Shown piece by piece: positions 1 through 63,745 of a stretch of DNA of 63,745 nt. The notes beneath the pieces are model-generated. The model made no database searches. It saw only the letters and a program-made list of their open reading frames with translations, and was not told the DNA's origin. The translations under genes were made by a program, and so were the position numbers. The stretch's first letter is position 1. Each line of letters starts with the position of its first letter. Source of the stretch: a bacterium ADurb.Bin243 (GTDB taxonomy: Bacteria > Muiribacteriota > UBA9980). The stretch covers positions 1 to 63,745 of the forward strand of contig MWBZ01000018.1 in NCBI GenBank assembly GCA_002069765.1. Direction: 5' to 3'.

Positions 1-587
1 CATATGGATTCGGGGGTCATTGTAAGGCATGCGTTTTTAGCCGATTCGTAACCGCCGCGGGCGATATATTCGTTGATATCTTCGGGATCTATAATGCCGC
101 ATTCTTTTAATATCATTCTATGCTGTTTTTTATAAAAAGGTATTTCCTCGATACCTTTGCATCTCAGGCCGGTGGCGCCGTCCACGTAAAGGAGGCGTTC
201 GACGGGATCGCCTGTTTTAAGCGTAATTCCGACTATATCGTCAATATCTTCGGGTTTCACTTTTACATATAAATAATTTTCGGGAAGTATGGTCATCAGG
301 GGGCCCATCTGGCAGAAGCCCTGGCATCCGCTTTTAGACAGATGCAGCGCGTCTTTTTTATTTTCTTCGCGCAATTCAACAACTACTTCCATTTTTTCTC
401 CGGCAAGTTTCGACTGGAGGGCTTCGAATATTTTAATCGAGCCGTTGGCCACGCAGCCTGTTCCTGCGCAAATTATTACTCTTCTTTTTATTCCGGCTTC
501 GAGTTTTTCGTAATCGTTTTTTATTTTATCCAGCGCTACGCTTTTTAATTTTTCGCAAACTCTGGTTTTATTCTTAACGCTGCTCAT
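1..587 (-). CDS. NuoF/HydB-type NADH-binding subunit, N-terminal part (runs off the left edge)
   Basis: I translated the minus strand from ATG at 587 and it stays open to the window edge, giving 195 residues. The first ~130 residues form a thioredoxin-like [2Fe-2S] domain with Cys ligands in ICAGTGC and SGCQGFCQMGP. The following stretch (GIEEIPFYKKQHRMILKECG, then ARGGYESA) is the typical lead-in to the flavin/NADH-binding domain. An N-terminal 2Fe-2S domain is known in the NuoF-like subunits of NAD(P)-linked [FeFe] hydrogenases and formate dehydrogenases. AAGGAGG precedes the ATG, and the gene overlaps the upstream NuoE-like gene by 14 bases, so the two are co-translated. The catalytic hydrogenase or dehydrogenase subunit would lie outside the window, so the exact complex cannot be fixed. 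Confidence 0.88.
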   Translation of the reverse strand, partial: MSSVKNKTRVCEKLKSVALDKIKNDYEKLEAGIKRRVIICAGTGCVANGSIKIFEALQSKLAGEKMEVVVELREENKKDALHLSKSGCQGFCQMGPLMTILPENYLYVKVKPEDIDDIVGITLKTGDPVERLLYVDGATGLRCKGIEEIPFYKKQHRMILKECGIIDPEDINEYIARGGYESAKNACLTMTPESI

Positions 588-1083
588 TAGCGGCCTCCTT
601 TTTAATTATGGCGTCGATCAGTTCGTTGACTTTAGCGCGGTTCATTTCGCCGTGGACTTCGTCGTTGACTACCACTACCGGGGCGAGTCCGCAAGCGCCG
701 AGGCAGGAAACCGTTTCGAGTGTGAAAAGCATATCCGAAGTGGTATTTTCTTTTTCGGTTAAATTAAGCTTGTCTCTTAAGGCGTCTATTATATCTTCGG
801 ATCTTTTAACGTGGCAGGCGGTTCCGTCGCACACTCTGACTATGAACTTGCCTTTGGGTTTGAGCGCGAAGTGCGAATAAAAAGTAGCCACGCCGTAAAC
901 TTTGGCCGGGCTTATGCCGAGCGAGGTCGCCACGAAAACCATTACCTCCTCTGGCAAATAACGGTATTCATCCTGGATCGCCTGGAGCATTGGAATTAGC
1001 TTTGACGGATCGTTGTTATAACGGGCTATGATGTCGCATACCTTTTCGAATTTACGGGTCAAACTCATCTGAGCTGCTTTCAT
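574..1083 (-). CDS. NuoE/HydC-type [2Fe-2S] subunit
   Basis: 169 residues. This small thioredoxin-fold subunit passes electrons between the NADH/flavin subunit and the rest of a hydrogenase, formate dehydrogenase or complex I-like enzyme in the cytoplasm. The N-terminal helical part contains LPEEVMVFVATSLGIS and the family hallmark YGVATFYSHF. The four cluster Cys lie in CDGTAC and CLGAC. I chose ATG 1083 over the upstream in-frame ATG at 1125 because a strong AAAGGAGG (complement of 1091-1100) sits just before it. The upstream ATG would also lie inside the candidate operator. It is the first gene of the operon, downstream of a near-perfect promoter with a candidate Rex site. Confidence 0.93.
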   Translation of the reverse strand: MKAAQMSLTRKFEKVCDIIARYNNDPSKLIPMLQAIQDEYRYLPEEVMVFVATSLGISPAKVYGVATFYSHFALKPKGKFIVRVCDGTACHVKRSEDIIDALRDKLNLTEKENTTSDMLFTLETVSCLGACGLAPVVVVNDEVHGEMNRAKVNELIDAIIKKEAANEQR

Positions 1084-1114
1084 TTGCGCTTCCTCCTTTA
1101 TTCGTATTTTTTTA

Positions 1115-1132
1115 TCGATAAACATTTATCAA
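1115..1132 (-). promoter_or_regulatory. candidate Rex operator, hydrogenase-type operon
   Basis: The minus strand reads TTGATAAATGTTTATCGA, an 8-2-8 inverted repeat with one mismatch, lying over the expected transcription start. The length, the TTG end and the symmetry fit known Rex boxes (TTG...CAA type). A closely similar site (14 of 18 positions) lies in the rex promoter at 2702-2719. A perfect 12-bp palindrome TTTATCGATAAA overlaps it at 1111-1122. The assignment to Rex is inference from position and similarity. Confidence 0.55.
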
Positions 1133-1136
1133 TATA

Positions 1137-1165
1137 ATTATATCGATTATTTTTCTTTTTGTCAA
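1137..1165 (-). promoter_or_regulatory. sigma70-type promoter of the NuoE/NuoF operon
   Basis: On the minus strand, -35 TTGACA (1165-1160) and -10 TATAAT (1142-1137) are both exact consensus, separated by 17 bases. The start of transcription would fall near 1130, giving a leader of about 45 bases before the NuoE ATG. Confidence 0.8.
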
Positions 1166-1289
1166 GAGCTTTCGGAAAATATTTCACGTGCGTATAATCA
1201 TGTTAAAAAGCAATAGCTTCGAGCCTTTTTAAATAAAACGATCGGGTCAGTCTGAAAATATTTATAAAAAAAATTTAACCAAGAATGCA

Positions 1290-1515
1290 ATTTTAACCAA
1301 GTTTCTTTGCATATTAAGCTGGTAGTTTGTGGCAGGGCGCCAGACAAATTTTTTCGGGGACTCGTTCAAAAATCCCTCCGGGATTTTTGCCGCTCGTGCT
1401 CGGCCCTTCCCGCCCATCCATGGGCTCCAGGGCCTCCGCAACGCCCCTCAAAAATTTTGTCTGGCCCCTGCTACACGCTTGAAAACAACTTAAAACAATG
1501 GTTTTTAACCCGAAA
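1290..1515. repeat. fold-back repeat R2, copy A
   Basis: First of three copies (others at about 16985-17222 and 17235-17495). The ends at 1332-1359 and 1444-1471 are inverted repeats starting GCAGGG(C)GCCAGAC on both strands, and weaker inverted similarity extends outwards (CCATTG..TTTTAAG type). Inside is a perfect hairpin, CAAAAATCCC (1367-1376) with GGGATTTTTG (1380-1389), followed by a shared CTCGTGCTCGG. Reading frames across it on both strands reflect the repeat and are not real genes. It resembles a miniature fold-back mobile element or a bidirectional transcription stop. No transposase is in view. Outer boundaries are approximate. Confidence 0.75.
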
Positions 1516-1601
1516 GTTTTTTGAATAGGCTGAAAAGGATTATTGACCATATGAAAGTTGATTAACCATAATGCTTACAAATAAACTATAAAGCTGACTC
1601 A

Positions 1602-1920
1602 CCAGCAGGCCATTATTGCAGCGCAGACGCGCGCGTAAGCGCGCGTCTGCAAAAAACAGAAACAAAAAAACAGAAACAAAAAAACAGAAACAAAAAAACG
1701 GAACAGAGAAAGAGAGAGTGGAGTGCAAAAAGGGCAGTTAAGAAAAACAAAGGATAATAAAAAAAGAATTTGTAGCGATAAAAGAAAGGGGCTTGTCTGA
1801 ATTAAAGCGCCGGCGGGAAAGCGGGCACTTCACAAAAATAAAGCGTCAGGCGAATTGGGGGTTGGAAGGGATTTTAAGGGAAGGGAGGGGCCTTCTGGCA
1901 CCTCGCCTTCCCTTATCAAA
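1602..1920 (+). repeat. structured repeat R1, copy A
   Basis: One of four copies (others start at 10683, 17537 and 51452), all in the same orientation. Order: GCCATTATTGC box; hairpin 1 with a perfect 12-bp stem (1623-1634 with 1639-1650) closed by a GTAA, GNRA-type loop; an A-rich purine tract of ~150 bases; AAAGCGTCAGGCGAA; runs of G (1857-1890); hairpin 2 with stem AAGGGAAGG (1876-1884) and CCTTCCCTT (1906-1914); then ATCAAA. No T-run follows hairpin 2, so it is not a usual terminator. This copy lies 3' of rex on the opposite strand and does not precede a same-strand gene. Function unknown: it could be a structured RNA or a single-strand-transposed element. Confidence 0.8.
1651..1704 (+). 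repeat. short tandem repeat inside R1 copy A
   Basis: About four units of a 14-base A-rich motif (CAAAAAAACAGAAA) directly follow hairpin 1. R1 copy C carries a different unit length at the same place, so the tract is prone to slippage. Confidence 0.85.
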
Positions 1921-2014
1921 ATAACAAAATTATTAGCGGGAGCTTATAATCGATAACTGAAAGCGAGAAGAAAAACTTTAATGGCTTACGGAAAGGCGTT
2001 TATTATGCATCGGG

Positions 2015-2656
2015 CTATAAGAGGCCTTTTAATTTTTTAGACAGGACTAAAAATGATGCCGCGAAATTCTCGTGTTGTATAATGATTTTTTCCGGCGCGC
2101 TTATTTTGGCGGAGGTAAAGTTCCAGATGGCCTTGATGCCGGAATTAATCATTAAATCGGCCGTTTTCTGGGCTTCGCCGGCCGGAACTGCCATAATGCC
2201 TATATTTATTTTCATGCGTTTGGTAAGGTTTTGAAATTTTTCGATCGGCAGTATCTTTTTTTTATTAATTTCGCGGCCTATTTTCGACAAATCGTTGTCG
2301 AAAGCCGCTATGATGTGCAATCCGCAGGTATCGAAGCCCTCGTATGATAAAAGCGCGGTGCCGAGGTTTCCGGCTCCGACGAGAAACGCTTCGGTAGTGT
2401 TGTTCAGTCCGAGAAAATTATCGAGCGAAGCCAGCAGTTCGTCAATATCGTAGCCGACTTTGGGTTTTCCGACGATGCCGGTGAAGGCGAGGTCTTTTCT
2501 TATTTGAACGGCTATGAGGTTAAGCGCCTCCGATATTTGCGTGCAGGAAATGAACTTTCCGCCTTCGTTTTTGACTTTTTTCAAATAATCTCGGTATACG
2601 GGCAGGCGTCTCAGCGAAGGTTCCGGAACGGCGTTTATGTTTTTAAATTCTGTCAT
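2015..2656 (-). CDS. rex: redox-sensing transcriptional repressor Rex
   Basis: 213 residues, the usual length for Rex. Rex represses fermentation, hydrogenase and NADH-consuming genes when NADH is low and leaves DNA when NADH binds. The N-terminal winged helix begins with the hallmark VPEPSLRRLPVYRDYLKK and continues through SCTQISEALNLIAVQIRKDL and VGKPKVGYD. The Rossmann domain starts at FLVGAGNLGTALLSY, with a glycine-rich dinucleotide loop and DNDLSKIG after the second strand. It lies alone, transcribed towards repeat R1-A. Its promoter carries a site resembling the one at the NuoE/NuoF operon, suggesting autoregulation and control of that operon. Confidence 0.95.
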   Translation of the reverse strand: MTEFKNINAVPEPSLRRLPVYRDYLKKVKNEGGKFISCTQISEALNLIAVQIRKDLAFTGIVGKPKVGYDIDELLASLDNFLGLNNTTEAFLVGAGNLGTALLSYEGFDTCGLHIIAAFDNDLSKIGREINKKKILPIEKFQNLTKRMKINIGIMAVPAGEAQKTADLMINSGIKAIWNFTSAKISAPEKIIIQHENFAASFLVLSKKLKGLL

Positions 2657-2701
2657 GTTATCGGCTCCGTTAATTTAGAATGTTTATTTAATTATGATAT
2701 A

Positions 2702-2719
2702 TAAATAAATCATTATCGA
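2702..2719 (-). promoter_or_regulatory. candidate Rex operator at rex
   Basis: The minus strand reads TCGATAATGATTTATTTA, matching the operon site (plus strand of 1115-1132) at 14 of 18 positions and lying just downstream of the rex -10. It overlaps a perfect palindrome ATTATCGATAAT (2712-2723). Inferred to be an autoregulatory Rex site. Confidence 0.45.
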
Positions 2720-2721
2720 TA

Positions 2722-2750
2722 ATTTTATATTTTTTTATCGCATGTGTCAA
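2722..2750 (-). promoter_or_regulatory. candidate rex promoter
   Basis: On the minus strand TTGACA (2750-2745) and TAAAAT (2727-2722) are separated by 17 bases, about 65 bases upstream of the rex ATG. Confidence 0.55.
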
Positions 2751-2991
2751 TAAAAATAATAAAAAATTAATAAAAAGAAAGGAAGCAAAAAAGAAAAAAG
2801 TAAATAATTGAAAATATAATCAAAAAAAGTTATTATTATATGCGGTTTGTAATAAAGCATTTGCGTATGGGTGCGTTATGAAATTTTTAGCGATTGCTTT
2901 TCCATGGGGGTGCGGCCATAAAGGCTCGCCTATTCGGTGCGGTCTTAATAAAGCTAGTATAATCTTAAAAATAAAGGAGTCATAAAAACTC
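2751..2991. other. intergenic region upstream of serine hydrolase
   Basis: An A-rich stretch without a gene I can support. TATAAT at 2958-2963 is a possible -10 for the downstream hydrolase, but I see no good -35. AAAGGAGT near 2972 is the hydrolase ribosome-binding site. A 33-codon frame starting near 2878 has no ribosome-binding site. Confidence 0.4.
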
Positions 2992-4176
2992 ATGAAATCG
3001 AAAATTTACTCATTAGCTCTGATAGGTGTCATTTTGATATGCTTCACGGCGTTTAATTACGGTTGCAGCGACGTTAACGGGGACGGAGTGTCCGTTAACG
3101 GCATGAAGGCACTTAGCGCAGCGCAGGAGGCCGATATAGACGCGTTCGTTACGCAAAAAATGGCCGAGCATAAGATTCCGGGGGTCATCGTAGCGGTTTA
3201 TGAAGCTGACAAGATCCCCTACATTCTAGTCAAAGGCACGGCCGAGGTCGCTGCGAACAGGCCGCTGGAGGCGACCGACCGCTTCCGTATCGGCAGCATC
3301 ACGAAAACATTCACGGCGACGGTAATATTGCAATTGGCCGGGGAGCGCAAACTCAATCTCGACGAAAGCATATTGAAATATTTTCCGGACCTTCCTAATG
3401 CATCGAAAATAACGGTACGCCATCTTCTGAACATGACCTCGGGCCTCGCCAATTATACTGACGATAATAATTTAGGAATGACGCTGCTTTCGAATCCCTC
3501 CAAAAAATTCATTCAGGAAGAGATTTATTCGTTAATTAAATCGCTTTCGTCGAAAGCCGTTCTTGGCGAACCGGGAGCAGTGGCATCCTACAACAACAGC
3601 AACTATTTCCTGCTGGGCATGATCATTGAAAAGGTAACCGGCAGCAAGGCTGGCGACGAGATCAAGCGCAGGATATGCGACCGGCTCGGCATGAACGACA
3701 CATATATGTCGGATAGCGATAAAATCGACGGCGCGCACAGCATGGGCTATATAGCCGACGGCACGCTTACGGTCGAATTCATGAGCAATCCGTCCTGGTG
3801 CTGGACGGCGGGCGCGATGGTCTCCACTCTTGCCGATGTAAAAAAATACATCAAACCTATGGCTACCTGTGAACTCTGCCCTAAATATGCCTCCGAGCGC
3901 TCGGCCTGGCGGGCGCTTCGCAGTTATGTCAATCCTTACGGCGCGGGCACCGTCAAAATGTCATACGGGCTTGGTATAGCCAACTTCGGCGGCATGGTCG
4001 GCCACAACGGCGCGATCCTCGGCTACAGCACGCTTGCGGTTTATTATCAGCCGCGCGACATAACAGTTATAATACTTACCAATAAATTCATGGACACTCC
4101 CGTGCACTCCGAAGAAATCCTCAGAGACAGGATATTCGGAATAGTTCTTGGAAGCGGTTATCCGGTGAATTATTGA
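2992..4176 (+). CDS. exported serine hydrolase, beta-lactamase/transpeptidase-like (class C / S12 family)
   Basis: 394 residues. A hydrophobic N-terminal signal ends near Cys25 (FNYGC), so it may be a lipoprotein, although the lipobox is weak. The serine-lysine motif is in GSITKTFTAT, the Tyr-x-Asn motif in YNNSNYFLLG and a third HNG motif in GHNGAILGY, so all the active-site elements of the fold are kept. Members include penicillin-binding-like carboxypeptidases, esterases and D-aminopeptidases; the substrate cannot be read from sequence. An AAAGGAGT ribosome-binding site supports ATG 2992. It is one of four members of this family in the window (also at 18096, 19347 and 61704). Confidence 0.88.
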   Translation: MKSKIYSLALIGVILICFTAFNYGCSDVNGDGVSVNGMKALSAAQEADIDAFVTQKMAEHKIPGVIVAVYEADKIPYILVKGTAEVAANRPLEATDRFRIGSITKTFTATVILQLAGERKLNLDESILKYFPDLPNASKITVRHLLNMTSGLANYTDDNNLGMTLLSNPSKKFIQEEIYSLIKSLSSKAVLGEPGAVASYNNSNYFLLGMIIEKVTGSKAGDEIKRRICDRLGMNDTYMSDSDKIDGAHSMGYIADGTLTVEFMSNPSWCWTAGAMVSTLADVKKYIKPMATCELCPKYASERSAWRALRSYVNPYGAGTVKMSYGLGIANFGGMVGHNGAILGYSTLAVYYQPRDITVIILTNKFMDTPVHSEEILRDRIFGIVLGSGYPVNY

Positions 4177-4344
4177 TAGTGGAAATAAAGTTCAACTTAA
4201 TGCCATAAAATATAGAGCATAATCACAAAATGATTGATTTTATTTAATTAAAATATTATAATATCTCAAAAAAAATACTATTTTAAGATAAATATTTATA
4301 AAACTATTTATTCCTAAACGGCCTTCAGGCGGACAGGAGAACAA

Positions 4345-6318
4345 ATGGATTTAGCCCAGCACAATATGATCGTCAATTTTATATGGAGCATCGCGGATGA
4401 CTGTTTGCGTGATGTATATGTTCGCGGCAAGTACCGCGACGTCATACTTCCGATGACGGTCATACGCCGAATCGATGCGCTGCTCGAGCCTACGAAGCAG
4501 GCGGTATTGAAGATGAAGGAACAGCTTGATGCGGCGAAAGTAACCAATCAGCATCCTGCGTTGTGCAAGGCATCCGGCGAGGCTTTTTACAACGTGAGTC
4601 CGTTTCTTCTGTGCGATCTGAAATCGCGCGGCTCGCGTCAGAAGTTAAGGGCTGATTTCGAAGCTTATCTCGATGGATTTTCGACTAACATTCAGGAAAT
4701 TCTCGAAAAGTTTAAATTCAGAAATCAGATAACGACTCTGATCGATTCGGATATTCTCGGTTTAATTATTGAAAAATTCACCAATCCGGCGATCAATTTA
4801 AGTCCCGAGCCCGTGCGCGACGAAGAGGGCAATGTCCGACTGCCGGCGCTTGACAATCACTCGATGGGCATGATATTCGAGGAGTTAATCCGGCGTTTTA
4901 ATGAAGAGAACAATGAAGAAGCGGGTGAGCATTTCACTCCGCGCGACGTCGTGAAATTGATGGCTGAGATAATATTCAGGCCGGTCGCCGATAAGATCAA
5001 ATCGGGCGCTTATCTTGTTTATGACGGCGCATGCGGCACGGGCGGCATGTTAACGGTGGCGGAAGACACTCTGCTGCGGCTTGCGAAGGAGCATAGCAAA
5101 GAATTTTCAATCCATCTATACGGCCAGGAATCGCAGCCAGAGACTTATGCCATATTGAAAGCTGATCTTTTGCTGAAGGGCGAAGGCGCCGAAGCCGATA
5201 ACATGAAATTCGGTTCGACGCTGTCTGCCGACGGCCATGCCGGCAAGGAATTTGACTTTATGTTATCTAACCCGCCTTATGGCAAGAGCTGGAAATCCGA
5301 TCAGGACCGCATGGGCGGCAAGGGCGAGATCGGCGATTCCCGGTTCGTTATTAATTACGGCGACGATCCTGAATATAAAATGATAACTCGGTCGAGCGAC
5401 GGTCAGATGTTATTTTTAGTGAACATGATATCTAAAATGAAGCACAATACGCCGCTTGGCAGCCGCATAGCAGAGGTACACAACGGTTCTTCGCTTTTTA
5501 CGGGCGATGCCGGCCAGGGCGAAAGCAACATCCGCCGCTGGATAATTGAAAAAGACCGGCTGGAAGCGATTATCGCGCTGCCTGAAAACATGTTTTACAA
5601 CACCGGCATAGCGACTTATATATGGCTGCTCACCAACCGTAAAAATCCAAAATTCAAGGGCAGGGTACAGTTAATTGACGCAAGCGGCTGGTTTACGTCG
5701 CTGCGTAAAAATCTTGGCAAGAAGAACTGCGAATTTTCAGATGAGCAGATTAAAAAGATCGTCGATCTGATATTAGAACCGCGTGAAACCGAACAATCGA
5801 AGATATTCCAGAACGAAGAATTCGGTTATTATAAAATAACGGTAGAGCGTCCGTTAAAACTAAAGGACATCGATGCCGACAGGGCATATTTGCCTAAGGA
5901 AATTAAGGCTCTTATCGCAGCCGAAAAAACCGATGAAAACGGAATACCGGTGATAAAAAAGATACACAAATCAGGCGTCAGCGCCGATCCGACGCGCGGT
6001 TTGTTCGAGCGCAAGATCAATGGCAAAAAATGCGTCGTCGAATACGAACCGGACACGAGTCTGCGTGACACCGAGCAGGTGCCGCTTTTAGAAGATGGCG
6101 GGATCGAAGCGTTTTTCAGGCGCGAGGTATTGCCGTACGTTCCGGACGCCTGGATCGACGATTCGAAGACGCAGATCGGTTATGAAATTTCATTCACCCG
6201 TTATTTTTATAAACCGATCCAAATGCGTTCGCTAGACGAAATAATGGCCGACATCAGGGCGATCGAAAAAGAGACGGACGGGCTTTTGACCGAGATTGTC
6301 GGGGAGGTTCAAAAGTGA
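4345..6318 (+). CDS. hsdM: type I restriction-modification DNA methyltransferase subunit HsdM
   Basis: 657 residues. It methylates adenine N6 in host DNA as part of the HsdM/HsdS complex. An N-terminal helical HsdM domain (about residues 1-150) is followed by the methyltransferase core with AdoMet motif DGACGTGGM (about 227-235) and catalytic NPPYGK (about 308-313). The region TGIATYIWLLTNRK is also typical. The C-terminal ~150 residues contain the usual helical region that contacts HsdS. Its stop overlaps the next gene by four bases (GTGA at 6315), starting a tightly coupled operon of nuclease, DUF262 protein, HsdS and HsdR. ACAGGAG precedes the ATG. Confidence 0.96.
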   Translation: MDLAQHNMIVNFIWSIADDCLRDVYVRGKYRDVILPMTVIRRIDALLEPTKQAVLKMKEQLDAAKVTNQHPALCKASGEAFYNVSPFLLCDLKSRGSRQKLRADFEAYLDGFSTNIQEILEKFKFRNQITTLIDSDILGLIIEKFTNPAINLSPEPVRDEEGNVRLPALDNHSMGMIFEELIRRFNEENNEEAGEHFTPRDVVKLMAEIIFRPVADKIKSGAYLVYDGACGTGGMLTVAEDTLLRLAKEHSKEFSIHLYGQESQPETYAILKADLLLKGEGAEADNMKFGSTLSADGHAGKEFDFMLSNPPYGKSWKSDQDRMGGKGEIGDSRFVINYGDDPEYKMITRSSDGQMLFLVNMISKMKHNTPLGSRIAEVHNGSSLFTGDAGQGESNIRRWIIEKDRLEAIIALPENMFYNTGIATYIWLLTNRKNPKFKGRVQLIDASGWFTSLRKNLGKKNCEFSDEQIKKIVDLILEPRETEQSKIFQNEEFGYYKITVERPLKLKDIDADRAYLPKEIKALIAAEKTDENGIPVIKKIHKSGVSADPTRGLFERKINGKKCVVEYEPDTSLRDTEQVPLLEDGGIEAFFRREVLPYVPDAWIDDSKTQIGYEISFTRYFYKPIQMRSLDEIMADIRAIEKETDGLLTEIVGEVQK

Positions 6319-7382
6319 ACATCAAACCCCGTTCAAAGAATAAAGGGCCGGAAAAAATCTTTGAAGACATTCGCAAACTAATAGATGAAGCGCGGCAAAG
6401 CGTTGCGATAACCGTAAACGCCGGATTGACCATGCTATACTGGAAAATCGGCCGCCGCATCAACCTGGAAATATTAAAAGGCGAGCGGGCTGAGTACGGG
6501 GCAGAAATAGTCTCATCGCTGTCGAGACAATTAGAAACAGAATACGGCCGAGGATTTTCCGAGAAAAGTTTACGTCGGATGGTCCAATTCTCAACGGTTT
6601 TCCCGGATGAGCAAATTGTCGCAGCACTGCTGCGACAATTGAACTGGACTCATTTTACAATTATTATCCCACTTAACGACAAACTAAAAGTCGAGTTTTA
6701 CTCGGAAATGTGCCGTATTGAACGCTGGAGCACAAGAACGCTGCGTGAAAAAATCGACTCGATGCTTTTTGAGCGGACGGCGTTATCGACGAAGCCTGAA
6801 AAGCTGGCGAAACTCGAGCTGAAAAAATTGCGTGAAGAAGATAAACTTACGCCTGATCTGGTGTTTCGCGATCCTTATTTTCTCGATTTTCTGGGGCTCA
6901 AGGATACGTACCAGGAAAAAGATCTTGAAATGGCGATTTTACGTGAAATGGAATCTTTTATTCTCGAACTCGGCGTCGGGTTCGCTTTTATGGAACGGCA
7001 AAAACGGATCATTATCGACGGCAAAGATTATTATATAGACCTGCTTTTTTATCATCGCGATTTAAGAAGGCTCATCGTAATAGAGTTAAAACTTGGCGAA
7101 TTCAAGCCTGAACACAAAGGCCAGATGGAACTCTATCTGCGCTATCTGGATAAGTATGAACGGCACGATAACGAAGAAGCGCCGATAGGCTTGATTTTAT
7201 GCGCGGGCAAGAAGCATGAAACGATAGAATTGCTTGACCTCGAAAAAAGTGGGATAAGGGTTTCGGCTTACTGGACGGAAGTTTTGCCGAAAGAGCAACT
7301 TGAAAAGAAACTTCATGAAGCGGTCCGGCTGGCGCGTCAGCGGCTGGAAAAAACCGGCGGTGAAACAGGAGAATTTAAATGA
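6315..7382 (+). CDS. DUF1016 / YhcG-type PD-(D/E)XK nuclease
   Basis: 355 residues from a GTG start overlapping the hsdM stop. The N-terminal half (about 12-150) is the helical DUF1016 region, with the recognisable [28 protein letters not shown] and [12 protein letters not shown]. The C-terminal half is a PD-(D/E)XK nuclease, with the acidic residue in [12 protein letters not shown] (about 241) and the ELK motif in VIELKLGEF (about 257). YhcG-family nucleases are repeatedly found inside type I restriction operons and near mobile DNA, but their role is not well defined. Overlap with both neighbours (four bases with hsdM, four with the DUF262 gene) argues that it is part of the system. Confidence 0.9.
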
Positions 7383-9175
7383 GTACACAGCGATATTCCG
7401 TAGCGCCTCATCCGATAGAAACTCTTCTTACCTGGGTAAAATCCGGTGAGATTGCCATTCCTGAAATTCAGCGTCCTTTCGTCTGGGACGCCACTAAAGT
7501 TCGTAATTTATTAGACTCTCTTTATCTCGGCTATCCGGTCGGTTATCTTATCACATGGCGCAATCCGACGGTCAAACTTAAGGACGGTAAATCAGCTTCG
7601 GGCAAAAAAATATTAATAGACGGCCAGCAGAGAGTGACCTCTCTCATGGCCGCGATTCTCGGGCAAGAAGTGCTTACGAAAGATTATGATAAAGTTCGAG
7701 TTAAAATCGCGTTTAATCCACAAAAAGAATTGTTTGAAGTTTCTAATCCATGGATAGCTAAAGATCCGAGCTGGATACCTGATATTGCTGAAATTTTCAG
7801 TCCTTCAGCAAAGTTATTGAAGATAACGAAGGATTATGTCGCGGCGAATAATGGCGTTGACGAAAACGACCTTTTCGCCACTATTGAAAAACTACGCAAG
7901 ATAATAAATAATCATGTAGGGATAATAGAACTTGCGGACGATCTTGATATTGAAACCGTAACTGAAATATTCATAAGGGTCAACTCAGCCGGTTCGCCTT
8001 TGAGTCAGGCTGATTTTGCAATGTCTAAAATATCGGTTAACGAGACATATGGCGGCAACGAATTAAGAAAAACCATCGATTATTTTTGTCACATGGCGGC
8101 TTATCCGAGTTTTTACGACATCATTCAGAAAAACGATCAAGAATTTTGCAAAACTACTTTTTTTCAAAAGATGTCGTGGTTGAAAAACGAAAACGACGAC
8201 ATTTATGATCCGTCATATACCGATATGATTCGAGTCGCTTTTACAACGGAATTCAGAAGGGGCAAACTTCAGGATCTGGTCGCGCTTCTTTCGGGAAGAA
8301 ATTTTGAGACGAAGCAGTACGAAGAAGCGATCGTTGAAGATTCATTCAATCGATTAAAATCGAGTATTTTGAATTTTATGAATGAAAATCATTTCAAAAA
8401 ATTCGTGTTGATAATTCGTTCAGCCGGGTTTGTAGATTCTTCTTTGATCGGATCGCAAAACGCTCTTAATTCGGCGTATATTGTTTATCTAACATTACGC
8501 GCGATGAAGATTCCGGACGCCGATATTGAAAGGCATGTTCGCAAATGGTTTGTATTTTCGGCCCTGACCGGCCGGTATTCGGCGTCGCCGGAGTCCACGT
8601 TTGATTTCGACATTCGTCAGATCCATCTTCAAGGGTTCGATAAGTATTCTGAAAGTCTTTATAACGCGCAGCTTTCAGATGCGTTCTGGAATGCGAGTCT
8701 TCCGCAGGAATTGGACACTTCTTCATCTTCGAGTCCATATTTCAGAGTATTTCAGGCGGCGCAGGTCAGGCTGCTCGATAAAGGTTTTTTATCGAACGAT
8801 TTGAAAGTAATGGACCTGATCGAAGTAAAATCGGATGTGCATCATATATTTCCAAGAAATTTCCTTAAGAAGCATGGATTAAACCGAGTGCAGTATAATC
8901 AGATCGCTAATTATGTAGTAGCGCAGAGTGAAATAAATATAGCCATCGGCAGCAAGGAACCGGCAAAGTATATGTCAGAGGTTCTGGCGCAATGTAACGG
9001 CGGGCAGAAAAAATATGGAAATATAACTGAAATGTCCCAATTAAAAGAGAATTTGGCCATGAACTGCATTCCGGACGGCTTAGAACAAATGACGGTGAAC
9101 GACTATCCGAATTTTCTGGCCGAGCGTCGTAAATTAATGGCGCGGAAACTTGAAACTTACTTCAAAGGATTATAA
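7379..9175 (+). CDS. DUF262 (GmrSD/ParB-like) protein with C-terminal HNH-like region
   Basis: 598 residues. The N-terminal DUF262 domain shows [11 protein letters not shown] (about 26-36) and the DGQQR motif in [15 protein letters not shown] (about 74-88); this motif is catalytic in ParB-like NTPases and in GmrS of modified-DNA restriction enzymes. A long helical middle follows, then a C-terminal HNH/DUF1524-like site, [14 protein letters not shown] (about 486-499), followed by [10 protein letters not shown]. It is therefore a predicted NTP-dependent nuclease. The start overlaps the preceding gene by four bases and the stop is one base before the hsdS ATG. Its place between hsdM and hsdS suggests an embedded second defence, possibly against modified phage DNA. 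That role is inference. Confidence 0.85.
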
Positions 9176-9176
9176 C

Positions 9177-10589
9177 ATGAAGCAGTTTAAACCATATCCT
9201 GAATATAAAGACTCCGGCGTGAAGTGGCTCGGGGATGTGCCGAGGCATTGGGAAGTAATTAAAGGAAAATGGCTATATAAAAAAATGAATAGACCTGTTA
9301 AAACTGATGATGAGGTTATAACGTGTTTTCGTGATGGAATGGTAACTCTGAGAAAAAATAGAAGATTGCGAGGTTTTACGGAATCAATTAAAGAAATTGG
9401 ATATCAAGGAATAAAAAAAGGTGATCTAGTAATTCATCAAATGGATGCCTTTGCTGGTGCGATTGGTGTTTCTGATTCAGATGGTAAAGGGACTCCGGTA
9501 TATTCTGTTTGTCAACCTAAAATTCCTTTAAATAATTTTTATTATGCAAGTGTTATTAAAGAAATGGCTCGTTCGGAGTTTATTCTTTCTCTTGCTAAGG
9601 GGATAAGAGAACGTTCTACAGATTTTCGTTTTGATACTTTAGCTTCATTGAATCTTCCTGTTCCATCATTTGATGAACAAAATATCATTTCAAGATATTT
9701 GAAATTCAAAACCGCCCAGATCGCGAAATTCATCAAAGCGAAAAAGCGAATGATCGAGCTTTTGAAAGAGCAGAAACAGGCAATCATAAACGATGCCGTA
9801 ACGGGCAAAATTGATGTCACGACCGGAAAGCCTTATCAAAAATATAAAGACTCCGGTGTAAAATGGCTCGGGCAGGTGCCGGAGGGGTGGAAAATATTAT
9901 CCATTCGTAGACTCACTAATTTTGTAAAAACAGGAGGAACGCCAAAAAATTCATCTGACGAGCACTTTTCGCCCAATGGATTTTTATGGTTTACTCCTGG
10001 TGATTTGGGAAACTCAACTTATTTGAAAAATTCTGAACGGCATTTATCCGAAATAGGCATAAAAGATGTAAGAATTTTTCCGGAAAATACAATTTATTTT
10101 GTTGGGATTGGAGCGACTATTGGAAAAGTTGGTATATGCAAGGATAAAGCGAGTTGTAATCAGCAAATAAATGCAATGACTATTAATTTTAGAGTAATTG
10201 ACGAATATTTTATATATTCTTTGTTATCAATTAAGCATTATATATTGAAATGCGGTAAATTTACAACTTTACCAATAATAAATCAAGAAGATATGAAACA
10301 ATTAAAATTGTTAGTTCCTAGTCAAACTGAACAAAATGATATTATAAAATTTATTAACCATCAGACGCAGTCAATAAATATCACAATTTCTCGCATTGAG
10401 CGTGAAATATCACTAATGCAGGAATTCCGTTCGCGATTAATTTCGGATGTCGTTACCGGCAAAATAGATGTGCGGGGAATTGAAGTACCGGAAGTGAGTG
10501 AAGAATCGACCACTGTTGATGATTTAAACAGTGATGATTCAGATGAATCATCTGAAAATGAAGTATTAGACGAGAAGAACGATGATTAG
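9177..10589 (+). CDS. hsdS: type I restriction-modification specificity subunit HsdS
   Basis: 470 residues from ATG 9177, one base after the previous stop; an in-frame start at 9150 would overlap. It sets the DNA target of the type I complex. Two target-recognition domains are each introduced by a near-identical segment: EYKDSGVKWLGDVPRHWEV near the N-terminus and KYKDSGVKWLGQVPEGWKI near residue 222. Each half ends in a conserved helix (MIELLKEQKQAIINDAVTGK and LMQEFRSRLISDVVTGKID). The recognition domains look more AT-rich than the conserved parts, as expected for swapped specificity modules. The C-terminus is an acidic, Ser/Asp-rich tail of ~35 residues not typical of the family. Confidence 0.94.
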   Translation: MKQFKPYPEYKDSGVKWLGDVPRHWEVIKGKWLYKKMNRPVKTDDEVITCFRDGMVTLRKNRRLRGFTESIKEIGYQGIKKGDLVIHQMDAFAGAIGVSDSDGKGTPVYSVCQPKIPLNNFYYASVIKEMARSEFILSLAKGIRERSTDFRFDTLASLNLPVPSFDEQNIISRYLKFKTAQIAKFIKAKKRMIELLKEQKQAIINDAVTGKIDVTTGKPYQKYKDSGVKWLGQVPEGWKILSIRRLTNFVKTGGTPKNSSDEHFSPNGFLWFTPGDLGNSTYLKNSERHLSEIGIKDVRIFPENTIYFVGIGATIGKVGICKDKASCNQQINAMTINFRVIDEYFIYSLLSIKHYILKCGKFTTLPIINQEDMKQLKLLVPSQTEQNDIIKFINHQTQSINITISRIEREISLMQEFRSRLISDVVTGKIDVRGIEVPEVSEESTTVDDLNSDDSDESSENEVLDEKNDD

Positions 10590-10682
10590 CATATTTAAAA
10601 TAATCAAATAATTTAATTATTTTAGCGTTTAGAGAATGTTTTGATTTGTTAAAACTATCCCGTGAGCATTCAATTTAATTTA

Positions 10683-10948
10683 CCAGGGCGCCATTATTGC
10701 TGCGCATTCGCGCGCGTGCGCGCGAATGCAACACAAGCAAAAGTTTAGACAGAAATTCATTCAAAGAAACTGAAGAAAAACAGAAAATAGAAGAATAGAA
10801 TATAAAAAATAAGAGAAGATAAAGAACGAGAAAAAGTAAAAAAAGAAAAAGCCAGGAACGAGCATTAAGCGTCAGGCAAAAACGGGAGAGAATGGGGTGC
10901 TATGAGGGGAAAGAGAGGGTTATCAACCCTTTCTTTCCCCTCATCAAA
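10683..10948 (+). repeat. structured repeat R1, copy B (divergent)
   Basis: Lies in the 430-base gap between hsdS and hsdR and ends 70 bases before the hsdR ATG. It keeps the GCCATTATTGC box, hairpin 1 (10704-10714 with 10719-10729), GCGTCAGGC and the terminal ATCAAA. Hairpin 1 has GCATTC/GAATGC where other copies have GCAGAC/GTCTGC, so two pairs changed together. Hairpin 2 has a different sequence but forms an 18-bp stem plus one G-T pair (12 bp at 10903-10914 with 10932-10943, then 6 bp at 10916-10921 with 10925-10930). Four G-runs are kept at 10884-10919. Conservation of structure over sequence suggests function as RNA or as folded single-stranded DNA. Confidence 0.78.
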
Positions 10949-11018
10949 GCTCACTCAATCAACCAATTAAATAATTGCTAAATAAAAAAAAGTGTCGTTG
11001 CCGGAGGTAATATATTTT

Positions 11019-13997
11019 ATGACTCAACCAACCGATATGTCCGAAAAAGGGCTTGAAACGATAATCGTGAATTCGCTGATCAGCGACGCCGGTTATGTTC
11101 AGGGCGACCCAAAGGATTACGACCGCGAGTTCGCCATCGATCTGCCGAAACTGATCGAGTTCGTCCAGAACACTCAGCCTGAGGCGTTTGAAGCGTTGCA
11201 GCTTGGCATCGACACTCCGAAGCGCCGCAAATTTCTTGACCGGTTATGCGGCGAAATCGCGAAGCACGGCATAATTGACGTATTAAGGCGCGGGGTCAAA
11301 GACGGCCCGGTCGAGTTGGTGTTATATTACAGCACCCCATCCGAAAAAAATATAAAAGCCGGCGAATTATTTGATAAGAATATATTCAGCGTAACGCGTC
11401 AGTTACGGTACAGTCAGAACAACGCGAACCTGGCGCTGGACATGGTAATATTCATCAACGGCCTGCCGATTATCACATTCGAACTGAAAAACAAAATAAC
11501 CAGGCAGACGGTCGAAGACGCCGTCTGGCAGTATAAGCGCGATCGTGACGCGGCGGATTTGCTGTTTCAATTCGGCAGGTGCGCCGTGCATTTCGCGGTG
11601 GACGATCATGAGGTCAGAATGTGCGCGCATCTGAAAAACAAGGCTTCGTGGTTCTTGCCGTTTAACAAAGGTTACAACGACGGCGCGGGCAATCCGCCGA
11701 ATCCGGCGGGAATTGCGACGGACTATCTGTGGAAGGAGATATTACGCAAGGAAAGCCTGGCGAATATTATTGAAAACTACGCCCAGATAGTCGAGAAAAA
11801 AGATGATAAGACAGGGAAAAAGAAGCGCGAGCAGATATTTCCGCGTTACCATCAATTAGATGTCGTCAGAAAAATTTTAGCATCAGCGAAGAGCGACGCG
11901 GTAGGCACGCGGTATTTGATTCAGCATTCAGCCGGCAGCGGCAAGAGCAATTCAATAAGCTGGCTGGCGCATCAGCTGGTCGATTTAGAGAAAAACGGAA
12001 CCGCGGTTTTCGATACGATAATAGTAGTAACCGACCGTCGCGTACTGGACAAGCAGTTGCGTGATAATATAAAGCGGTTCGCGCAGGTATCGAATCTGGT
12101 TGGGGCTGTGACGGAAGGTTCGGGTCAGCTTCGTAAATTCATACAGGAAGGCAAGAAGATAATAATAACGACGGTGCAGAAATTTCCGTTTATTTTAGAC
12201 GAGATCGGCGACAGTCATCGCGGGAATAAGTTCGCAATTATAATCGACGAGGCGCATTCAAGCCAGGGCGGCCGCACGGCATCGAAAATGAACATGGCAT
12301 TGTCTAATTTTGATGGTTGCGTAACGGGTTCGCCGCTCGATATGGATATTGAGGACAGGATAAATGAAATTATAGAGCGTCGCAAGATGCTGACTAACGC
12401 GAGTTATTTTGCATTCACGGCGACGCCGAAGAACAAGACGCTCGAGATATTCGGCGCGGCGTATGTCGAAGGCGACAGAACGAAGCACAGGCCGTTTCAT
12501 TCATACACTATGAAGCAAGCGATCCAGGAAGGTTTTATACTTGATGTTCTTCAGAATTACACGCCGGTCAATAGTTATTACAAACTGATCAAGTCGGTTG
12601 AAGGTGATCCGGAGTTTGATATTAAGCGGGCCAAAAAGAAATTACGGCGTTATGTAGAGTCGCACGAGCACGCAATCCGGCAGAAGGCGGAAATAATGAT
12701 CGATCATTTCAATGAAGAAGTGGCCGGCAAATATAAGATAGGCGGCAACGCCAGGGCGATGGTCGTCTGCAGTGGCGTTGAGCGCGCCATAGATTATTAC
12801 AAGGCATTTTGCGAATATCTGGCCGAAATTAAATTGTCGTACAAAGCGATAGTAGCGTTCGCGGGCGAGTTTGAATACGGCGGTATGAAAGTGACGGAGT
12901 CGTCGCTGAACGGGTTTGCGGGCAACGACATACCGGATGTTTTCCAGACCGATCCATACAGGTTTTTGATAGTGGCGGATAAATATCAGACAGGCTATGA
13001 CGAACCTTTATTGCACACGATGTATGTGGATAAGCAGCTGTCGGGGATCAAGGCGGTACAGACTTTATCGCGTCTGAACCGTGCGCATCCGCAGAAAACC
13101 GATACATTCGTCCTTGATTTTATGAATGAAAGCGATATTATTCAGGAAGCGTTTTCCGATTATTACAGAACGACGATATTAAGCGATGAAACCGATCCGA
13201 ACAAACTGCATGATTTAAAATCGGCGCTGGACGGGTATCGGATATATTCGGAATCGCAGGTTAATGAAGTCGCAGGCATGTTTATATTTGGTGTGTCGCG
13301 TGATAATATCGATCCGCTGCTCGACGCATGCGTCCGCGATTATGTGGAGCAGTTGGATGAAGACGGTCAGGTAGAATTTAAGGGTAAAGCAAAAGCGTTC
13401 ATCCGGACTTATAATTTTTTAGCGTCGATATTGCCGTATTCTAATTCAAGCTGGGAGAAGCTTTCGATATTTTTGAATTTTTTGATACCCAAATTACCGG
13501 CGCCGCCGGATGAAGACGGCGCGAAGGGCATACTGGAAACAATAGACATGGACAGTTACAGAGCGGAAATACAGGAATCGCGGAAGATAAAACTCAATGA
13601 CGGTGACGCTGAAATCGGCCCGGTTCCGGTTGATAGTATCGGCAAAAAGCCAGAGCCGGAGTACGACAGACTGAGCAATATAATAAAAACGTTCAATGAA
13701 TTATTCGGAAACATAAAATGGAACGACATCGATAAAATCCAAAAGATAATAGCGGAAGAGCTGCCCGGAAAAGTCGCAGCCGATAAAGCTTACCAGAACG
13801 CGATGAACCAGGACGACAAGCAGAATGCGCGCATCGAGCACGACAACGCATTGAAACGAGTCATAACGGAAATGGTTAATGAGCAAATAGATATGTTAAA
13901 TGATCAAACGGAACTTTATAAACAATTTTTTGAAAATGCCGGTTTTCAAAAATGGCTGACCGATACTATTTTCAATGCCACATATAAAAAAACGTAA
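11019..13997 (+). CDS. hsdR: type I restriction endonuclease subunit HsdR
   Basis: 992 residues from ATG 11019; GGAGG at 11003-11007 supports this start over an upstream in-frame GTG at 10992. It translocates DNA using ATP and cuts when the HsdM/HsdS complex finds an unmethylated site. The N-terminal nuclease domain has LDMVIFINGLPIITFELKNK (Asp...Glu-x-Lys). The helicase motor has Walker A HSAGSGKSNSI (about 303), motif Ia VVTDRRVLDKQL, DEAH in IIDEAHSSQGG (about 409), FTATPKN, and the later motif QTLSRLNRAHP. The C-terminal helical region completes a usual HsdR length. It is separated from hsdS by repeat R1-B, unlike the overlapping genes upstream. Confidence 0.96.
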   Translation: MTQPTDMSEKGLETIIVNSLISDAGYVQGDPKDYDREFAIDLPKLIEFVQNTQPEAFEALQLGIDTPKRRKFLDRLCGEIAKHGIIDVLRRGVKDGPVELVLYYSTPSEKNIKAGELFDKNIFSVTRQLRYSQNNANLALDMVIFINGLPIITFELKNKITRQTVEDAVWQYKRDRDAADLLFQFGRCAVHFAVDDHEVRMCAHLKNKASWFLPFNKGYNDGAGNPPNPAGIATDYLWKEILRKESLANIIENYAQIVEKKDDKTGKKKREQIFPRYHQLDVVRKILASAKSDAVGTRYLIQHSAGSGKSNSISWLAHQLVDLEKNGTAVFDTIIVVTDRRVLDKQLRDNIKRFAQVSNLVGAVTEGSGQLRKFIQEGKKIIITTVQKFPFILDEIGDSHRGNKFAIIIDEAHSSQGGRTASKMNMALSNFDGCVTGSPLDMDIEDRINEIIERRKMLTNASYFAFTATPKNKTLEIFGAAYVEGDRTKHRPFHSYTMKQAIQEGFILDVLQNYTPVNSYYKLIKSVEGDPEFDIKRAKKKLRRYVESHEHAIRQKAEIMIDHFNEEVAGKYKIGGNARAMVVCSGVERAIDYYKAFCEYLAEIKLSYKAIVAFAGEFEYGGMKVTESSLNGFAGNDIPDVFQTDPYRFLIVADKYQTGYDEPLLHTMYVDKQLSGIKAVQTLSRLNRAHPQKTDTFVLDFMNESDIIQEAFSDYYRTTILSDETDPNKLHDLKSALDGYRIYSESQVNEVAGMFIFGVSRDNIDPLLDACVRDYVEQLDEDGQVEFKGKAKAFIRTYNFLASILPYSNSSWEKLSIFLNFLIPKLPAPPDEDGAKGILETIDMDSYRAEIQESRKIKLNDGDAEIGPVPVDSIGKKPEPEYDRLSNIIKTFNELFGNIKWNDIDKIQKIIAEELPGKVAADKAYQNAMNQDDKQNARIEHDNALKRVITEMVNEQIDMLNDQTELYKQFFENAGFQKWLTDTIFNATYKKT

Positions 13998-14075
13998 TAT
14001 AATACAAAATCGTATTGAGGTTATTCGTAGAAACTGGTAATTTTTGTTAGATTAAATTCGATAAAGGCGGATAAT

Positions 14076-15125
14076 ATGAAAGTTATTCAACATCAGGATG
14101 AGTGGGAAAAATTATTCGAGGCGGCCGGCGCGTTTAAGGACGCCGCCTGCTGGGAGTTTATGAACGATTTCGACCTGTTCGCTGTCAAAGATCCTGTCTC
14201 GGGCGTGATTTACTATTGCAGCGTGATGGGGCGCGGCGGACAGATGTTCGGATTGGCCGCTTACAAGGGTGAAAAGGGATTTGCCGGTTATAAGAGGATA
14301 CTCAACGGCGAGTTCGAAGAAAACCCGATGGATGCGATGTGTATTCAGGACTGCTATATGATCTCGTTCGAAGACCGCGAGATGCTTTTCAAGAGAGACC
14401 TCGAACTCATAAAAGCGCTCGGGCTAAAATTCAGGGGCCGCAATGCGTGGCCGCAATTCCAGGATTATTCCGCCGGCATGGCGGCTGCGGGAATCGAAAC
14501 GGCCGAAACCATAAAACTTCTTACGATTATTCTCGAACAGTCCCTGCAGATCGCCGAACGCTTCATGGAGAACGAAACGATGCTTAAAACCAGGCCGGGG
14601 GCGCGAACGGAAAAATGCCTGACGCGGGTAATGGAGACCGTAGATGGAACGCCCGTATGGAAAGACAAATGGATGAAACCACGGCCTTATGTTGAACCGG
14701 CGCCTGACTGCCGGTTAGACGCGGCCGTGGCCGATAATCTCGCGGAACTTAAAAAGGCGGTTAAGCGGCGCTTCGATCGCCTTGAGCTGGGTTTCTTTTT
14801 TATGCCCGCAAGAATAGGCCCCGAAGGCGGGCCGCAATATCACCCTTTCATGTGCATTATGGTAAACGGCGGCTCCGGCGTCGTCATGGGCTTTGGATTT
14901 CCTGAAGGGCCGGGAAAGCGATATTCACAGTTTTATAAAATGATCGCCGATGCTTTGAGAAAAGCCGGCGCGCTGCCCGATGAAATATTAGTCTCTAATG
15001 GCGAAGCTTTCGAAGCGATGAAGCCGTTTGCCGCCATTATAGGGGCAGGATTAAAGAAATTGAAAAGACTTCGTGGAGTCGAAGCGGCCCGGGAGTCGCT
15101 CGAGAGTTTCATGATGAAAAGGTAG
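14076..15125 (+). CDS. unassigned protein, possibly DUF7309/DUF6930-like
   Basis: 349 residues, no signal peptide or membrane segment. The N-terminal part (about 1-125) is a compact alpha/beta domain with YYCSVMGRGGQMFGLAAYKG. The middle reads WPQFQDYSAGMAAAGIETAE then a helix, which resembles families that pair a DUF7309-like domain with a DUF6930-like domain (pattern P-x-F-x-x-Y-x-x-G). The C-terminal ~120 residues contain GGPQYHPFMCIMVNGGSGVV and LRKAGALPDEILVSNGEAFE. I recognise only that pattern and no function. It starts 78 bases after hsdR on the same strand with GGCGGATA before the ATG, so it may share the transcript. Confidence 0.6.
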   Translation: MKVIQHQDEWEKLFEAAGAFKDAACWEFMNDFDLFAVKDPVSGVIYYCSVMGRGGQMFGLAAYKGEKGFAGYKRILNGEFEENPMDAMCIQDCYMISFEDREMLFKRDLELIKALGLKFRGRNAWPQFQDYSAGMAAAGIETAETIKLLTIILEQSLQIAERFMENETMLKTRPGARTEKCLTRVMETVDGTPVWKDKWMKPRPYVEPAPDCRLDAAVADNLAELKKAVKRRFDRLELGFFFMPARIGPEGGPQYHPFMCIMVNGGSGVVMGFGFPEGPGKRYSQFYKMIADALRKAGALPDEILVSNGEAFEAMKPFAAIIGAGLKKLKRLRGVEAARESLESFMMKR

Positions 15126-15189
15126 CGGTTTTTTCAAAAATTTAACACCTTGTTTTTATAAGGGTTGTATGTTTTGTGGATAATCGTCT

Positions 15190-15546
15190 TTACTGATCGA
15201 CCCTTCGTTCCAGGAAAAACCACTTAAGTATCATCAGCACTATCATAAAAGCGCCGGTGCCGATCAATAGGTGCATAAGCGCTGAAACAATGGTATCGAA
15301 AATATAGATGGTCGTTTTTAAAGACAGTTTTTTCTTTTTTGCGGCCTGCTTTTTCAAATCGACCGCCTTAGTTTCGCTTGCCGCGCCGGCGTTAATAGCC
15401 GGCCCGGCTTCGGCCGAAACCGAAGGCGTTTTTTTGCTTTGCGGCAAAGACTGGGCGAAAGCGTCGTTATGGCATGCGTTATTTAAAACGGCAGCCAGCG
15501 CAGCGGCTATTATAAACATATATAATTGAAAGCGTATATATTTCAT
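15190..15546 (-). CDS. small exported membrane protein of unknown function
   Basis: 118 residues. The N-terminus has a signal-like hydrophobic run (FIIAAALAAVLNNACHNDAFA) with a plausible cleavage after AFA. It continues with a Ser/Ala-rich linker and a Lys cluster (KKQAAKKKKLSLK). A strongly hydrophobic segment follows at about residues 85-108 and the tail is short and basic (FFLERRVDQ). I recognise no family. It is convergent with the gene ending at 15125. The ribosome-binding site is weak, so confidence is moderate. Confidence 0.5.
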   Translation of the reverse strand: MKYIRFQLYMFIIAAALAAVLNNACHNDAFAQSLPQSKKTPSVSAEAGPAINAGAASETKAVDLKKQAAKKKKLSLKTTIYIFDTIVSALMHLLIGTGAFMIVLMILKWFFLERRVDQ

Positions 15547-15828
15547 ATTCGTTTTTTGTTATATTTAAATATAATTAGATATTTAAGTCTTCGAACGGTT
15601 GACTGATTTAATAACATAGCCAGCGCAGTTTATTAACGTTCTCATAATAATTATAACATAAAAACGCGCTTTTGTCAGCTTGTGAGAAAAACGCGGGAGC
15701 TTGATTTTTAAAATACATATCAGGTTATTTTTAACGTTTTAGTATTAAAGCGGAGCGCTCTTTTGAACTGGCAAAAACGCGTCTTTATCTGGATGGACGA
15801 AAATAGTTCGTCATCGTCAATAAGGAGA

Positions 15829-15891
15829 ATGATTTTGGGCTTTATCTCAATCATCGCGGGTCTTCTCGATCGACTTTGCCGCGCTTCTTAA
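15829..15891 (+). CDS. candidate 18-20 residue hydrophobic peptide
   Basis: ATG ATT TTG GGC... encodes MILGFISIIAGLLDRLCRAS. AAGGAG (15823-15828) lies directly before the ATG, which is too close, but is seven bases from an in-frame TTG at 15835 that would give an 18-residue peptide. A 6-bp hairpin GACGAA/TTCGTC (15796-15812) precedes the ribosome-binding site. A GC-rich hairpin plus T-rich tract follows. The hydrophobic segment with a basic tail resembles small membrane-active peptides such as type I toxins. The evidence is only architectural. Confidence 0.3.
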   Translation: MILGFISIIAGLLDRLCRAS

Positions 15892-15893
15892 TA

Positions 15894-15942
15894 CGGCCGC
15901 TCGAATTTAACTTTCGACCGGCCGCGAAAGCATTTTATTTTT
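15894..15942 (+). terminator. hairpin and T-rich tract after the small ORF
   Basis: CGGCCG-C-TCGAA (15894-15905) pairs with TTCGA-C-CGGCCG (15913-15924), one C-C mismatch, followed after a few bases by CATTTTATTTTTT. It would act on the plus strand. On the minus strand the same hairpin follows the binding-protein gene but lacks a T-run. Confidence 0.45.
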
Positions 15943-16825
15943 TCAATAAAAAAGCCGGTTTGAAAACACAGTAAGGCTCAGTGGTTATAAATTTTTTCAT
16001 GAACGCGGCTTCTTCGGCGTTTTCAGCGCTGAATCTTGCATGAGCGGCTTTGTTTTCGGGCATGAACATCCAGAAAAAAACGTCGATCTTTTCGGCTTCT
16101 AATGCGGCATATCTTGCCTGCGACTCAACGACCACGACTTCGATGTTTTTACCGATCATTTTAGCAACTTCAGACAGAAAAGCGATGCTGAAACCGGCCG
16201 GCTTGCCGTCTGCCGCGATATAATCAAGAGGCGGCATAGCGCCGGTTACGCCCACATAAACAGTTTCAGAATCGGCGTTTTTTTCCATCGTCGTCAGAGA
16301 AGGCTCCGAGTCGACGGGAAGGTCTTTAATCCATGTTTTATATAATTGGTCATACTTGCCCGATTCCTTAATTTTAGTTATGGCCGAATTGATAGAATCC
16401 CTTAATTTGACGTCTGAATTTCTCAATCCCATAACTATGCACAGATTTTTGTCCAAGACGTTGGATTTGAGTTCGGGATTTCTCTGTATCATGTAATTTG
16501 CCAGAATGTCGCTCGTAAACATAAAGTCGGCCCTGCCTGATTTTATCATAGCCAAACAGTCGCTAATCGATTCAACATATAAAACTTTTTCCACGTCGCA
16601 GCTAAAATATTTTTTCGCCATGACTTTTGCATTTTCTTCCGAAACTCTGGAAAAGTCGGTGACAAGAACTTTGCCTTTAAATTTGGCTTCATTTTGATTG
16701 CCGGTTTTTTCGACGACCTCTTTTTTGGCCATAACTTCGGCGGTTTGCGTTTCGCAGTAGCCCTCCGTAAAAGCCGCAAGCGTGAACGCCGACGCTAAAA
16801 CCAATAACCATTTGTTAAATTTCAT
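15935..16825 (-). CDS. periplasmic solute-binding protein (SBP_bac_3-like) with swapped lobes
   Basis: 296 residues with a Sec signal peptide (KWLLVLASAFTLAAF...). Residues ~50-170 match the second half of amino-acid-type binding proteins: KGKVLVTDFSRVSEENAKV, then MIKSGRADFMFTSDILANYM, then the closing helix ITKIKESGKYDQLYKTWIKD. A short linker follows. Residues ~190-296 match the first half: VYVGVTGAMPPLDYIAADGK, then PAGFSIAFLSEVAKMIGKNI, then ALEAEKIDVFFWMF. The order is thus reversed, as in a circular permutation or a remnant of a tandem duplication. No permease or ATPase gene is adjacent. GAGGGGAA precedes the ATG. The ligand is unknown. Confidence 0.8.
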   Translation of the reverse strand: MKFNKWLLVLASAFTLAAFTEGYCETQTAEVMAKKEVVEKTGNQNEAKFKGKVLVTDFSRVSEENAKVMAKKYFSCDVEKVLYVESISDCLAMIKSGRADFMFTSDILANYMIQRNPELKSNVLDKNLCIVMGLRNSDVKLRDSINSAITKIKESGKYDQLYKTWIKDLPVDSEPSLTTMEKNADSETVYVGVTGAMPPLDYIAADGKPAGFSIAFLSEVAKMIGKNIEVVVVESQARYAALEAEKIDVFFWMFMPENKAAHARFSAENAEEAAFMKKFITTEPYCVFKPAFLLKK

Positions 16826-16984
16826 TTAAAAATTCCCCTCTTCGCTATTAAAATATCCAAAGTGCGGCTAATTTTAAATTATTATATGCGCTTTGTCAAG
16901 TAAAAATTGCCGAATCGTCAAGTTTCACTGACATTAAAGGAACTTTATGTTTTTAGAATATAGGTGTTAACCCCGAGATGAATT

Positions 16985-17222
16985 TTAAGGTTCCTTTTCA
17001 TTTTGAATGGGTAGTTTAATGCGGGTGTCAGATAATTTTTCGGGGACTCGTTCAAAAATCCCTCCGGGATTTTTGCCGTTCGTGCTCGGCGGCCGCACGC
17101 CGTTGCCGTCCTTGGCGCGTGCGGCATTAGGGCGTCCGTGCCCAGACCTCCCGCACATCCATGGTTCCGAATCAACTTTTTGCCCGACAGACATGGATGC
17201 AGTCCTTAAATTTTTATTAAGA
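16985..17222. repeat. fold-back repeat R2, copy B (right end decayed)
   Basis: The left part matches copies A and C: GGGTAGTTT, a variant of the inverted end at 17021, TTTTTCGGGGACTCGTTC, and the same perfect hairpin CAAAAATCCC/GGGATTTTTG. The middle differs and contains GC-rich inverted sequence and TGCCCGACAGACATGGATG, which it shares with copy C. The right inverted end is barely recognisable. Confidence 0.65.
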
Positions 17223-17234
17223 ACAATTGACTTT

Positions 17235-17495
17235 TAAACAGGTTCCATTGCGTTTTAAGATGGTAGTTTTGAGCAGGGCGCCAGACAAATTTTTTCGGGG
17301 ACTCGTTCAAAAATCCCTCCGGGATTTTTGCCGCTCGTGCTCGGCCCTTCCCGCCCATCCATGGGCTCCAGATCAGCATCTTGCCCGACAGACATGGATG
17401 TCTTAGTGCCGCCGATGCCATGGATGGCAAGGAGGCGGCCCTCAAAAATTTTGTCTGGCCCCTGCTGCACGCTTAAAACAACTTAAAAATTGGTT
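17235..17495. repeat. fold-back repeat R2, copy C
   Basis: Nearly identical to copy A on both sides, with inverted ends at 17273-17300 and about 17438-17465. It carries an extra ~53 bases in the middle including TTGCCCGACAGACATGGATG and CCGATGCCATGGATGGCAAGG. It abuts copy B, and R1 copy C follows about 40 bases further on, as R1-A follows R2-A. Confidence 0.75.
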
Positions 17496-17536
17496 GATGA
17501 GCCTTAATGCTAATAATAAAACTTGATGTTGACTTG

Positions 17537-17893
17537 CCAGCAAGCCATTAATGCTTCGCAGACGCGCGCGTGCGCGCGTCTGCAAAAAAAACAGAACAGA
17601 ACAAAAAAAACAGAACAGAACAAAAAAAACAGAACAGAACAAAAAAAACAGAACAGAACAAAAAAAACAGAAATAGAAAAAGAAAAATGAGAACAAAAAA
17701 GAAATTTTGGCAGTTAAGAAAAATAAAAGAAAATCAAAAAAGAATTTGTAGCGATAAAAGAAAAGAGCCGTCTGAATTAAAGCCACTAAAGAAAAGCGGG
17801 CACTTTACAAAAATAAAGCGTCAGGCGAAATAGGGGTTGGAAGGGATTTTAAGGGAAGGGAGGGGCCGCGGCACCTCGCCTTCCCTTATCAAA
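17537..17893 (+). repeat. structured repeat R1, copy C
   Basis: Has hairpin 1 (17558-17568 with 17573-17583), a long A-rich tract, GCGTCAGGCGAA and hairpin 2 (AAGGGAAGG/CCTTCCCTT) with an apical GGCCGCGGC in place of copy A's GGCCTTCTGGC. It ends in ATCAAA. G-runs lie at 17833-17865. It ends about 200 bases before a serine hydrolase gene. A Lys-rich frame across the A-rich tract (17570-17833) is low-complexity and not a gene. Confidence 0.8.
17584..17671 (+). repeat. short tandem repeat inside R1 copy C
   Basis: Slightly more than four units of a 19-base motif (AAAAAAAACAGAACAGAAC) directly after hairpin 1. The unit differs in length from that of copy A. Confidence 0.9.
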
Positions 17894-18004
17894 AAAAGTT
17901 TTTCCTTTTCAAGCCATATTATAAATGCTACATTATAATCGCTTGATTTTTATTTGCCTGTATTGTATAATCCTGAATAAGTCAATAAAAGCCGGCGTTA
18001 ATTT

Positions 18005-18055
18005 ATCCGCCGGCCATTATTGCGCAGGGGGAAAGGCGCGCGGGCGCGTCTTTGA
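18005..18055 (+). repeat. remnant of R1 5' end
   Basis: CCGCCGGCCATTATTGCGCAG matches the conserved box before hairpin 1, but the following GC-rich stretch no longer forms the stem. It sits between full copy C and the hydrolase start. Confidence 0.45.
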
Positions 18056-18095
18056 AAAATTGAAAATGAGCAAAAATAATTATAGAGGAGTAGAA

Positions 18096-19256
18096 ATGAA
18101 AAAACAATTTAAAAGCCTTTTATTTATTTTTCTTTTTATGGCGTTTTTATCGGGATCGATATCCTGCGGTTTTTCGGAAAGCACAACGTTTGAAACGGGT
18201 AAAATATTTTTAACGGCCGAAAACAGGACGAAGATCGAGGCCATAGTGGATAAGTATATGGCCAAAACCAAATCGCCCGCCGCTTTACTGGGCGTATGGA
18301 CGCCGGACGGCGAAATGACGATAGTAAAGGGAAAATCGGATTTGAAAACCGGAACCGACGCTAAAGCGACCGACAGGTTCCGCATAGCCAGCGTCACGAA
18401 AACCTTTACGGCAACGCTTCTTCTTATGCTGGTCGACCGGAAAAGCTTGAGCCTCGACGACAAACTGTCCAAATTTTATCCCGGCTTCAAAAACGCCGAT
18501 AAAATAAGTATCAGGCAGCTTCTCAACCACACCAGCGGCATTCCTTCATATACCGCGATGAACGAATTCGATAAATACGTCAAGCCCGAGCCTTTAAAAA
18601 AATGGACCAACGACGAATTGTATAAAATGGTCGAAAACGCCACGCCGGATTTCGAACCCGGCGCCGGATTCAAGTATTCTAATTCCAATTATTTACTGGC
18701 CGGCCTCATAATTGAAAAAGTATCCGGAAACAGTTATTCCGACGAACTTAAAATGAAGATATGCGCGCCGCTGGGCCTTAAAGACACTTATTACGCCGTA
18801 ACGCCCGAGATCGAAGGCCCTCATTTTCACGGATACGAGGATAGCGTTGACGTTTCGTTATTCGACCCTTCCGGCCCGGGATTCGCGGGCGCGATAGTAT
18901 CCACTCTGGCCGATCTTAAAATATGGTCAGAAGCGTTCGGCGAGGGCAGGTTGATTTCAAAGCAGCTGCGCGAAGAAAGCGCTAAATTTATAGTTGAAGA
19001 CGGTTATCCGCAAACCGGTTACGGCCTTGGAATGATGGCCTGGGGATCTTTTCACGGTCACAGCGGCATGATTAAAGGCGGCTGCGTGGTGATGTTCCGC
19101 GACCCCGACGCCAGGATAACCATAATATGCATGTACCCGATGACCGCGGATTACTTGAAATTAGCCACTGAATATACTTTTAACGAAACGGCCGACCTGC
19201 TTATACCGGGCTCTTACATGAAAAGCGTAAAAGCTTACAGCGTAATAAAAAAATAA
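18096..19256 (+). CDS. exported serine hydrolase, beta-lactamase/transpeptidase-like, paralogue 1
   Basis: 386 residues from ATG 18096; GAGGAG six bases upstream supports this start over an in-frame ATG at 17925 that would read through the R1 remnant. The signal peptide LFMAFLSGSISCGFS has a Cys at the end, suggesting a lipoprotein. Active-site motifs: serine-lysine in ASVTKTFTAT, Tyr-x-Asn in YSNSNYLLAG and HSG in GHSGMIKGG. It is closely related to the next gene along its whole length, so the pair arose by tandem duplication. Substrate unknown; cell-wall peptides or esters are likely for this fold. Confidence 0.88.
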   Translation: MKKQFKSLLFIFLFMAFLSGSISCGFSESTTFETGKIFLTAENRTKIEAIVDKYMAKTKSPAALLGVWTPDGEMTIVKGKSDLKTGTDAKATDRFRIASVTKTFTATLLLMLVDRKSLSLDDKLSKFYPGFKNADKISIRQLLNHTSGIPSYTAMNEFDKYVKPEPLKKWTNDELYKMVENATPDFEPGAGFKYSNSNYLLAGLIIEKVSGNSYSDELKMKICAPLGLKDTYYAVTPEIEGPHFHGYEDSVDVSLFDPSGPGFAGAIVSTLADLKIWSEAFGEGRLISKQLREESAKFIVEDGYPQTGYGLGMMAWGSFHGHSGMIKGGCVVMFRDPDARITIICMYPMTADYLKLATEYTFNETADLLIPGSYMKSVKAYSVIKK

Positions 19257-19346
19257 ATATAAACGATAATAACGATTAATTTTAATAAAAATAATTTATA
19301 AAAAAAGAAAAAGCAATTAACCAGAATTTATCATTATGGAGGCAGT

Positions 19347-20513
19347 ATGAATAAAATTTCCAGGATATCGCTTGTATCGGTTTTGACTTTATTGTCTATA
19401 GTATGGTCCTTCGGATTTTCGGTGGCGGCCGGCGAAGAAGTAAAAAAAGAAAACAAAAAAGCGATGATGAACGAAGACGTCAAAAAAAAGATAGAAGCCA
19501 TACTGGATAAGCATATAGCGGAAAGAAAGGCTCCAGCGGCCATACTCGGCGTCTGGACGCCGGACGGGGACGCTGTCGTGGTACGTGGAAAATCGGATCC
19601 GAAAGCCGGAACGGACGCTAAGGCTACGGACAGGTTCCGCATAGCCAGCGTCACTAAAACCTTTACGGCGACTCTTTTGCTCATGCTCGCCGATGAAAAA
19701 AAGATAAGCCTCGACGACAGGCTGTCTAAATTTTTTCCTGAAATAAAAAACGCCGATAAAATAACGATAAGCCAGATCCTCGATCATACCAGCGGAATCC
19801 GGTGTTACACGAGAGCTGACGAGTTCGATAAATACGTCAAAAGCGAACCTTTAAAAAAATGGAAGAGCGAAGAATTGCTTAAAATACTGCTTGGAGCGGG
19901 AGTTGAATTTGAGCCGGGCGCGGGGTTCATGTATTCGAACTCCAATTATCTTCTCGCCGGCCTGATCGTAGAGAAAGTATCGGGGAATAAATTCGCCGAT
20001 GAGCTGCAGAAGAGAATATGCGGCCCGCTCGGAATGAAAAATACATACTATGCGGAAGGCCCGCAAATAGAAGGTTCGTATTTTCATGGATACGACGACA
20101 CTCTCGACGTTTCGCTTTTCGATCCGTCGGGCCCTAACTTCGCGGGCGCGATAGTATCGAACCTCGACGATCTTAAAATCTGGATTGAATCGATGAGCGA
20201 AGGTAAATTGCTCTCGAAGGAGATGCAGGCGCAAAGGCTTAAATTTGCCGGTTATGAGAAAAATCCCGAATCCGGATACGGCCTCGGCATAATGTCATGG
20301 GGATCGTTTACGGGCCATAACGGCGCGATAACCGGATACACCATAGTGGCGCTCAGCAGCCGGGCGGCGGGAGTTACGATAATATGCATGATGCCGATGT
20401 GCGCTTCGAACCTTCAGGGCGCGGCCGAACAAACATTCAAGGAAATCGCCGAATTAATAGCGCCGGAAGCGCTTCATACGAAATTAAAATTAGATAAAAT
20501 AATAAAACAATAA
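19347..20513 (+). CDS. exported serine hydrolase, beta-lactamase/transpeptidase-like, paralogue 2
   Basis: 388 residues with a Sec signal peptide ending near VAAGEE, where paralogue 1 has a Cys instead, so this copy is probably soluble or periplasmic. Motifs: ASVTKTFTAT, YSNSNYLLAG and GHNGAITGY. Segments such as KATDRFRIASVTKTFTATLL and VSLFDPSGP are shared almost exactly with the upstream paralogue. GGAGG precedes the ATG. The 90-base gap and shared strand fit one transcription unit. Confidence 0.88.
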   Translation: MNKISRISLVSVLTLLSIVWSFGFSVAAGEEVKKENKKAMMNEDVKKKIEAILDKHIAERKAPAAILGVWTPDGDAVVVRGKSDPKAGTDAKATDRFRIASVTKTFTATLLLMLADEKKISLDDRLSKFFPEIKNADKITISQILDHTSGIRCYTRADEFDKYVKSEPLKKWKSEELLKILLGAGVEFEPGAGFMYSNSNYLLAGLIVEKVSGNKFADELQKRICGPLGMKNTYYAEGPQIEGSYFHGYDDTLDVSLFDPSGPNFAGAIVSNLDDLKIWIESMSEGKLLSKEMQAQRLKFAGYEKNPESGYGLGIMSWGSFTGHNGAITGYTIVALSSRAAGVTIICMMPMCASNLQGAAEQTFKEIAELIAPEALHTKLKLDKIIKQ

Positions 20514-20612
20514 CGCGTTGTCAGTGCGGCCTATATTGTATTGATGAAAAATATCATAAATAAGCGCGCAATAGAATAAAAAATAGGCTTCGTTGAAGCC
20601 GGAAAGCGGATT

Positions 20613-21320
20613 ATGGATAAGAAAAAAATACTGGCGAAGTTAAAGGGCGGGCTGATCGTTTCGTGCCAGGCTCTTAAAGACGAGCCGCTGCACGGCGCCT
20701 CGATAATGGCGAAAATGGCGCTGGCGGCGAAAATGGGCGGCGCGTCGGGCATAAGGGCCAACGGCGCCGGCGATATAGCGGCTATTAAAAAAGCAGTCGA
20801 CCTTCCGGTTATCGGAATAATCAAAAAGGTTTTCGAAGACAGCGACGTTTATATCACGCCGACGATAAAAGAGGTCGGCCTGCTGGTTAAAGCCGGCGCG
20901 GATATAATAGCCTCCGACGCAACCGGCCGAATAAGGCCGCGCGGCGTGAGTCTCGGCGAATTTTACGCAGGCGTGCGTAAAAAATATCCCGGTATAATTA
21001 TGATGGCGGATATATCCACTTTTGAAGAGGGCGTCGAAGCAGCGGCTATGGGTTTTGACATAGTCGCGACCACGCTCAGCGGATATACTTCATACACCAG
21101 GGGAAAGAAACTTCCGGACTTCAGGCTGCTTAAAAAATTGGTTGAAACTCTGAAAGTCCCCGTGATAGCTGAAGGCGGCATCGGAGAACCGGATGAGCTC
21201 AAGAAGGCGGTACGCGAAATCAACGCTTTTGCGGCGGTCGTGGGGACGGCGATTACGAGGCCCCAGCAGATAACGGGCCGCTTCGTGAGCTGCATGAATG
21301 AAAGAAAGGCGGATCGATAA
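20613..21320 (+). CDS. nanE: N-acylglucosamine-6-phosphate 2-epimerase (NanE)
   Basis: 235 residues, a TIM barrel that converts N-acetylmannosamine 6-phosphate to N-acetylglucosamine 6-phosphate in sialic acid and amino-sugar breakdown. Typical segments are GGLIVSCQALKDEPLH, SGIRANGAGDIAAIK, VIGIIKK, ITPTIKEV, ASDATGR, MADISTFEEGVEAAAMGFDI, TTLSGYT, VIAEGGI and VVGTAITRPQQIT. The stop overlaps the next ATG (TAATG), so a transporter is translated with it. No sialate lyase is visible. A ROK kinase that could supply its substrate lies at 53147, far away. Confidence 0.95.
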   Translation: MDKKKILAKLKGGLIVSCQALKDEPLHGASIMAKMALAAKMGGASGIRANGAGDIAAIKKAVDLPVIGIIKKVFEDSDVYITPTIKEVGLLVKAGADIIASDATGRIRPRGVSLGEFYAGVRKKYPGIIMMADISTFEEGVEAAAMGFDIVATTLSGYTSYTRGKKLPDFRLLKKLVETLKVPVIAEGGIGEPDELKKAVREINAFAAVVGTAITRPQQITGRFVSCMNERKADR

Positions 21321-22630
21321 TGACGGTTCAGGCGGCGCTTATACTTGCGATATTTTTTATATTCGCCGGGCTTATGATAGCTAAAAAGCTTCCCACGATA
21401 CTCGCTTTGCCGTTGATGGCCTGGGCGATGTGCCTTGCGGCGGGCATGCCGTTTTCGGATTTTATAAACGCCGTGGTTTCGGGCGGATCGGTCAAAATGG
21501 CCGGCTCGATAGCGGTAGTAGTATTCGGCGCGATCTTCGCCAGGGTAATAATGAAAACCGGCATTTCGGGCGCGATAATAAAGAGCGCGGCGGAGCTCGC
21601 CGGAGATAAGCCGCTGCCGATAGCCGCCGTAATCACCGCGGCGGTAGCGTTTATATTTCTCGGCATGAACGGTCTCGGGGCGTTTATAATGATCGGCTCG
21701 ATAGCGATTCCCATTATGACTTCGGCCGGAATAAAGCCGGTCGTGGCGGCTTCGCTTATGCTCCTGGGCATGCAGACGGGGCTTGCGGCTAATGCGGCTA
21801 ATTACGGCGCTTTTATAGGAATATTCGGCGGCGAAGTGGTGTCGTCTTTTTTCCTTCCGGCTTTTGCGATATCGGCGCTGGTAACGGCGGCTTTTATAAT
21901 CATTAACGTGCGGCCGCAGCGCGCCAGATCGGCCTGGGCAGTCCCGGACGCGGGAGCGGTAAACGGAAAAAGCGATAAGAAAGTGCCGGCCATAGCTCTT
22001 ATAGCTCCTATCATACCCATAGTGACGGTGTTTTTATTCAAGGCTGTATGGGGGTTCGGCGCCGCCGATAAGGGAATGCTCGACGCCGTCGGCGCGGCGA
22101 TCTTCGGCTTTATAGCGGCTTCCGCTTATGCTATCGCGGTCACGCACCCCGGCCGGATCGTGAATATATTTTCAGGCTCGATAGTAGAAGGAATACAGGA
22201 TATAGCCGGCGTTATATTTCTTTTCATGGGGATCGGAATGCTCGTCTCCTGCGTCACTAACGCCGCGGTGGCCAGGCATTTAAATCCTGTAATAAACAGT
22301 CTGGTGCCTTCTGGCAAGCTAGGCGCATTGATATTTTTTTCGGCGCTTTCGCCGCTCGCGCTTTACCGCGGCCCGTTGAATATGTTCGGCATGGGCGCGG
22401 GCGTGGCGGCGCTGCTGGTTTCTCTTAAAATACTGCCGGCGGCGGCGCTCGCAGGCGCATTTGCCGCAGTCCAGTATGTGCAGGCCGTTTCCGATCCCAC
22501 CAATTCTCAGAATGTCTGGACTGCCGAATATTGCGGCGAGGAAACTTCGGCTATATTGAAAGCCACGCTGCCATATACGTGGACGATGTGCTTTGCCATG
22601 CTGCTTTTTACTATATTCGCCAGATGGTAG
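21320..22630 (+). CDS. permease of the GntP/CitMHS-like ion transporter superfamily
   Basis: 436 residues with about 11-12 hydrophobic segments in two halves joined by a hydrophilic loop near residues 195-220. Features such as AGSIAVVVFGAIFARVIMKT, GMNGLGAFIMIGSIAIPIM and PLALYRGPLNMFGMGAGVA suit organic-acid or gluconate-type secondary transporters with re-entrant loops. The substrate is not readable. Translational coupling to nanE and closeness to a hydantoinase/oxoprolinase suggest uptake of an amino-sugar acid, oxoproline-like or hydantoin-like compound; this is inference. Confidence 0.75.
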   Translation: MTVQAALILAIFFIFAGLMIAKKLPTILALPLMAWAMCLAAGMPFSDFINAVVSGGSVKMAGSIAVVVFGAIFARVIMKTGISGAIIKSAAELAGDKPLPIAAVITAAVAFIFLGMNGLGAFIMIGSIAIPIMTSAGIKPVVAASLMLLGMQTGLAANAANYGAFIGIFGGEVVSSFFLPAFAISALVTAAFIIINVRPQRARSAWAVPDAGAVNGKSDKKVPAIALIAPIIPIVTVFLFKAVWGFGAADKGMLDAVGAAIFGFIAASAYAIAVTHPGRIVNIFSGSIVEGIQDIAGVIFLFMGIGMLVSCVTNAAVARHLNPVINSLVPSGKLGALIFFSALSPLALYRGPLNMFGMGAGVAALLVSLKILPAAALAGAFAAVQYVQAVSDPTNSQNVWTAEYCGEETSAILKATLPYTWTMCFAMLLFTIFARW

Positions 22631-22703
22631 GCCTTTTATATCGGCTTATGGCGGAGATTTTTATTAATGGCGCAAAAATAAAGATTAGAGGGTATATATT
22701 TAC

Positions 22704-24854
22704 ATGACGGCAAGAAAAGTCAGGATCGGAATAGACGTAGGCGGCACATTCACAGACGCCGTCGCAATCGACGACGCCAGCTACGAAATAATAGCCAGGG
22801 AAAAAATACTTACCACGCACGATTCCGCCGAAGGAATAGCGAAGGGCATAGTGGATATAATAAGCAGGCTGCTTGGCGCCAACGATATACCGCCGCAGGA
22901 CGTGGTTTTTATAGCGCACGGCACCACCCAGGCCACTAACGCGCTGCTCGAAGGCGACGTGGCTGCGGCGGGCATAATAGCCATGGGAAGCGGAATCGAA
23001 TCTTTCAAAGCTAAAAGCGACACGAATACAGGCGACATCGAACTGGCGAAGGGAAAATATCTCAGGACCGTTCACAGATATTTTGAAACGGACAGCGCCG
23101 AAGCTAAAAAAGAAGAAATAAAAGCGGCGCTCGACGAGTTTAAAGGCAAAAAAATCGAAGTGGTAGTGGCATCCGAAGCTTTCGGCGTTGACGACGCGCA
23201 AAACGAGCGTAAAATAATGCAAATGGCGGCCGAAAAAGGGTTGTACTCCACCGGCGGCCATGAAGTATCGCAGCTTTACGGGCTTAAAGTGAGGACGCGC
23301 ACCGCCGTTATAAACGCGAGCCTTATACCAAAAATGATGAAGACCGCCGATATGACCGAAAGCTGCGTCAAGCGTTCGGGAATAGGCTCCGATCTTATGA
23401 TAATGAGATGCGACGGCGGCGTCATGAGCGTTGAAGAAGTGAGGAAACGCCCTATTTTAACCATGCTTTCGGGATTAGCGGCCGGGGTGGCGGGCGCGCT
23501 CATGTATGAACGTCTTTCGGACGGCATTTTCTTCGAGGCGGGCGGAACTTCCACGGATATTTCGGTGATCAAAAACGGCAGGGTGATGATTAAATATGCC
23601 CAGGTCGGCGGGCATAAAACTTATCTTAATTCGCTCGACGTAAGGACGCTGGGCATGGCCGGCGGCAGCATGATAAAAGTCGAAAACGGCAGGATAACCG
23701 ATGTCGGCCCCAGAAGCGCGCATATAGCCGGAAAGCGCTACGAAGCGTTCGCAAAGGCTTGCGAAATAATAGAACCGGCCGTCAGGCTTATAGCGCCTAA
23801 AGAAAACGACGAAGCTAATTTCGCCGTAATAGAATGTTCTAACGGAAAATCTTTCTCGCTGACGCTCGCGGGCGCAGCCAATATTATAGGCGCCGTTCCC
23901 GCAGGCGATTACGCCGAAGCCGATATGCAGGCCGTGCGCACGGCGTGGGAGGCGTTCGCTGAATATCTTGGAATTTCGGTCGAAGAAGCGGCCGGGCGCG
24001 TCATGGAGATAGCCGCCGGAAAGGTAAGGGCGATCGTAGAGGAGCTTATAAAAGAATACGAACTGAACGCTAATTTGATAAGCCTTGTGGGCGGCGGCGG
24101 AAGCGGCGGCGTGCTCGTGCCTTATCTCGCGGGGCTTATGGGTTATAAATGGAGCATCGCAAAGGACGCGCCTTATATATCCACTATAGGCGTGGCGCTC
24201 GCAATGGTTCGTGAAATGGTGGAACGCACGGTTTTAAATCCGGGCGAGGCCGATATCGCGGCTATCAGGCGTGAAGCTTTTGACCGGGTGGTAAAATCGG
24301 GAGCCGGCGCCGATACGGTTGAAATTACTATCGAAATAGACAGGCGCGCAAATATACTGCGCGCCGTGGCCACCGGCGCCGCCGAATTAAGGACCAGAGA
24401 TCTTTCCAGGAAGAGTCTCGATGAAAACAACCTGAAAAAGATAGCGGCCGATTCGATGAATATAGAAGAAACCGGAGTTTCGCTGATCGCGTGCGCAGGA
24501 AAATGGCGCATATTCAGAGGAATAAAAGTCGAGACTAAATTTTTCATATTCAAAAAAAAACATACTCCTCTGAGAGTGATCGACAGGGAAGGGATAGTCA
24601 GGCTTCAGAAAAGTTGGGGCGAAGCTTCGGTGGTTAAAAAATCAGGGCTTCTGGACGAACTGGCATCGCTTATAGAGTTGAATACAGATTATAGCGACGC
24701 GGGCGGCAGGATGCCGCTCATATATATTTATTACGGCGAAAAGCAGCTGGACCTTTCGGGCCTCGCCGAAAAGCCGCAGATAATTTCAGTGGCTAAAATG
24801 GAAATGGAGCGCATCGGCGACGATGAAGATATAGCTGTGGTGGCGGCTAAATAA
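22704..24854 (+). CDS. hydantoinase/oxoprolinase family protein, subunit A type
   Basis: 716 residues. ATP-dependent enzymes of this family open cyclic amides (5-oxoproline, hydantoins) or carboxylate acetone and acetophenone. The actin-like nucleotide fold is clear: IGIDVGGTFTDAV at the N-terminus, VFIAHGTTQATNALLEGDVA, YGLKVRTRTAVINASLIP, FFEAGGTSTDISVI (second phosphate loop), GGSMIKV and LVGGGGSGGVLVPYLA. The C-terminal ~200 residues are less conserved. The B-subunit gene that often accompanies it is absent, so it may be a single-chain variant. It lies 73 bases after the permease and is likely in one operon with it and nanE. Confidence 0.88.
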   Translation: MTARKVRIGIDVGGTFTDAVAIDDASYEIIAREKILTTHDSAEGIAKGIVDIISRLLGANDIPPQDVVFIAHGTTQATNALLEGDVAAAGIIAMGSGIESFKAKSDTNTGDIELAKGKYLRTVHRYFETDSAEAKKEEIKAALDEFKGKKIEVVVASEAFGVDDAQNERKIMQMAAEKGLYSTGGHEVSQLYGLKVRTRTAVINASLIPKMMKTADMTESCVKRSGIGSDLMIMRCDGGVMSVEEVRKRPILTMLSGLAAGVAGALMYERLSDGIFFEAGGTSTDISVIKNGRVMIKYAQVGGHKTYLNSLDVRTLGMAGGSMIKVENGRITDVGPRSAHIAGKRYEAFAKACEIIEPAVRLIAPKENDEANFAVIECSNGKSFSLTLAGAANIIGAVPAGDYAEADMQAVRTAWEAFAEYLGISVEEAAGRVMEIAAGKVRAIVEELIKEYELNANLISLVGGGGSGGVLVPYLAGLMGYKWSIAKDAPYISTIGVALAMVREMVERTVLNPGEADIAAIRREAFDRVVKSGAGADTVEITIEIDRRANILRAVATGAAELRTRDLSRKSLDENNLKKIAADSMNIEETGVSLIACAGKWRIFRGIKVETKFFIFKKKHTPLRVIDREGIVRLQKSWGEASVVKKSGLLDELASLIELNTDYSDAGGRMPLIYIYYGEKQLDLSGLAEKPQIISVAKMEMERIGDDEDIAVVAAK

Positions 24855-24881
24855 AAATATTAACGGGGAATTTTTAAATTT

Positions 24882-25550
24882 GTGAATATCGACGGAATTG
24901 TAAAATTATGTACGGCTGAAAATTTGACTTTTGCCGAGCTATGCGAAGACGCGCTGTTTAAAAAAATTCCCGGGCCGGACGTAAAGCTTTATATAAACAG
25001 CCTTATAGCTATAGCCTCCGCCAGGGCCGATAAATTTAAAAGCGGAAGCCGTGGTGCGCGCTTTAGCGTATTAGATATATGCCGCTCGGAAGGCGTAAGC
25101 GTTAACTTGATTGATCATCCATGCCCGCGGGCCGTGCCGGTTTTCAGGGCCGAAATTTTATATCGCGAAAAGCTCATAAATGTAATGAAATCATCGGTAG
25201 ATCAGATTTGCCGCGTTTTGAAAAATTTTAACTTTAACGGGCTCGAACGTACCGCTTCGTTCGATTATATAAAAGACATGCATATCGCCCATGAGCTGTA
25301 TCATTTCATTGAATTTTCGAGCGGCGAATATATGCAGGATGAGCTAGCGGGCGTGACATATTTTAAAATCGGCGGCTTTGAAAAAAAAACGGGAGTTGCA
25401 AAAGCGTCCGAAGCGGCCGCTCATATATTTTGCATGAAAATTATGGACGCGCCTTTTCATCCGAAACTGCTGGATTATTTATGCATGCTCGACGCGGGCG
25501 AGATTTCTTATGAAAAGCTGATAGGGTTTTTAGAGGCTATAAAGTTCTGA
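24882..25550 (+). CDS. ImmA/IrrE-like zinc metallopeptidase domain protein
   Basis: 222 residues from GTG 24882, preceded by ACGGGGAA. The zinc motif is HELYH (residues 137-141) in MHIAHELYHFIEFSSGEY, with DELAGVTYF and a later EAAAHIFCMKI helix that could supply the third ligand. ImmA/IrrE-type proteases often cut phage or mobile-element repressors, or act in stress responses. No repressor gene with a helix-turn-helix is adjacent. It lies 27 bases after the hydantoinase gene and may simply be at the end of that transcript. Confidence 0.6.
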   Translation: MNIDGIVKLCTAENLTFAELCEDALFKKIPGPDVKLYINSLIAIASARADKFKSGSRGARFSVLDICRSEGVSVNLIDHPCPRAVPVFRAEILYREKLINVMKSSVDQICRVLKNFNFNGLERTASFDYIKDMHIAHELYHFIEFSSGEYMQDELAGVTYFKIGGFEKKTGVAKASEAAAHIFCMKIMDAPFHPKLLDYLCMLDAGEISYEKLIGFLEAIKF

Positions 25551-25570
25551 TTTAACTTATTATTATTTTA

Positions 25571-25599
25571 TTGACATTTAATTAATAATATAGTATTAT
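25571..25599 (+). promoter_or_regulatory. promoter for the vWA/tubulin locus
   Basis: TTGACA (25571-25576) and TATTAT (25594-25599) with a 17-base spacer. It is the best promoter upstream of the large locus and gives a leader of about 340 bases before the first ATG at 25948. Confidence 0.65.
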
Positions 25600-25605
25600 C
25601 AATTT

Positions 25606-25947
25606 TAAATTTAAGCAGTTTGGGTTAACCAAGTTCTTTTATTTAATTTTTTATGCTTGGATAAAGAAAAAATGAATAAAATTCATGATTTCAATAATAG
25701 ATTATTCTTATCTTACGCACATTTAGAAAGAAAATGTTCAATGCACACTGCAGGCATTATAGTACATTTTCTTATTATTGCCTTTTATGAGGCATTATAT
25801 TCATTTACCTTTAACATAAACATTAATATTTCTCTGTCGCTATCGTTATACAAGAAAATTACAAAATTTAGTTTTTGACGAAACAATTTTCTCAAAAACA
25901 ATTTTAGTTTGGATGAATTCAGTTAATTTGTCGAAAGGAATCGTCGT
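25606..25947 (+). other. long AT-rich leader of the vWA/tubulin locus
   Basis: About 340 bases between the promoter and the first gene. A 73-codon TTG frame (25657-25878) has no ribosome-binding site and a low-complexity C-terminus, so I do not call it. GAAAGGAA just before 25948 is the vWA-gene ribosome-binding site. I see no known riboswitch. Confidence 0.4.
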
Positions 25948-28900
25948 ATGAAAAATAAAATTTTTATCAGATCATTATTTGCGGCATTTTTGTTTTTATT
26001 TTTATCTTGCTTTATATGTTCAGCCCAGAATGCCGCACCCGAAGCCGGTGACGGTAAAATTATAACGCTAGACATAGTTTTGCTCATAGACCAATCCGGA
26101 AGCATGCGCGGCAGTGATCCTAAAAAACTCAGATCCGACGCTTCAAGGCTATTCGTTAACCTATGCTCTGAAACCGATCGTGTAGCAGTGGTAGGGTTTG
26201 GAAATGACGCGGTGCAAATTTATCCTCCCATGCAAAAAAATGAGACCGGCGTTACTAGAACTCCGCTCGAGCCGTGCAAAAACCCCGTCAAATTGAAGAT
26301 TATTGAAGCGATAAAGAAAAATATTAAAGACAACGAGAATCATACATCCATTCACAGGGCCCTCGAAGAGGCTCTGGCGATATTAAAATTCAACAATTCT
26401 CTTGGAAAATCAGAAACGATACCTATAGTTGTAATGCTTACCGACGGGCAGATCAAAGGCAGCGGCGACCTGCCGCCATCCACCAGCATTGAAAAAGCGA
26501 ACGCGAGCATCGATAATTCTCTCGAAGAATTAGGCAGGAACGGCGTAAGGATCATGACTATAGGCCTGGGCGAAAAATATGACGCCGAATTGCTTAGAAA
26601 AATATCGAATGAAACTAACGGTTCCATGTATGAAACTAAAAACCCAGCCTTGCTGGTTGACGCTTATCGCAAAATATTCCTCGACATATCTGACCGGTTC
26701 ATGTATATAAACAGCATGAAAGGCGATTTGCTCAAATTTTCATATCCGGTGAGCCTTAACGAAAAAGACGCCGTCATACTTGTCGCTAATAAAAGCGCCG
26801 TCGCGGCCGATAATTTCGTGACTCAGAAATCCCTTACGCTAAACGATCAGAAGATCATGTCGTTATTCGAAGATAAATCAATACTATATGATTTTTCGAG
26901 GGTTTTCAATCCGGCGAAAGGCAAACTGGCTATCGATTATAAATTCAATTCCAACATCGATTTCGACCTGTTTCTGATCAAAAATATGGCCATGCATATT
27001 AATTTACTTGAACCAAAGATGTCGAGCGTCGACTATTACGAAACCGATACTATGCCCATCAAGATCCAGCTTTATAGGATCGATGGAATATCCATGGCCA
27101 GAACAAAATTCAAGATCCAGCTTTCGATAACCGCTCCGGACGGGTCGCAGGAAACGATCGAACTTGAGCGTAATAACGATATTTTTACTGGCGAGTTCGT
27201 TCCGCGCATGCCCGGTTTGTATTACATGAATTTTGCGACCAGACTTCTCGAAGAAAGCTATGAATTTGAAAACGTCAAGCAATTTACAGTATCGGTCCTT
27301 CCCAAATCAGCTCTTACCGTTAAAATTAAAGAACCTTCCACCGGCCTTTTCAAGTATACCGCCGGCTCAAGCCTTCGCGTGGCGGCGGAAGTTCTGGTCG
27401 ATGGTTACGCCGCTCCGGACGATCTCAAGAATCTTATCGTGACCGCGAGCGTTTCTTCGAATGTAAGAGTGGTCGATGAAATCAATCTTGATAAAAAAAG
27501 TTCGGACAAATTGTATCAGGGCAAATTAACCCTTAAAACACCGGGAAAAATGAGGCTGAAAATGTCGGCCACGGCTGATAAATGCAAGGCAACCGCCGCC
27601 GAGTTCGACATCGACGTAATATCTGAGCCGACTTTAAATATAACAAGTCCGATAAATAACACTTTATACAAGCCGAACGGTTTTGAAATAAAAGTAAAAT
27701 TAGACGGCGTTAATTATGGAGTGCAGAAAGAATTTACTATATCGGCAAACCTTATAAACAAAAGCGGAAGCGGCGAGGTAGCCCTAAAATTTAAAAAAGA
27801 TCAGGACGAGCCGGGATCTTATATTTCTGACCAGCTTCCTAAAAGCGAAGGAATATATGAACTTGTGGCTTCTACGACCTTTCTGGATAAAACCATAATG
27901 TCGGCCCCTGTGACTTTTTTTGTTTATAATATTGACAGCCCGGTCCTCGGCGTCACTCCGGGGTCCGCAAGCGCCAGAAAACCTTTGCTGGTTTCCGCTA
28001 AATTGATCGAAAGCGGCAATAAGGGAAATTACGGCGTTAAAGTGAATTGCGAGGTCGTAAAACCAAGAAAAAGCAAGACTTCGAAAGAACAGATAATCAA
28101 GCTTGTACTGAAGGACGACGGCAAGAATGGTGATAAAAAGGCCGGAGACAGTGTTTACAGCTCTCTATTCGACGAAACGGCAACGCTGGGAACTTACGAG
28201 TTCAGGGGCCGTGCTTATTACGCAGATCTTCAGATACCGGAGGAATATAAATCATACAACGCAGTAAACACGGTAAAGGCAGGCATTAGTTATTACATAG
28301 AAGTCGAAGAGGCAAAAAGGGGCGAAAGCGATACCGGGAAAACTTATTTTGAAATGGACACACTCAAAAACGATGCCGGATGCTCTGGCAGCGGCCGTTT
28401 CGCGCTCAATGTCAAGGTAACAAAAGCGAAGCGTTATTCGATAACTTTTAAGACGCCAAACACAGCAGATATAGACATTTATTACTCCGAATCAGGGAAA
28501 GAACCATCCCATGAATTCAGCGATAAACTAAATGAAATAAACAACTCTTATATTTTCACTTATGAAGTGAAAAAAGGCGACAGAAATATTTCGGTTCCCA
28601 TTGAAATTTTATTACACGATGAAGAGGGTAAGCTAAAAGATGCTTCCGAAAAAATATATATAAAAGGTGAAACATATGTTCCGATGTCGCCGTGGTCTAT
28701 CATAATACTGCTGGCGCTAGTTTTTATGCTTGCAAGGCGTTATTTTACGCTTACCAAGCAGGAATTTCAATACGAGATCAAAATATTCGATAAATCCGAT
28801 TCACTGATAACCAACGTTAAAAATTCCAAGATCGTTAAAAATATTAAAATACCATTCACTAAAATAATCAATCTGGCAGGCTCCGATAAACTTGAATTTG

Positions 28901-29175
28901 CGTTCAGTCTTGATATTGAAAAACTAAAGAAGCACGAAGAATCGGCTGTAAAAATTTTACCCGCGGCCGGTCATTTTAAGGTATTCTGTATCGATTACGA
29001 CGAAAATAAATGGCAGATTAAAATGAATAAAAAATTCGACGATCTTGTCGAAGGCGAAAAATGGTATAAAAAACCTTCAACCGATAAAGAATCACTAAGC
29101 CTGACTTCAAAAATAACGGTTGAAGAAGGTTTAGAAATTTATACGAATGAGTTTATAATCAAATTTAATAAATAA
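25948..29175 (+). CDS. exported von Willebrand A domain protein with C-terminal membrane anchor
   Basis: 1075 residues. Signal peptide 1-26 (cleavage after CSA). The vWA domain spans about 38-250, with the metal-ion site DQSGS at 48-52 and the later VMLTDGQIKGSG. The middle (about 270-880) looks like a string of beta-sandwich, Ig-like domains, with clear repeats such as ITSPINNTLYKPNGFEIKVK. A single membrane helix follows near 905-930 (SPWSIIILLALVFMLARRYF). A cytosolic beta-rich domain of ~140 residues ends the protein. It is thus placed to bind a partner outside the membrane and pass a signal or force inwards. First gene of the eleven-gene locus; the next gene starts 25 bases later. Confidence 0.88.
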   Translation: MKNKIFIRSLFAAFLFLFLSCFICSAQNAAPEAGDGKIITLDIVLLIDQSGSMRGSDPKKLRSDASRLFVNLCSETDRVAVVGFGNDAVQIYPPMQKNETGVTRTPLEPCKNPVKLKIIEAIKKNIKDNENHTSIHRALEEALAILKFNNSLGKSETIPIVVMLTDGQIKGSGDLPPSTSIEKANASIDNSLEELGRNGVRIMTIGLGEKYDAELLRKISNETNGSMYETKNPALLVDAYRKIFLDISDRFMYINSMKGDLLKFSYPVSLNEKDAVILVANKSAVAADNFVTQKSLTLNDQKIMSLFEDKSILYDFSRVFNPAKGKLAIDYKFNSNIDFDLFLIKNMAMHINLLEPKMSSVDYYETDTMPIKIQLYRIDGISMARTKFKIQLSITAPDGSQETIELERNNDIFTGEFVPRMPGLYYMNFATRLLEESYEFENVKQFTVSVLPKSALTVKIKEPSTGLFKYTAGSSLRVAAEVLVDGYAAPDDLKNLIVTASVSSNVRVVDEINLDKKSSDKLYQGKLTLKTPGKMRLKMSATADKCKATAAEFDIDVISEPTLNITSPINNTLYKPNGFEIKVKLDGVNYGVQKEFTISANLINKSGSGEVALKFKKDQDEPGSYISDQLPKSEGIYELVASTTFLDKTIMSAPVTFFVYNIDSPVLGVTPGSASARKPLLVSAKLIESGNKGNYGVKVNCEVVKPRKSKTSKEQIIKLVLKDDGKNGDKKAGDSVYSSLFDETATLGTYEFRGRAYYADLQIPEEYKSYNAVNTVKAGISYYIEVEEAKRGESDTGKTYFEMDTLKNDAGCSGSGRFALNVKVTKAKRYSITFKTPNTADIDIYYSESGKEPSHEFSDKLNEINNSYIFTYEVKKGDRNISVPIEILLHDEEGKLKDASEKIYIKGETYVPMSPWSIIILLALVFMLARRYFTLTKQEFQYEIKIFDKSDSLITNVKNSKIVKNIKIPFTKIINLAGSDKLEFAFSLDIEKLKKHEESAVKILPAAGHFKVFCIDYDENKWQIKMNKKFDDLVEGEKWYKKPSTDKESLSLTSKITVEEGLEIYTNEFIIKFNK

Positions 29176-29200
29176 AAAATGAAAGGAAAGGTATCAGGTT

Positions 29201-29785
29201 ATGAAAAATACCACGATGGCTTTTTTATTTGTAGTGATCGTTTTATTGATTTCATTTTTAACTCCGGGCGGCGATTTAGCCCGGGCCCAGGATTCTGAAA
29301 ATGCCTCTGAATCGGAAACGGTTTCCGAAACGGACCCTGTTTCTGATACTCCCACACCACAGGTAAAAGGCGGAGGTGAAAAAGGTGTAGTTGATAAAGT
29401 AAAAATCTTTTTCGATTCATTGAAAAATGAAACAAAATGGGTGAATATTCAAAACGCTTTTATGGGCGCAGTGGCTGGCGAAAACATACCTAAATTAGTC
29501 GGAGTGACAGCAGTTCTTATATTCATAGGTTATATACCATGTTATTTTGCCATGGGAAAAATCGACGTAAACCTCGCTCCCGAAACCGTCGTCTCGCAAT
29601 TTTATAAAATTTTTATTTTCTGTTTGTTCGCGGGCTGGACCACTTCTATTTATTTCACAAAAGACATTATGAGAATTTTTAATCTGTATGTGACCATAGA
29701 ATTTTTTATGGGTCTGATCTATATGTTTTTCATTTTCGAGGCGTTCAGTTTAAAATCTTCGGCCGATGCTGAAAGCGATGACTAA
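29201..29785 (+). CDS. small polytopic membrane protein of the vWA/tubulin locus
   Basis: 194 residues. A signal-like segment (AFLFVVIVLLISFLTPG, ending LARAQ) is followed by a Glu/Ser/Thr-rich exported linker (about 30-60). Three hydrophobic segments lie in the second half: LVGVTAVLIFIGYIPCYFAM, IFIFCLFAGWTTSIYF and TIEFFMGLIYMFFIFEAF. I recognise no family. AAAGGAAAGG precedes the ATG. The signal-plus-acidic-linker layout recurs in the gene at 38075, suggesting two related membrane subunits. Confidence 0.72.
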   Translation: MKNTTMAFLFVVIVLLISFLTPGGDLARAQDSENASESETVSETDPVSDTPTPQVKGGGEKGVVDKVKIFFDSLKNETKWVNIQNAFMGAVAGENIPKLVGVTAVLIFIGYIPCYFAMGKIDVNLAPETVVSQFYKIFIFCLFAGWTTSIYFTKDIMRIFNLYVTIEFFMGLIYMFFIFEAFSLKSSADAESDD

Positions 29786-29871
29786 TAAATTTTTATTACG
29801 GATCATTATTGATTAAAAACGATTTTAATTTATAAAATATTATTTTTTTGATTGAAAGGTGTGAATAAATT

Positions 29872-32800
29872 ATGCAATATGTTGGAAAATTTGATGCTAA
29901 AGAAATAAATACCGATCTAATAGAAAAATTAGACGAGAAAAATTTTGAGCAGGTTCCAACGTTATATATTGGGTTGGGTGGAACAGGAAAGGATATATTG
30001 CTTAGAATGCGCGAAAACCTTTTTTTAAAGTATGAAGAAAAATTTAAAGATGACGAACTTTTCCCAATAAAATTTTTATATTACGATCTCGATCAAAAAT
30101 CCGCTCAATATGATGACCGTGGGATTTATAGCGACGATTATTTTAAACGGTTTTCTTTTACGGATGACGAATTATTACTCATAAAACCCGATACAGCTAA
30201 AACGCTTGAGCTGATAAAGAAAAAACAGCCTAATGTTTCAAATATTTCAAAATGGATATCTCCAGGACTTCAATCGATGGATACTTCGATAGGAGCAGGT
30301 CAACAACGGCAAATAAGCAGATTATCTTTTTTTACATGTTATGATGAAATTGAAAGAGCGGTAAAATCAAAATTACGCGAGCTGGGAACAATAAATACTG
30401 GCACAAAACACGGAAGTGACCAGACCTTTAGAATAGTTCTCGTTTTTTCCGTTGCCGGCGGAACCGGCTGCGGTTCGTTTGTTGATATGGCATTTTTATG
30501 CAAGCAATTATTAAAAGACGATTCAAATACTGCTAATGCTAAACATGAAATAATATCCCACGTTGTTCTACCCGGTGCTTTTAAAAACGTCACTACCGAT
30601 GCGGACAGGCTCAGTTCTAATGGCTACGCAGCTCTTAAAGAAATAGAGCATTATATGTTCCCAAATAATAACTTTCAAGCCGAATGGATTTACGGTCAAA
30701 AAAAGTCTATTAGCGGGCCTATTTTTAACAGATGCTATATTATTTCAGGTGATAGGTATCAAAATGGTCAGTCTTTCGCTACCATTCAAGAAGTATTCAA
30801 TACAGTCGCTGATTATCTTGTCTGTGAAATTGATTCTTCAACATTCGCTTCACTTAGAAACAGTGCCGTTTCAAACTGTAGCGATTTTTTAAATAACTAT
30901 GTTTTTTCTGAAGTTTCCGATAAAGAACAGGGCACATTTTACACTGACCTCAATTTTTACAGTTGTAAATATTCATCATACGGACTTTCACGCATTGGAA
31001 TACCTAAGGAAAGAATTCAAAAAGCATGCAGCGCACAGCTTGGGCTTGACATAATAAGTAATATCAAAGAAAATTCAATTAAAAAGTTTATGCCTAATGA
31101 AATCGACGACCTTGCGGCTAAATTCGCTAATTCCTTTTTTATATCGATCAATAATGAAAATTCCATGCCGTTCAGAGAATTAACAATGTATTCAAAGTCT
31201 GACAACAAAACAGTGTTCGACATGATCGATGATCTTGTTAATAATTTTATTCAATCGGATTGTTTTAAAAATGCCAACAATTTCGATTCGTTAAAGATTT
31301 ATGATACATTCGTTAAAGATATAATTTCTAAGCTTAATATGAGCGACAATTCAAATGAAAAGGGCGAGTTCGTTAAAAAAATACAAAACAATCTTAACAT
31401 GATAATCGAAGAAAAAATAGAAGGATTGAAAATCGGTGAAAAATTTTGGGAAATATTCTATAATAATAAGCATATAGACAATCATTCTATGATAATTCCA
31501 AATATCAGCACGAATTATGGTATCGAAAAAACTAAGGTATTTTTTAACAAATTAAAGGAAGAAATAGAAAAATTCAAGGCAGCGATCGATTCTGAAACTA
31601 AAAAACTGAACACAAACCTTAGTTTGAACGAATTGAAATCAAAACTGTCCGAGGTCGGTGAAAATATTAAAAAGAGCAATGCTGATTCCGAAAAAAAACG
31701 AAAAGCTCTTGAAGAAATAAGGTCTAAATACGGTGATTACGATGATTTTTTTAAAAAAGGCGATCAGTTTAAAATTGCCGAAATGTTGGGCTTATATAAA
31801 AAGGGACAGGACGCCCTTTCTAAAAAAATTAAAGTCATTGATAAAAATATACAAGATATCAAAAATAAAGAAAATGAAATACTGGCCGAAAATATGCTTC
31901 CTCTCAAGGATATGCTGGTTAAAACTGCCCGCGATGAATTTAAAAGAGGAATATTAATTAAATTAATAAACGAATATTATGATAATTACCTGCTGGAATT
32001 TTTTAAACCTTTTGAAGATGCCAAAAATTCAAAATGTGGCTTTTTACCGATTGTAGCAATAAACAATTACGAGAAAAAGATAAAAGAGATAGAAAATTTG
32101 CTTGAGCAAAGGTATAAATTTTATTCGAATTATAAAGTGCCTCAATCTGTAAAGATAATTAAGGACGGCCGTGAAATTACAGGAAAAGATTTCAAAGGAA
32201 TTATTAAGGATTACTATCAGGAAGTCGCTGATGATTTTACATGCCTTAGTTCCACGGCTTTTTGTGATAACGATAAAAATAAATTCAAAGATTATTTAGA
32301 AGAGTGGAAACGCTCTTACTATAAAAGCAAAGGAATTAATGAAAAAGATCTTAACGAGTTTATAAAAGATATCATTGAAATAACCGATAAACATGATTTT
32401 AACAAATTATTCAATGCTATTAACAACTATGCTGATGAGTATACAAATAAAAAACTTGTCGAAAAGAAAAAATTCAATATATTCACGACCGAGGTAAGCC
32501 GTGATCATGCGATAATAAAAAATCATGAAGATATGATGAAATTAAGCAGTTTTTGCTTTAAACAGGCGTCCGATGTTCGTGGTGCTGCTAATAACCAAAT
32601 TTGCAGATTAAATATCAACTTCTTCAGATGGGTTTTCGGGCACGAAATACTTAAAAATAAATCGGATTTCAGCAATTTCTATAATTCGATATCCAATATT
32701 TTCGTCACTCAAAAAAATGAGGACAGTGTTCATTATTTCAGTGAATTTCACGGATTTCCTCTTTACTTCTGCCACATAGTCGGAAAAGAATTGAAAGATT

Positions 32801-33522
32801 CATATAACAAATTAAAAAAAGATTTTGCCCGTCCTCTGCATATTGAAAAAGATAATGATAAGTTCCATGATCTGATTCCGATATTTGATTTTTCAACGGT
32901 GAACGAATACAGAAATAAATTAAAAATCGGGTTGATGTCAATGCTGTTTAATGTCTTGAAATATGATCCTGATGACAATTCATTTATATTTAATTATCAG
33001 CGTGCCCTTGGTGATGCAGAAGATAAAAAAACTTTAAAACTCGGTCAAATGGCTCTGGAAGAGATGGATGAGACTATAGTTCACTTAAAAAAGAGCTTAT
33101 CCGTCAAGGATTATCTTGAAAGCCAATACAGGAATGGTGAAGAATTTAAATATAACGGCAGAATATTAAGTGAAAAAGGAAAAGGAAAACTTTATTTTGC
33201 GCTAATATATCTCAATCGTCTGATACTGGACAATAATAATAGCATTAAAGATGAAATGCAAAACCAGATAAATAAAGATAATAGTGTCAGGGCTATAAAG
33301 GGTAATGTGGACAGCCTTTTAAGAGATATAATACAAAAAGAAATAGATGCGGCTCATATCAGCCCGAATATCCTCGGTGAGATGAAAAAATACGATCTTA
33401 AAGATATTGAATGGGAAAAAGCTCGGGTACTCTACAAAGCTGAAATCTTCGACTGGATATACGAAGACAAACCCGCCGCGGCTATAAAGTTCAGGGCTGA
33501 AGACGGAGATTTTAAAGATTAA
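29872..33522 (+). CDS. tubulin/FtsZ-like GTPase protein (Tubulin_2-like), 1216 residues
   Basis: The N-terminal ~400 residues carry tubulin-superfamily nucleotide motifs: IGLGGTGKDIL (33-43) in the position of the first loop, and the tubulin signature AGGTGCGSF (195-203) after a hydrophobic strand (IVLVFSV). ISGDRYQNGQSFATIQEVFN lies where the nucleoside-contact helix is expected. About 800 further residues are mainly helical, with a coiled coil at about 560-690 and many Lys/Glu. No signal or membrane segment, so it is cytosolic. Very large bacterial tubulin-like proteins of this type are known from genome surveys, next to vWA and membrane proteins. The gene looks AT-richer than most of the window. 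It is the probable filament or motor of the locus. Confidence 0.82.
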   Translation: MQYVGKFDAKEINTDLIEKLDEKNFEQVPTLYIGLGGTGKDILLRMRENLFLKYEEKFKDDELFPIKFLYYDLDQKSAQYDDRGIYSDDYFKRFSFTDDELLLIKPDTAKTLELIKKKQPNVSNISKWISPGLQSMDTSIGAGQQRQISRLSFFTCYDEIERAVKSKLRELGTINTGTKHGSDQTFRIVLVFSVAGGTGCGSFVDMAFLCKQLLKDDSNTANAKHEIISHVVLPGAFKNVTTDADRLSSNGYAALKEIEHYMFPNNNFQAEWIYGQKKSISGPIFNRCYIISGDRYQNGQSFATIQEVFNTVADYLVCEIDSSTFASLRNSAVSNCSDFLNNYVFSEVSDKEQGTFYTDLNFYSCKYSSYGLSRIGIPKERIQKACSAQLGLDIISNIKENSIKKFMPNEIDDLAAKFANSFFISINNENSMPFRELTMYSKSDNKTVFDMIDDLVNNFIQSDCFKNANNFDSLKIYDTFVKDIISKLNMSDNSNEKGEFVKKIQNNLNMIIEEKIEGLKIGEKFWEIFYNNKHIDNHSMIIPNISTNYGIEKTKVFFNKLKEEIEKFKAAIDSETKKLNTNLSLNELKSKLSEVGENIKKSNADSEKKRKALEEIRSKYGDYDDFFKKGDQFKIAEMLGLYKKGQDALSKKIKVIDKNIQDIKNKENEILAENMLPLKDMLVKTARDEFKRGILIKLINEYYDNYLLEFFKPFEDAKNSKCGFLPIVAINNYEKKIKEIENLLEQRYKFYSNYKVPQSVKIIKDGREITGKDFKGIIKDYYQEVADDFTCLSSTAFCDNDKNKFKDYLEEWKRSYYKSKGINEKDLNEFIKDIIEITDKHDFNKLFNAINNYADEYTNKKLVEKKKFNIFTTEVSRDHAIIKNHEDMMKLSSFCFKQASDVRGAANNQICRLNINFFRWVFGHEILKNKSDFSNFYNSISNIFVTQKNEDSVHYFSEFHGFPLYFCHIVGKELKDSYNKLKKDFARPLHIEKDNDKFHDLIPIFDFSTVNEYRNKLKIGLMSMLFNVLKYDPDDNSFIFNYQRALGDAEDKKTLKLGQMALEEMDETIVHLKKSLSVKDYLESQYRNGEEFKYNGRILSEKGKGKLYFALIYLNRLILDNNNSIKDEMQNQINKDNSVRAIKGNVDSLLRDIIQKEIDAAHISPNILGEMKKYDLKDIEWEKARVLYKAEIFDWIYEDKPAAAIKFRAEDGDFKD

Positions 33523-33581
33523 CGCATTCAAGTATTGTAATAAAATTAAAGTTTTATATCGCCTACCGGAAAGAGAATTTT

Positions 33582-36500
33582 ATGAATTGCAGTTGCGGAT
33601 ATGCTATTAAAAACGAAGATATTTTTTGCAGCAGGTGCGGCCGTATTTTGAGGTTGTTCTGGCTTTCATGGAAATCCGGCGACGGGCGGGAAAGCAACCT
33701 TCAATGTGAACGGTGCGTGAAAAGATGCGACAAAAATCCGGCCACGTTCGATTCGGATGATTTTATTTCATGCGGCAATAACCCTCAATTTAAAAAAATC
33801 GTTGATTACGATGAAATCAACAAAAATGGCGGCAGGGGCTTCGTTGTAATTAAAAATTCTTGCGGACTCGATTTGAGCATGAATTTAAACTGTCTTAAGT
33901 CGGAGAACCTTGATCTGATATCTAAACACGAAGGCGTAAAGATCGTTGCAGGTGATAAATATGAGTTACCCTTCGGAGTTAAATCCATAGATGATGTAAA
34001 AGGCCAGATAACCGCAAAATACGAAATAAAAGATGAATCCAGCGATTACTATTTTACCTTTGAACTTGAAGTCACGAAACCGGCTATCGTCAATATTCTG
34101 CGCCCTGAATTTTGCGGCAAAGAAGTTAATATGCTATCCTCGGCCGATGGTTATTACCTCGAATTCAGAAATGAAGGCGGCACTGAAGTTTCCCTGAGCC
34201 TTAAGGATGAATTTTTTGTAATAATAAAAGACGCTCAGGGAAATGCGGTCGAAATGAAAGCCGTTGATTTTTTTGAAATAGATTCAGCGAATGAAACTTT
34301 CAGCATAGGTTTCAATCCACCATTTAAAAAAATTCCTTTTAAATTTAAAGTAAAAAATATTAAAAATGAGTTTGAAAAAGAATACGTCAGCACTTCTGAG
34401 AACACATGGAATTTCAATGCTGAATTAGTGTTGCGTTATCGCGGGAAAGAATTCAAAACTCCCGTTAATTGGCTTTTTAAATATCCAGCCAAATTAAAAC
34501 TTGATGCCGAAAGGCTTATAGAAGTTTCTGACGCATCTACTAAAAATGTAGCAGTATCAATCTCTAACGAAGGCTATCAGGAACTGGTTATAAAAGATAT
34601 AAAATTTGAGTTTGTAGACCCTTATATCAGAAATTACAAAAGAAAATATGATTTTCTGATGCTTATAAATGAGATTAACCGCATTATCAGCGATGATAAA
34701 GTTCTATATAACATCTACATGCTGGCTTTAAGGATAATATTGTGCGACCTTGTACAATCAGCGAAAGAATTTGAAAAGATAAACACATTAAAAGACCAGG
34801 CCAAAAAATTTAATGGCTTTTTTATTAAATTTCAGGAATCTTTCAAAACAAAAATGCCAACAAAAGAGGAAAAAGTGAAGTGGCTAAGAGATATCCAGCA
34901 CACAAAATTTCTCGCCGAATCGATAAATGACGCGATAACCGAAAAATTCTATAAAATAGTTATTCTTGCTTTTCTTATGTCTCTGGCTGATACAAAATCA
35001 AAACATACGCCTGAATATAAAATAATTGATCAAATTAGAGATATTTTTTCGGTTTCAGAGCAGGACTTTAATTCTATAGTTTATGAAGATCTGCCGTTAT
35101 GCCCTCCTATTAAAATTTATGAAATACTCAATATAAAAAATAATAAAGAAACAAACTTCAAACTTTCTTATAAAAAATACGATAAAACCGGTAAACCGAT
35201 CTATGAAAATATTGATAACAAAATCGATTTTGCCTTTGAATTCAAAGATTCAGTTCTGGCGAAAACTATTGCTTTTGATGACAATAAATTTTATTGCGAT
35301 ATGAAATTAAAAATAATTTCAAATTCGGCCCAAAGTTCTTCTGACAATTATGACGAATATATTCAGGCTATGTCGCTTGAAATGAAAAAGGTCGCACCCT
35401 GTATAAAATCTATCGCCATAGATTTCGGAACTTCTAACAGCTGCCTTGCCTGCCATATCGATGATTATCCAATCAGAAAGTTAAATTCAGAAGATTCCGG
35501 CAGAGGCGATTGTGTCAGCATCAAGTTCGATGATTACGACAGGCGTGAAAACCACGTAGGTAAGACCGATCGTTCTCTTTCCATTGTTTATTTTGCGAAC
35601 GAGTCGGAGCGCATCGTTGGCAACGCAGCCATACTAAAACAGACTGAAAACCCGGGTATGGTTGCCAGGTCAATGAAACTACTTCTTGGTAATCGCCAGG
35701 ATATAACTTTTGTCGACCGTTCGGGACAGATAAAACCATTCAGAAAACAATCGACCGATATCATAAAGATGTTCCTCAACGATATACTAGCGGTAGCCAA
35801 GGGCGATCTGGAAAAATATATAGAAAAAATCATTCTTACACATCCGGTCGATTTTAAATACGCTCAGAAAAACGAGATAAAAAAAGTATTGAACGATCTC
35901 AGAATAGATCAAATTGAATGGCTCGAGGAGCCGGTCGCTTATATCTGCGGGTATATGGATAAATATAAATCGAAAATAGACGAATTATTAAAATTCAAAA
36001 ACGAATTGTATTACCTGAATATTGATTTTGGAGGCGGCACGGTCGATCTGGCTCTAGTAAAATTTACGCTTCCGGATAAGTCAAATGAAGAAGATAGAAT
36101 CAATCATGAGATTTTAGCATGTAACGGCCGCGAACTTGGCGGAGACAAGATAGACCGTCATATAAGGCGTTACCTGATCAAAAATATGAAGGGAATAGAT
36201 ATGCTTGACGAAGCGATACTATCAGAAAAAGCTTCTGATATTTCAGGAAAGCATAACTCCGATATTTTGATAAGAAATCTCACTCGCCTCAGAGACGCCG
36301 CGGAAAATATAAAAATAACATTTTCTACACAGGAAGGAAGGCAGTCATTCAGCAGAACAGAATACAATAATGACGAAGTTACGCTGACCGTCGACCTTTC
36401 AAAAAACGATGGAAATTCAAGGCCTTTCAAGCATAACATAAGTCTTGACGAGTATAAAAATATTTTATTTTCCAAATTGCGGGAAACCGACGATCTGGTA

Positions 36501-37214
36501 GCTAATATTCTCGATATCGCAAAGATCGATTTCGATAAAATAGACGCAATATTATTGAGCGGTCAGACCTGCAAAAGCCGTCAGATACGGGAATATTTCG
36601 AAAAAAAATATGTCAGGGAAGGTGTAGCGGCAGAAGATTTCGTTATTTTTGATGACAAACTCTGCAAATCGGGCGTGGCAATAGGAGCTGCCTACTTCAT
36701 TAACAGCGAGGCCTTTGATGTCCAGAAATCTATTATGAATAAAATTAAAAGCAGCTATGGCTACAAACTCAAAAGCGATGTTTTTCAGCCTATTATAACC
36801 CGAAATACGGACATCATTACCGGAAAAGGCTCTAAAAAAACTATATTAGAGCATTCGTTCGATTATAAAGGCGTCGTCAACATCGGTCATGACGAAGAAG
36901 AACCAAATTTTAAGATAGAAATAGAAATATTTATAAATAAAGGCCCGGATAATCCTGATAATTCATCTGACAGGGTTTCTATAAACGAGATCAATCGTAA
37001 AAATTTCGTTCGCGCCGGCAGGATCATAGAAAAAAATATTCCGGCCCATCTTGTCGATTATGATGAAAACAAAAGGCGCGGCAGCGCAAAGATATATTTT
37101 AAAGTGAATGAATACGAATTTTTTGAATTTTATTTAAAGAAAGACAATAACGAAATAATGCTTCAATTCGAACCTCAGCCTCTGCCGGAAAAGTTGATCG
37201 ACGATGTCTATTAG
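33582..37214 (+). CDS. zinc-ribbon / beta-sandwich / Hsp70-like ATPase fusion, 1210 residues
   Basis: The N-terminus is a zinc ribbon (CSCG ... CSRCG, residues 3-20) with further CxxC pairs to about residue 65. Residues ~70-340 look like beta-sandwich domains, then a helical region to ~480. The Hsp70/actin-type ATPase starts near 608: phosphate 1 loop AIDFGTSNSCLA, phosphate 2 loop NIDFGGGTVDLALV (about 812) and adenosine loop ILLSGQTCKSRQI (about 989). ILTHPVDFKYAQKNEIKKVL and WLEEPVAYICGY match the Hsp70 segment between them. All nucleotide motifs are intact. The last ~170 residues are beta-rich, in the place of a substrate-binding domain. This is not canonical DnaK. The next gene overlaps by 11 bases. 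Confidence 0.85.
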   Translation: MNCSCGYAIKNEDIFCSRCGRILRLFWLSWKSGDGRESNLQCERCVKRCDKNPATFDSDDFISCGNNPQFKKIVDYDEINKNGGRGFVVIKNSCGLDLSMNLNCLKSENLDLISKHEGVKIVAGDKYELPFGVKSIDDVKGQITAKYEIKDESSDYYFTFELEVTKPAIVNILRPEFCGKEVNMLSSADGYYLEFRNEGGTEVSLSLKDEFFVIIKDAQGNAVEMKAVDFFEIDSANETFSIGFNPPFKKIPFKFKVKNIKNEFEKEYVSTSENTWNFNAELVLRYRGKEFKTPVNWLFKYPAKLKLDAERLIEVSDASTKNVAVSISNEGYQELVIKDIKFEFVDPYIRNYKRKYDFLMLINEINRIISDDKVLYNIYMLALRIILCDLVQSAKEFEKINTLKDQAKKFNGFFIKFQESFKTKMPTKEEKVKWLRDIQHTKFLAESINDAITEKFYKIVILAFLMSLADTKSKHTPEYKIIDQIRDIFSVSEQDFNSIVYEDLPLCPPIKIYEILNIKNNKETNFKLSYKKYDKTGKPIYENIDNKIDFAFEFKDSVLAKTIAFDDNKFYCDMKLKIISNSAQSSSDNYDEYIQAMSLEMKKVAPCIKSIAIDFGTSNSCLACHIDDYPIRKLNSEDSGRGDCVSIKFDDYDRRENHVGKTDRSLSIVYFANESERIVGNAAILKQTENPGMVARSMKLLLGNRQDITFVDRSGQIKPFRKQSTDIIKMFLNDILAVAKGDLEKYIEKIILTHPVDFKYAQKNEIKKVLNDLRIDQIEWLEEPVAYICGYMDKYKSKIDELLKFKNELYYLNIDFGGGTVDLALVKFTLPDKSNEEDRINHEILACNGRELGGDKIDRHIRRYLIKNMKGIDMLDEAILSEKASDISGKHNSDILIRNLTRLRDAAENIKITFSTQEGRQSFSRTEYNNDEVTLTVDLSKNDGNSRPFKHNISLDEYKNILFSKLRETDDLVANILDIAKIDFDKIDAILLSGQTCKSRQIREYFEKKYVREGVAAEDFVIFDDKLCKSGVAIGAAYFINSEAFDVQKSIMNKIKSSYGYKLKSDVFQPIITRNTDIITGKGSKKTILEHSFDYKGVVNIGHDEEEPNFKIEIEIFINKGPDNPDNSSDRVSINEINRKNFVRAGRIIEKNIPAHLVDYDENKRRGSAKIYFKVNEYEFFEFYLKKDNNEIMLQFEPQPLPEKLIDDVY

Positions 37215-38091
37215 AAATTACATATATTTTGCCTCGGATAACACCATATATTCTTATGACGAAACGACTTTAAATATCATGAACGGCGTATATTCTGGCG
37301 ACGACGAAGTATTGAATTTCAGGCAGTCGGTTTTGCTTCCGCGTGATTTCAGAATGAACATTAAAGTCGAAAACGAATATATTGTCTTTAAAACTTTATG
37401 TTATGCAGTCGAAAAGATTCTAGCAGATAGCGAACGCGGCGATTTGTTTTTAATCGTGCCCGACTGGCTTACATCGATGAATTACGGAGAATTATTTGAC
37501 ATATTAAAGACGGCCGGATCCAGGATGTATCTGATACCTGAAAGCATTTTTCTCGCGTTATGCCCTGAAATTGAAAATGGAACGCCTCATTTAAAAATTT
37601 CATGCGGGGCGGTCAAATATGATTTCGAAATATCGGTCGAGGGCGACAGCCGGTTTATAGAAATTGAAAAAGTAGAAAGGCCCATGCAGGAGGAACGGAT
37701 AAGTGAGGGAAAGATAGTCGAGATGTTCCACGGCATTCATAACCATGCCTTTATTTATAAAATGTTCGTCAGAAAACGAAGGTTATTTGTGGCTGAAGTA
37801 AATGGCAGCGGAGTAAATATCAATGAAAACGAAGGATACAAATTCGACAGCGTAAAAAAATTTAAATTGATTGAAATATTCGATAAATATCCGGTTTCAA
37901 GGATTTTATTCGATTTTAAATCGGATCTGCTTGAAAAAAACATGCCCGGCGGGGTTGAAGCTAAGATATTCCTCGAAAGCGAATATTTTAAAATTAATTT
38001 GAGCGCCGAAAACGGTCGGAAAGTATTTAATAAATCAATAAAATTAAATAATAATATATCAGGGGTGATGATTTATGACGCGGTGGTGTAA
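37204..38091 (+). CDS. probable degenerate Hsp70/actin-like protein
   Basis: 295 residues, cytosolic. Several segments fall where Hsp70 landmarks would be: an opening strand NYIYFASDNTIYSYDE for the phosphate 1 loop, then FKTLCYAVEKILADSERGDL and FLIVPDWLTSMNYGELFDIL for the AVVTVPAYF region. LIPESIFLALCPE matches the INEPTAAA helix, and LKISCGAVKYDFEISV lies where LGGGTFDVS should be. The catalytic glycines and Asp are missing, so it would be a pseudo-ATPase. This is reasoning from pattern, not a computed match. It overlaps both neighbours (11 and 17 bases) and so is translated with the intact Hsp70-like protein. It may be its partner. Confidence 0.55.
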   Translation: MSIRNYIYFASDNTIYSYDETTLNIMNGVYSGDDEVLNFRQSVLLPRDFRMNIKVENEYIVFKTLCYAVEKILADSERGDLFLIVPDWLTSMNYGELFDILKTAGSRMYLIPESIFLALCPEIENGTPHLKISCGAVKYDFEISVEGDSRFIEIEKVERPMQEERISEGKIVEMFHGIHNHAFIYKMFVRKRRLFVAEVNGSGVNINENEGYKFDSVKKFKLIEIFDKYPVSRILFDFKSDLLEKNMPGGVEAKIFLESEYFKINLSAENGRKVFNKSIKLNNNISGVMIYDAVV

Positions 38092-39670
38092 GCTATTTTT
38101 AATATTTTTTACAATTATGCTAATATTTTTAGTTCCTGTTGTTGAGCATGTCAGAGCCGCTAATGAAAATTCAAAAGGTTCTACAAGTTCTACCGAGTCT
38201 GAGGGTTCGACTGCGGGAACTGGGAATTCTTCCGAACCTACCGCAAAGTCTGCAACTGCTTCATCTACGCCTACCGAAAGCCAAACAAAAAAGCATGAAA
38301 ATAAAGATATACCGACAGGTAGCAAGGATAGTAACACATCAGAAAGTAATTTTATTTTTGATACAATTCAAACTACAGTTAACTTTTTTTCTAATAATAT
38401 TAATTTTATTTTCTATGGTTTAATTACCATAATGGCTTTAGTTTTATTTATTTATTCGTTTAAGTTTATGAATAATACGGTAAATGGCTTAAATGATATT
38501 TACAACCGCTTAGATTCAATTCAGCCCGGATCAAAGACTGTGCCAGAACTTAAACCTCTTCCAATAAAAACAATTAATATTTCTGAATCTGACATGGCCA
38601 CAATTAAATCGATGTTTAAAGATACATTGTCCAAAAGCGACTTTATCCTCGAAAAAAAGGAAATGCTCAGCACGATAAAGGCCACGATGGAAGAAAAAGT
38701 TAACGCCGGCATTGAAGATAAACTTAAAAATCTCACATTATTTGAAGTGAATGGCCAGGCGGTTACGATACCGAAAGTGTTTAAAAATTATCTTGAAAAA
38801 GGCCTCCCGAAGATCAACAACTCTGAATTGATTTCACGCCACATGTGGGATCTGATAGTTATCATCGGCTCTATATATGGGGAGTTATACGAAAAAACTA
38901 AAGCTATCGCCTTAAAAGAAGCGCACAACGCTTTTCACAACAATTTTAAATCCATTAATATTTTCACCCATGAACTGAAAGTTAATAAGAGCTTGTTTGA
39001 AAAGGAATATAGCGAGGACGCTCCGGCCATAGATAAAATTTTATCTGTAATCGATGTGCAGCGGTTCGCTAATTATGATATTTCGCAAAACTCATCGGAA
39101 ATTTTTGGTATAGTACTGATCAATACTTTCGCCGGATTGAGCGATATGGATATTTCCAATGCGGATGCTGCCGCGGTAATCAAATCGCCTGAATTTAAGG
39201 ACAAATGCGAAGAAGAAATTAAAAAATTACTGTCGACGAAACTCCACGCATACATCGCATCTAAAAAAAGCGAACTCGTCGGTTACATATCCGAAGTGAA
39301 AGAATTTTCCATTCAGGTTATCGAAAAAATAGCCGTTAAAAAATTCAGGCAGCTGGACTTCGTCAAAAAATTAAATAAACTAGACGCGAATGAAGAAAAA
39401 TTATACATTTCGATTAAAGCTTTATATGAAAATATGGCGTCTTTTATTGAAGAATATTATCATAGAAAATATTTTTTCGTTCCTATGGGCGTCAATTACA
39501 AAGACAAACAGTATCAGGAATATATAAACGAAAATTTCGAGGAAGCCAGCGAGCAGGAAGCTGGAATATTACTTAAAAAATATGACGTAGTAGATGTTAT
39601 ATACGAATGTTATCATGACAAAGTCACCAATAAATCATATAAAGCAACTGTAAAAGTTAAATTGTTTTAG
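38075..39670 (+). CDS. single-pass membrane protein with large cytosolic helical domain
   Basis: 531 residues. Signal peptide 1-27 (ending HVRAA), a Ser/Thr-rich exported linker to about residue 90, one membrane helix near 108-130 (IFYGLITIMALVLFIYSFKF), then ~400 mostly helical cytosolic residues. I recognise no domain. GGGGTGATG before the ATG lies inside the previous gene, and the overlap is 17 bases. With its exported N-terminus and large inner domain it could connect the vWA protein outside to the tubulin-like and Hsp70-like proteins inside. That is inference from topology. Confidence 0.72.
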   Translation: MTRWCKLFLIFFTIMLIFLVPVVEHVRAANENSKGSTSSTESEGSTAGTGNSSEPTAKSATASSTPTESQTKKHENKDIPTGSKDSNTSESNFIFDTIQTTVNFFSNNINFIFYGLITIMALVLFIYSFKFMNNTVNGLNDIYNRLDSIQPGSKTVPELKPLPIKTINISESDMATIKSMFKDTLSKSDFILEKKEMLSTIKATMEEKVNAGIEDKLKNLTLFEVNGQAVTIPKVFKNYLEKGLPKINNSELISRHMWDLIVIIGSIYGELYEKTKAIALKEAHNAFHNNFKSINIFTHELKVNKSLFEKEYSEDAPAIDKILSVIDVQRFANYDISQNSSEIFGIVLINTFAGLSDMDISNADAAAVIKSPEFKDKCEEEIKKLLSTKLHAYIASKKSELVGYISEVKEFSIQVIEKIAVKKFRQLDFVKKLNKLDANEEKLYISIKALYENMASFIEEYYHRKYFFVPMGVNYKDKQYQEYINENFEEASEQEAGILLKKYDVVDVIYECYHDKVTNKSYKATVKVKLF

Positions 39671-39709
39671 TGAATTCAACTTATTTGCTTTCTAGAAGGT
39701 GTATTTCAG

Positions 39710-41758
39710 GTGTCCAGAAAAATAAAGAGCTGCCCTTACCATGAATGCGGCAATAAAGAAATTATAATCTCAGAAGGAAAGTATTACTCTTATTGCGGCG
39801 AATGTAAAAAATTCGTCGTAAACTGCGAGGCATGCAAATCAGTCAACAGGATCGACGCCATATTTTGCCGCTGCTGCGGGCGCGGGATCACTTTTAATAC
39901 CGGCGCTCTTTATTATGAGCCAAAAGTCAACCACCGTAAGAACGGCATAGTATGCATGCGGTTCGAAGATTTCGAGTCTAGGCCCAACTACGAGTGGAAA
40001 TTAAACGATAAACCTCTGGCGGCTCATATACATGAAGACGGCTTTAACATCGCGTCCAACTGGATTGTTGGTTATGACTACATTATTTATATTCTATGTG
40101 ATACAAGACGTAACGATAGTTTAGTTAAAAACCGTTATGAGTTGTGCTTATGTTCAATAAGCGAGAAAAATCCAGGAAGCAGAAGGTTAAAATTAGAAAT
40201 TGAAGAACTTCCTTCAGAACACAACTTTAAAGATAGCGAAAGCGAAACACAATACGATTTTCATTTGTATCTTTATTACGGCCGCGTATACATATCGACG
40301 CCATACAGAATAATCGACATCGGTATGGATCTTAACCAAAATACCGACGCCAGTGTTTTGAAATGCTTTGATAAATATTCTTCTCTGAAGGATACCGAAT
40401 TGGGCCACAGCAATAAGAACTTTATTTCGTCTAATATAGCGATGACGCCATATTGTTTCATATTTGCCGTTAAAAATGAAGAAACCGGCTTATCGAGAAT
40501 AATATTCCTTAATTCGGAATCTTCAATTAAACATGAGATATCAAATGTGATTGTGAAAAAAAACATCACCCAAAACGATGAAACTCAATATGATTTTATC
40601 TCAAAAACTAAATATGTTCAGCAACAAAAAGACTATAAATTATATGAATTTGATGAAACGTTCGTATCGCTTCTTCATGACGGGCAGAACTCGTTCTACT
40701 TCGCAGTAAATTCATGCTCTGAGATGAATGATTCAAACGCAAGGATTCTTGAACTGAAATTCGACCCCAAATCTAATTTTAAAAAAATCGAGTCGATCGG
40801 TTTCATTGATATTGAAGGCGCAATCGGCCGGGAAATTGATTTTAATGTAAAGTCAGGGCGAAATTGCTTTAATCTGGCCTTATATCAGGACAAATCTTCG
40901 GATAAAAACCATCTTTTATTTGCCAGCGGTTATCGAGGATATTTTGTAAAACATATGTCAAAAAAATTGAATCCGGATTTTAAAGAGTATATTTTCTTTA
41001 AAAACGATTCAGAGCGTAAATTAAAAAATATTCCATTCATCAATTTATATATAGGCTCAGGCGCTAATTATCACGGCACTATATGCTGGAACAAGAACAA
41101 AGAAAGTTCGCAGGCCTTCATAATACAAATAACCGGAACCGGTAATTTTAAATTTAATGATTCGTCATCGGTAAAAGAAATCAATGAAATCGAAGGCGAG
41201 GCGTTAACTATTAACTTTAAAAATGGCGAATCTGGATGCTTTTTCATAGGCCTTAAAAATGGTGGCGAAAAAATATTATTTTATTTAATGCCAGGTGATC
41301 ATTTTTTCTCTGAAAAATCAGATATAGCGACAATAACTTCAAAAATACGCCATATAATCTATTTAAATAATAAAATATACCTGCTGTCTGATTGGGGACT
41401 TTATTGCATGGAATACACGCGAAACGAGGATATCGCTGAATTACTGAAAAATATCGATGCGTTCTATAAGTTTTGCGAATTCAAGAAAATACCTCAGGCT
41501 AATTATATTCACATAGCAGAGAAAATGAGCAAACTCGTAAAAGTTAACAATACGTCGAAAGAAATAAAATTAGCTATATACATTATAGAACAAGAATTTT
41601 ATGGCGTAACCTCCAAGATTAACGAATTTAATGAAAAAATTAAAAATTCCGACGTAAGCGAAATTAATATAGCTGATATCGAACCTATAAAAAACCTGGA
41701 AAAAGGCCTTAAAGAATTTTTAAATGCCATTCCAAAAAAATACAAAAAAAATGATTAA
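39710..41758 (+). CDS. double zinc-ribbon protein with beta-propeller-like body
   Basis: 682 residues from GTG 39710, preceded by AGAAGGTG. Two zinc ribbons occupy the N-terminus: CPYHECG ... YCGECKK (residues 6-32) and CEACKS ... CRCCGRG (40-60). The remainder to about residue 570 is rich in beta strands with recurring hydrophobic-Tyr patterns (YIIYILCDTRR, VYISTPYRIIDIGMD, IYLLSDWGLYCMEY), suggesting a propeller. The last ~100 residues are helical. No signal or membrane segment. No family recognised. The zinc-ribbon start is shared with the Hsp70-like protein and with the protein at 46569, so it may mark a docking role within the locus. Confidence 0.72.
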   Translation: MSRKIKSCPYHECGNKEIIISEGKYYSYCGECKKFVVNCEACKSVNRIDAIFCRCCGRGITFNTGALYYEPKVNHRKNGIVCMRFEDFESRPNYEWKLNDKPLAAHIHEDGFNIASNWIVGYDYIIYILCDTRRNDSLVKNRYELCLCSISEKNPGSRRLKLEIEELPSEHNFKDSESETQYDFHLYLYYGRVYISTPYRIIDIGMDLNQNTDASVLKCFDKYSSLKDTELGHSNKNFISSNIAMTPYCFIFAVKNEETGLSRIIFLNSESSIKHEISNVIVKKNITQNDETQYDFISKTKYVQQQKDYKLYEFDETFVSLLHDGQNSFYFAVNSCSEMNDSNARILELKFDPKSNFKKIESIGFIDIEGAIGREIDFNVKSGRNCFNLALYQDKSSDKNHLLFASGYRGYFVKHMSKKLNPDFKEYIFFKNDSERKLKNIPFINLYIGSGANYHGTICWNKNKESSQAFIIQITGTGNFKFNDSSSVKEINEIEGEALTINFKNGESGCFFIGLKNGGEKILFYLMPGDHFFSEKSDIATITSKIRHIIYLNNKIYLLSDWGLYCMEYTRNEDIAELLKNIDAFYKFCEFKKIPQANYIHIAEKMSKLVKVNNTSKEIKLAIYIIEQEFYGVTSKINEFNEKIKNSDVSEINIADIEPIKNLEKGLKEFLNAIPKKYKKND

Positions 41759-41785
41759 TATCATTCAGGGCGGTGTGGTCGATAA

Positions 41786-43618
41786 ATGTATGAAAACTGT
41801 CTTGACATCAAGGAAAATTTCAAAAAATTAAGTAGTTCTGAAATAGAGATACTTAAATATATTTTCACGCCAGTCGAATTCGAGTCGAGCTCATTAAATA
41901 AATCAGGCCATATTAAAATAAATAACTTTGAAGCGGGTCATCCGAAGCAATCTGAATCTTCGGGTTCTAGAATTTCAATAATTAATATCTCTAAAAATAT
42001 CATAAACAAGATAAGGCTTCCTTTAAATAAAGAATTCGAAGGTTTTTTCGCGATATATATTAAAGATGAATGGCTTGAAATAAATACCTCGGCTTTTAAT
42101 AAAAGCGTTGAAATTTATTCAATAGACGTCATCCATTCGGACAGAAGTTCCTTGATAATATGGATATCTAAAGGCTGCGGCATAATAGATGTTCAAGTCG
42201 GCGTCAATGAATTGTATTTGAACGATGGCTTGAATTCGACTGAAATATTCATGCATGGCGAAGAAGTATCATACTTTTATTCTGCGATTTTTCAAAATGA
42301 AGCACAGAAACGCGTTGCGCCATTATTCAAACTGAGCTCGTCATGGAAATACTTTAAGCCGGTAAATTTTTACAGTAATGATTATGTCGAGATCGCTAAA
42401 AATAATGAATATCAGAGGTCGAAGATCGTCATCGGCCTGACCGGAGGATCAAAGTTCAATAATTATGAGGTGTTTTCCAGAAGAGGATATGTAAAAAAGA
42501 TTGCTTTTACAGACGAAGAAGCCGACAGGGTAATTATAAGATTCACTGATAACTTCATCAAACTCGATTACAACGATGACTTTGAAGACATAATTGTTTT
42601 GAAAATTTTTGGAGTAGAATATGGCTTCAAAATTAAATTAAACAAAATAGGATTGGTCTGCGAGCAAAAAAAACTGATAGATCAAAAAAAATATGAATTG
42701 GCTCCGGTAAAATATGACGGCGAAGAAATATATATTTTTTTTGACTACGCTTATCCTGATTATAAATACCCTCAAAATTTTTTTGTTCAATTTTCATTTC
42801 CGATTCAGCCGGCTACTAAAAAAATTTCGCTGGAACTTTCATCGTTTGAAAACAGTTCAGGCGTAGAATTCGAATGGCGCGATCCTGACAATTTATGTGT
42901 TAAATTGAAAACAGTGAACGCACCTAAAATCAGCGAACTGAACAATTTGAATATGTTAAAAAAAAAATCGGAAGTGGAATTAAAAGAAATTCATACCGGC
43001 CAGAAAAGGTTTTTAAAATTCGAATATGCAATAAGATACTCTCCCGCGAAGATCAGCGAGATTAATATATCGGCCGTTGAAATTAATTACCCGGTCACGT
43101 TTAAAATATGGAAATATTTTTCTAAATTTGAAGCGGGTAATAATATAGTTTTTTTAGACGAGCTTGCCGCCGTTTTAATCACCGTTAAAAATATCGTGGA
43201 TTTTCCAATTTTAATGAGGAATTTTTCGTTTTTTACCGGAATTAAAAATAACACGATCATCGACAGCGACCTATTATCTAAAACTATGATCGAAGGCCAG
43301 TATAAAAAAGTATTGCCCCCGGATAACGGTTTAAAAGATAGCCATAGCGTTGAATTGAGGCCGAAGCTGTCGTGCGAATGGCGATTCGCTTTTATTTATA
43401 ATTATTATAAATTTTTCGAGGTGCCTGATCTTTGTGTTCATTCGGATTTAACCGTAAAAATTTATGACGGTTACAGGCCGGTTGAAGTTAAAAAGCCATG
43501 TTATTTTATTAATTTATCGCAGATAAATTTTATTGTGAAAATCTACGGTCTTGTTTTATTAGTGGTTTTATTGGCGATAATATTCGCGATAGCCAGATTA
43601 TGGGTGATCAAAGTATGA
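41786..43618 (+). CDS. tail-anchored beta-rich protein of the vWA/tubulin locus
   Basis: 610 residues. No N-terminal signal; one membrane helix at the very C-terminus (about 586-607, YGLVLLVVLLAIIFAIARLW), so it is tail-anchored with the bulk in the cytosol. The body is beta-rich, probably several sandwich domains (KYPQNFFVQFSFPIQPATKK and similar). The general style resembles the middle of the Hsp70-like protein at 33582. GGGCGGTGTGG before ATG 41786 is the only ribosome-binding candidate. The next gene starts inside its stop codon (ATGA at 43615). Confidence 0.68.
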   Translation: MYENCLDIKENFKKLSSSEIEILKYIFTPVEFESSSLNKSGHIKINNFEAGHPKQSESSGSRISIINISKNIINKIRLPLNKEFEGFFAIYIKDEWLEINTSAFNKSVEIYSIDVIHSDRSSLIIWISKGCGIIDVQVGVNELYLNDGLNSTEIFMHGEEVSYFYSAIFQNEAQKRVAPLFKLSSSWKYFKPVNFYSNDYVEIAKNNEYQRSKIVIGLTGGSKFNNYEVFSRRGYVKKIAFTDEEADRVIIRFTDNFIKLDYNDDFEDIIVLKIFGVEYGFKIKLNKIGLVCEQKKLIDQKKYELAPVKYDGEEIYIFFDYAYPDYKYPQNFFVQFSFPIQPATKKISLELSSFENSSGVEFEWRDPDNLCVKLKTVNAPKISELNNLNMLKKKSEVELKEIHTGQKRFLKFEYAIRYSPAKISEINISAVEINYPVTFKIWKYFSKFEAGNNIVFLDELAAVLITVKNIVDFPILMRNFSFFTGIKNNTIIDSDLLSKTMIEGQYKKVLPPDNGLKDSHSVELRPKLSCEWRFAFIYNYYKFFEVPDLCVHSDLTVKIYDGYRPVEVKKPCYFINLSQINFIVKIYGLVLLVVLLAIIFAIARLWVIKV

Positions 43619-46563
43619 AAAATATATATTTTTACTGCAACTATAAAAAAAGTATAGCCATGGTTTTCGATGAAAACCACAATCCCGAAAAAATATCATT
43701 GTCTGACGAATCGTCTGTCGATTATTTCGAGAAAGAGCATGAAATCAATCTCGTTGAAATGATGGTCGATTTAAAAGTTAAAAAGAACTACAGCTTTTTT
43801 TTAAACGAATTATTTTCGAAAATTATATTGGGAATTTTAAAAGACGTCGGCGCAATACCTCTCGATAATATATTTCTGACTTTTGATATCGATTCAGAAG
43901 CGCTGGCTAAATGCCCGCCATATTTTTCTGATTATAAATTTAAATTAATAAGTATTTTTGACGTTTTCGATAAATATTCATCGCTAATGCCTTCATTTAA
44001 CGGAATTAACTTTAATTTTGATTTTTCTTCAATGGGTCCGAACGATAAAAAAATCATAGGCGGAAGCTTCTGGAGCATATTAGATAAAATCAGAGTTGAA
44101 CATTTTAATGACGATAATGTTGAAAATAATGAAAAAATATTTCATAAGTGCCGTGAAAAATATATCGAGCTTCTGGCTACATTACGTTCGAAATCAGGTT
44201 CCGGAGAAGATTTTCGCGACGATATCGCGCACCTTTCAATATTAAAAACGCTCGCAGGCTCTGAAAAATATAAGGGGAAAACCATATACAAAAGCGGTCT
44301 TACAGAATGTTTTCCTTTAATTAAAGATGATTTTATCGATCGCGACGACTTGAAGGAAATTTCTGATTTATTTAAAAATTACGCTTTATTAAACGAAAGT
44401 AATATCATTTTAGAAGCGCAAGTCAGGCAGTCCGAAATTTTAAGGCGCGAGCAGGAAGAGAAACGGCGGCAGGAAATAGAGGTCCGCCGCAAAGAAGAAG
44501 AAATAAATAAAGGGAAAAAAACGCCCCAAAAAGAAGAAACTGCTGCCGGCGGAAATACAGATGACAAAGACGCGAAAGACGACGACGAAAATGAAAAAAA
44601 GAATAATAAAAGAAAACTTATATCTAAATTTATCGTTAATTTTTTAAAATTTGCTTTTGCTTTACTTATCATTGGGCCTCTTTATTATTTCCTGGCGTTG
44701 ACGCCTAATTTATTCGAATCTGGCGAATTCAACCATCTGGCTTTTCAATTCGCCGGCCATTCCGTTGCGGCAATTCTGTTGATTTCAGCATTCAGTTTTA
44801 CAAATAAGGTTTTTTATAAGTTTATCAGCGTCGCGGCGGTTTCAGGTATCTATTATTATGTCTGCGATAGTTTTTTGATCGGCTGTTATAGTTCGCTCGG
44901 CTTTGATATACCTTTTGAATCTACCTTCTGGCTATCGGCAATACCGTTTATAACTTCGATATTACCTTTGCTTTTGCTCGGAGGAAATTACTTGAGAATT
45001 TGCAAAACGGCGTTGCTGACGGTTTTCAATAACGTTTTTTCCGCTGTCGCCGTCATTTTAATTTATCTTATCGTCAGCTTATCCGTACTCGAGTTTACAT
45101 CCGCGGTCGATTCGCTCGCCGTTTATAGAAGCCGCAGGCAAAATATAGAAATGCTCAAAAAAGTGGCTATTGGCGCCGGAGTAGTTGTAGCCGCTTCTTA
45201 CATGACCCCTCTGGTTGGCTCCACCACTGTTTTAAAATATTTACCTATGGCGGTAAACCTTTATAAAACCGTCAAAATTTTGAAATCTAAAATAGAACTG
45301 GTAATGACCTTTATCGAACTTGGCAAACAAATCAGGCAATTCGATAAAGAAAATCCCTTCTCGAGTATCGATGATATACTTAAAGCGGGCAAGAAAATTC
45401 CTCAGCTTAAAGATTATGCCAACGCCTGTCAGAAAGTAATCGATGAATATGAAAAATTCGCTATAGAGGCGAGGAAAATTCTCGATTCTTTAGAATCAAT
45501 TGGAATAAACTCCCAACTCAGCGCAGAATATAAGACCATCATCAGTAAAAAGTGTGAAGAACTACAAGTAAAAATATCGAGTATAGGCGAGGATAAATCT
45601 AAAATAGAAGAAAAAATCTTTAAACTACTTAAAGATGAAGAAAAAGAAAATAATAAAACTCCGGCCAATTCTATCCATAATTCAAATATGCCGAAAAAAT
45701 CGTCACCCGAAGGCAGCAATCCGGTCGTCTTGAAGCACCCCGATAAAACGGAAGTAGCTGAGGCGGCCGAAAGCCGCGAAACCCTCATTAATAAAGTAAT
45801 TTCCGTCAATGACGGTTCTGACGAAATAGCTGCCGCCGTCGGAAAAGATATCGTACCGGTTAATAAGTCGGTGGGTGAAGCTGAATTGTTATTCAAAGCA
45901 GTCAGTAATAACGACACATCTGAAATTGCCGCCTTATTAAAAAAAGGAATTGCCGTCGACGCGACGAATGAAAATGGAATGAGTCCGCTGATGAGCGCGG
46001 TTAAAAACGGCAGCATGGAAGCGGTCGGCTTATTGCTGGAAGCATCAGACATCGAATTGCGTAATGACAAGAAAATTAACGCACTCGGTATGGCAGTTAC
46101 GGCCAATAATATCGAAATTGCCAGGCTATTGATTGAAAAGGGCGGCGCGGCAGTAAACTGCTATTTATGCAATGATAATCAGACACCGTTAATGCTGGCT
46201 ATAGGCAAATATGAAGTTGAAATGGCAAGGTTATTAATTGAAAAAAACGCCAGCCTTACTGCAACAAATAAATACGGCTGGACGCCACTGGCCTATGCGT
46301 TGTACAAGAAAGACGCTGAAATGGTAAAATTGCTTCTTGATAAAAAATGGGACCCGGCCTCCGACGTTAACGTTAAGATCGGCGAATATACTTTATTAAT
46401 GATGGCGGTCAACTACGACTGCGATGCCGAAATTATTGCGGCATTATTAAACTCTGGCGCCGATATTAAAACGAAAACAAAAAAAGGATTAACCGTTCTC
46501 GATATCGCTAAAAATAAAAATAATAAAATATATAACCTCCTTAAAAATTTTAAAAGAAGGTGA
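43615..46563 (+). CDS. polytopic membrane protein with N-terminal actin-like remnant and C-terminal ankyrin repeats
   Basis: 982 residues from ATG 43615, chosen because it forms an ATGA overlap with the previous stop; an in-frame ATG at 43600 is possible. Residues 1-240 run strand-rich then helical, with IYFYCNYKKSIAMVFDENHN and IPLDNIFLTFDIDSEAL in Hsp70-like positions but without catalytic motifs. A charged coiled coil (about 265-325) is followed by five or six membrane segments (about 340-550), another helical region, and a low-complexity linker. Five to six ankyrin repeats (about 760-980) end the protein, for example NGMSPLMSAVKNGSMEAVGL and NQTPLMLAIGKYEVEMARLL. Confidence 0.75.
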   Translation: MKNIYFYCNYKKSIAMVFDENHNPEKISLSDESSVDYFEKEHEINLVEMMVDLKVKKNYSFFLNELFSKIILGILKDVGAIPLDNIFLTFDIDSEALAKCPPYFSDYKFKLISIFDVFDKYSSLMPSFNGINFNFDFSSMGPNDKKIIGGSFWSILDKIRVEHFNDDNVENNEKIFHKCREKYIELLATLRSKSGSGEDFRDDIAHLSILKTLAGSEKYKGKTIYKSGLTECFPLIKDDFIDRDDLKEISDLFKNYALLNESNIILEAQVRQSEILRREQEEKRRQEIEVRRKEEEINKGKKTPQKEETAAGGNTDDKDAKDDDENEKKNNKRKLISKFIVNFLKFAFALLIIGPLYYFLALTPNLFESGEFNHLAFQFAGHSVAAILLISAFSFTNKVFYKFISVAAVSGIYYYVCDSFLIGCYSSLGFDIPFESTFWLSAIPFITSILPLLLLGGNYLRICKTALLTVFNNVFSAVAVILIYLIVSLSVLEFTSAVDSLAVYRSRRQNIEMLKKVAIGAGVVVAASYMTPLVGSTTVLKYLPMAVNLYKTVKILKSKIELVMTFIELGKQIRQFDKENPFSSIDDILKAGKKIPQLKDYANACQKVIDEYEKFAIEARKILDSLESIGINSQLSAEYKTIISKKCEELQVKISSIGEDKSKIEEKIFKLLKDEEKENNKTPANSIHNSNMPKKSSPEGSNPVVLKHPDKTEVAEAAESRETLINKVISVNDGSDEIAAAVGKDIVPVNKSVGEAELLFKAVSNNDTSEIAALLKKGIAVDATNENGMSPLMSAVKNGSMEAVGLLLEASDIELRNDKKINALGMAVTANNIEIARLLIEKGGAAVNCYLCNDNQTPLMLAIGKYEVEMARLLIEKNASLTATNKYGWTPLAYALYKKDAEMVKLLLDKKWDPASDVNVKIGEYTLLMMAVNYDCDAEIIAALLNSGADIKTKTKKGLTVLDIAKNKNNKIYNLLKNFKRR

Positions 46564-46568
46564 TATAA

Positions 46569-47390
46569 ATGCCTGACTCAAATACTGTGATGTTCCTTTC
46601 TGCTGTTTTATCAGAAAACGAGAAAATTGTTGAAGATCTTTTAAATAATGGCACAAATCCTGATGTTACGGATGATAAGGGACGAACCGCTTTGATGATT
46701 GCGGCTTATAAAGGTAATTTTGAAATTGTGAAACTTCTTATGGAAAGAGGCGCTTCGATACACATGACATCAAAAGATGGGCATACTGCTTTGGAAATGG
46801 CACATGCAAAGGGCTTTGAAAAAATCGAAGAGTATCTCGAATTAGAAAAAAATGCTGCTTCACTTATGATTATAAGTCCTTCATCTAGTAAAAAAAGCAG
46901 CACAATTAATAAAAGTAATGAACCCAAAACATATAATAGTGAATTTTTACAACGGTCAGAACACACTAAAAAGGAAAATGTAAAATTAGCATCCAAAGGT
47001 GCTGATGAGATTTATTGTCCGCATTGTGCGGCTGTAATTAAAAGCCAGGCTGTAATTTGTGTAAAATGTGGTTGTATGGTTAGAAATGATACACCTTCAA
47101 ACAGTAATAACGAGCAAAATTCACCTCAAACCGTCATTAATATAAATGGAAACAATCAAAATCCTAAAAACAATTATAATACTTATAACAACAGCGCTCC
47201 ATCATATAATTTAAATAGAGGTGAAAGTTCGATCGTATTGTTTAATGCATATAACAATCATCAAATTATAGTCTCTAATGCAGGATTATATTGCTTTTTA
47301 TTTGGTGCCTTTTATTTAGCATATAAAGGCATATGGGGCCATGCTATATTAGCAATTATTCTTGGCATTTTTACTGGCGGTCTTTCATGA
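46569..47390 (+). CDS. ankyrin / zinc-ribbon / membrane (TM2-like) protein
   Basis: 273 residues, starting six bases after the previous stop with GAAGGTGATATAAATG. Ankyrin repeats cover about 5-95 (KGRTALMIAAYKGNFEIVKL, DGHTALEMAHAKGFEKI). A linker leads to a zinc ribbon near 150-172 (YCPHCAA ... CVKCGC), then an Asn/Gln-rich stretch. The C-terminus is hydrophobic, AGLYCFLFGAFYLAYKGIWG then HAILAIILGIFTGG, resembling small TM2-type membrane domains. It combines the two motifs recurring in the locus, so it may be an adaptor at the membrane. The coding style is more AT-rich than that of its neighbour. Confidence 0.75.
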   Translation: MPDSNTVMFLSAVLSENEKIVEDLLNNGTNPDVTDDKGRTALMIAAYKGNFEIVKLLMERGASIHMTSKDGHTALEMAHAKGFEKIEEYLELEKNAASLMIISPSSSKKSSTINKSNEPKTYNSEFLQRSEHTKKENVKLASKGADEIYCPHCAAVIKSQAVICVKCGCMVRNDTPSNSNNEQNSPQTVININGNNQNPKNNYNTYNNSAPSYNLNRGESSIVLFNAYNNHQIIVSNAGLYCFLFGAFYLAYKGIWGHAILAIILGIFTGGLS

Positions 47391-47436
47391 CTTATATACC
47401 CATTTTTTGCTCATAACATAATTGTTAATCACTATC

Positions 47437-47465
47437 TTGAAAGAGGCTATAGAGCAGAATAATAT
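47437..47465 (+). promoter_or_regulatory. candidate promoter for the kinase gene
   Basis: TTGAAA (47437-47442) and TAATAT (47460-47465) with a 17-base spacer lie in the 122-base gap before the kinase gene, the largest gap in the locus. The kinase may be transcribed separately as well as with the locus. Confidence 0.45.
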
Positions 47466-47512
47466 TCATTTGTTACGATTTTAGTGAATGCAAAAAACAC
47501 TCGGAGGCCTTT

Positions 47513-49474
47513 GTGTCTAACTCGAAATATAAAATAATTAAAAAAATTGGCGAAGGCGGCATGGGAAGCATTTATCTAGGGCATGACCAAATATTGGACA
47601 GGCCCGTAGCGATTAAAGTATTATCTTCAAAACTATCGTCAAATAATGAGTTCATGGAAAGGTTTTTAACCGAAGCCAGAGTGTGCGCTAAGTTAAACCA
47701 TCCGAATATCATTAAAATTTTTGATTTTGGAACGAGCCAAAGCACCAATCAGGCTTATTTTGTTATGGAATTTGTCGACGGCGAAAGTTTAGCCGACCAT
47801 ATTAAATTCAATAAGATTGGGACTGAAAAGAGGCTGGTAGAAATATGTAAAAGCGTTCTGAGCGGTCTTAAATGCTCACACGATCAGGGTATTCTTCATC
47901 GCGACATCAAACCCGAAAATATTTTAATTAATGAGGAAGGGCGTCCTGTAATAATGGATTTCGGGATCGCCAAACTAATCCAAAACGAAAGCATCACCCG
48001 GGCCGGCGAAACCATGGGCACTCCAGAATATATGTCGCCCGAGCAGGTATTGGGCAACGAACTTAACTGCCAGACTGACATTTATTCCTTCGGAATTTTA
48101 ATGTATTATATGATAACGGGAAGATTGCCATTTCAGGCCGATACTCCCATAGCCACAGCCCTGAAACACGTTAATGAAGCGCCGATTCCACCATCAAAAT
48201 TCAATAGTTCGATGTCGCACGAACTTGAAAATATTATTTTAAAGGCAATTCAAAAAAATAAAAGTTCGAGATATCAAAATGCTAGCGAAATTATTAAAGA
48301 TCTTGAATCGCTTTACGGCCAGAATATTGGCTCAAATATTCCGGCTTGCGAAATTAAGCCTATAAAAACGGATAAATTCGATGTCTATAATTTGGGTGAT
48401 CAGAACCAGAATGTCGACGCCTCTCAGCCTGCTCAAAATGCCAAAAAATTAACTACAAACGGCCAGCCTCATGCGATTCAAAACGCCGAAAAAACCACGG
48501 AGATAAAACCATCAATAATAAGCTTTCATGATATTATAGTCAAATCGATCGAAGAGGAAAAATTAAACTTTCATGAGCTGTTATTCGATGCAATCACCGA
48601 TAACGATACAGTAATTTTTAATTTTTTAATCGACTTTAAAATACCTATCGACGTTATCGGAGAAAACAATTCAACACCGCTGATGCATTCGATAAGGTCT
48701 AATTCTAATGACATCTTTGATTTACTTATTTCTAACAAAGTAGACGTTAATTTTAAAAATAAAACAGGTGAAACGCCCTTAATGATAGCATGCGCTGTCG
48801 GCGATTTGGAAACCGTGAAGATCCTTATTAAAAAAGGCGCGAATCAGAACATTAAAAATTCAAAAAACGAAATAGCTTTTAATTACGCTGAAAACAAGGG
48901 GTATTCAGAAATAACCAATTATCTGTTGAATATTTCTAATACAATCTCGGAAACAAATGACATCGAAGAACCGGTGAACTCTAAAAATTACCGAAACGGC
49001 AACTTGTCGTTAAATGAAATTCTTCAGGAAAATATTGCAAACGGAAATTTAAATTCGGGATTTGAATTATTTCAATCTATCGAAACCGATAAACTAGCTA
49101 TCGCAAGCATTTTAATAAAACAAAAACTTGCCGGTGTTAATATAACGGATAAAAAATCAAATACCCCTCTTCATCAGGCGGTTAAATTTAACAATAAAAC
49201 TATGGCGGAATTGTTAATTAATAACGGCGCTAACTTCAACTCCGTCAATAATAACTGTGAAACTCCTCTTCATATAGCTTGCTTTAATGGAAATATCGAT
49301 CTGGTAAGCTTATTGATAGCAAAAACCGATTACAACATTAAAAATTCTAATAATAAAACCGCTCTCGACATCGCAAAAGAAAAAGGCACCAAAGAAATAA
49401 TCAAAATTATAGAAGCTACAATAAAATCCAGAACGCCTTCTTTAATTAACAGATTTATGGACATATTTAAATAA
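47513..49474 (+). CDS. Ser/Thr protein kinase with C-terminal ankyrin repeats
   Basis: 653 residues from GTG 47513 with GGAGG upstream. The kinase domain covers about 6-270: glycine loop GEGGMGSIYLG (13-23), Lys35 in VAIKVL, catalytic HRDIKPENIL (129-138), DFG at 149-151 and GTPEYMSPEQV in the activation region. All catalytic residues are present (PknB/Hanks type). A linker to about 370 follows. Two blocks of ankyrin repeats (about 385-475 and 540-640) include NSTPLMHSIRSNSNDIFDLL and CETPLHIACFNGNIDLVSLL. No membrane segment. As last gene of the locus it is a likely regulator or output, perhaps docking on the two ankyrin membrane proteins encoded just upstream. Confidence 0.92.
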   Translation: MSNSKYKIIKKIGEGGMGSIYLGHDQILDRPVAIKVLSSKLSSNNEFMERFLTEARVCAKLNHPNIIKIFDFGTSQSTNQAYFVMEFVDGESLADHIKFNKIGTEKRLVEICKSVLSGLKCSHDQGILHRDIKPENILINEEGRPVIMDFGIAKLIQNESITRAGETMGTPEYMSPEQVLGNELNCQTDIYSFGILMYYMITGRLPFQADTPIATALKHVNEAPIPPSKFNSSMSHELENIILKAIQKNKSSRYQNASEIIKDLESLYGQNIGSNIPACEIKPIKTDKFDVYNLGDQNQNVDASQPAQNAKKLTTNGQPHAIQNAEKTTEIKPSIISFHDIIVKSIEEEKLNFHELLFDAITDNDTVIFNFLIDFKIPIDVIGENNSTPLMHSIRSNSNDIFDLLISNKVDVNFKNKTGETPLMIACAVGDLETVKILIKKGANQNIKNSKNEIAFNYAENKGYSEITNYLLNISNTISETNDIEEPVNSKNYRNGNLSLNEILQENIANGNLNSGFELFQSIETDKLAIASILIKQKLAGVNITDKKSNTPLHQAVKFNNKTMAELLINNGANFNSVNNNCETPLHIACFNGNIDLVSLLIAKTDYNIKNSNNKTALDIAKEKGTKEIIKIIEATIKSRTPSLINRFMDIFK

Positions 49475-49619
49475 GACAAAATTATTTTATGAGTAATTTT
49501 TTGCTGTTTTTGTAATATATGTTTCAATATTTAAAAAGATGAGTTAATTTTCTGGATTTTTTCTAAAAAAATAAACAATCAAAGCAAAAGTATTGATATT
49601 GAAGTATTTTTAAATTTTA

Positions 49620-51197
49620 TCACATTCCCCAGACTGTTATTGCGTTTTTTTGTTTTTTAGTGAAAATCCTTTTCTTCCATGATTTTTCCAGAACGTTAAA
49701 AATCACGAGATGCCCTTCGGCGGCGCCGGAGCGGTCCATATATTCTTCGAGCTGTTTTATGCCTTCTTTTTCGGTATTAGCGTTGCACTTGACTTTCAGT
49801 TCGATGGCGAACCTGTCTTTTCCGAATTCGACGAGCAGGTCCATCCGCTTCATTCCAAGGCCGTATTCACGGAATATCCTGCCGCCGCCATTTATGACGC
49901 GCTGTAAAAAAGCCATCAATAAAAGATGCGGGCCGGCTTCTTTATAATCGAAACGCTCGAGCCATGCCTCGCTGTTTTCTCGAAAAAACTGTTGAAAATT
50001 TTCGAGGAGCCTGCCCATTTTAAGCCTGCCTTTTTCGATGTACCATGAAGTCTCTTCGACTATATCGCGCTGTTCCACATAAACCAATTCGCGCGGAATA
50101 ATTTCTTTATAAATCGCGTTCGATATAACATAGCTTCCTCTGGCTTTGATCAATCCGAGGTCAACTACATATTGCACGTCGTCGGGCGTTACGGGCGTTT
50201 CTTCCTTAGAGCCGGCGTTCATTTTTTTTGAAAATGTTATTTTTTCGCCCGCGAGCATAGGGCCGATAACTTTTCTGACGCGGTCTTCTCGCAATTTATG
50301 AATAAGCGAATCTATATGCGTATCGCGGCGCATGATGATGTTTTCTTTTGCCTGCTCGATGTGTGCCATGGTGACGGCCTTTTTCGGATCTTTTTCGATC
50401 TTGAAGCACGCCTCGTAGGCAAGAGTGTTAACAAGCCAGGGCTGGCCTTCGGTCAGCTCCCATACATATTCGAAAACTCCGGTTTCGAACTTTTGCCCGG
50501 TTTCTTTAGTGTGCTGCATATATAATTCTTTAATATCGTCTCTGGAAAAATCGCCGAGCCTGATAGATTCCGCCTTTATATTAAAAGCGCTGCCGCCGGT
50601 TATAATGGCTTTTCCTTCATCGCTATGGATACGATAATCGCGGACATCTCGCACGCCGCATAAAACGATGGACTGCGGAAATCCTTTCGGCCTTTTCGGA
50701 TAGCCGCTTCTGATCTGCCTTAAAACTGAAATGAGCGTATCGCCGACGAGCGAATCGATCTCATCGATCAAAAGCACCAGCGGCTTATCCAGCGGCATGC
50801 AAAATGCGTTTAAAAGAGAGCCCCATGCGCTAGTTCCGCTTAATTTTTCAACCGATTTTCTTGCCGCCGCGAATTTTCTGGCGAGATTTTTATGACTGTA
50901 GCCGATTTCGTTAGCGAGCGAGGCTATGATTGTCCGGATTCCCGTTTCTATATCGTCACGGGCCATCTGCGCATCTTCTACATTGACATATACGCAATGA
51001 TAGAGCTTACCCGCGTTCAAATAATCACGCAGCGCAATCAGCGAACTCGTTTTGCCAGTCTGACGCGGGGCGTGAAGCACGAAATACTTATGTTGTTCGA
51101 TAAGTTTAAGTATTTCGTCCTTATCGATCCGCTCGATCGGATCGAGGCAGTAATGCATTTTTGGAACTATCGGGCCGGCGTTGTTGAAGAATTTCAT
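49620..51197 (-). CDS. AAA-type ATPase with C-terminal PD-(D/E)XK-like domain
   Basis: 525 residues. Walker A is APRQTGKTSSL (about 43-53) and Walker B VLLIDEIDSL (about 140-149); GGSAFNIKAESIRLGDFSRD is typical of this AAA group. The winged-helix-like middle is followed by a nuclease-like end, with RMDLLVEFGKDRFAIELKVK giving the Asp and Glu-x-Lys pattern (about 455-475). Such ATPase/nuclease-fold proteins are numerous in some bacteria and archaea and their role is unclear; some may be mobile or defensive. AAAGGAGCC precedes the ATG. It is convergent with the kinase gene, so it is probably not part of the vWA/tubulin locus. Confidence 0.82.
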   Translation of the reverse strand: MKFFNNAGPIVPKMHYCLDPIERIDKDEILKLIEQHKYFVLHAPRQTGKTSSLIALRDYLNAGKLYHCVYVNVEDAQMARDDIETGIRTIIASLANEIGYSHKNLARKFAAARKSVEKLSGTSAWGSLLNAFCMPLDKPLVLLIDEIDSLVGDTLISVLRQIRSGYPKRPKGFPQSIVLCGVRDVRDYRIHSDEGKAIITGGSAFNIKAESIRLGDFSRDDIKELYMQHTKETGQKFETGVFEYVWELTEGQPWLVNTLAYEACFKIEKDPKKAVTMAHIEQAKENIIMRRDTHIDSLIHKLREDRVRKVIGPMLAGEKITFSKKMNAGSKEETPVTPDDVQYVVDLGLIKARGSYVISNAIYKEIIPRELVYVEQRDIVEETSWYIEKGRLKMGRLLENFQQFFRENSEAWLERFDYKEAGPHLLLMAFLQRVINGGGRIFREYGLGMKRMDLLVEFGKDRFAIELKVKCNANTEKEGIKQLEEYMDRSGAAEGHLVIFNVLEKSWKKRIFTKKQKNAITVWGM

Positions 51198-51451
51198 TAG
51201 TGGCTCCTTTAAGTTTATTATATTCGATTTTCAAACAAAATTCAAGCAAAAATATCTGCAACGGATTTCACATAAAAAATAACATGATTATAAAAACATG
51301 AAAAAATTGCGTATCTATTTTGGAAAAATACTTGATAATTTAAATCAAATGTGATAAAACAGGTTTACGAAGGTTTTCAGGTGTGAGACTAACTTAAATA
51401 TAGGTTGATTAACCCTAAAGTCAGCTATAACCCGTAATCCTGACTTTCTTA
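51198..51451. other. intergenic region between ATPase and R1 copy D
   Basis: AT-rich stretch holding the ATPase gene's ribosome-binding site and presumably its promoter. I see no strong consensus promoter and no gene. Together with R1 copy D it fills the 566-base gap before the FAD oxidoreductase. Confidence 0.4.
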
Positions 51452-51681
51452 CAGGCCATTATTGCAGCGCAGACGCGCGCGTGCGCGCGTCTGCAAAAAC
51501 ATAAAAAAGAGAAAGAATAAAAAATAAGAAATTTGAGAAAATTGCTGAAAAGAGCATAATTAAATTAAAGCCGCGGAAGAAAAGCCGGCAATTCTCGAGA
51601 ATAAAGCGTGAGGTTAATCCGGGGTTGGAAGGGATTTTAAGGGAAGGGAGGGGCCGCGGCCAATCGCCTTCCCTTATCAAA
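51452..51681 (+). repeat. structured repeat R1, copy D
   Basis: The shortest copy: box GGCCATTATTGC, hairpin 1 (51469-51479 with 51484-51494) identical in sequence to copy C, a shorter A-rich tract without tandem units, and a variant GCGTGAGG in place of GCGTCAGG. It then has the same G-rich block as copies A and C (G-runs 51621-51653), hairpin 2 with apical GGCCGCGGCC, and ATCAAA. It ends 82 bases before the FAD oxidoreductase ATG, a spacing close to that of copy B before hsdR. Confidence 0.8.
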
Positions 51682-51763
51682 AAAATTATTGAGTTTGATT
51701 TTTTTATTGCAAAATGAAAATTTATATTTAAGTTTTTTTCACATATTCAGGAGCGTGGACATT

Positions 51764-53116
51764 ATGCAGGCCATTGATTATATTAAAAACGGGATTCCCG
51801 TGCTTTTCGAAGCTGACTGCTGCGTATGCGGCGGCGGCACGGCGGGCGTTCCGGCGGCTGTAACGGCTGCCAGGGGCGGTTCCAGCACTATCATAATAGA
51901 AAAAGGAATCGTAATGGGCGGATCGCAGACGCGTGCGCTGGTGGTTCCGCTTATGCCTACCTTCGTAGAAGGCAGCGATACGCCCGTCATCGCCGAGATT
52001 AAAAAGAGGATGCTCGACGAGGGCATAGATATGAGCGATAAAGTGACGGCTTTCGGCTGGTTCAATCCTGAAAAGCTCGCCTATATTTATGATACGATGC
52101 TTCAGGAGGCGGGCGTGAAAATATTATATAACGCCGATCTGATCGACGCCGTCGTGATAGATAAAAAGATAAAATACGTTATATTAAACACCATAGAAGG
52201 CCTGATAGCGGTTAAAGCGGGCGCGTTTATCGATTGCACCGGCGACGCGGTGCTGTCGAGGGCCGCGGGTGTAAAAACCGAAAAAGGCTATGAAAAAACG
52301 GGCAATAACCAGCCGATGAGTTTCCGTTTTGAAATGGGCGGAATCGATTTTGAAAAACTTTATGAATACACGCGAAGTCTGAACGACAATTGGTGCGCCA
52401 CCAGGCCGCCTTATTTCGAAATCGCGCTGGCGCGTAACAGGGATATAAAATATGCGCTGGAGCCCGTTTTTGTGGCCGGCTACGAAAGAGGGGAGCTGAC
52501 GCTGGAAGATATAGAGTATTTTCAAGCGTTTACCATTACCGGAAAACCCGGCTGCATGTCGATGAACTGTCCCGAGATACCGGTAAAATTCAAAGCGACC
52601 GGGGCCGAAGATTTAAGCGCCGCCATAGTATATGCGAGAAGTATGATATACAGGATCTCCAAATTTTTAATCAAAAATATACCCGGGTTCGAAAAATCAT
52701 ATCTGAGCAGGGAAGCTTCGATGATAGGCGCGCGCGAATCATTCAGGATAATCGGAAAATACAGGATGACGGAAAAAGATTATTACGCTAGAAGCAAGTT
52801 CGACGACGCGGTCGCTAAGACGGCATGGTATATCGACGCCCACGGCGAAAAAGTAGGCGATTACCTCGCGAAAGGCGAATATTATGAGATTCCGTACAGA
52901 GCTCTGGTTACGGATGCAATAGACAACCTGATAGTCGCCGGCAGATGCATTTCCGCTTCTTTCATTCTGCAGGCTTCGATGAGGATACAGCCGACGTGCA
53001 TGACGCTCGGCGAAACGGCTGGCGCGGCGGCGGCATATTCAAAAAAGACCGGCATAGAAGTCAATGAGATCGAGTGGGAAAAAGCTGATAACGACATTAA
53101 ACCGTATAAAAAGTGA
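51764..53116 (+). CDS. FAD-dependent oxidoreductase
   Basis: 450 residues from ATG 51764 with CAGGAG upstream; an in-frame ATG at 51689 would begin inside the R1 tail. The dinucleotide fold is CCVCGGGTAGVPAAVTAARG followed by STIIIEKG. FIDCTGDAVLSRAAGV and the closing ILQASMRIQPTCMTLGETAG are hallmarks of a flavoprotein family (FAD_oxidored type) common in anaerobes and often linked to sugar or polysaccharide use. The substrate is unknown. It is followed after 30 bases by a ROK sugar kinase, which supports a carbohydrate role. Confidence 0.85.
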   Translation: MQAIDYIKNGIPVLFEADCCVCGGGTAGVPAAVTAARGGSSTIIIEKGIVMGGSQTRALVVPLMPTFVEGSDTPVIAEIKKRMLDEGIDMSDKVTAFGWFNPEKLAYIYDTMLQEAGVKILYNADLIDAVVIDKKIKYVILNTIEGLIAVKAGAFIDCTGDAVLSRAAGVKTEKGYEKTGNNQPMSFRFEMGGIDFEKLYEYTRSLNDNWCATRPPYFEIALARNRDIKYALEPVFVAGYERGELTLEDIEYFQAFTITGKPGCMSMNCPEIPVKFKATGAEDLSAAIVYARSMIYRISKFLIKNIPGFEKSYLSREASMIGARESFRIIGKYRMTEKDYYARSKFDDAVAKTAWYIDAHGEKVGDYLAKGEYYEIPYRALVTDAIDNLIVAGRCISASFILQASMRIQPTCMTLGETAGAAAAYSKKTGIEVNEIEWEKADNDIKPYKK

Positions 53117-53146
53117 AAAAATCCGGCGAAAGCCCGGGAGAAGAAG

Positions 53147-54025
53147 ATGAAAAAATTTGCGGCTCTGGATATAGGCGGCACATTTATAAAATATGGGATC
53201 GTCAACGAAAAAGGCGAAGCGGTCGAAAGGCGTGAAACGCCCACGGAAGCTTTTAAAGGCGCCGGATTTTTAATGGAGAAGATTTGCGGCATAATCGAGT
53301 CGCTTAAAGTGCGGAACGCCGAAATAGCCGGCATAGGAATAAGCACGGCCGGAATCGTAGATAGCGGCCGCGGAACGATAATTTACGCCAACGATAATTT
53401 TCCCGGCTATGCCGGCCTTAACATAAAAGAAACGCTGGAAAATAAATTCAAACTGCCGGCTCTGGTGAATAACGACGTCAACTCGGCGGCGCTTGCGGAA
53501 ATGTGGGTAGGGGTGGCCAGGGGCAGAAAAACGTTTTTCTGCATGACCGTCGGCACCGGCATCGGCGGCGCGATAGTTATAGACGGAAGGCTTTTCAGGG
53601 GAGCGAACTTTATGGCGGCGGAGGTCGGATATTTCAATAAGCAGGGCATGGGCGAATATTACGAGAACCGCGCTTCCGTTTCGGCGCTTATCGCAAGGGC
53701 AAAAAAAGAATGCGGAGCCGATGAAAATATCGACGGCATTGGTATTTTTAAAAATATAAACGCCGGAGTAAAGGCTTATAACGATATTTTTGAAAGCTGG
53801 ATAGAGGAGCTTTGCCGTGGCATTGCCAACGTAATATGCATGTTCGATCCCGGATTGATCATAATAGGCGGCGGAGTGTCCAGGCAAAAAATATTTATCG
53901 ACGCCGTGAGGGCTAAATTAACGGGCCTGCTGCCAGGCGTATTTACGGACGGCACATCGATATGCGCCGCCGGCTGCGGCAACGACGCGGGCATGATAGG
54001 CTCGGTTTATGAATTGCAGAGGTAA
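53147..54025 (+). CDS. ROK-family sugar kinase without the usual zinc motif
   Basis: 292 residues. ATP loop ALDIGGTFIKYGIV at the N-terminus, GIGISTAGIVD, catalytic Asp in NNDVNSAALAE, phosphate loop TVGTGIGGAIVIDG and adenosine part MFDPGLIIIGGGVS. The zinc-binding CxCGxxGC present in most ROK kinases is absent; the sequence there reads EVGYFNKQGMGEYYENRAS. Some ROK kinases, including certain N-acetylmannosamine kinases, lack this motif, which would fit with nanE in the same window. Glucokinase or other sugar kinase activity is equally possible. GAGAAGAAG precedes the ATG. Confidence 0.85.
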   Translation: MKKFAALDIGGTFIKYGIVNEKGEAVERRETPTEAFKGAGFLMEKICGIIESLKVRNAEIAGIGISTAGIVDSGRGTIIYANDNFPGYAGLNIKETLENKFKLPALVNNDVNSAALAEMWVGVARGRKTFFCMTVGTGIGGAIVIDGRLFRGANFMAAEVGYFNKQGMGEYYENRASVSALIARAKKECGADENIDGIGIFKNINAGVKAYNDIFESWIEELCRGIANVICMFDPGLIIIGGGVSRQKIFIDAVRAKLTGLLPGVFTDGTSICAAGCGNDAGMIGSVYELQR

Positions 54026-54070
54026 AGAAACTTAAACTGTTTAAAACAGCGGCTTGAAACGGAGGTTATT

Positions 54071-55408
54071 ATGCTGAATAAGAAATCTGTGAATATTCGA
54101 ATTACGATTCCGAAATTGCTGCCGTTAATAATTGCCGGGTTGATTCTTGTTTTCACATGCGGTGAAGCTCTGGCCGGGCGTTGTTCGAGCTGCGGAAAGA
54201 TAATTGACGATTCTTCCGTTTTTTGCATGTACTGCGGCGTCAAAGTGAGCGAAAAAAGCGTTTCATTGTTCGATATTAAAAAGGCCAGGCGTGGCGGCGA
54301 GCTTATAAACGCGGCGGCCCGTGGCGATCTTCGCGGCATAAAATCGCTCGTCGATTCGGGCGTGGATATGGAAATCCGCGATTTCAAAGGCGATACGGCG
54401 CTGGCGAAGGCCGCCGAAAAAGGCGACCTGGACGTGATAAAATATTTATGTGAAAAAGGCGCCATGGTAGATAGCCTTAACGGCAGAAACCAGACGCCGC
54501 TAATGAGCGCTTGCGAACGCGGAAACTATAAGGCGGCCGAATACCTTATAAGCCGGGGAGCCAATATGGATCAGGCCGCGCTGGGAAATTCGGGAGAAAG
54601 AACGCCGCTCATGCAGGCCGCTTATAACGGGCATTCGGATATCGTTAAATTGCTTTTAGAAAAAGGCGCGAAACCCGATTACGTCAATATTAAAGGTGAA
54701 ACCGCGCTGAGCCTGGCCCGCGCGAAATTTAACATGAAAGCGGCGGCGCTCATAGAAGATAGTTTGAAAAGCCTTGAAGCTAAAAGCGATAAAACCATAA
54801 ATACCGATTCGATAAACAGCGTTTATGAAAAAGGCGGCGCGATATATCTTTCTTATTCTAACGGCGAATCCGAAAAAATAACGGAAGCTGAAAATTTTAA
54901 ATATCCGGCATTGTCGCCGGATAAAAGATATCTGTGCTTCGTGCGAACTTTTCCGCAGGTTACGATTGGAATGGATTGCGGCGATATCGAAGTCGGCGAT
55001 ATTTATATGATCGATCTCGCCGGAACCGCCAAGCCGTATATGGTATTAAAAGGTTCGCGGGAGCATCTTAAAAATGTTTATGAAATAAACGCCGGAATCA
55101 ACTCGCTTCAATTTTCTTCGGACGGCATGAAAATATATTTTATGTGCGCCTCGCTTTTGTCCAATAGCGCTATCAAAGTAATTGATCTGAGATCGAAAGA
55201 AGTCAAGTTTTTAACCGGCGGCAAAAGTCTGAAGGTCATCTATCAAGAAAAATATAAAGACCATTTCATATCTTTACAGCGTAAATATACCGGCGCGAAT
55301 TATCCGCGCGATGTATATTGTCTGATGAACCCTTTCGGAGAGGAAATAAGGGAGATCAGCTCCGATCCGGCGGACGTTGAAAAGGAATTTTTCAGCCCGG
55401 GCGATTGA
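54071..55408 (+). CDS. exported zinc-ribbon / ankyrin / propeller-like protein
   Basis: 445 residues. A signal peptide (LLPLIIAGLILVFTCGEALA, cleavage near Gly37) is followed at once by a zinc ribbon, CSSCG ... CMYCG (about 38-56). Ankyrin repeats run from about 75 to 230 (FKGDTALAKAAEKGDLDVIK, ERTPLMQAAYNGHSDIVKLL). The C-terminal ~190 residues show TolB/WD-like blade patterns (YPALSPDKRYLCFVR, INSLQFSSDGMKIYFMC). If the signal is cleaved, the zinc ribbon and ankyrins act outside the membrane, which is unusual; alternatively it is an uncleaved anchor. The domain set echoes the locus ending at 49474, but it is separated from it by five kilobases. Confidence 0.78.
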   Translation: MLNKKSVNIRITIPKLLPLIIAGLILVFTCGEALAGRCSSCGKIIDDSSVFCMYCGVKVSEKSVSLFDIKKARRGGELINAAARGDLRGIKSLVDSGVDMEIRDFKGDTALAKAAEKGDLDVIKYLCEKGAMVDSLNGRNQTPLMSACERGNYKAAEYLISRGANMDQAALGNSGERTPLMQAAYNGHSDIVKLLLEKGAKPDYVNIKGETALSLARAKFNMKAAALIEDSLKSLEAKSDKTINTDSINSVYEKGGAIYLSYSNGESEKITEAENFKYPALSPDKRYLCFVRTFPQVTIGMDCGDIEVGDIYMIDLAGTAKPYMVLKGSREHLKNVYEINAGINSLQFSSDGMKIYFMCASLLSNSAIKVIDLRSKEVKFLTGGKSLKVIYQEKYKDHFISLQRKYTGANYPRDVYCLMNPFGEEIREISSDPADVEKEFFSPGD

Positions 55409-55561
55409 AGAAGCCACTATAAATACCGGGAACAAACGGCCGCATTTTTAAGTATATCGCTTATGTAAATTTTAAAATCATGATTCGGATTTGTGTTCGA
55501 ATCTTTTTCTTGTTTTTGATATTTAATTATTATCAAATATAAAAGCGAAGGCGGAATTAAA

Positions 55562-57499
55562 ATGAAAGTTAAATCAAAATGGGCTATTTTTCTTTTAATT
55601 TGCTCGGCTATGGTTATTTTCATGACAGGCGGAGCCCGGGCTGGAATAAACGAAGTTAAAGAAGCTTTTGTAAAAGGCGGCTCGAGCGATGCTGACGGCG
55701 CGGCGGCCGGACCCGAAGACTTATCCCGGCGGGGCGCCGCCGGTTCGGCGGTTTCAAGACCGGACGATAAAGTTTTCGGCGAAAAATTAAAAAAACTGCT
55801 CGAAGAAATAAAACAGGAAAGGCCTGACATAGACAGCATTCCTGTTGCGATTGTAAAAAGCACCGATGAATCGGCTATAGAAAATAAAACAATTGAATTT
55901 GCTCGTATAAAGAAAAACCATATTTTCGCGGCTATGTTTAAAAAAGCGCACAATGAATTTACCGCCGGTAATTTTGAAAATTCATTCGATATTTTCGGCG
56001 AAATATTCGCCGAATTCAACGAAAACTCGAAAGCCCTGTATTTTATGACTTTATGCCGTCAGGCACAGGGCAATATCGCCGATGCGGTTGAACTTGCCGG
56101 TGAACTTCTTGCTATCTTAAAAGAAAGAAACGCCAATCAGAAACTCAGGCAGGAACTGGATACCGTGCTGGAAAACTTTTCGGACGCTTCGCGGCCGGAA
56201 CTTACCCCCGAACAGAAAAAAGCATTGAACGAAAAAATAGACGCAATAAATGATAAAATCAAATCTTTATATCCGGCAATTGCAAATATTCCTGAAAATA
56301 CAGGCAAGCCTGAAGAAGAAAAAAACGAGCTTATCGATAAATTAAACCGCGCCGACCGTTCTTTATACCGAGTCAGGCTTGAAATGCTGAACGCCGCGCT
56401 GGAACTTTACAAAAAAGGTCAGTACGAAAAGGCATATGAAGCGTTTGAAAAAGTTCATCAGCTTTATCCGGCTAATCTGCGCGCGCTTTATTATATGGCG
56501 CTCAGCTCTAAAAAACTTGGAAAGCCTGATGAATCGGCTAAAATGCTTGCGAAAATATTTTCGATAATTGAAAACAGACGCGACATAAAGGCCGCAGCGT
56601 CAGACATAAAAGATGAAATCGAATCGGAAGAAAATAAAGGAAATGATGAAAATAAAAATAAAAACGACGACGGCAACGATGACGAAAACGACGCTATAAT
56701 AGCCGGCGGCGATACTATTAAAGTTATCACTTATAACATAGCCAAAGGCCAGGGCCGCGCCAACAACGGTGCTATATTTGTCGGAATGAAATTTTTAGAC
56801 GAAGTTGCCCGCCTTTTGAAAAAAGAAAACGCCGACCTTATAGGAATGCAGGAAGTAGATAACAACCGCTTCACCACAAAAGGCGTTAATCAGGCTGATT
56901 ATATTGCCGAAAAACTCGATATGTTCCACTTCTGGCACGAAGCTTCGGCCAGGGGCCCTAAAGAAAATATAAACGAACACGGCAACGCCGTTCTTTCAAA
57001 ATATAAACTTGACAATAAAGAATATTTTGAGTTTAAAACGCACGGCGATCCGTCAGCTCGCGCCGCAATAAGCGAAACGCGTGGCCTTTCATGCGCCCGG
57101 CTCGAAATAGGCGGGGTTAAAGTTTATTTTATTTCAACGCACTTCGGATTCCCCGAACATGCGCGCATCGGCCAGGCGAAAGAGCTTGTCGAATATATCA
57201 AAAAACTCGACGGACCCGTCATACTGACCGGCGACTTCAATACGAGGTATTCTGAAAAAAGCAAGAGTTACCGCATAATTAATTCCGTACTGGATAACAC
57301 TTACGACAAAGCTAAAGTAAAAGGGCCTACGGCAAAAGGCGGCCGCGGCCCCGCGCCCCCTAAAACTTTCATAGATTTCGTATTCGTCACTCCGGGGTAT
57401 TTTTCTTGCGAAAGCATTTGCAGGGGCGGAAACGAATACGATGCGGCGTCCGACCATAAACCGGTAATAACCGTTTTGAAATTAAAAAAGAAAAATTAA
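55562..57499 (+). CDS. exported TPR / endonuclease-exonuclease-phosphatase fold protein
   Basis: 645 residues. Signal peptide at 1-27 (LLICSAMVIFMTGGARAG). Two TPR-like pairs are visible, near 120-165 (AHNEFTAGNFENSFDIFGEI) and 285-335 (ALELYKKGQYEKAYEAFEKV), the first followed by helices. A charged low-complexity linker (Glu, Asn, Lys, Asp; about 355-380) leads to an EEP domain at about 385-640: VITYNIAKGQG, LIGMQEVDNN, HGNAVLSKYKL, VILTGDFNTRY and the closing SDHKPVITV, all catalytic motifs present. EEP enzymes cut nucleic acids or phosphoinositide and sphingolipid esters; the exported setting favours a lipid or extracellular DNA substrate. I have not seen this combination described. Confidence 0.85.
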   Translation: MKVKSKWAIFLLICSAMVIFMTGGARAGINEVKEAFVKGGSSDADGAAAGPEDLSRRGAAGSAVSRPDDKVFGEKLKKLLEEIKQERPDIDSIPVAIVKSTDESAIENKTIEFARIKKNHIFAAMFKKAHNEFTAGNFENSFDIFGEIFAEFNENSKALYFMTLCRQAQGNIADAVELAGELLAILKERNANQKLRQELDTVLENFSDASRPELTPEQKKALNEKIDAINDKIKSLYPAIANIPENTGKPEEEKNELIDKLNRADRSLYRVRLEMLNAALELYKKGQYEKAYEAFEKVHQLYPANLRALYYMALSSKKLGKPDESAKMLAKIFSIIENRRDIKAAASDIKDEIESEENKGNDENKNKNDDGNDDENDAIIAGGDTIKVITYNIAKGQGRANNGAIFVGMKFLDEVARLLKKENADLIGMQEVDNNRFTTKGVNQADYIAEKLDMFHFWHEASARGPKENINEHGNAVLSKYKLDNKEYFEFKTHGDPSARAAISETRGLSCARLEIGGVKVYFISTHFGFPEHARIGQAKELVEYIKKLDGPVILTGDFNTRYSEKSKSYRIINSVLDNTYDKAKVKGPTAKGGRGPAPPKTFIDFVFVTPGYFSCESICRGGNEYDAASDHKPVITVLKLKKKN

Positions 57500-57617
57500 A
57501 AATTTAATAAAACATTAAATTTTAAAAATTTAAAAATAAAATAAAATTTTTGGAACAAAAACAATTTTTAAGAGTATAACCAATAAAAAATTCGAACCCC
57601 CAAAGGAGGAAGTTTAA

Positions 57618-58466
57618 ATGAAGTTTAACAGATTCGCGGTTATCACTCTTGTTGTTTTTATGTTTTTGTTTTCTTTTAATTCAGCTTTCGCAAGTGACGA
57701 GTCGGAACAGTTTTTAAAAGCTCAGGCCCTTCATGGCCTTGGCGCGGTCAACGACGACGAGCCTTTCGCTTCGGCTAAAAGTGAAGAAGATATGACAGGT
57801 TCGGCCGTTGAAGTCCCTACGGGCTCGGCTTTACTTAACGGCGAAACCGAAGTTTCGGCTTCCGTCAGAAATGAAGACGGCCAAAAATTATATTATTGCG
57901 TAATCCCTAAAAAACATGTTACCAACCTCGAAGCTTTCTGCAATAAATACGGCGCTCCCGTTCAGGTTTACCGTTCATTTAAACAGCTCCTCGTTTTAAA
58001 CAGGGTTGGCTGCGTGGTTACGGTTAACTCAAAAGATAAATATTTCATATCAAAACTTCGCAAGAATTACAACGCTAAACTCATGAAAGACGTTTCTTTA
58101 CGCGTTAAAATACATGTCCACTCGATACCTTACGGCGTTAATATCAAAAAAGAAGACTTCATGACCGGCGATTTCGGCGGATGCGACGCGGCCCTTCAGA
58201 TGATGATCAAAAACGTTTACGGCCACAATTCTTCTATGTTCAAAGGCATAGCTAAAAACTTCCCCGGCCTTATGGACAAAGTTACCGTTAAAGCTAAAGA
58301 CCACTGGCTGTTCGGCAAAAACAAAAAAATATTGTTCAACCCCGACGTAACTATAGAAGTTCTCGCTCTCAATATGAACGGCAAAAATAAAAACGTAACG
58401 CTCTTCCACGAAAAATACAACTTCAAAACTATAAAACACGCCGCTAACTATAACTGGAACAAATAA
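57618..58466 (+). CDS. secreted protein of unknown family, probably abundant
   Basis: 282 residues. Sec signal peptide 1-26 (VVFMFLFSFNSAFAS). A Ser/Glu/Gly-rich segment (to about 85) precedes a compact domain with YYCVIPKKHVTNLEAFCNKY and four Cys (about 93, 107, 135 and 192). The C-terminal half is basic (VHSIPYGVNIKKEDF, KNKKILFNPDVTIEVLALNM). I recognise no family. AAAGGAGGAAG is a near-perfect ribosome-binding site, codon choice looks more uniform than in neighbouring genes, and a strong terminator follows. Together these suggest a single-gene transcript with high expression. Confidence 0.75.
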   Translation: MKFNRFAVITLVVFMFLFSFNSAFASDESEQFLKAQALHGLGAVNDDEPFASAKSEEDMTGSAVEVPTGSALLNGETEVSASVRNEDGQKLYYCVIPKKHVTNLEAFCNKYGAPVQVYRSFKQLLVLNRVGCVVTVNSKDKYFISKLRKNYNAKLMKDVSLRVKIHVHSIPYGVNIKKEDFMTGDFGGCDAALQMMIKNVYGHNSSMFKGIAKNFPGLMDKVTVKAKDHWLFGKNKKILFNPDVTIEVLALNMNGKNKNVTLFHEKYNFKTIKHAANYNWNK

Positions 58467-58514
58467 TTATCCGGAGTTATAAAGCGATAAACTAATAATT
58501 TAATTATAAATTTT

Positions 58515-58558
58515 AAAAATTCGCGGCCCATAAAACGGGCCGTGAATTTTTTGTTTTT
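58515..58558 (+). terminator. rho-independent terminator
   Basis: AAAAATTCGCGGCCC (58515-58529) pairs with GGGCCGTGAATTTTT (58537-58551; one G-T pair), loop ATAAAAC, followed by TTTTTTGTTTTT overlapping the stem. It ends the secreted-protein gene. Confidence 0.88.
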
Positions 58559-58699
58559 ATATAATCCGGCGTGAAGCTTAATTTTTATTTAGCTATCGTG
58601 AATCGCTCCAAAAATAAAGCGCTTGCTATTAAATTACGTTTTTAGTATAATCCATTAATATTTTATAATTAATTAAAACCTTATAATGATTTTTATCCT

Positions 58700-60478
58700 A
58701 TGAACGCTGAAGCTAACACTTCTTATACCGTAAACCGCGCCCTTAAATTAATGATGCCGCCAACGATATTTTCGGCGCTGGTTCTGGCTTTTCTGGATAT
58801 GGCCGACGTTTTGATCGTTACTAATATTTACGGCACCGACGGCCTGGTAATCGCATCGGTATTCCTGCCGGTGATATATTTTAGCTATGCGCTTTTTAAC
58901 GGCATAGGCTATGGCGGTTCCAATCTTTTCGCTTATTATATAGGGCGGAAAGAACATGACGAAGCCCGGAAAGTTTTTTATTCAGTGGCTTTTGCCGGTT
59001 TTGCGATAGCGCTGATTTTTACGGCGGCCGGCCTGTTTTTTTTCGACTTCATAGCTGATTTATTGCTTGGAATCGAAATAACCTCTAATCCCGGCAACGC
59101 TTCGCTGGTGAACGGAGTGCGCTGCTACGGCGCGTGGATTTTAGCGGGGCTACCCATTACGGCGCTTAAACTGATATTGACGTATTTCGTGCGCGTGGAC
59201 AATAATCCCGGCCTGGCCATGTATGTTCTTATAATACAGGCCGCGATAAATATTTTCTTTGATTTGTTTTTTATGAAAGTTTTAAATACGGGCCCGCAGG
59301 GCGCCGCTATGGCGCTGGGCCTTTCTCAAACAGCCGCTTTCGCGATTTTACTGCTGCATTTCAGAAAGCCGTGCGCGGCTTTTTCATTCGGTTTTTTAGT
59401 TCCGGGCCGGGATCGGCTAGTAAAAATTATGCGCTATAGCGTAAACGCTATCGGCGACAATATATACGATCCTATTGTGATGTTCGTTTTTAACGGCCTT
59501 GTTTTAAGGCAATTCGGCATCGATGAAGCCTCGATTTTTTTCGTCGTGATGTATTGCTACTCTTTTGTAACGGTTTTAGGAGATGGAATGGAAGAGTCGC
59601 TTTCCCCGCTGCAGGGAATTTTTCATGGAGAAAGCGATAAAATGGCCGTAATTATGACCACTTATCGCGGCATATTTATAGGCGTAACGGCCGGCATAAT
59701 TCTCACCGCGTTTCTTCTGGCGTATCCCGGCGCGGTGGCCTGGATGTATGGATTTGAAAATCCCGGCCTTATGGAAAAATGCAGCTTCGCCGTTCGAATG
59801 TTTTCGCTTTCGATTCCTTTCGCCATTCTAAACGGGCTTATGGCAAACGCATACCAGGCCATAGACCGCCCTTTTAACGCTTTTTTCATATCTTTTGCCA
59901 GAGGATTCGCGGTGCTGCTGGCATCTGGATGCTTCGCCTTAATAATCAAAAGCGAATTTTTATTCAGACAGACGTTTATTATAACCGAAATAATCGTTTT
60001 GATTTTATGGATCGCTCTGGCGCTCTGGATGAAAAAAAAGCAAAATAAAGAATCGCTTCTGCTGCTGGATTCGGAGGAGCCGGATTATGCCGGTTATCTA
60101 TACTTAATGCTCGAACCCGGCACTTTGAAACTTTCAGAATATCAAAACACTCTGTCTCAGTTTCTTAATAAACACGGCGTCGAAGAAAAAAAAATTCACT
60201 ACGCCGTACTCGGACTCGAAGAAATAGCTCTTTATGCCGATTGGCGTAAAGGAAATAGTAAATTCAGCTTTATCGACTCACGCACGGCCGTTCAAAAAGA
60301 CGGCAGCGTGAAATTTATAGCTAAATTTGAAGCCGCCGCCGAAGATTTAATGCTAAAAATTAAGGCCGATCGCGAAGCTGACGAAGATTATATAGGAATG
60401 AAGCTGCTTTACAAGATTTCAAGCCGCTTCGAATACACCTGCATTATGGGATTTAACTGCCTGGATATAATTTTTTAG
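58700..60478 (+). CDS. MATE-family transporter with C-terminal anti-sigma/HATPase-like domain
   Basis: 592 residues. About twelve membrane segments fill residues 15-450, in the two-lobed MATE pattern (MMPPTIFSALVLAFLDMADV, YNIYGTDGLV-like loops, PGNASLVNGVRCYGAWILAG). MATE proteins export drugs or metabolites using ion gradients. The final ~130 residues are soluble and resemble an RsbW-type ATPase domain, where IHYAVLGLEEIALYADWRKG would be the N-box helix and MKLLYKISSRFEYTCIMGFN the closing part. Clear glycine-box motifs are missing, so binding is uncertain. The ATG has no clear ribosome-binding site. Similar MATE-ATPase fusions occur in some anaerobes, as I recall. Confidence 0.8.
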   Translation: MNAEANTSYTVNRALKLMMPPTIFSALVLAFLDMADVLIVTNIYGTDGLVIASVFLPVIYFSYALFNGIGYGGSNLFAYYIGRKEHDEARKVFYSVAFAGFAIALIFTAAGLFFFDFIADLLLGIEITSNPGNASLVNGVRCYGAWILAGLPITALKLILTYFVRVDNNPGLAMYVLIIQAAINIFFDLFFMKVLNTGPQGAAMALGLSQTAAFAILLLHFRKPCAAFSFGFLVPGRDRLVKIMRYSVNAIGDNIYDPIVMFVFNGLVLRQFGIDEASIFFVVMYCYSFVTVLGDGMEESLSPLQGIFHGESDKMAVIMTTYRGIFIGVTAGIILTAFLLAYPGAVAWMYGFENPGLMEKCSFAVRMFSLSIPFAILNGLMANAYQAIDRPFNAFFISFARGFAVLLASGCFALIIKSEFLFRQTFIITEIIVLILWIALALWMKKKQNKESLLLLDSEEPDYAGYLYLMLEPGTLKLSEYQNTLSQFLNKHGVEEKKIHYAVLGLEEIALYADWRKGNSKFSFIDSRTAVQKDGSVKFIAKFEAAAEDLMLKIKADREADEDYIGMKLLYKISSRFEYTCIMGFNCLDIIF

Positions 60479-60623
60479 ACTGTTTTAACTTGAATATTTA
60501 AATAAATTAGAATATAATGAGGTCTGGCAAGAGTGAAATTCAGACGGACAGCCGTTTAGAATAAAATTTATCCTTTCTGATCTTAAAACAACCACGCTTG
60601 AGTTTTTGAATGGAGGCCGTTCA

Positions 60624-60863
60624 ATGCAGCGGGTAAAAGTATATAAAGTTATAGCGGTTCCGGAAGTCCCTTTCGACGAATATCTCGAAAAAGAGATTAT
60701 AGCGCGCGGCTGGAAAATAATATCCATAGCGCCTTACACTTTCAAGAAATCGCATCTAAAAATAAAGATAGAGCCGTCTTTAGAAGGTTTGAACGCCAAC
60801 GGCTATTCTTCGTTCGATCTGGCGGTTGAATCATGGGTGATAATATACGATGACGGCGAATAA
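60624..60863 (+). CDS. small conserved-looking protein upstream of nudC
   Basis: 79 residues from ATG 60624, supported by GGAGG at 60612-60616; an in-frame ATG at 60606 lies before that site. Mixed alpha/beta (VKVYKVIAVPEVPFDEYLEK, AVESWVIIYDDGE), no signal or membrane segment, no family recognised. It overlaps nudC by 14 bases, so the two are translated together. Confidence 0.62.
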   Translation: MQRVKVYKVIAVPEVPFDEYLEKEIIARGWKIISIAPYTFKKSHLKIKIEPSLEGLNANGYSSFDLAVESWVIIYDDGE

Positions 60864-61686
60864 ATTATTTTTTTCAGACGGCCTGCCGGCGGGCCTGGAA
60901 GAATATTCGTTTATTTTAATATTTAACGCTTCCGGGCTGCTTGTAAAAAAAATAGAAAACGGCTCGAGCCTGGCTAATTATAAAGAAATCAAGGCGGGCT
61001 TGAAAAATATAAGCCCTCCTTTTGCCGCGCACTTTTTGGGCCGTGAAAAAGGCGCCTCTTATTATTGTTTTCAGGCGGACGATAATTTTAAAATTACAGG
61101 AACGGAATTCGAATTTCGCGATCTGAGAAGTTTGATCAATTGTTTAGACGAAACGCAATTCAGGTTTGCCTGTCTTGCCGCGCAAGTTCTCTACTGGGAC
61201 AAAACCACTAAATTTTGCGGCGAGTGCGGCGCGCTCACGCGGCATTCGCCTTCAGAGCGCGCTAAAATATGCACCGGCTGCGCACGGGTTTTTTATCCGG
61301 CGGTAACGCCTGCGATAATAGTCGCCGTGATGAACCAAGGCAAAATGCTTCTTGCGCATAATAAAAATTTCGCAGAAGGCGTTTACAGCCTTATAGCAGG
61401 ATTCGTGGAACCGGGCGAGAGCCTTGAAGATTGCGTGGCGCGTGAAGTGCTCGAAGAAACGGGCGTTAGCGTTTCGGACGTGAAATATTTTAAAAGCCAG
61501 CCGTGGCCTTTTCCGAGCTCGATGATGATAGGCTTTACAGCTTCGTATAAAAGCGGGGATATAAAGCCCGACGGCGAAGAAATAATACACGCCGCATGGT
61601 TCGGGCGCGAAGAGCTTCCAAAGCTTCCCAGGCCCGGAAGCCTTTCCAGAAATATAATAGACATCATGATGTCTGATATAAATTAG
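60850..61686 (+). CDS. nudC: NADH pyrophosphatase NudC (deNADding Nudix hydrolase)
   Basis: 278 residues. Zinc ribbon FCGECGA ... ICTGCAR (about 121-143). The Nudix box fits fully: GFVEPGESLEDCVAREVLEETG (about 182-203). The NudC-specific SQPWPFPSSMM follows. NudC splits NAD(H) to NMN(H) and AMP and removes NAD caps from RNA. The N-terminal ~110 residues form the usual divergent half. The start overlaps the small upstream gene. The next gene starts 18 bases after its stop, so the three form an operon. Confidence 0.95.
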   Translation: MTANKLFFSDGLPAGLEEYSFILIFNASGLLVKKIENGSSLANYKEIKAGLKNISPPFAAHFLGREKGASYYCFQADDNFKITGTEFEFRDLRSLINCLDETQFRFACLAAQVLYWDKTTKFCGECGALTRHSPSERAKICTGCARVFYPAVTPAIIVAVMNQGKMLLAHNKNFAEGVYSLIAGFVEPGESLEDCVAREVLEETGVSVSDVKYFKSQPWPFPSSMMIGFTASYKSGDIKPDGEEIIHAAWFGREELPKLPRPGSLSRNIIDIMMSDIN

Positions 61687-61703
61687 TTGCAGAGGAGATT
61701 TTT

Positions 61704-63728
61704 ATGAAAAAAGTCCGGGGTATCGTTTTATTATGTTTTTTCGTTATCGCTTTCGCGGCTTCGGTTTGCGAAGCTAAAAATCCGGCGGCCGCTTACGATG
61801 AAAAATATAAAAACGCCATAACGGCGGCCCGCGAGACAATGTGGAAAGCCATAACCGGCGGCCAGGGAAGCGGGGCGTCGGTCGCCATAATGGATAACGG
61901 CAAAATAGTTTACAGCGAAGGAATAGGCGTAGCGGACGTATCTAAAAATTCTCCGGTGAATAAATATACCCGCTTCAACATAGGCTCGACGAGCAAGATG
62001 TTCGTCGCGGCGGCTGTCATGATTTTAGCGGACGAAGGCAAAATAATGCTGGATTGCCCCATAGTTAAATATATTCCGGAATTTACGATGAAAGACCCGC
62101 GCTATAAAGATATAACCGTTAGAATGCTTTTCAACCATTCTTCGGGGCTTCCCGGAACCAGCAGCGCTACCGGATACCAGCCAGACGGCGAAACCCATAA
62201 AATTCTTCTCGAAGCTATGTCGCGCGCTTTTCTAAAGCACAAGCCGGGCGCGATGTCGATTTACTGCAACGACGGATTCACTTTAGCTGAAATAATAGTC
62301 GAAAAAGTTTCCGGTATGAAGTTTATGGATTTCGCGGAAAAAAGAATATTCAAACCGCTCGGGATGAAAAATTCCGGCGCGAGCACGGGCGAGATCCTTC
62401 CAGAAAACGCCGCTTTTTATTACGACCCCGCCACGGGCAAAAAGCACCCGCACGAAGCTTTGAGCGTGTATGGCGCCGGCGGGCTTTCTTCTACCGCCGA
62501 AGACCTTTGCCGGTTCGGATATAGTTTTTGCGAAGGCGGCCCGGCGCTCCTTTCTAAAGCGGCGCTCGCCGAAATGCGCAAAACCCAGCCTACGGAATTT
62601 TCCGATAAGCTCAGGGGCCCGCTGATGATGGAACAGTTCGGCTGGGAATACGTGAATCTTCCTACCTACGCGGCGCAGAACGTCCAGGTGATGGCCAAGG
62701 GCGGAAATACCACCTATAATTCGTCGGATATGCAGATCGTTCCCAAAAAAGGCGTCGTGGTAAGCTACATAATATCGGGTAAAGCGTCCAGCGAAGCGCT
62801 GGCAAGGCCTATCCTGGACGGCGTTATGAAAGACAAAAATATAGCGCGCCCGAAAGTCAAAAGCGTCAAAAAACCCGTGGAAGCGCAAATTATACCTGAT
62901 GAATTAACCGCTTACGAAGGCGTTTACGCGAGCGATTCGAAGATCGCGGAGCTGAAATTCGACGAAGATAAAAAAGAGTTCGGCATTTACGAAGCGCAAA
63001 GAAACTGCGGCGAAAAAGATAAAACGCCCGAAACTCCGATTTTCACATTTAAATATAACGCAGGCTTTTTCTATAATTATGAAAAAGATTTAAAATGCTA
63101 TCTCACAGAGGTTGCCGGAATAAAATACATAGTTCTGAGCTGCATAGATAATTATGAGGCCGATAACCTTGCGTTTCAAAAACTCGAGCCGGTTAAAAAT
63201 CCTGTTGCTATGAAAATAGATATGAACGGCAAGACGTGGCTGGTCAGAAACGCCAGGCCGTTCATCGTTTACGGCTCGATTCTGCCGGTGGTTTCGGATT
63301 CGCTAAAAGGCCTTCCCGGCTATATAGATTTTTGCGGTGCTAAAAAGGTTGAAAGCGCCGATTTCGCCAGTATAGCGGCGACTTCATTCCGCGACCAGGC
63401 CGAGCTTTATCTTATCGAAAAAAAAGGCGGAATATGGGCGCTGATCGGACCGAACCTTTTTTCCGAGCAGTCCTGCGCTAAAAAAATCGAACCCGGCGTC
63501 AACAGGGTTTTTATAGGCGCCGATAATTACAACGAATGGCTGAAGGCCGAAAAAGGCTCGATACTCAGTTTCGAAAAACCCGATAAAGGCAGAATAATGA
63601 TATTAAAAGGCGAAAGCACATTATTCGACAGCGCGATAGACGATAGCAAAGAAATATACGCTCCCGAAGGCAGTTTTATTTTCTTCGCCGGTACCGCCGG
63701 CGACGTTTTCAAAACGACGGCCAGATAG
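61704..63728 (+). CDS. exported serine hydrolase with extended C-terminal domain
   Basis: 674 residues, larger than the other three family members here. Signal peptide 1-24 (ending VCEAK). The catalytic domain (about 30-390) has serine-lysine in GSTSKMFVAA and Tyr-x-Asn in IYCNDGFTLAE; the third motif is probably KGGNTTYNS. The C-terminal ~280 residues are beta-rich (YEGVYASDSKIAELKFDED), like lipocalin or DUF3471-type additions to esterase members of the family. GCAGAGGAG precedes the ATG and it follows nudC by 18 bases. Substrate unknown. Confidence 0.85.
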   Translation: MKKVRGIVLLCFFVIAFAASVCEAKNPAAAYDEKYKNAITAARETMWKAITGGQGSGASVAIMDNGKIVYSEGIGVADVSKNSPVNKYTRFNIGSTSKMFVAAAVMILADEGKIMLDCPIVKYIPEFTMKDPRYKDITVRMLFNHSSGLPGTSSATGYQPDGETHKILLEAMSRAFLKHKPGAMSIYCNDGFTLAEIIVEKVSGMKFMDFAEKRIFKPLGMKNSGASTGEILPENAAFYYDPATGKKHPHEALSVYGAGGLSSTAEDLCRFGYSFCEGGPALLSKAALAEMRKTQPTEFSDKLRGPLMMEQFGWEYVNLPTYAAQNVQVMAKGGNTTYNSSDMQIVPKKGVVVSYIISGKASSEALARPILDGVMKDKNIARPKVKSVKKPVEAQIIPDELTAYEGVYASDSKIAELKFDEDKKEFGIYEAQRNCGEKDKTPETPIFTFKYNAGFFYNYEKDLKCYLTEVAGIKYIVLSCIDNYEADNLAFQKLEPVKNPVAMKIDMNGKTWLVRNARPFIVYGSILPVVSDSLKGLPGYIDFCGAKKVESADFASIAATSFRDQAELYLIEKKGGIWALIGPNLFSEQSCAKKIEPGVNRVFIGADNYNEWLKAEKGSILSFEKPDKGRIMILKGESTLFDSAIDDSKEIYAPEGSFIFFAGTAGDVFKTTAR

Positions 63729-63745
63729 TTAAAATTTTATGAAAA

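Follow-up and report, generated by a model that had tools for sequence, protein, structure and literature searches.

Eleven genes, referred to in order as g1 to g11, lie on the plus strand between positions 25948 and 49474 of the window, which is the whole stretch of 63,745 nucleotides analysed here (Table 1). The genes are tightly spaced; g4/g5, g5/g6 and g8/g9 overlap by 11, 17 and 19 bp, and the remaining gaps measure 5 to 122 bp. All of the open reading frames were found at the places and with the sizes given in a first-pass annotation made from the sequence alone, and its descriptions of the single proteins agreed with the profile and hydropathy data. The exported vWA protein with an inner-face anchor corresponds to g1, which has a signal, one late transmembrane (TM) segment and an intact MIDAS. 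Hydropathy also supported g2 and g6 as two signal-plus-acidic-linker membrane proteins, the 1216-residue tubulin-like GTPase was recovered as g3, and the Hsp70-like ATPase in g4 proved intact (DFGT and DFGGGT). Zinc-ribbon, tail-anchored and ankyrin proteins ending in a Ser/Thr kinase were borne out by their domains and by the C-terminal TM segment of g8, a protein for which Pfam and NCBIfam gave no match. A motif check found the activity motifs of g1, g3, g4 and g11 intact, and zinc ribbons were located at the N-terminus of g4, on g7 and on g10.

Table 1. Genes of the cluster and extent of the island, in window coordinates.
Feature	Coordinates	Strand	Description	Support
g1	25948..29175	+	exported vWA protein; signal peptide, MIDAS DQSGS, TM ~911-929, ~145-residue inner tail	Pfam VWA 2.4e-15
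g2	29201..29785	+	194 aa; signal, acidic linker, two to three TM	hydropathy
g3	29872..33522	+	Tubulin_2 / FtsZl1 GTPase-fold protein, 1216 aa	Pfam Tubulin_2 6.2e-52; GLGGTG, GGTGCG, NxxAALxE
g4	33582..37214	+	zinc ribbon (N-terminal), beta-rich middle, Hsp70 ATPase (residues ~610-1090), short C-terminal region	Pfam HSP70 1.9e-16
g5	37204..38091	+	295 aa	without family match
g6	38075..39670	+	signal, low-complexity acidic linker, TM (~111), helical cytoplasmic part	topology
g7	39710..41758	+	N-terminal zinc ribbons and ~620-aa region (682 aa)	profile match 4.4e-12
g8	41786..43618	+	tail-anchored protein, 610 aa; C-terminal TM at 590	hydropathy
g9	43600..46563	+	several TM segments, C-terminal ankyrin repeats	Pfam Ank_2 8.4e-30; hydropathy
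g10	46569..47390	+	ankyrin, zinc ribbon, C-terminal hydrophobic segments	Pfam Ank_4 2.2e-16; Zn_ribbon_3 4e-4 (below curated cut-off)
g11	47513..49474	+	Ser/Thr kinase and ankyrin repeats	Pkinase 1.2e-57; VAIK, HRDIKPEN, DFG
accessory island, ~24 kb	25562..49604 (left edge approximate)	.	eleven-gene cluster	missing at same site in G003, G001, G002

The eleven-gene cluster is a discrete insertion. In the same-genus genome G003, window positions 25534 and 49606 are separated by 61 bp and the flanks are 97-99% identical, and the other two same-genus genomes that were compared, G001 and G002, also lack the island. GC content is 35.5% within the island compared to 47% on its left and 44% on its right, and acquisition of an AT-rich accessory element is the best explanation. 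Integrase or transposase matches that could mark mobile-element ends were absent among the proteins scanned, and no target duplication was obvious at the junction. A sigma-70-like near-consensus promoter (11/12) was detected at 25571, but matches of this kind arise by chance, as four were expected and two were found. Adjoining the island is an AAA-like/PDDEXK-type gene (49620-51197, minus strand) that is found in G000 and G003 and is missing at the junction in G001 and G002. Positions 51391-51685 hold a sequence of about 295 bp with more than 40 further copies in the window's genome and about 50 in G003, which is rare in G001 and G002; this repeat is a dispersed family that has expanded in two close genomes. 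Because this gene and the repeat (49620-51685) are both missing from G001 and G002 as well, the junction probably took up DNA repeatedly. The flanks (20613-25550 and 51689-54025) encode NanE, hydantoinase, FAD oxidoreductase and ROK-family proteins, and they are possibly an amino-sugar catabolism cluster interrupted by the insertion.

The first-pass annotation had read all eleven genes as a single trans-envelope machine, a claim that depends on whether the neighbours stay together elsewhere. A Tubulin_2 alignment was scanned against 11.3 million genome contigs and the nearest 80 loci were taken. An Hsp70 gene lies directly 3' of the tubulin gene in eight of these 80 loci (L043, L046, L048, L051, L063, L085, L093 and L100) and again in L136 and L137; in a ninth locus among the 80, L045, the Hsp70 gene opens the block at its 5' end. 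Tubulin, vWA and Hsp70 genes are kept together in Acidobacteriota, Gemmatimonadota, UBP9, Alphaproteobacteria and Cloacimonadota. The usual order in these relatives, with gaps in single loci, is a zinc-ribbon protein, a vWA protein with signal and TM segment, a small TM protein, the tubulin, a zinc-ribbon/Hsp70 protein and a signal/TM coiled-coil protein. The order in the window is vWA, TM, tubulin, zinc-ribbon/Hsp70, (g5), g6 and g7, with the zinc-ribbon protein at the end. In L085, L136 and L137, which were left out when the Hsp70 and partner profiles were built, the set was found in order as far as the contigs reach (that of L137 is shorter). When profiles of the relatives were compared with the window, clear best matches were g1 (8.2e-10 for the vWA profile), g3, g4 (1.2e-37 for the profile of tubulin-linked Hsp70s) and g7. 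The g7 match is that of a counterpart to the relatives' zinc-ribbon/beta-propeller protein, with an hhalign probability of 96.5% that covers the zinc-ribbon region only; the relatives' protein is a beta-propeller in one of them, and Pfam-type family matches of g7 itself were weak and uninformative. The small TM protein g2 shares position and topology with its counterpart in the relatives but has no sequence support (profile E 12), and profile searches gave it no convincing family.

Eight of the linked genomes each carry only a handful of Hsp70-family genes, so that by our own estimate chance neighbours would be expected at far fewer than one in 80 loci. Recurrence of the core set in at least five other phyla shows that it is a real system rather than a chance cluster, and since tubulin, vWA and Hsp70 genes adjoin one another in such distant phyla, these parts belong together, and with the zinc-ribbon genes they make up a single conserved system. 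The same linkage bears on the idea that two unrelated modules, vWA/tubulin and Hsp70/ankyrin, simply lie side by side. As this idea would have it, conservation of the core does not extend to the ankyrin-kinase part, but the idea is refuted for vWA, tubulin and Hsp70, and as an account of the cluster it is considered very improbable. The expectation of a single machine thus held for the tubulin, vWA, Hsp70 and zinc-ribbon genes, which are conserved as one set with a predicted trans-envelope topology, and did not hold for the ankyrin proteins and the ankyrin-kinase. Neighbourhood maps showed neither of these in the Hsp70-linked relatives' loci, and paralogues occur in the window's own genome, where a kinase domain at C87 shares 51% identity with the one in g11 and ankyrin matches number in the tens. 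The ankyrin-kinase part is therefore probably a local, lineage-specific addition, although it matches the island in composition and in its absence from close relatives. The add-on would probably be regulatory. One more ankyrin/zinc-ribbon gene lies just beyond the island (54071-55408).

Many Tubulin_2 loci lack an Hsp70 gene, so Hsp70 is not required by every such tubulin. The tubulins of Hsp70-linked loci cluster without exception in a single 25-row group together with that of the window (support 90/84). On the tubulin tree, 499 of 500 shuffles leave the Hsp70 label less clustered than it is, yet about six changes are needed to explain it; this points to several gains or losses of Hsp70, or to Hsp70 genes that fall beyond the ends of some retrieved stretches. 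Twelve tubulin-linked Hsp70s are parted from DnaK and HscA by one branch with support of 100/100; finer placement in either the Hsp70 or the tubulin tree is unsafe because both hold long branches. Distribution is sporadic, with 7/125 and 3/200 genomes over the cut-off. A search of 40 genomes of the phylum gave no orthologue of g3, and the single Tubulin_2 gene of G003 is not its counterpart.

Alignment of g4 with DnaK brings DFGT, a conserved Lys and DFGGGT into register, so that the nucleotide motifs of an Hsp70 ATPase are intact in g4. The same alignment found no counterpart of the DnaK alpha-helical lid in g4 or in 11 relatives. The Hsp70s of the relatives are built like g4, with a zinc ribbon at the N-terminus, then a middle part that is beta-rich or unassigned, then the ATPase. 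A canonical DnaK is encoded elsewhere in each of eight linked genomes. The membrane partner downstream of Hsp70 in L045 carries a GrpE domain (7.6e-9, above the cut-off), with weaker GrpE matches for the partner in L100 and L046. The best window match of the relatives' membrane-partner profile is g6, at a weak E of 0.0036. The C-terminus of g6 aligns with GrpE in register at an hhalign probability of 0.5%, which is like that of shuffles; profile searches gave weak and uninformative family matches, and the AF2 model is of low confidence (pLDDT 43). By position and topology, g6 is probably the counterpart of the relatives' membrane GrpE-like proteins. Pfam and NCBIfam gave no family for g5. A degenerate Hsp70/actin-like identity for g5 was considered and rejected, as hhalign scores were not above shuffles, a fold search had no match at E <= 0.001 and the AF2 pLDDT was 44. 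The N-terminus of g9 was also rejected as a relative of g5, with a score no better than shuffles.

The Tubulin_2 score of g3 is 177.5 bits against a curated cut-off of 27, and the adjoining vWA gene with intact MIDAS (DQSGS in g1) that marks FtsZl1 systems is in place. FtsZl1 proteins were described together with vWA proteins, kinases, a GTPase and OmpA, and membrane remodelling was proposed for them (Makarova & Koonin 2010, PMC2875224). The first-pass annotation had named as established tubulin-like proteins next to vWA and membrane proteins, which that paper does report; it had placed the kinase outside that work, where kinases are in fact already frequent partners of FtsZl1. A Tubulin_2 protein, a vWA protein with signal and TM segment, membrane proteins and a kinase are thus common to both. 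However, the main text of PMC2875224 gives GTPase, kinase and OmpA partners without Hsp70 or DnaK, whereas the window has a zinc-ribbon Hsp70 next to a coiled-coil partner in the membrane, and has neither a P-loop GTPase nor OmpA. The Hsp70-like module had also been thought to stand outside earlier work, which was mistaken, as HSP70 and tubulin had already been reported in the DO-GTPase/GAP1 systems. These have themes of tubulin, HSP70 with GrpE, and kinase, and are classed as conflict systems (Kaur et al. 2020, PMC7159879). The GAP1-N2 systems described there have themes of tubulin with vWA, HSP70 with GrpE, and kinase with zinc ribbon, as well as membrane association, and these resemble the window, where g6 would be a putative GrpE-like partner, but the tubulin, HSP70 and kinase themes are separate in that paper (called non-overlapping in its section 29), whereas the window has tubulin, Hsp70 and kinase in one locus. 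No GTPase family match that would indicate a TRAFAC DO-GTPase was found in the island, where [AG]xxxxGK[ST] occurs only once, in the exported part of g1. Pfam includes models of GAP1-type domains, and none of these matched among g1 to g11. With neither DO-GTPase nor GAP1 found, the window is not filed in that class, though its system may work like it. The core extends the FtsZl1/vWA systems of PMC2875224 and overlaps the themes of PMC7159879. No description of a tubulin - zinc-ribbon/Hsp70 - vWA block was found in the literature searched, and the supplementary tables of both papers may list an Hsp70 neighbour. In the same literature, no functional study was found for FtsZl1 tubulins, which were predicted in 2010. 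No solved structure matched their family profile.

Because of the signal peptides, the vWA domain is predicted to lie outside and the NTPases inside. This topology suggests that the vWA protein may sense or grip outside while GTP- and ATP-driven parts work inside. With its domain outside, one TM segment and an inner tail, the vWA protein would form a membrane anchor or receptor together with the small TM protein. The large Tubulin_2 protein, whose motifs are intact, is predicted to assemble in a GTP-dependent manner on the inner face of the membrane. A dedicated, lidless zinc-ribbon/Hsp70 ATPase, a membrane-tethered coiled-coil partner (GrpE-like in relatives and here probably g6) and the zinc-ribbon protein would then serve, at the membrane, to load tubulin or clients or to unload them. 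The conserved set is read most economically as a membrane-tethered tubulin under the control of a dedicated Hsp70 cycle, a mechanism predicted from gene content. The data show the gene content, the edges of the island, intact motifs and a core that is kept in distant phyla; from these we infer topology, complex formation, polymerisation, an Hsp70-exchange-factor cycle and a physiological role. It is given nearly an even chance that the island was acquired and has at its centre a conserved machine of tubulin and Hsp70, tethered to the envelope, with Hsp70-controlled assembly, serving an inducible stress or conflict response. The role would likely be such a response of the envelope, acting via regulated assembly. 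More tentatively, the conserved set may be a distinct, wide but sporadic system in which a tubulin polymer, tethered to a vWA sensor at the surface, is built up or dismantled by its own lidless zinc-ribbon Hsp70 and a membrane GrpE-like exchange factor; it would be a chaperone-driven cytoskeletal switch at the membrane that lacks the defining GTPase of the relatives described earlier.

Three other explanations draw on the same partners. In the one proposed for FtsZl1, tubulin would deform or organise the inner membrane for remodelling or vesicle forming, with Hsp70 and the kinase as regulators. This would fit the FtsZl1 membership of g3, the vWA, kinase and membrane partners it shares with PMC2875224 and the several membrane proteins of the island, but the proposal is a prediction from context whose topology was doubted by the paper's own reviewer, and Pfam found no known membrane-deforming domain in the island. 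Remodelling is considered unlikely. Anti-phage or interbacterial defence, with cell arrest by tubulin assembly as effector and the vWA protein or kinase as trigger, is rated just as unlikely. An accessory island at a site with a second variable gene (AAA/PDDEXK), the sporadic distribution and the fact that PMC7159879 counts related systems with tubulin and HSP70 among conflict systems all argue for it. However, PADLOC (PADLOC-DB 2.0.0, 2023; g1 to g9 and g11) returned only generic kinase and ankyrin models and no system-specific protein set, no toxin or nuclease domain was found in the island, and a search of 2.9 million viral contigs confirmed no relative. A phage origin of the island was also considered and rejected; besides that search, there was one weak, unannotated phage record (4e-7), and PHROGs matched only a single unnamed family, in the Hsp70 region.

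MotA/TolQ-like and OmpA proteins are encoded directly 3' of the tubulin-Hsp70 block in two Cloacimonadota loci, at 18717-20842 of L093 (MotA_ExbB 4.7e-11, OmpA 1.7e-9) and 12693-14687 of L136 (OmpA 5e-21). Zorya ZorAB is one MotA/TolQ-OmpA motor. In a force-transducing trans-envelope system, a MotA/TolQ-like channel and an OmpA/MotB-like protein would complete the block in relatives and exert a pull on the envelope, and the tubulin would serve as a track on the inside; vWA proteins have been proposed as force transducers (PMC12204202). Unlike these relatives, the window island has neither gene, so force transduction could be common to all only if copies elsewhere acted in trans, and this explanation is regarded as improbable. 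For an Hsp70-controlled tubulin, the conserved partners amount to a defined list of proteins for joint study and suggest that an Hsp70 cycle may act on tubulin at the membrane; named carriers include the culturable Caulobacter ginsengisoli (L085).

Other Tubulin_2 genes occur in different surroundings. The window's genome has two further ones with unrelated neighbours; a second Tubulin_2 gene of this genome (L005, 639-6782) lies near what appears, by reading of the sequence, to be an adenylate-cyclase-like membrane protein. Further tubulins of Acidobacteriota belong to other subfamilies and lack Hsp70. Plasmid relatives are distant Tubulin_2 proteins only. Plasmids of Meiothermus (L024, 9958-18374) and Thermus (L025, 10284-18354) carry a run of vWA, Tubulin_2, a gene of unknown function and BrxL; these tubulins belong to another Tubulin_2 subfamily and have defence-like surroundings, and the Meiothermus run adjoins DUF1156 and Swt1-HEPN genes.
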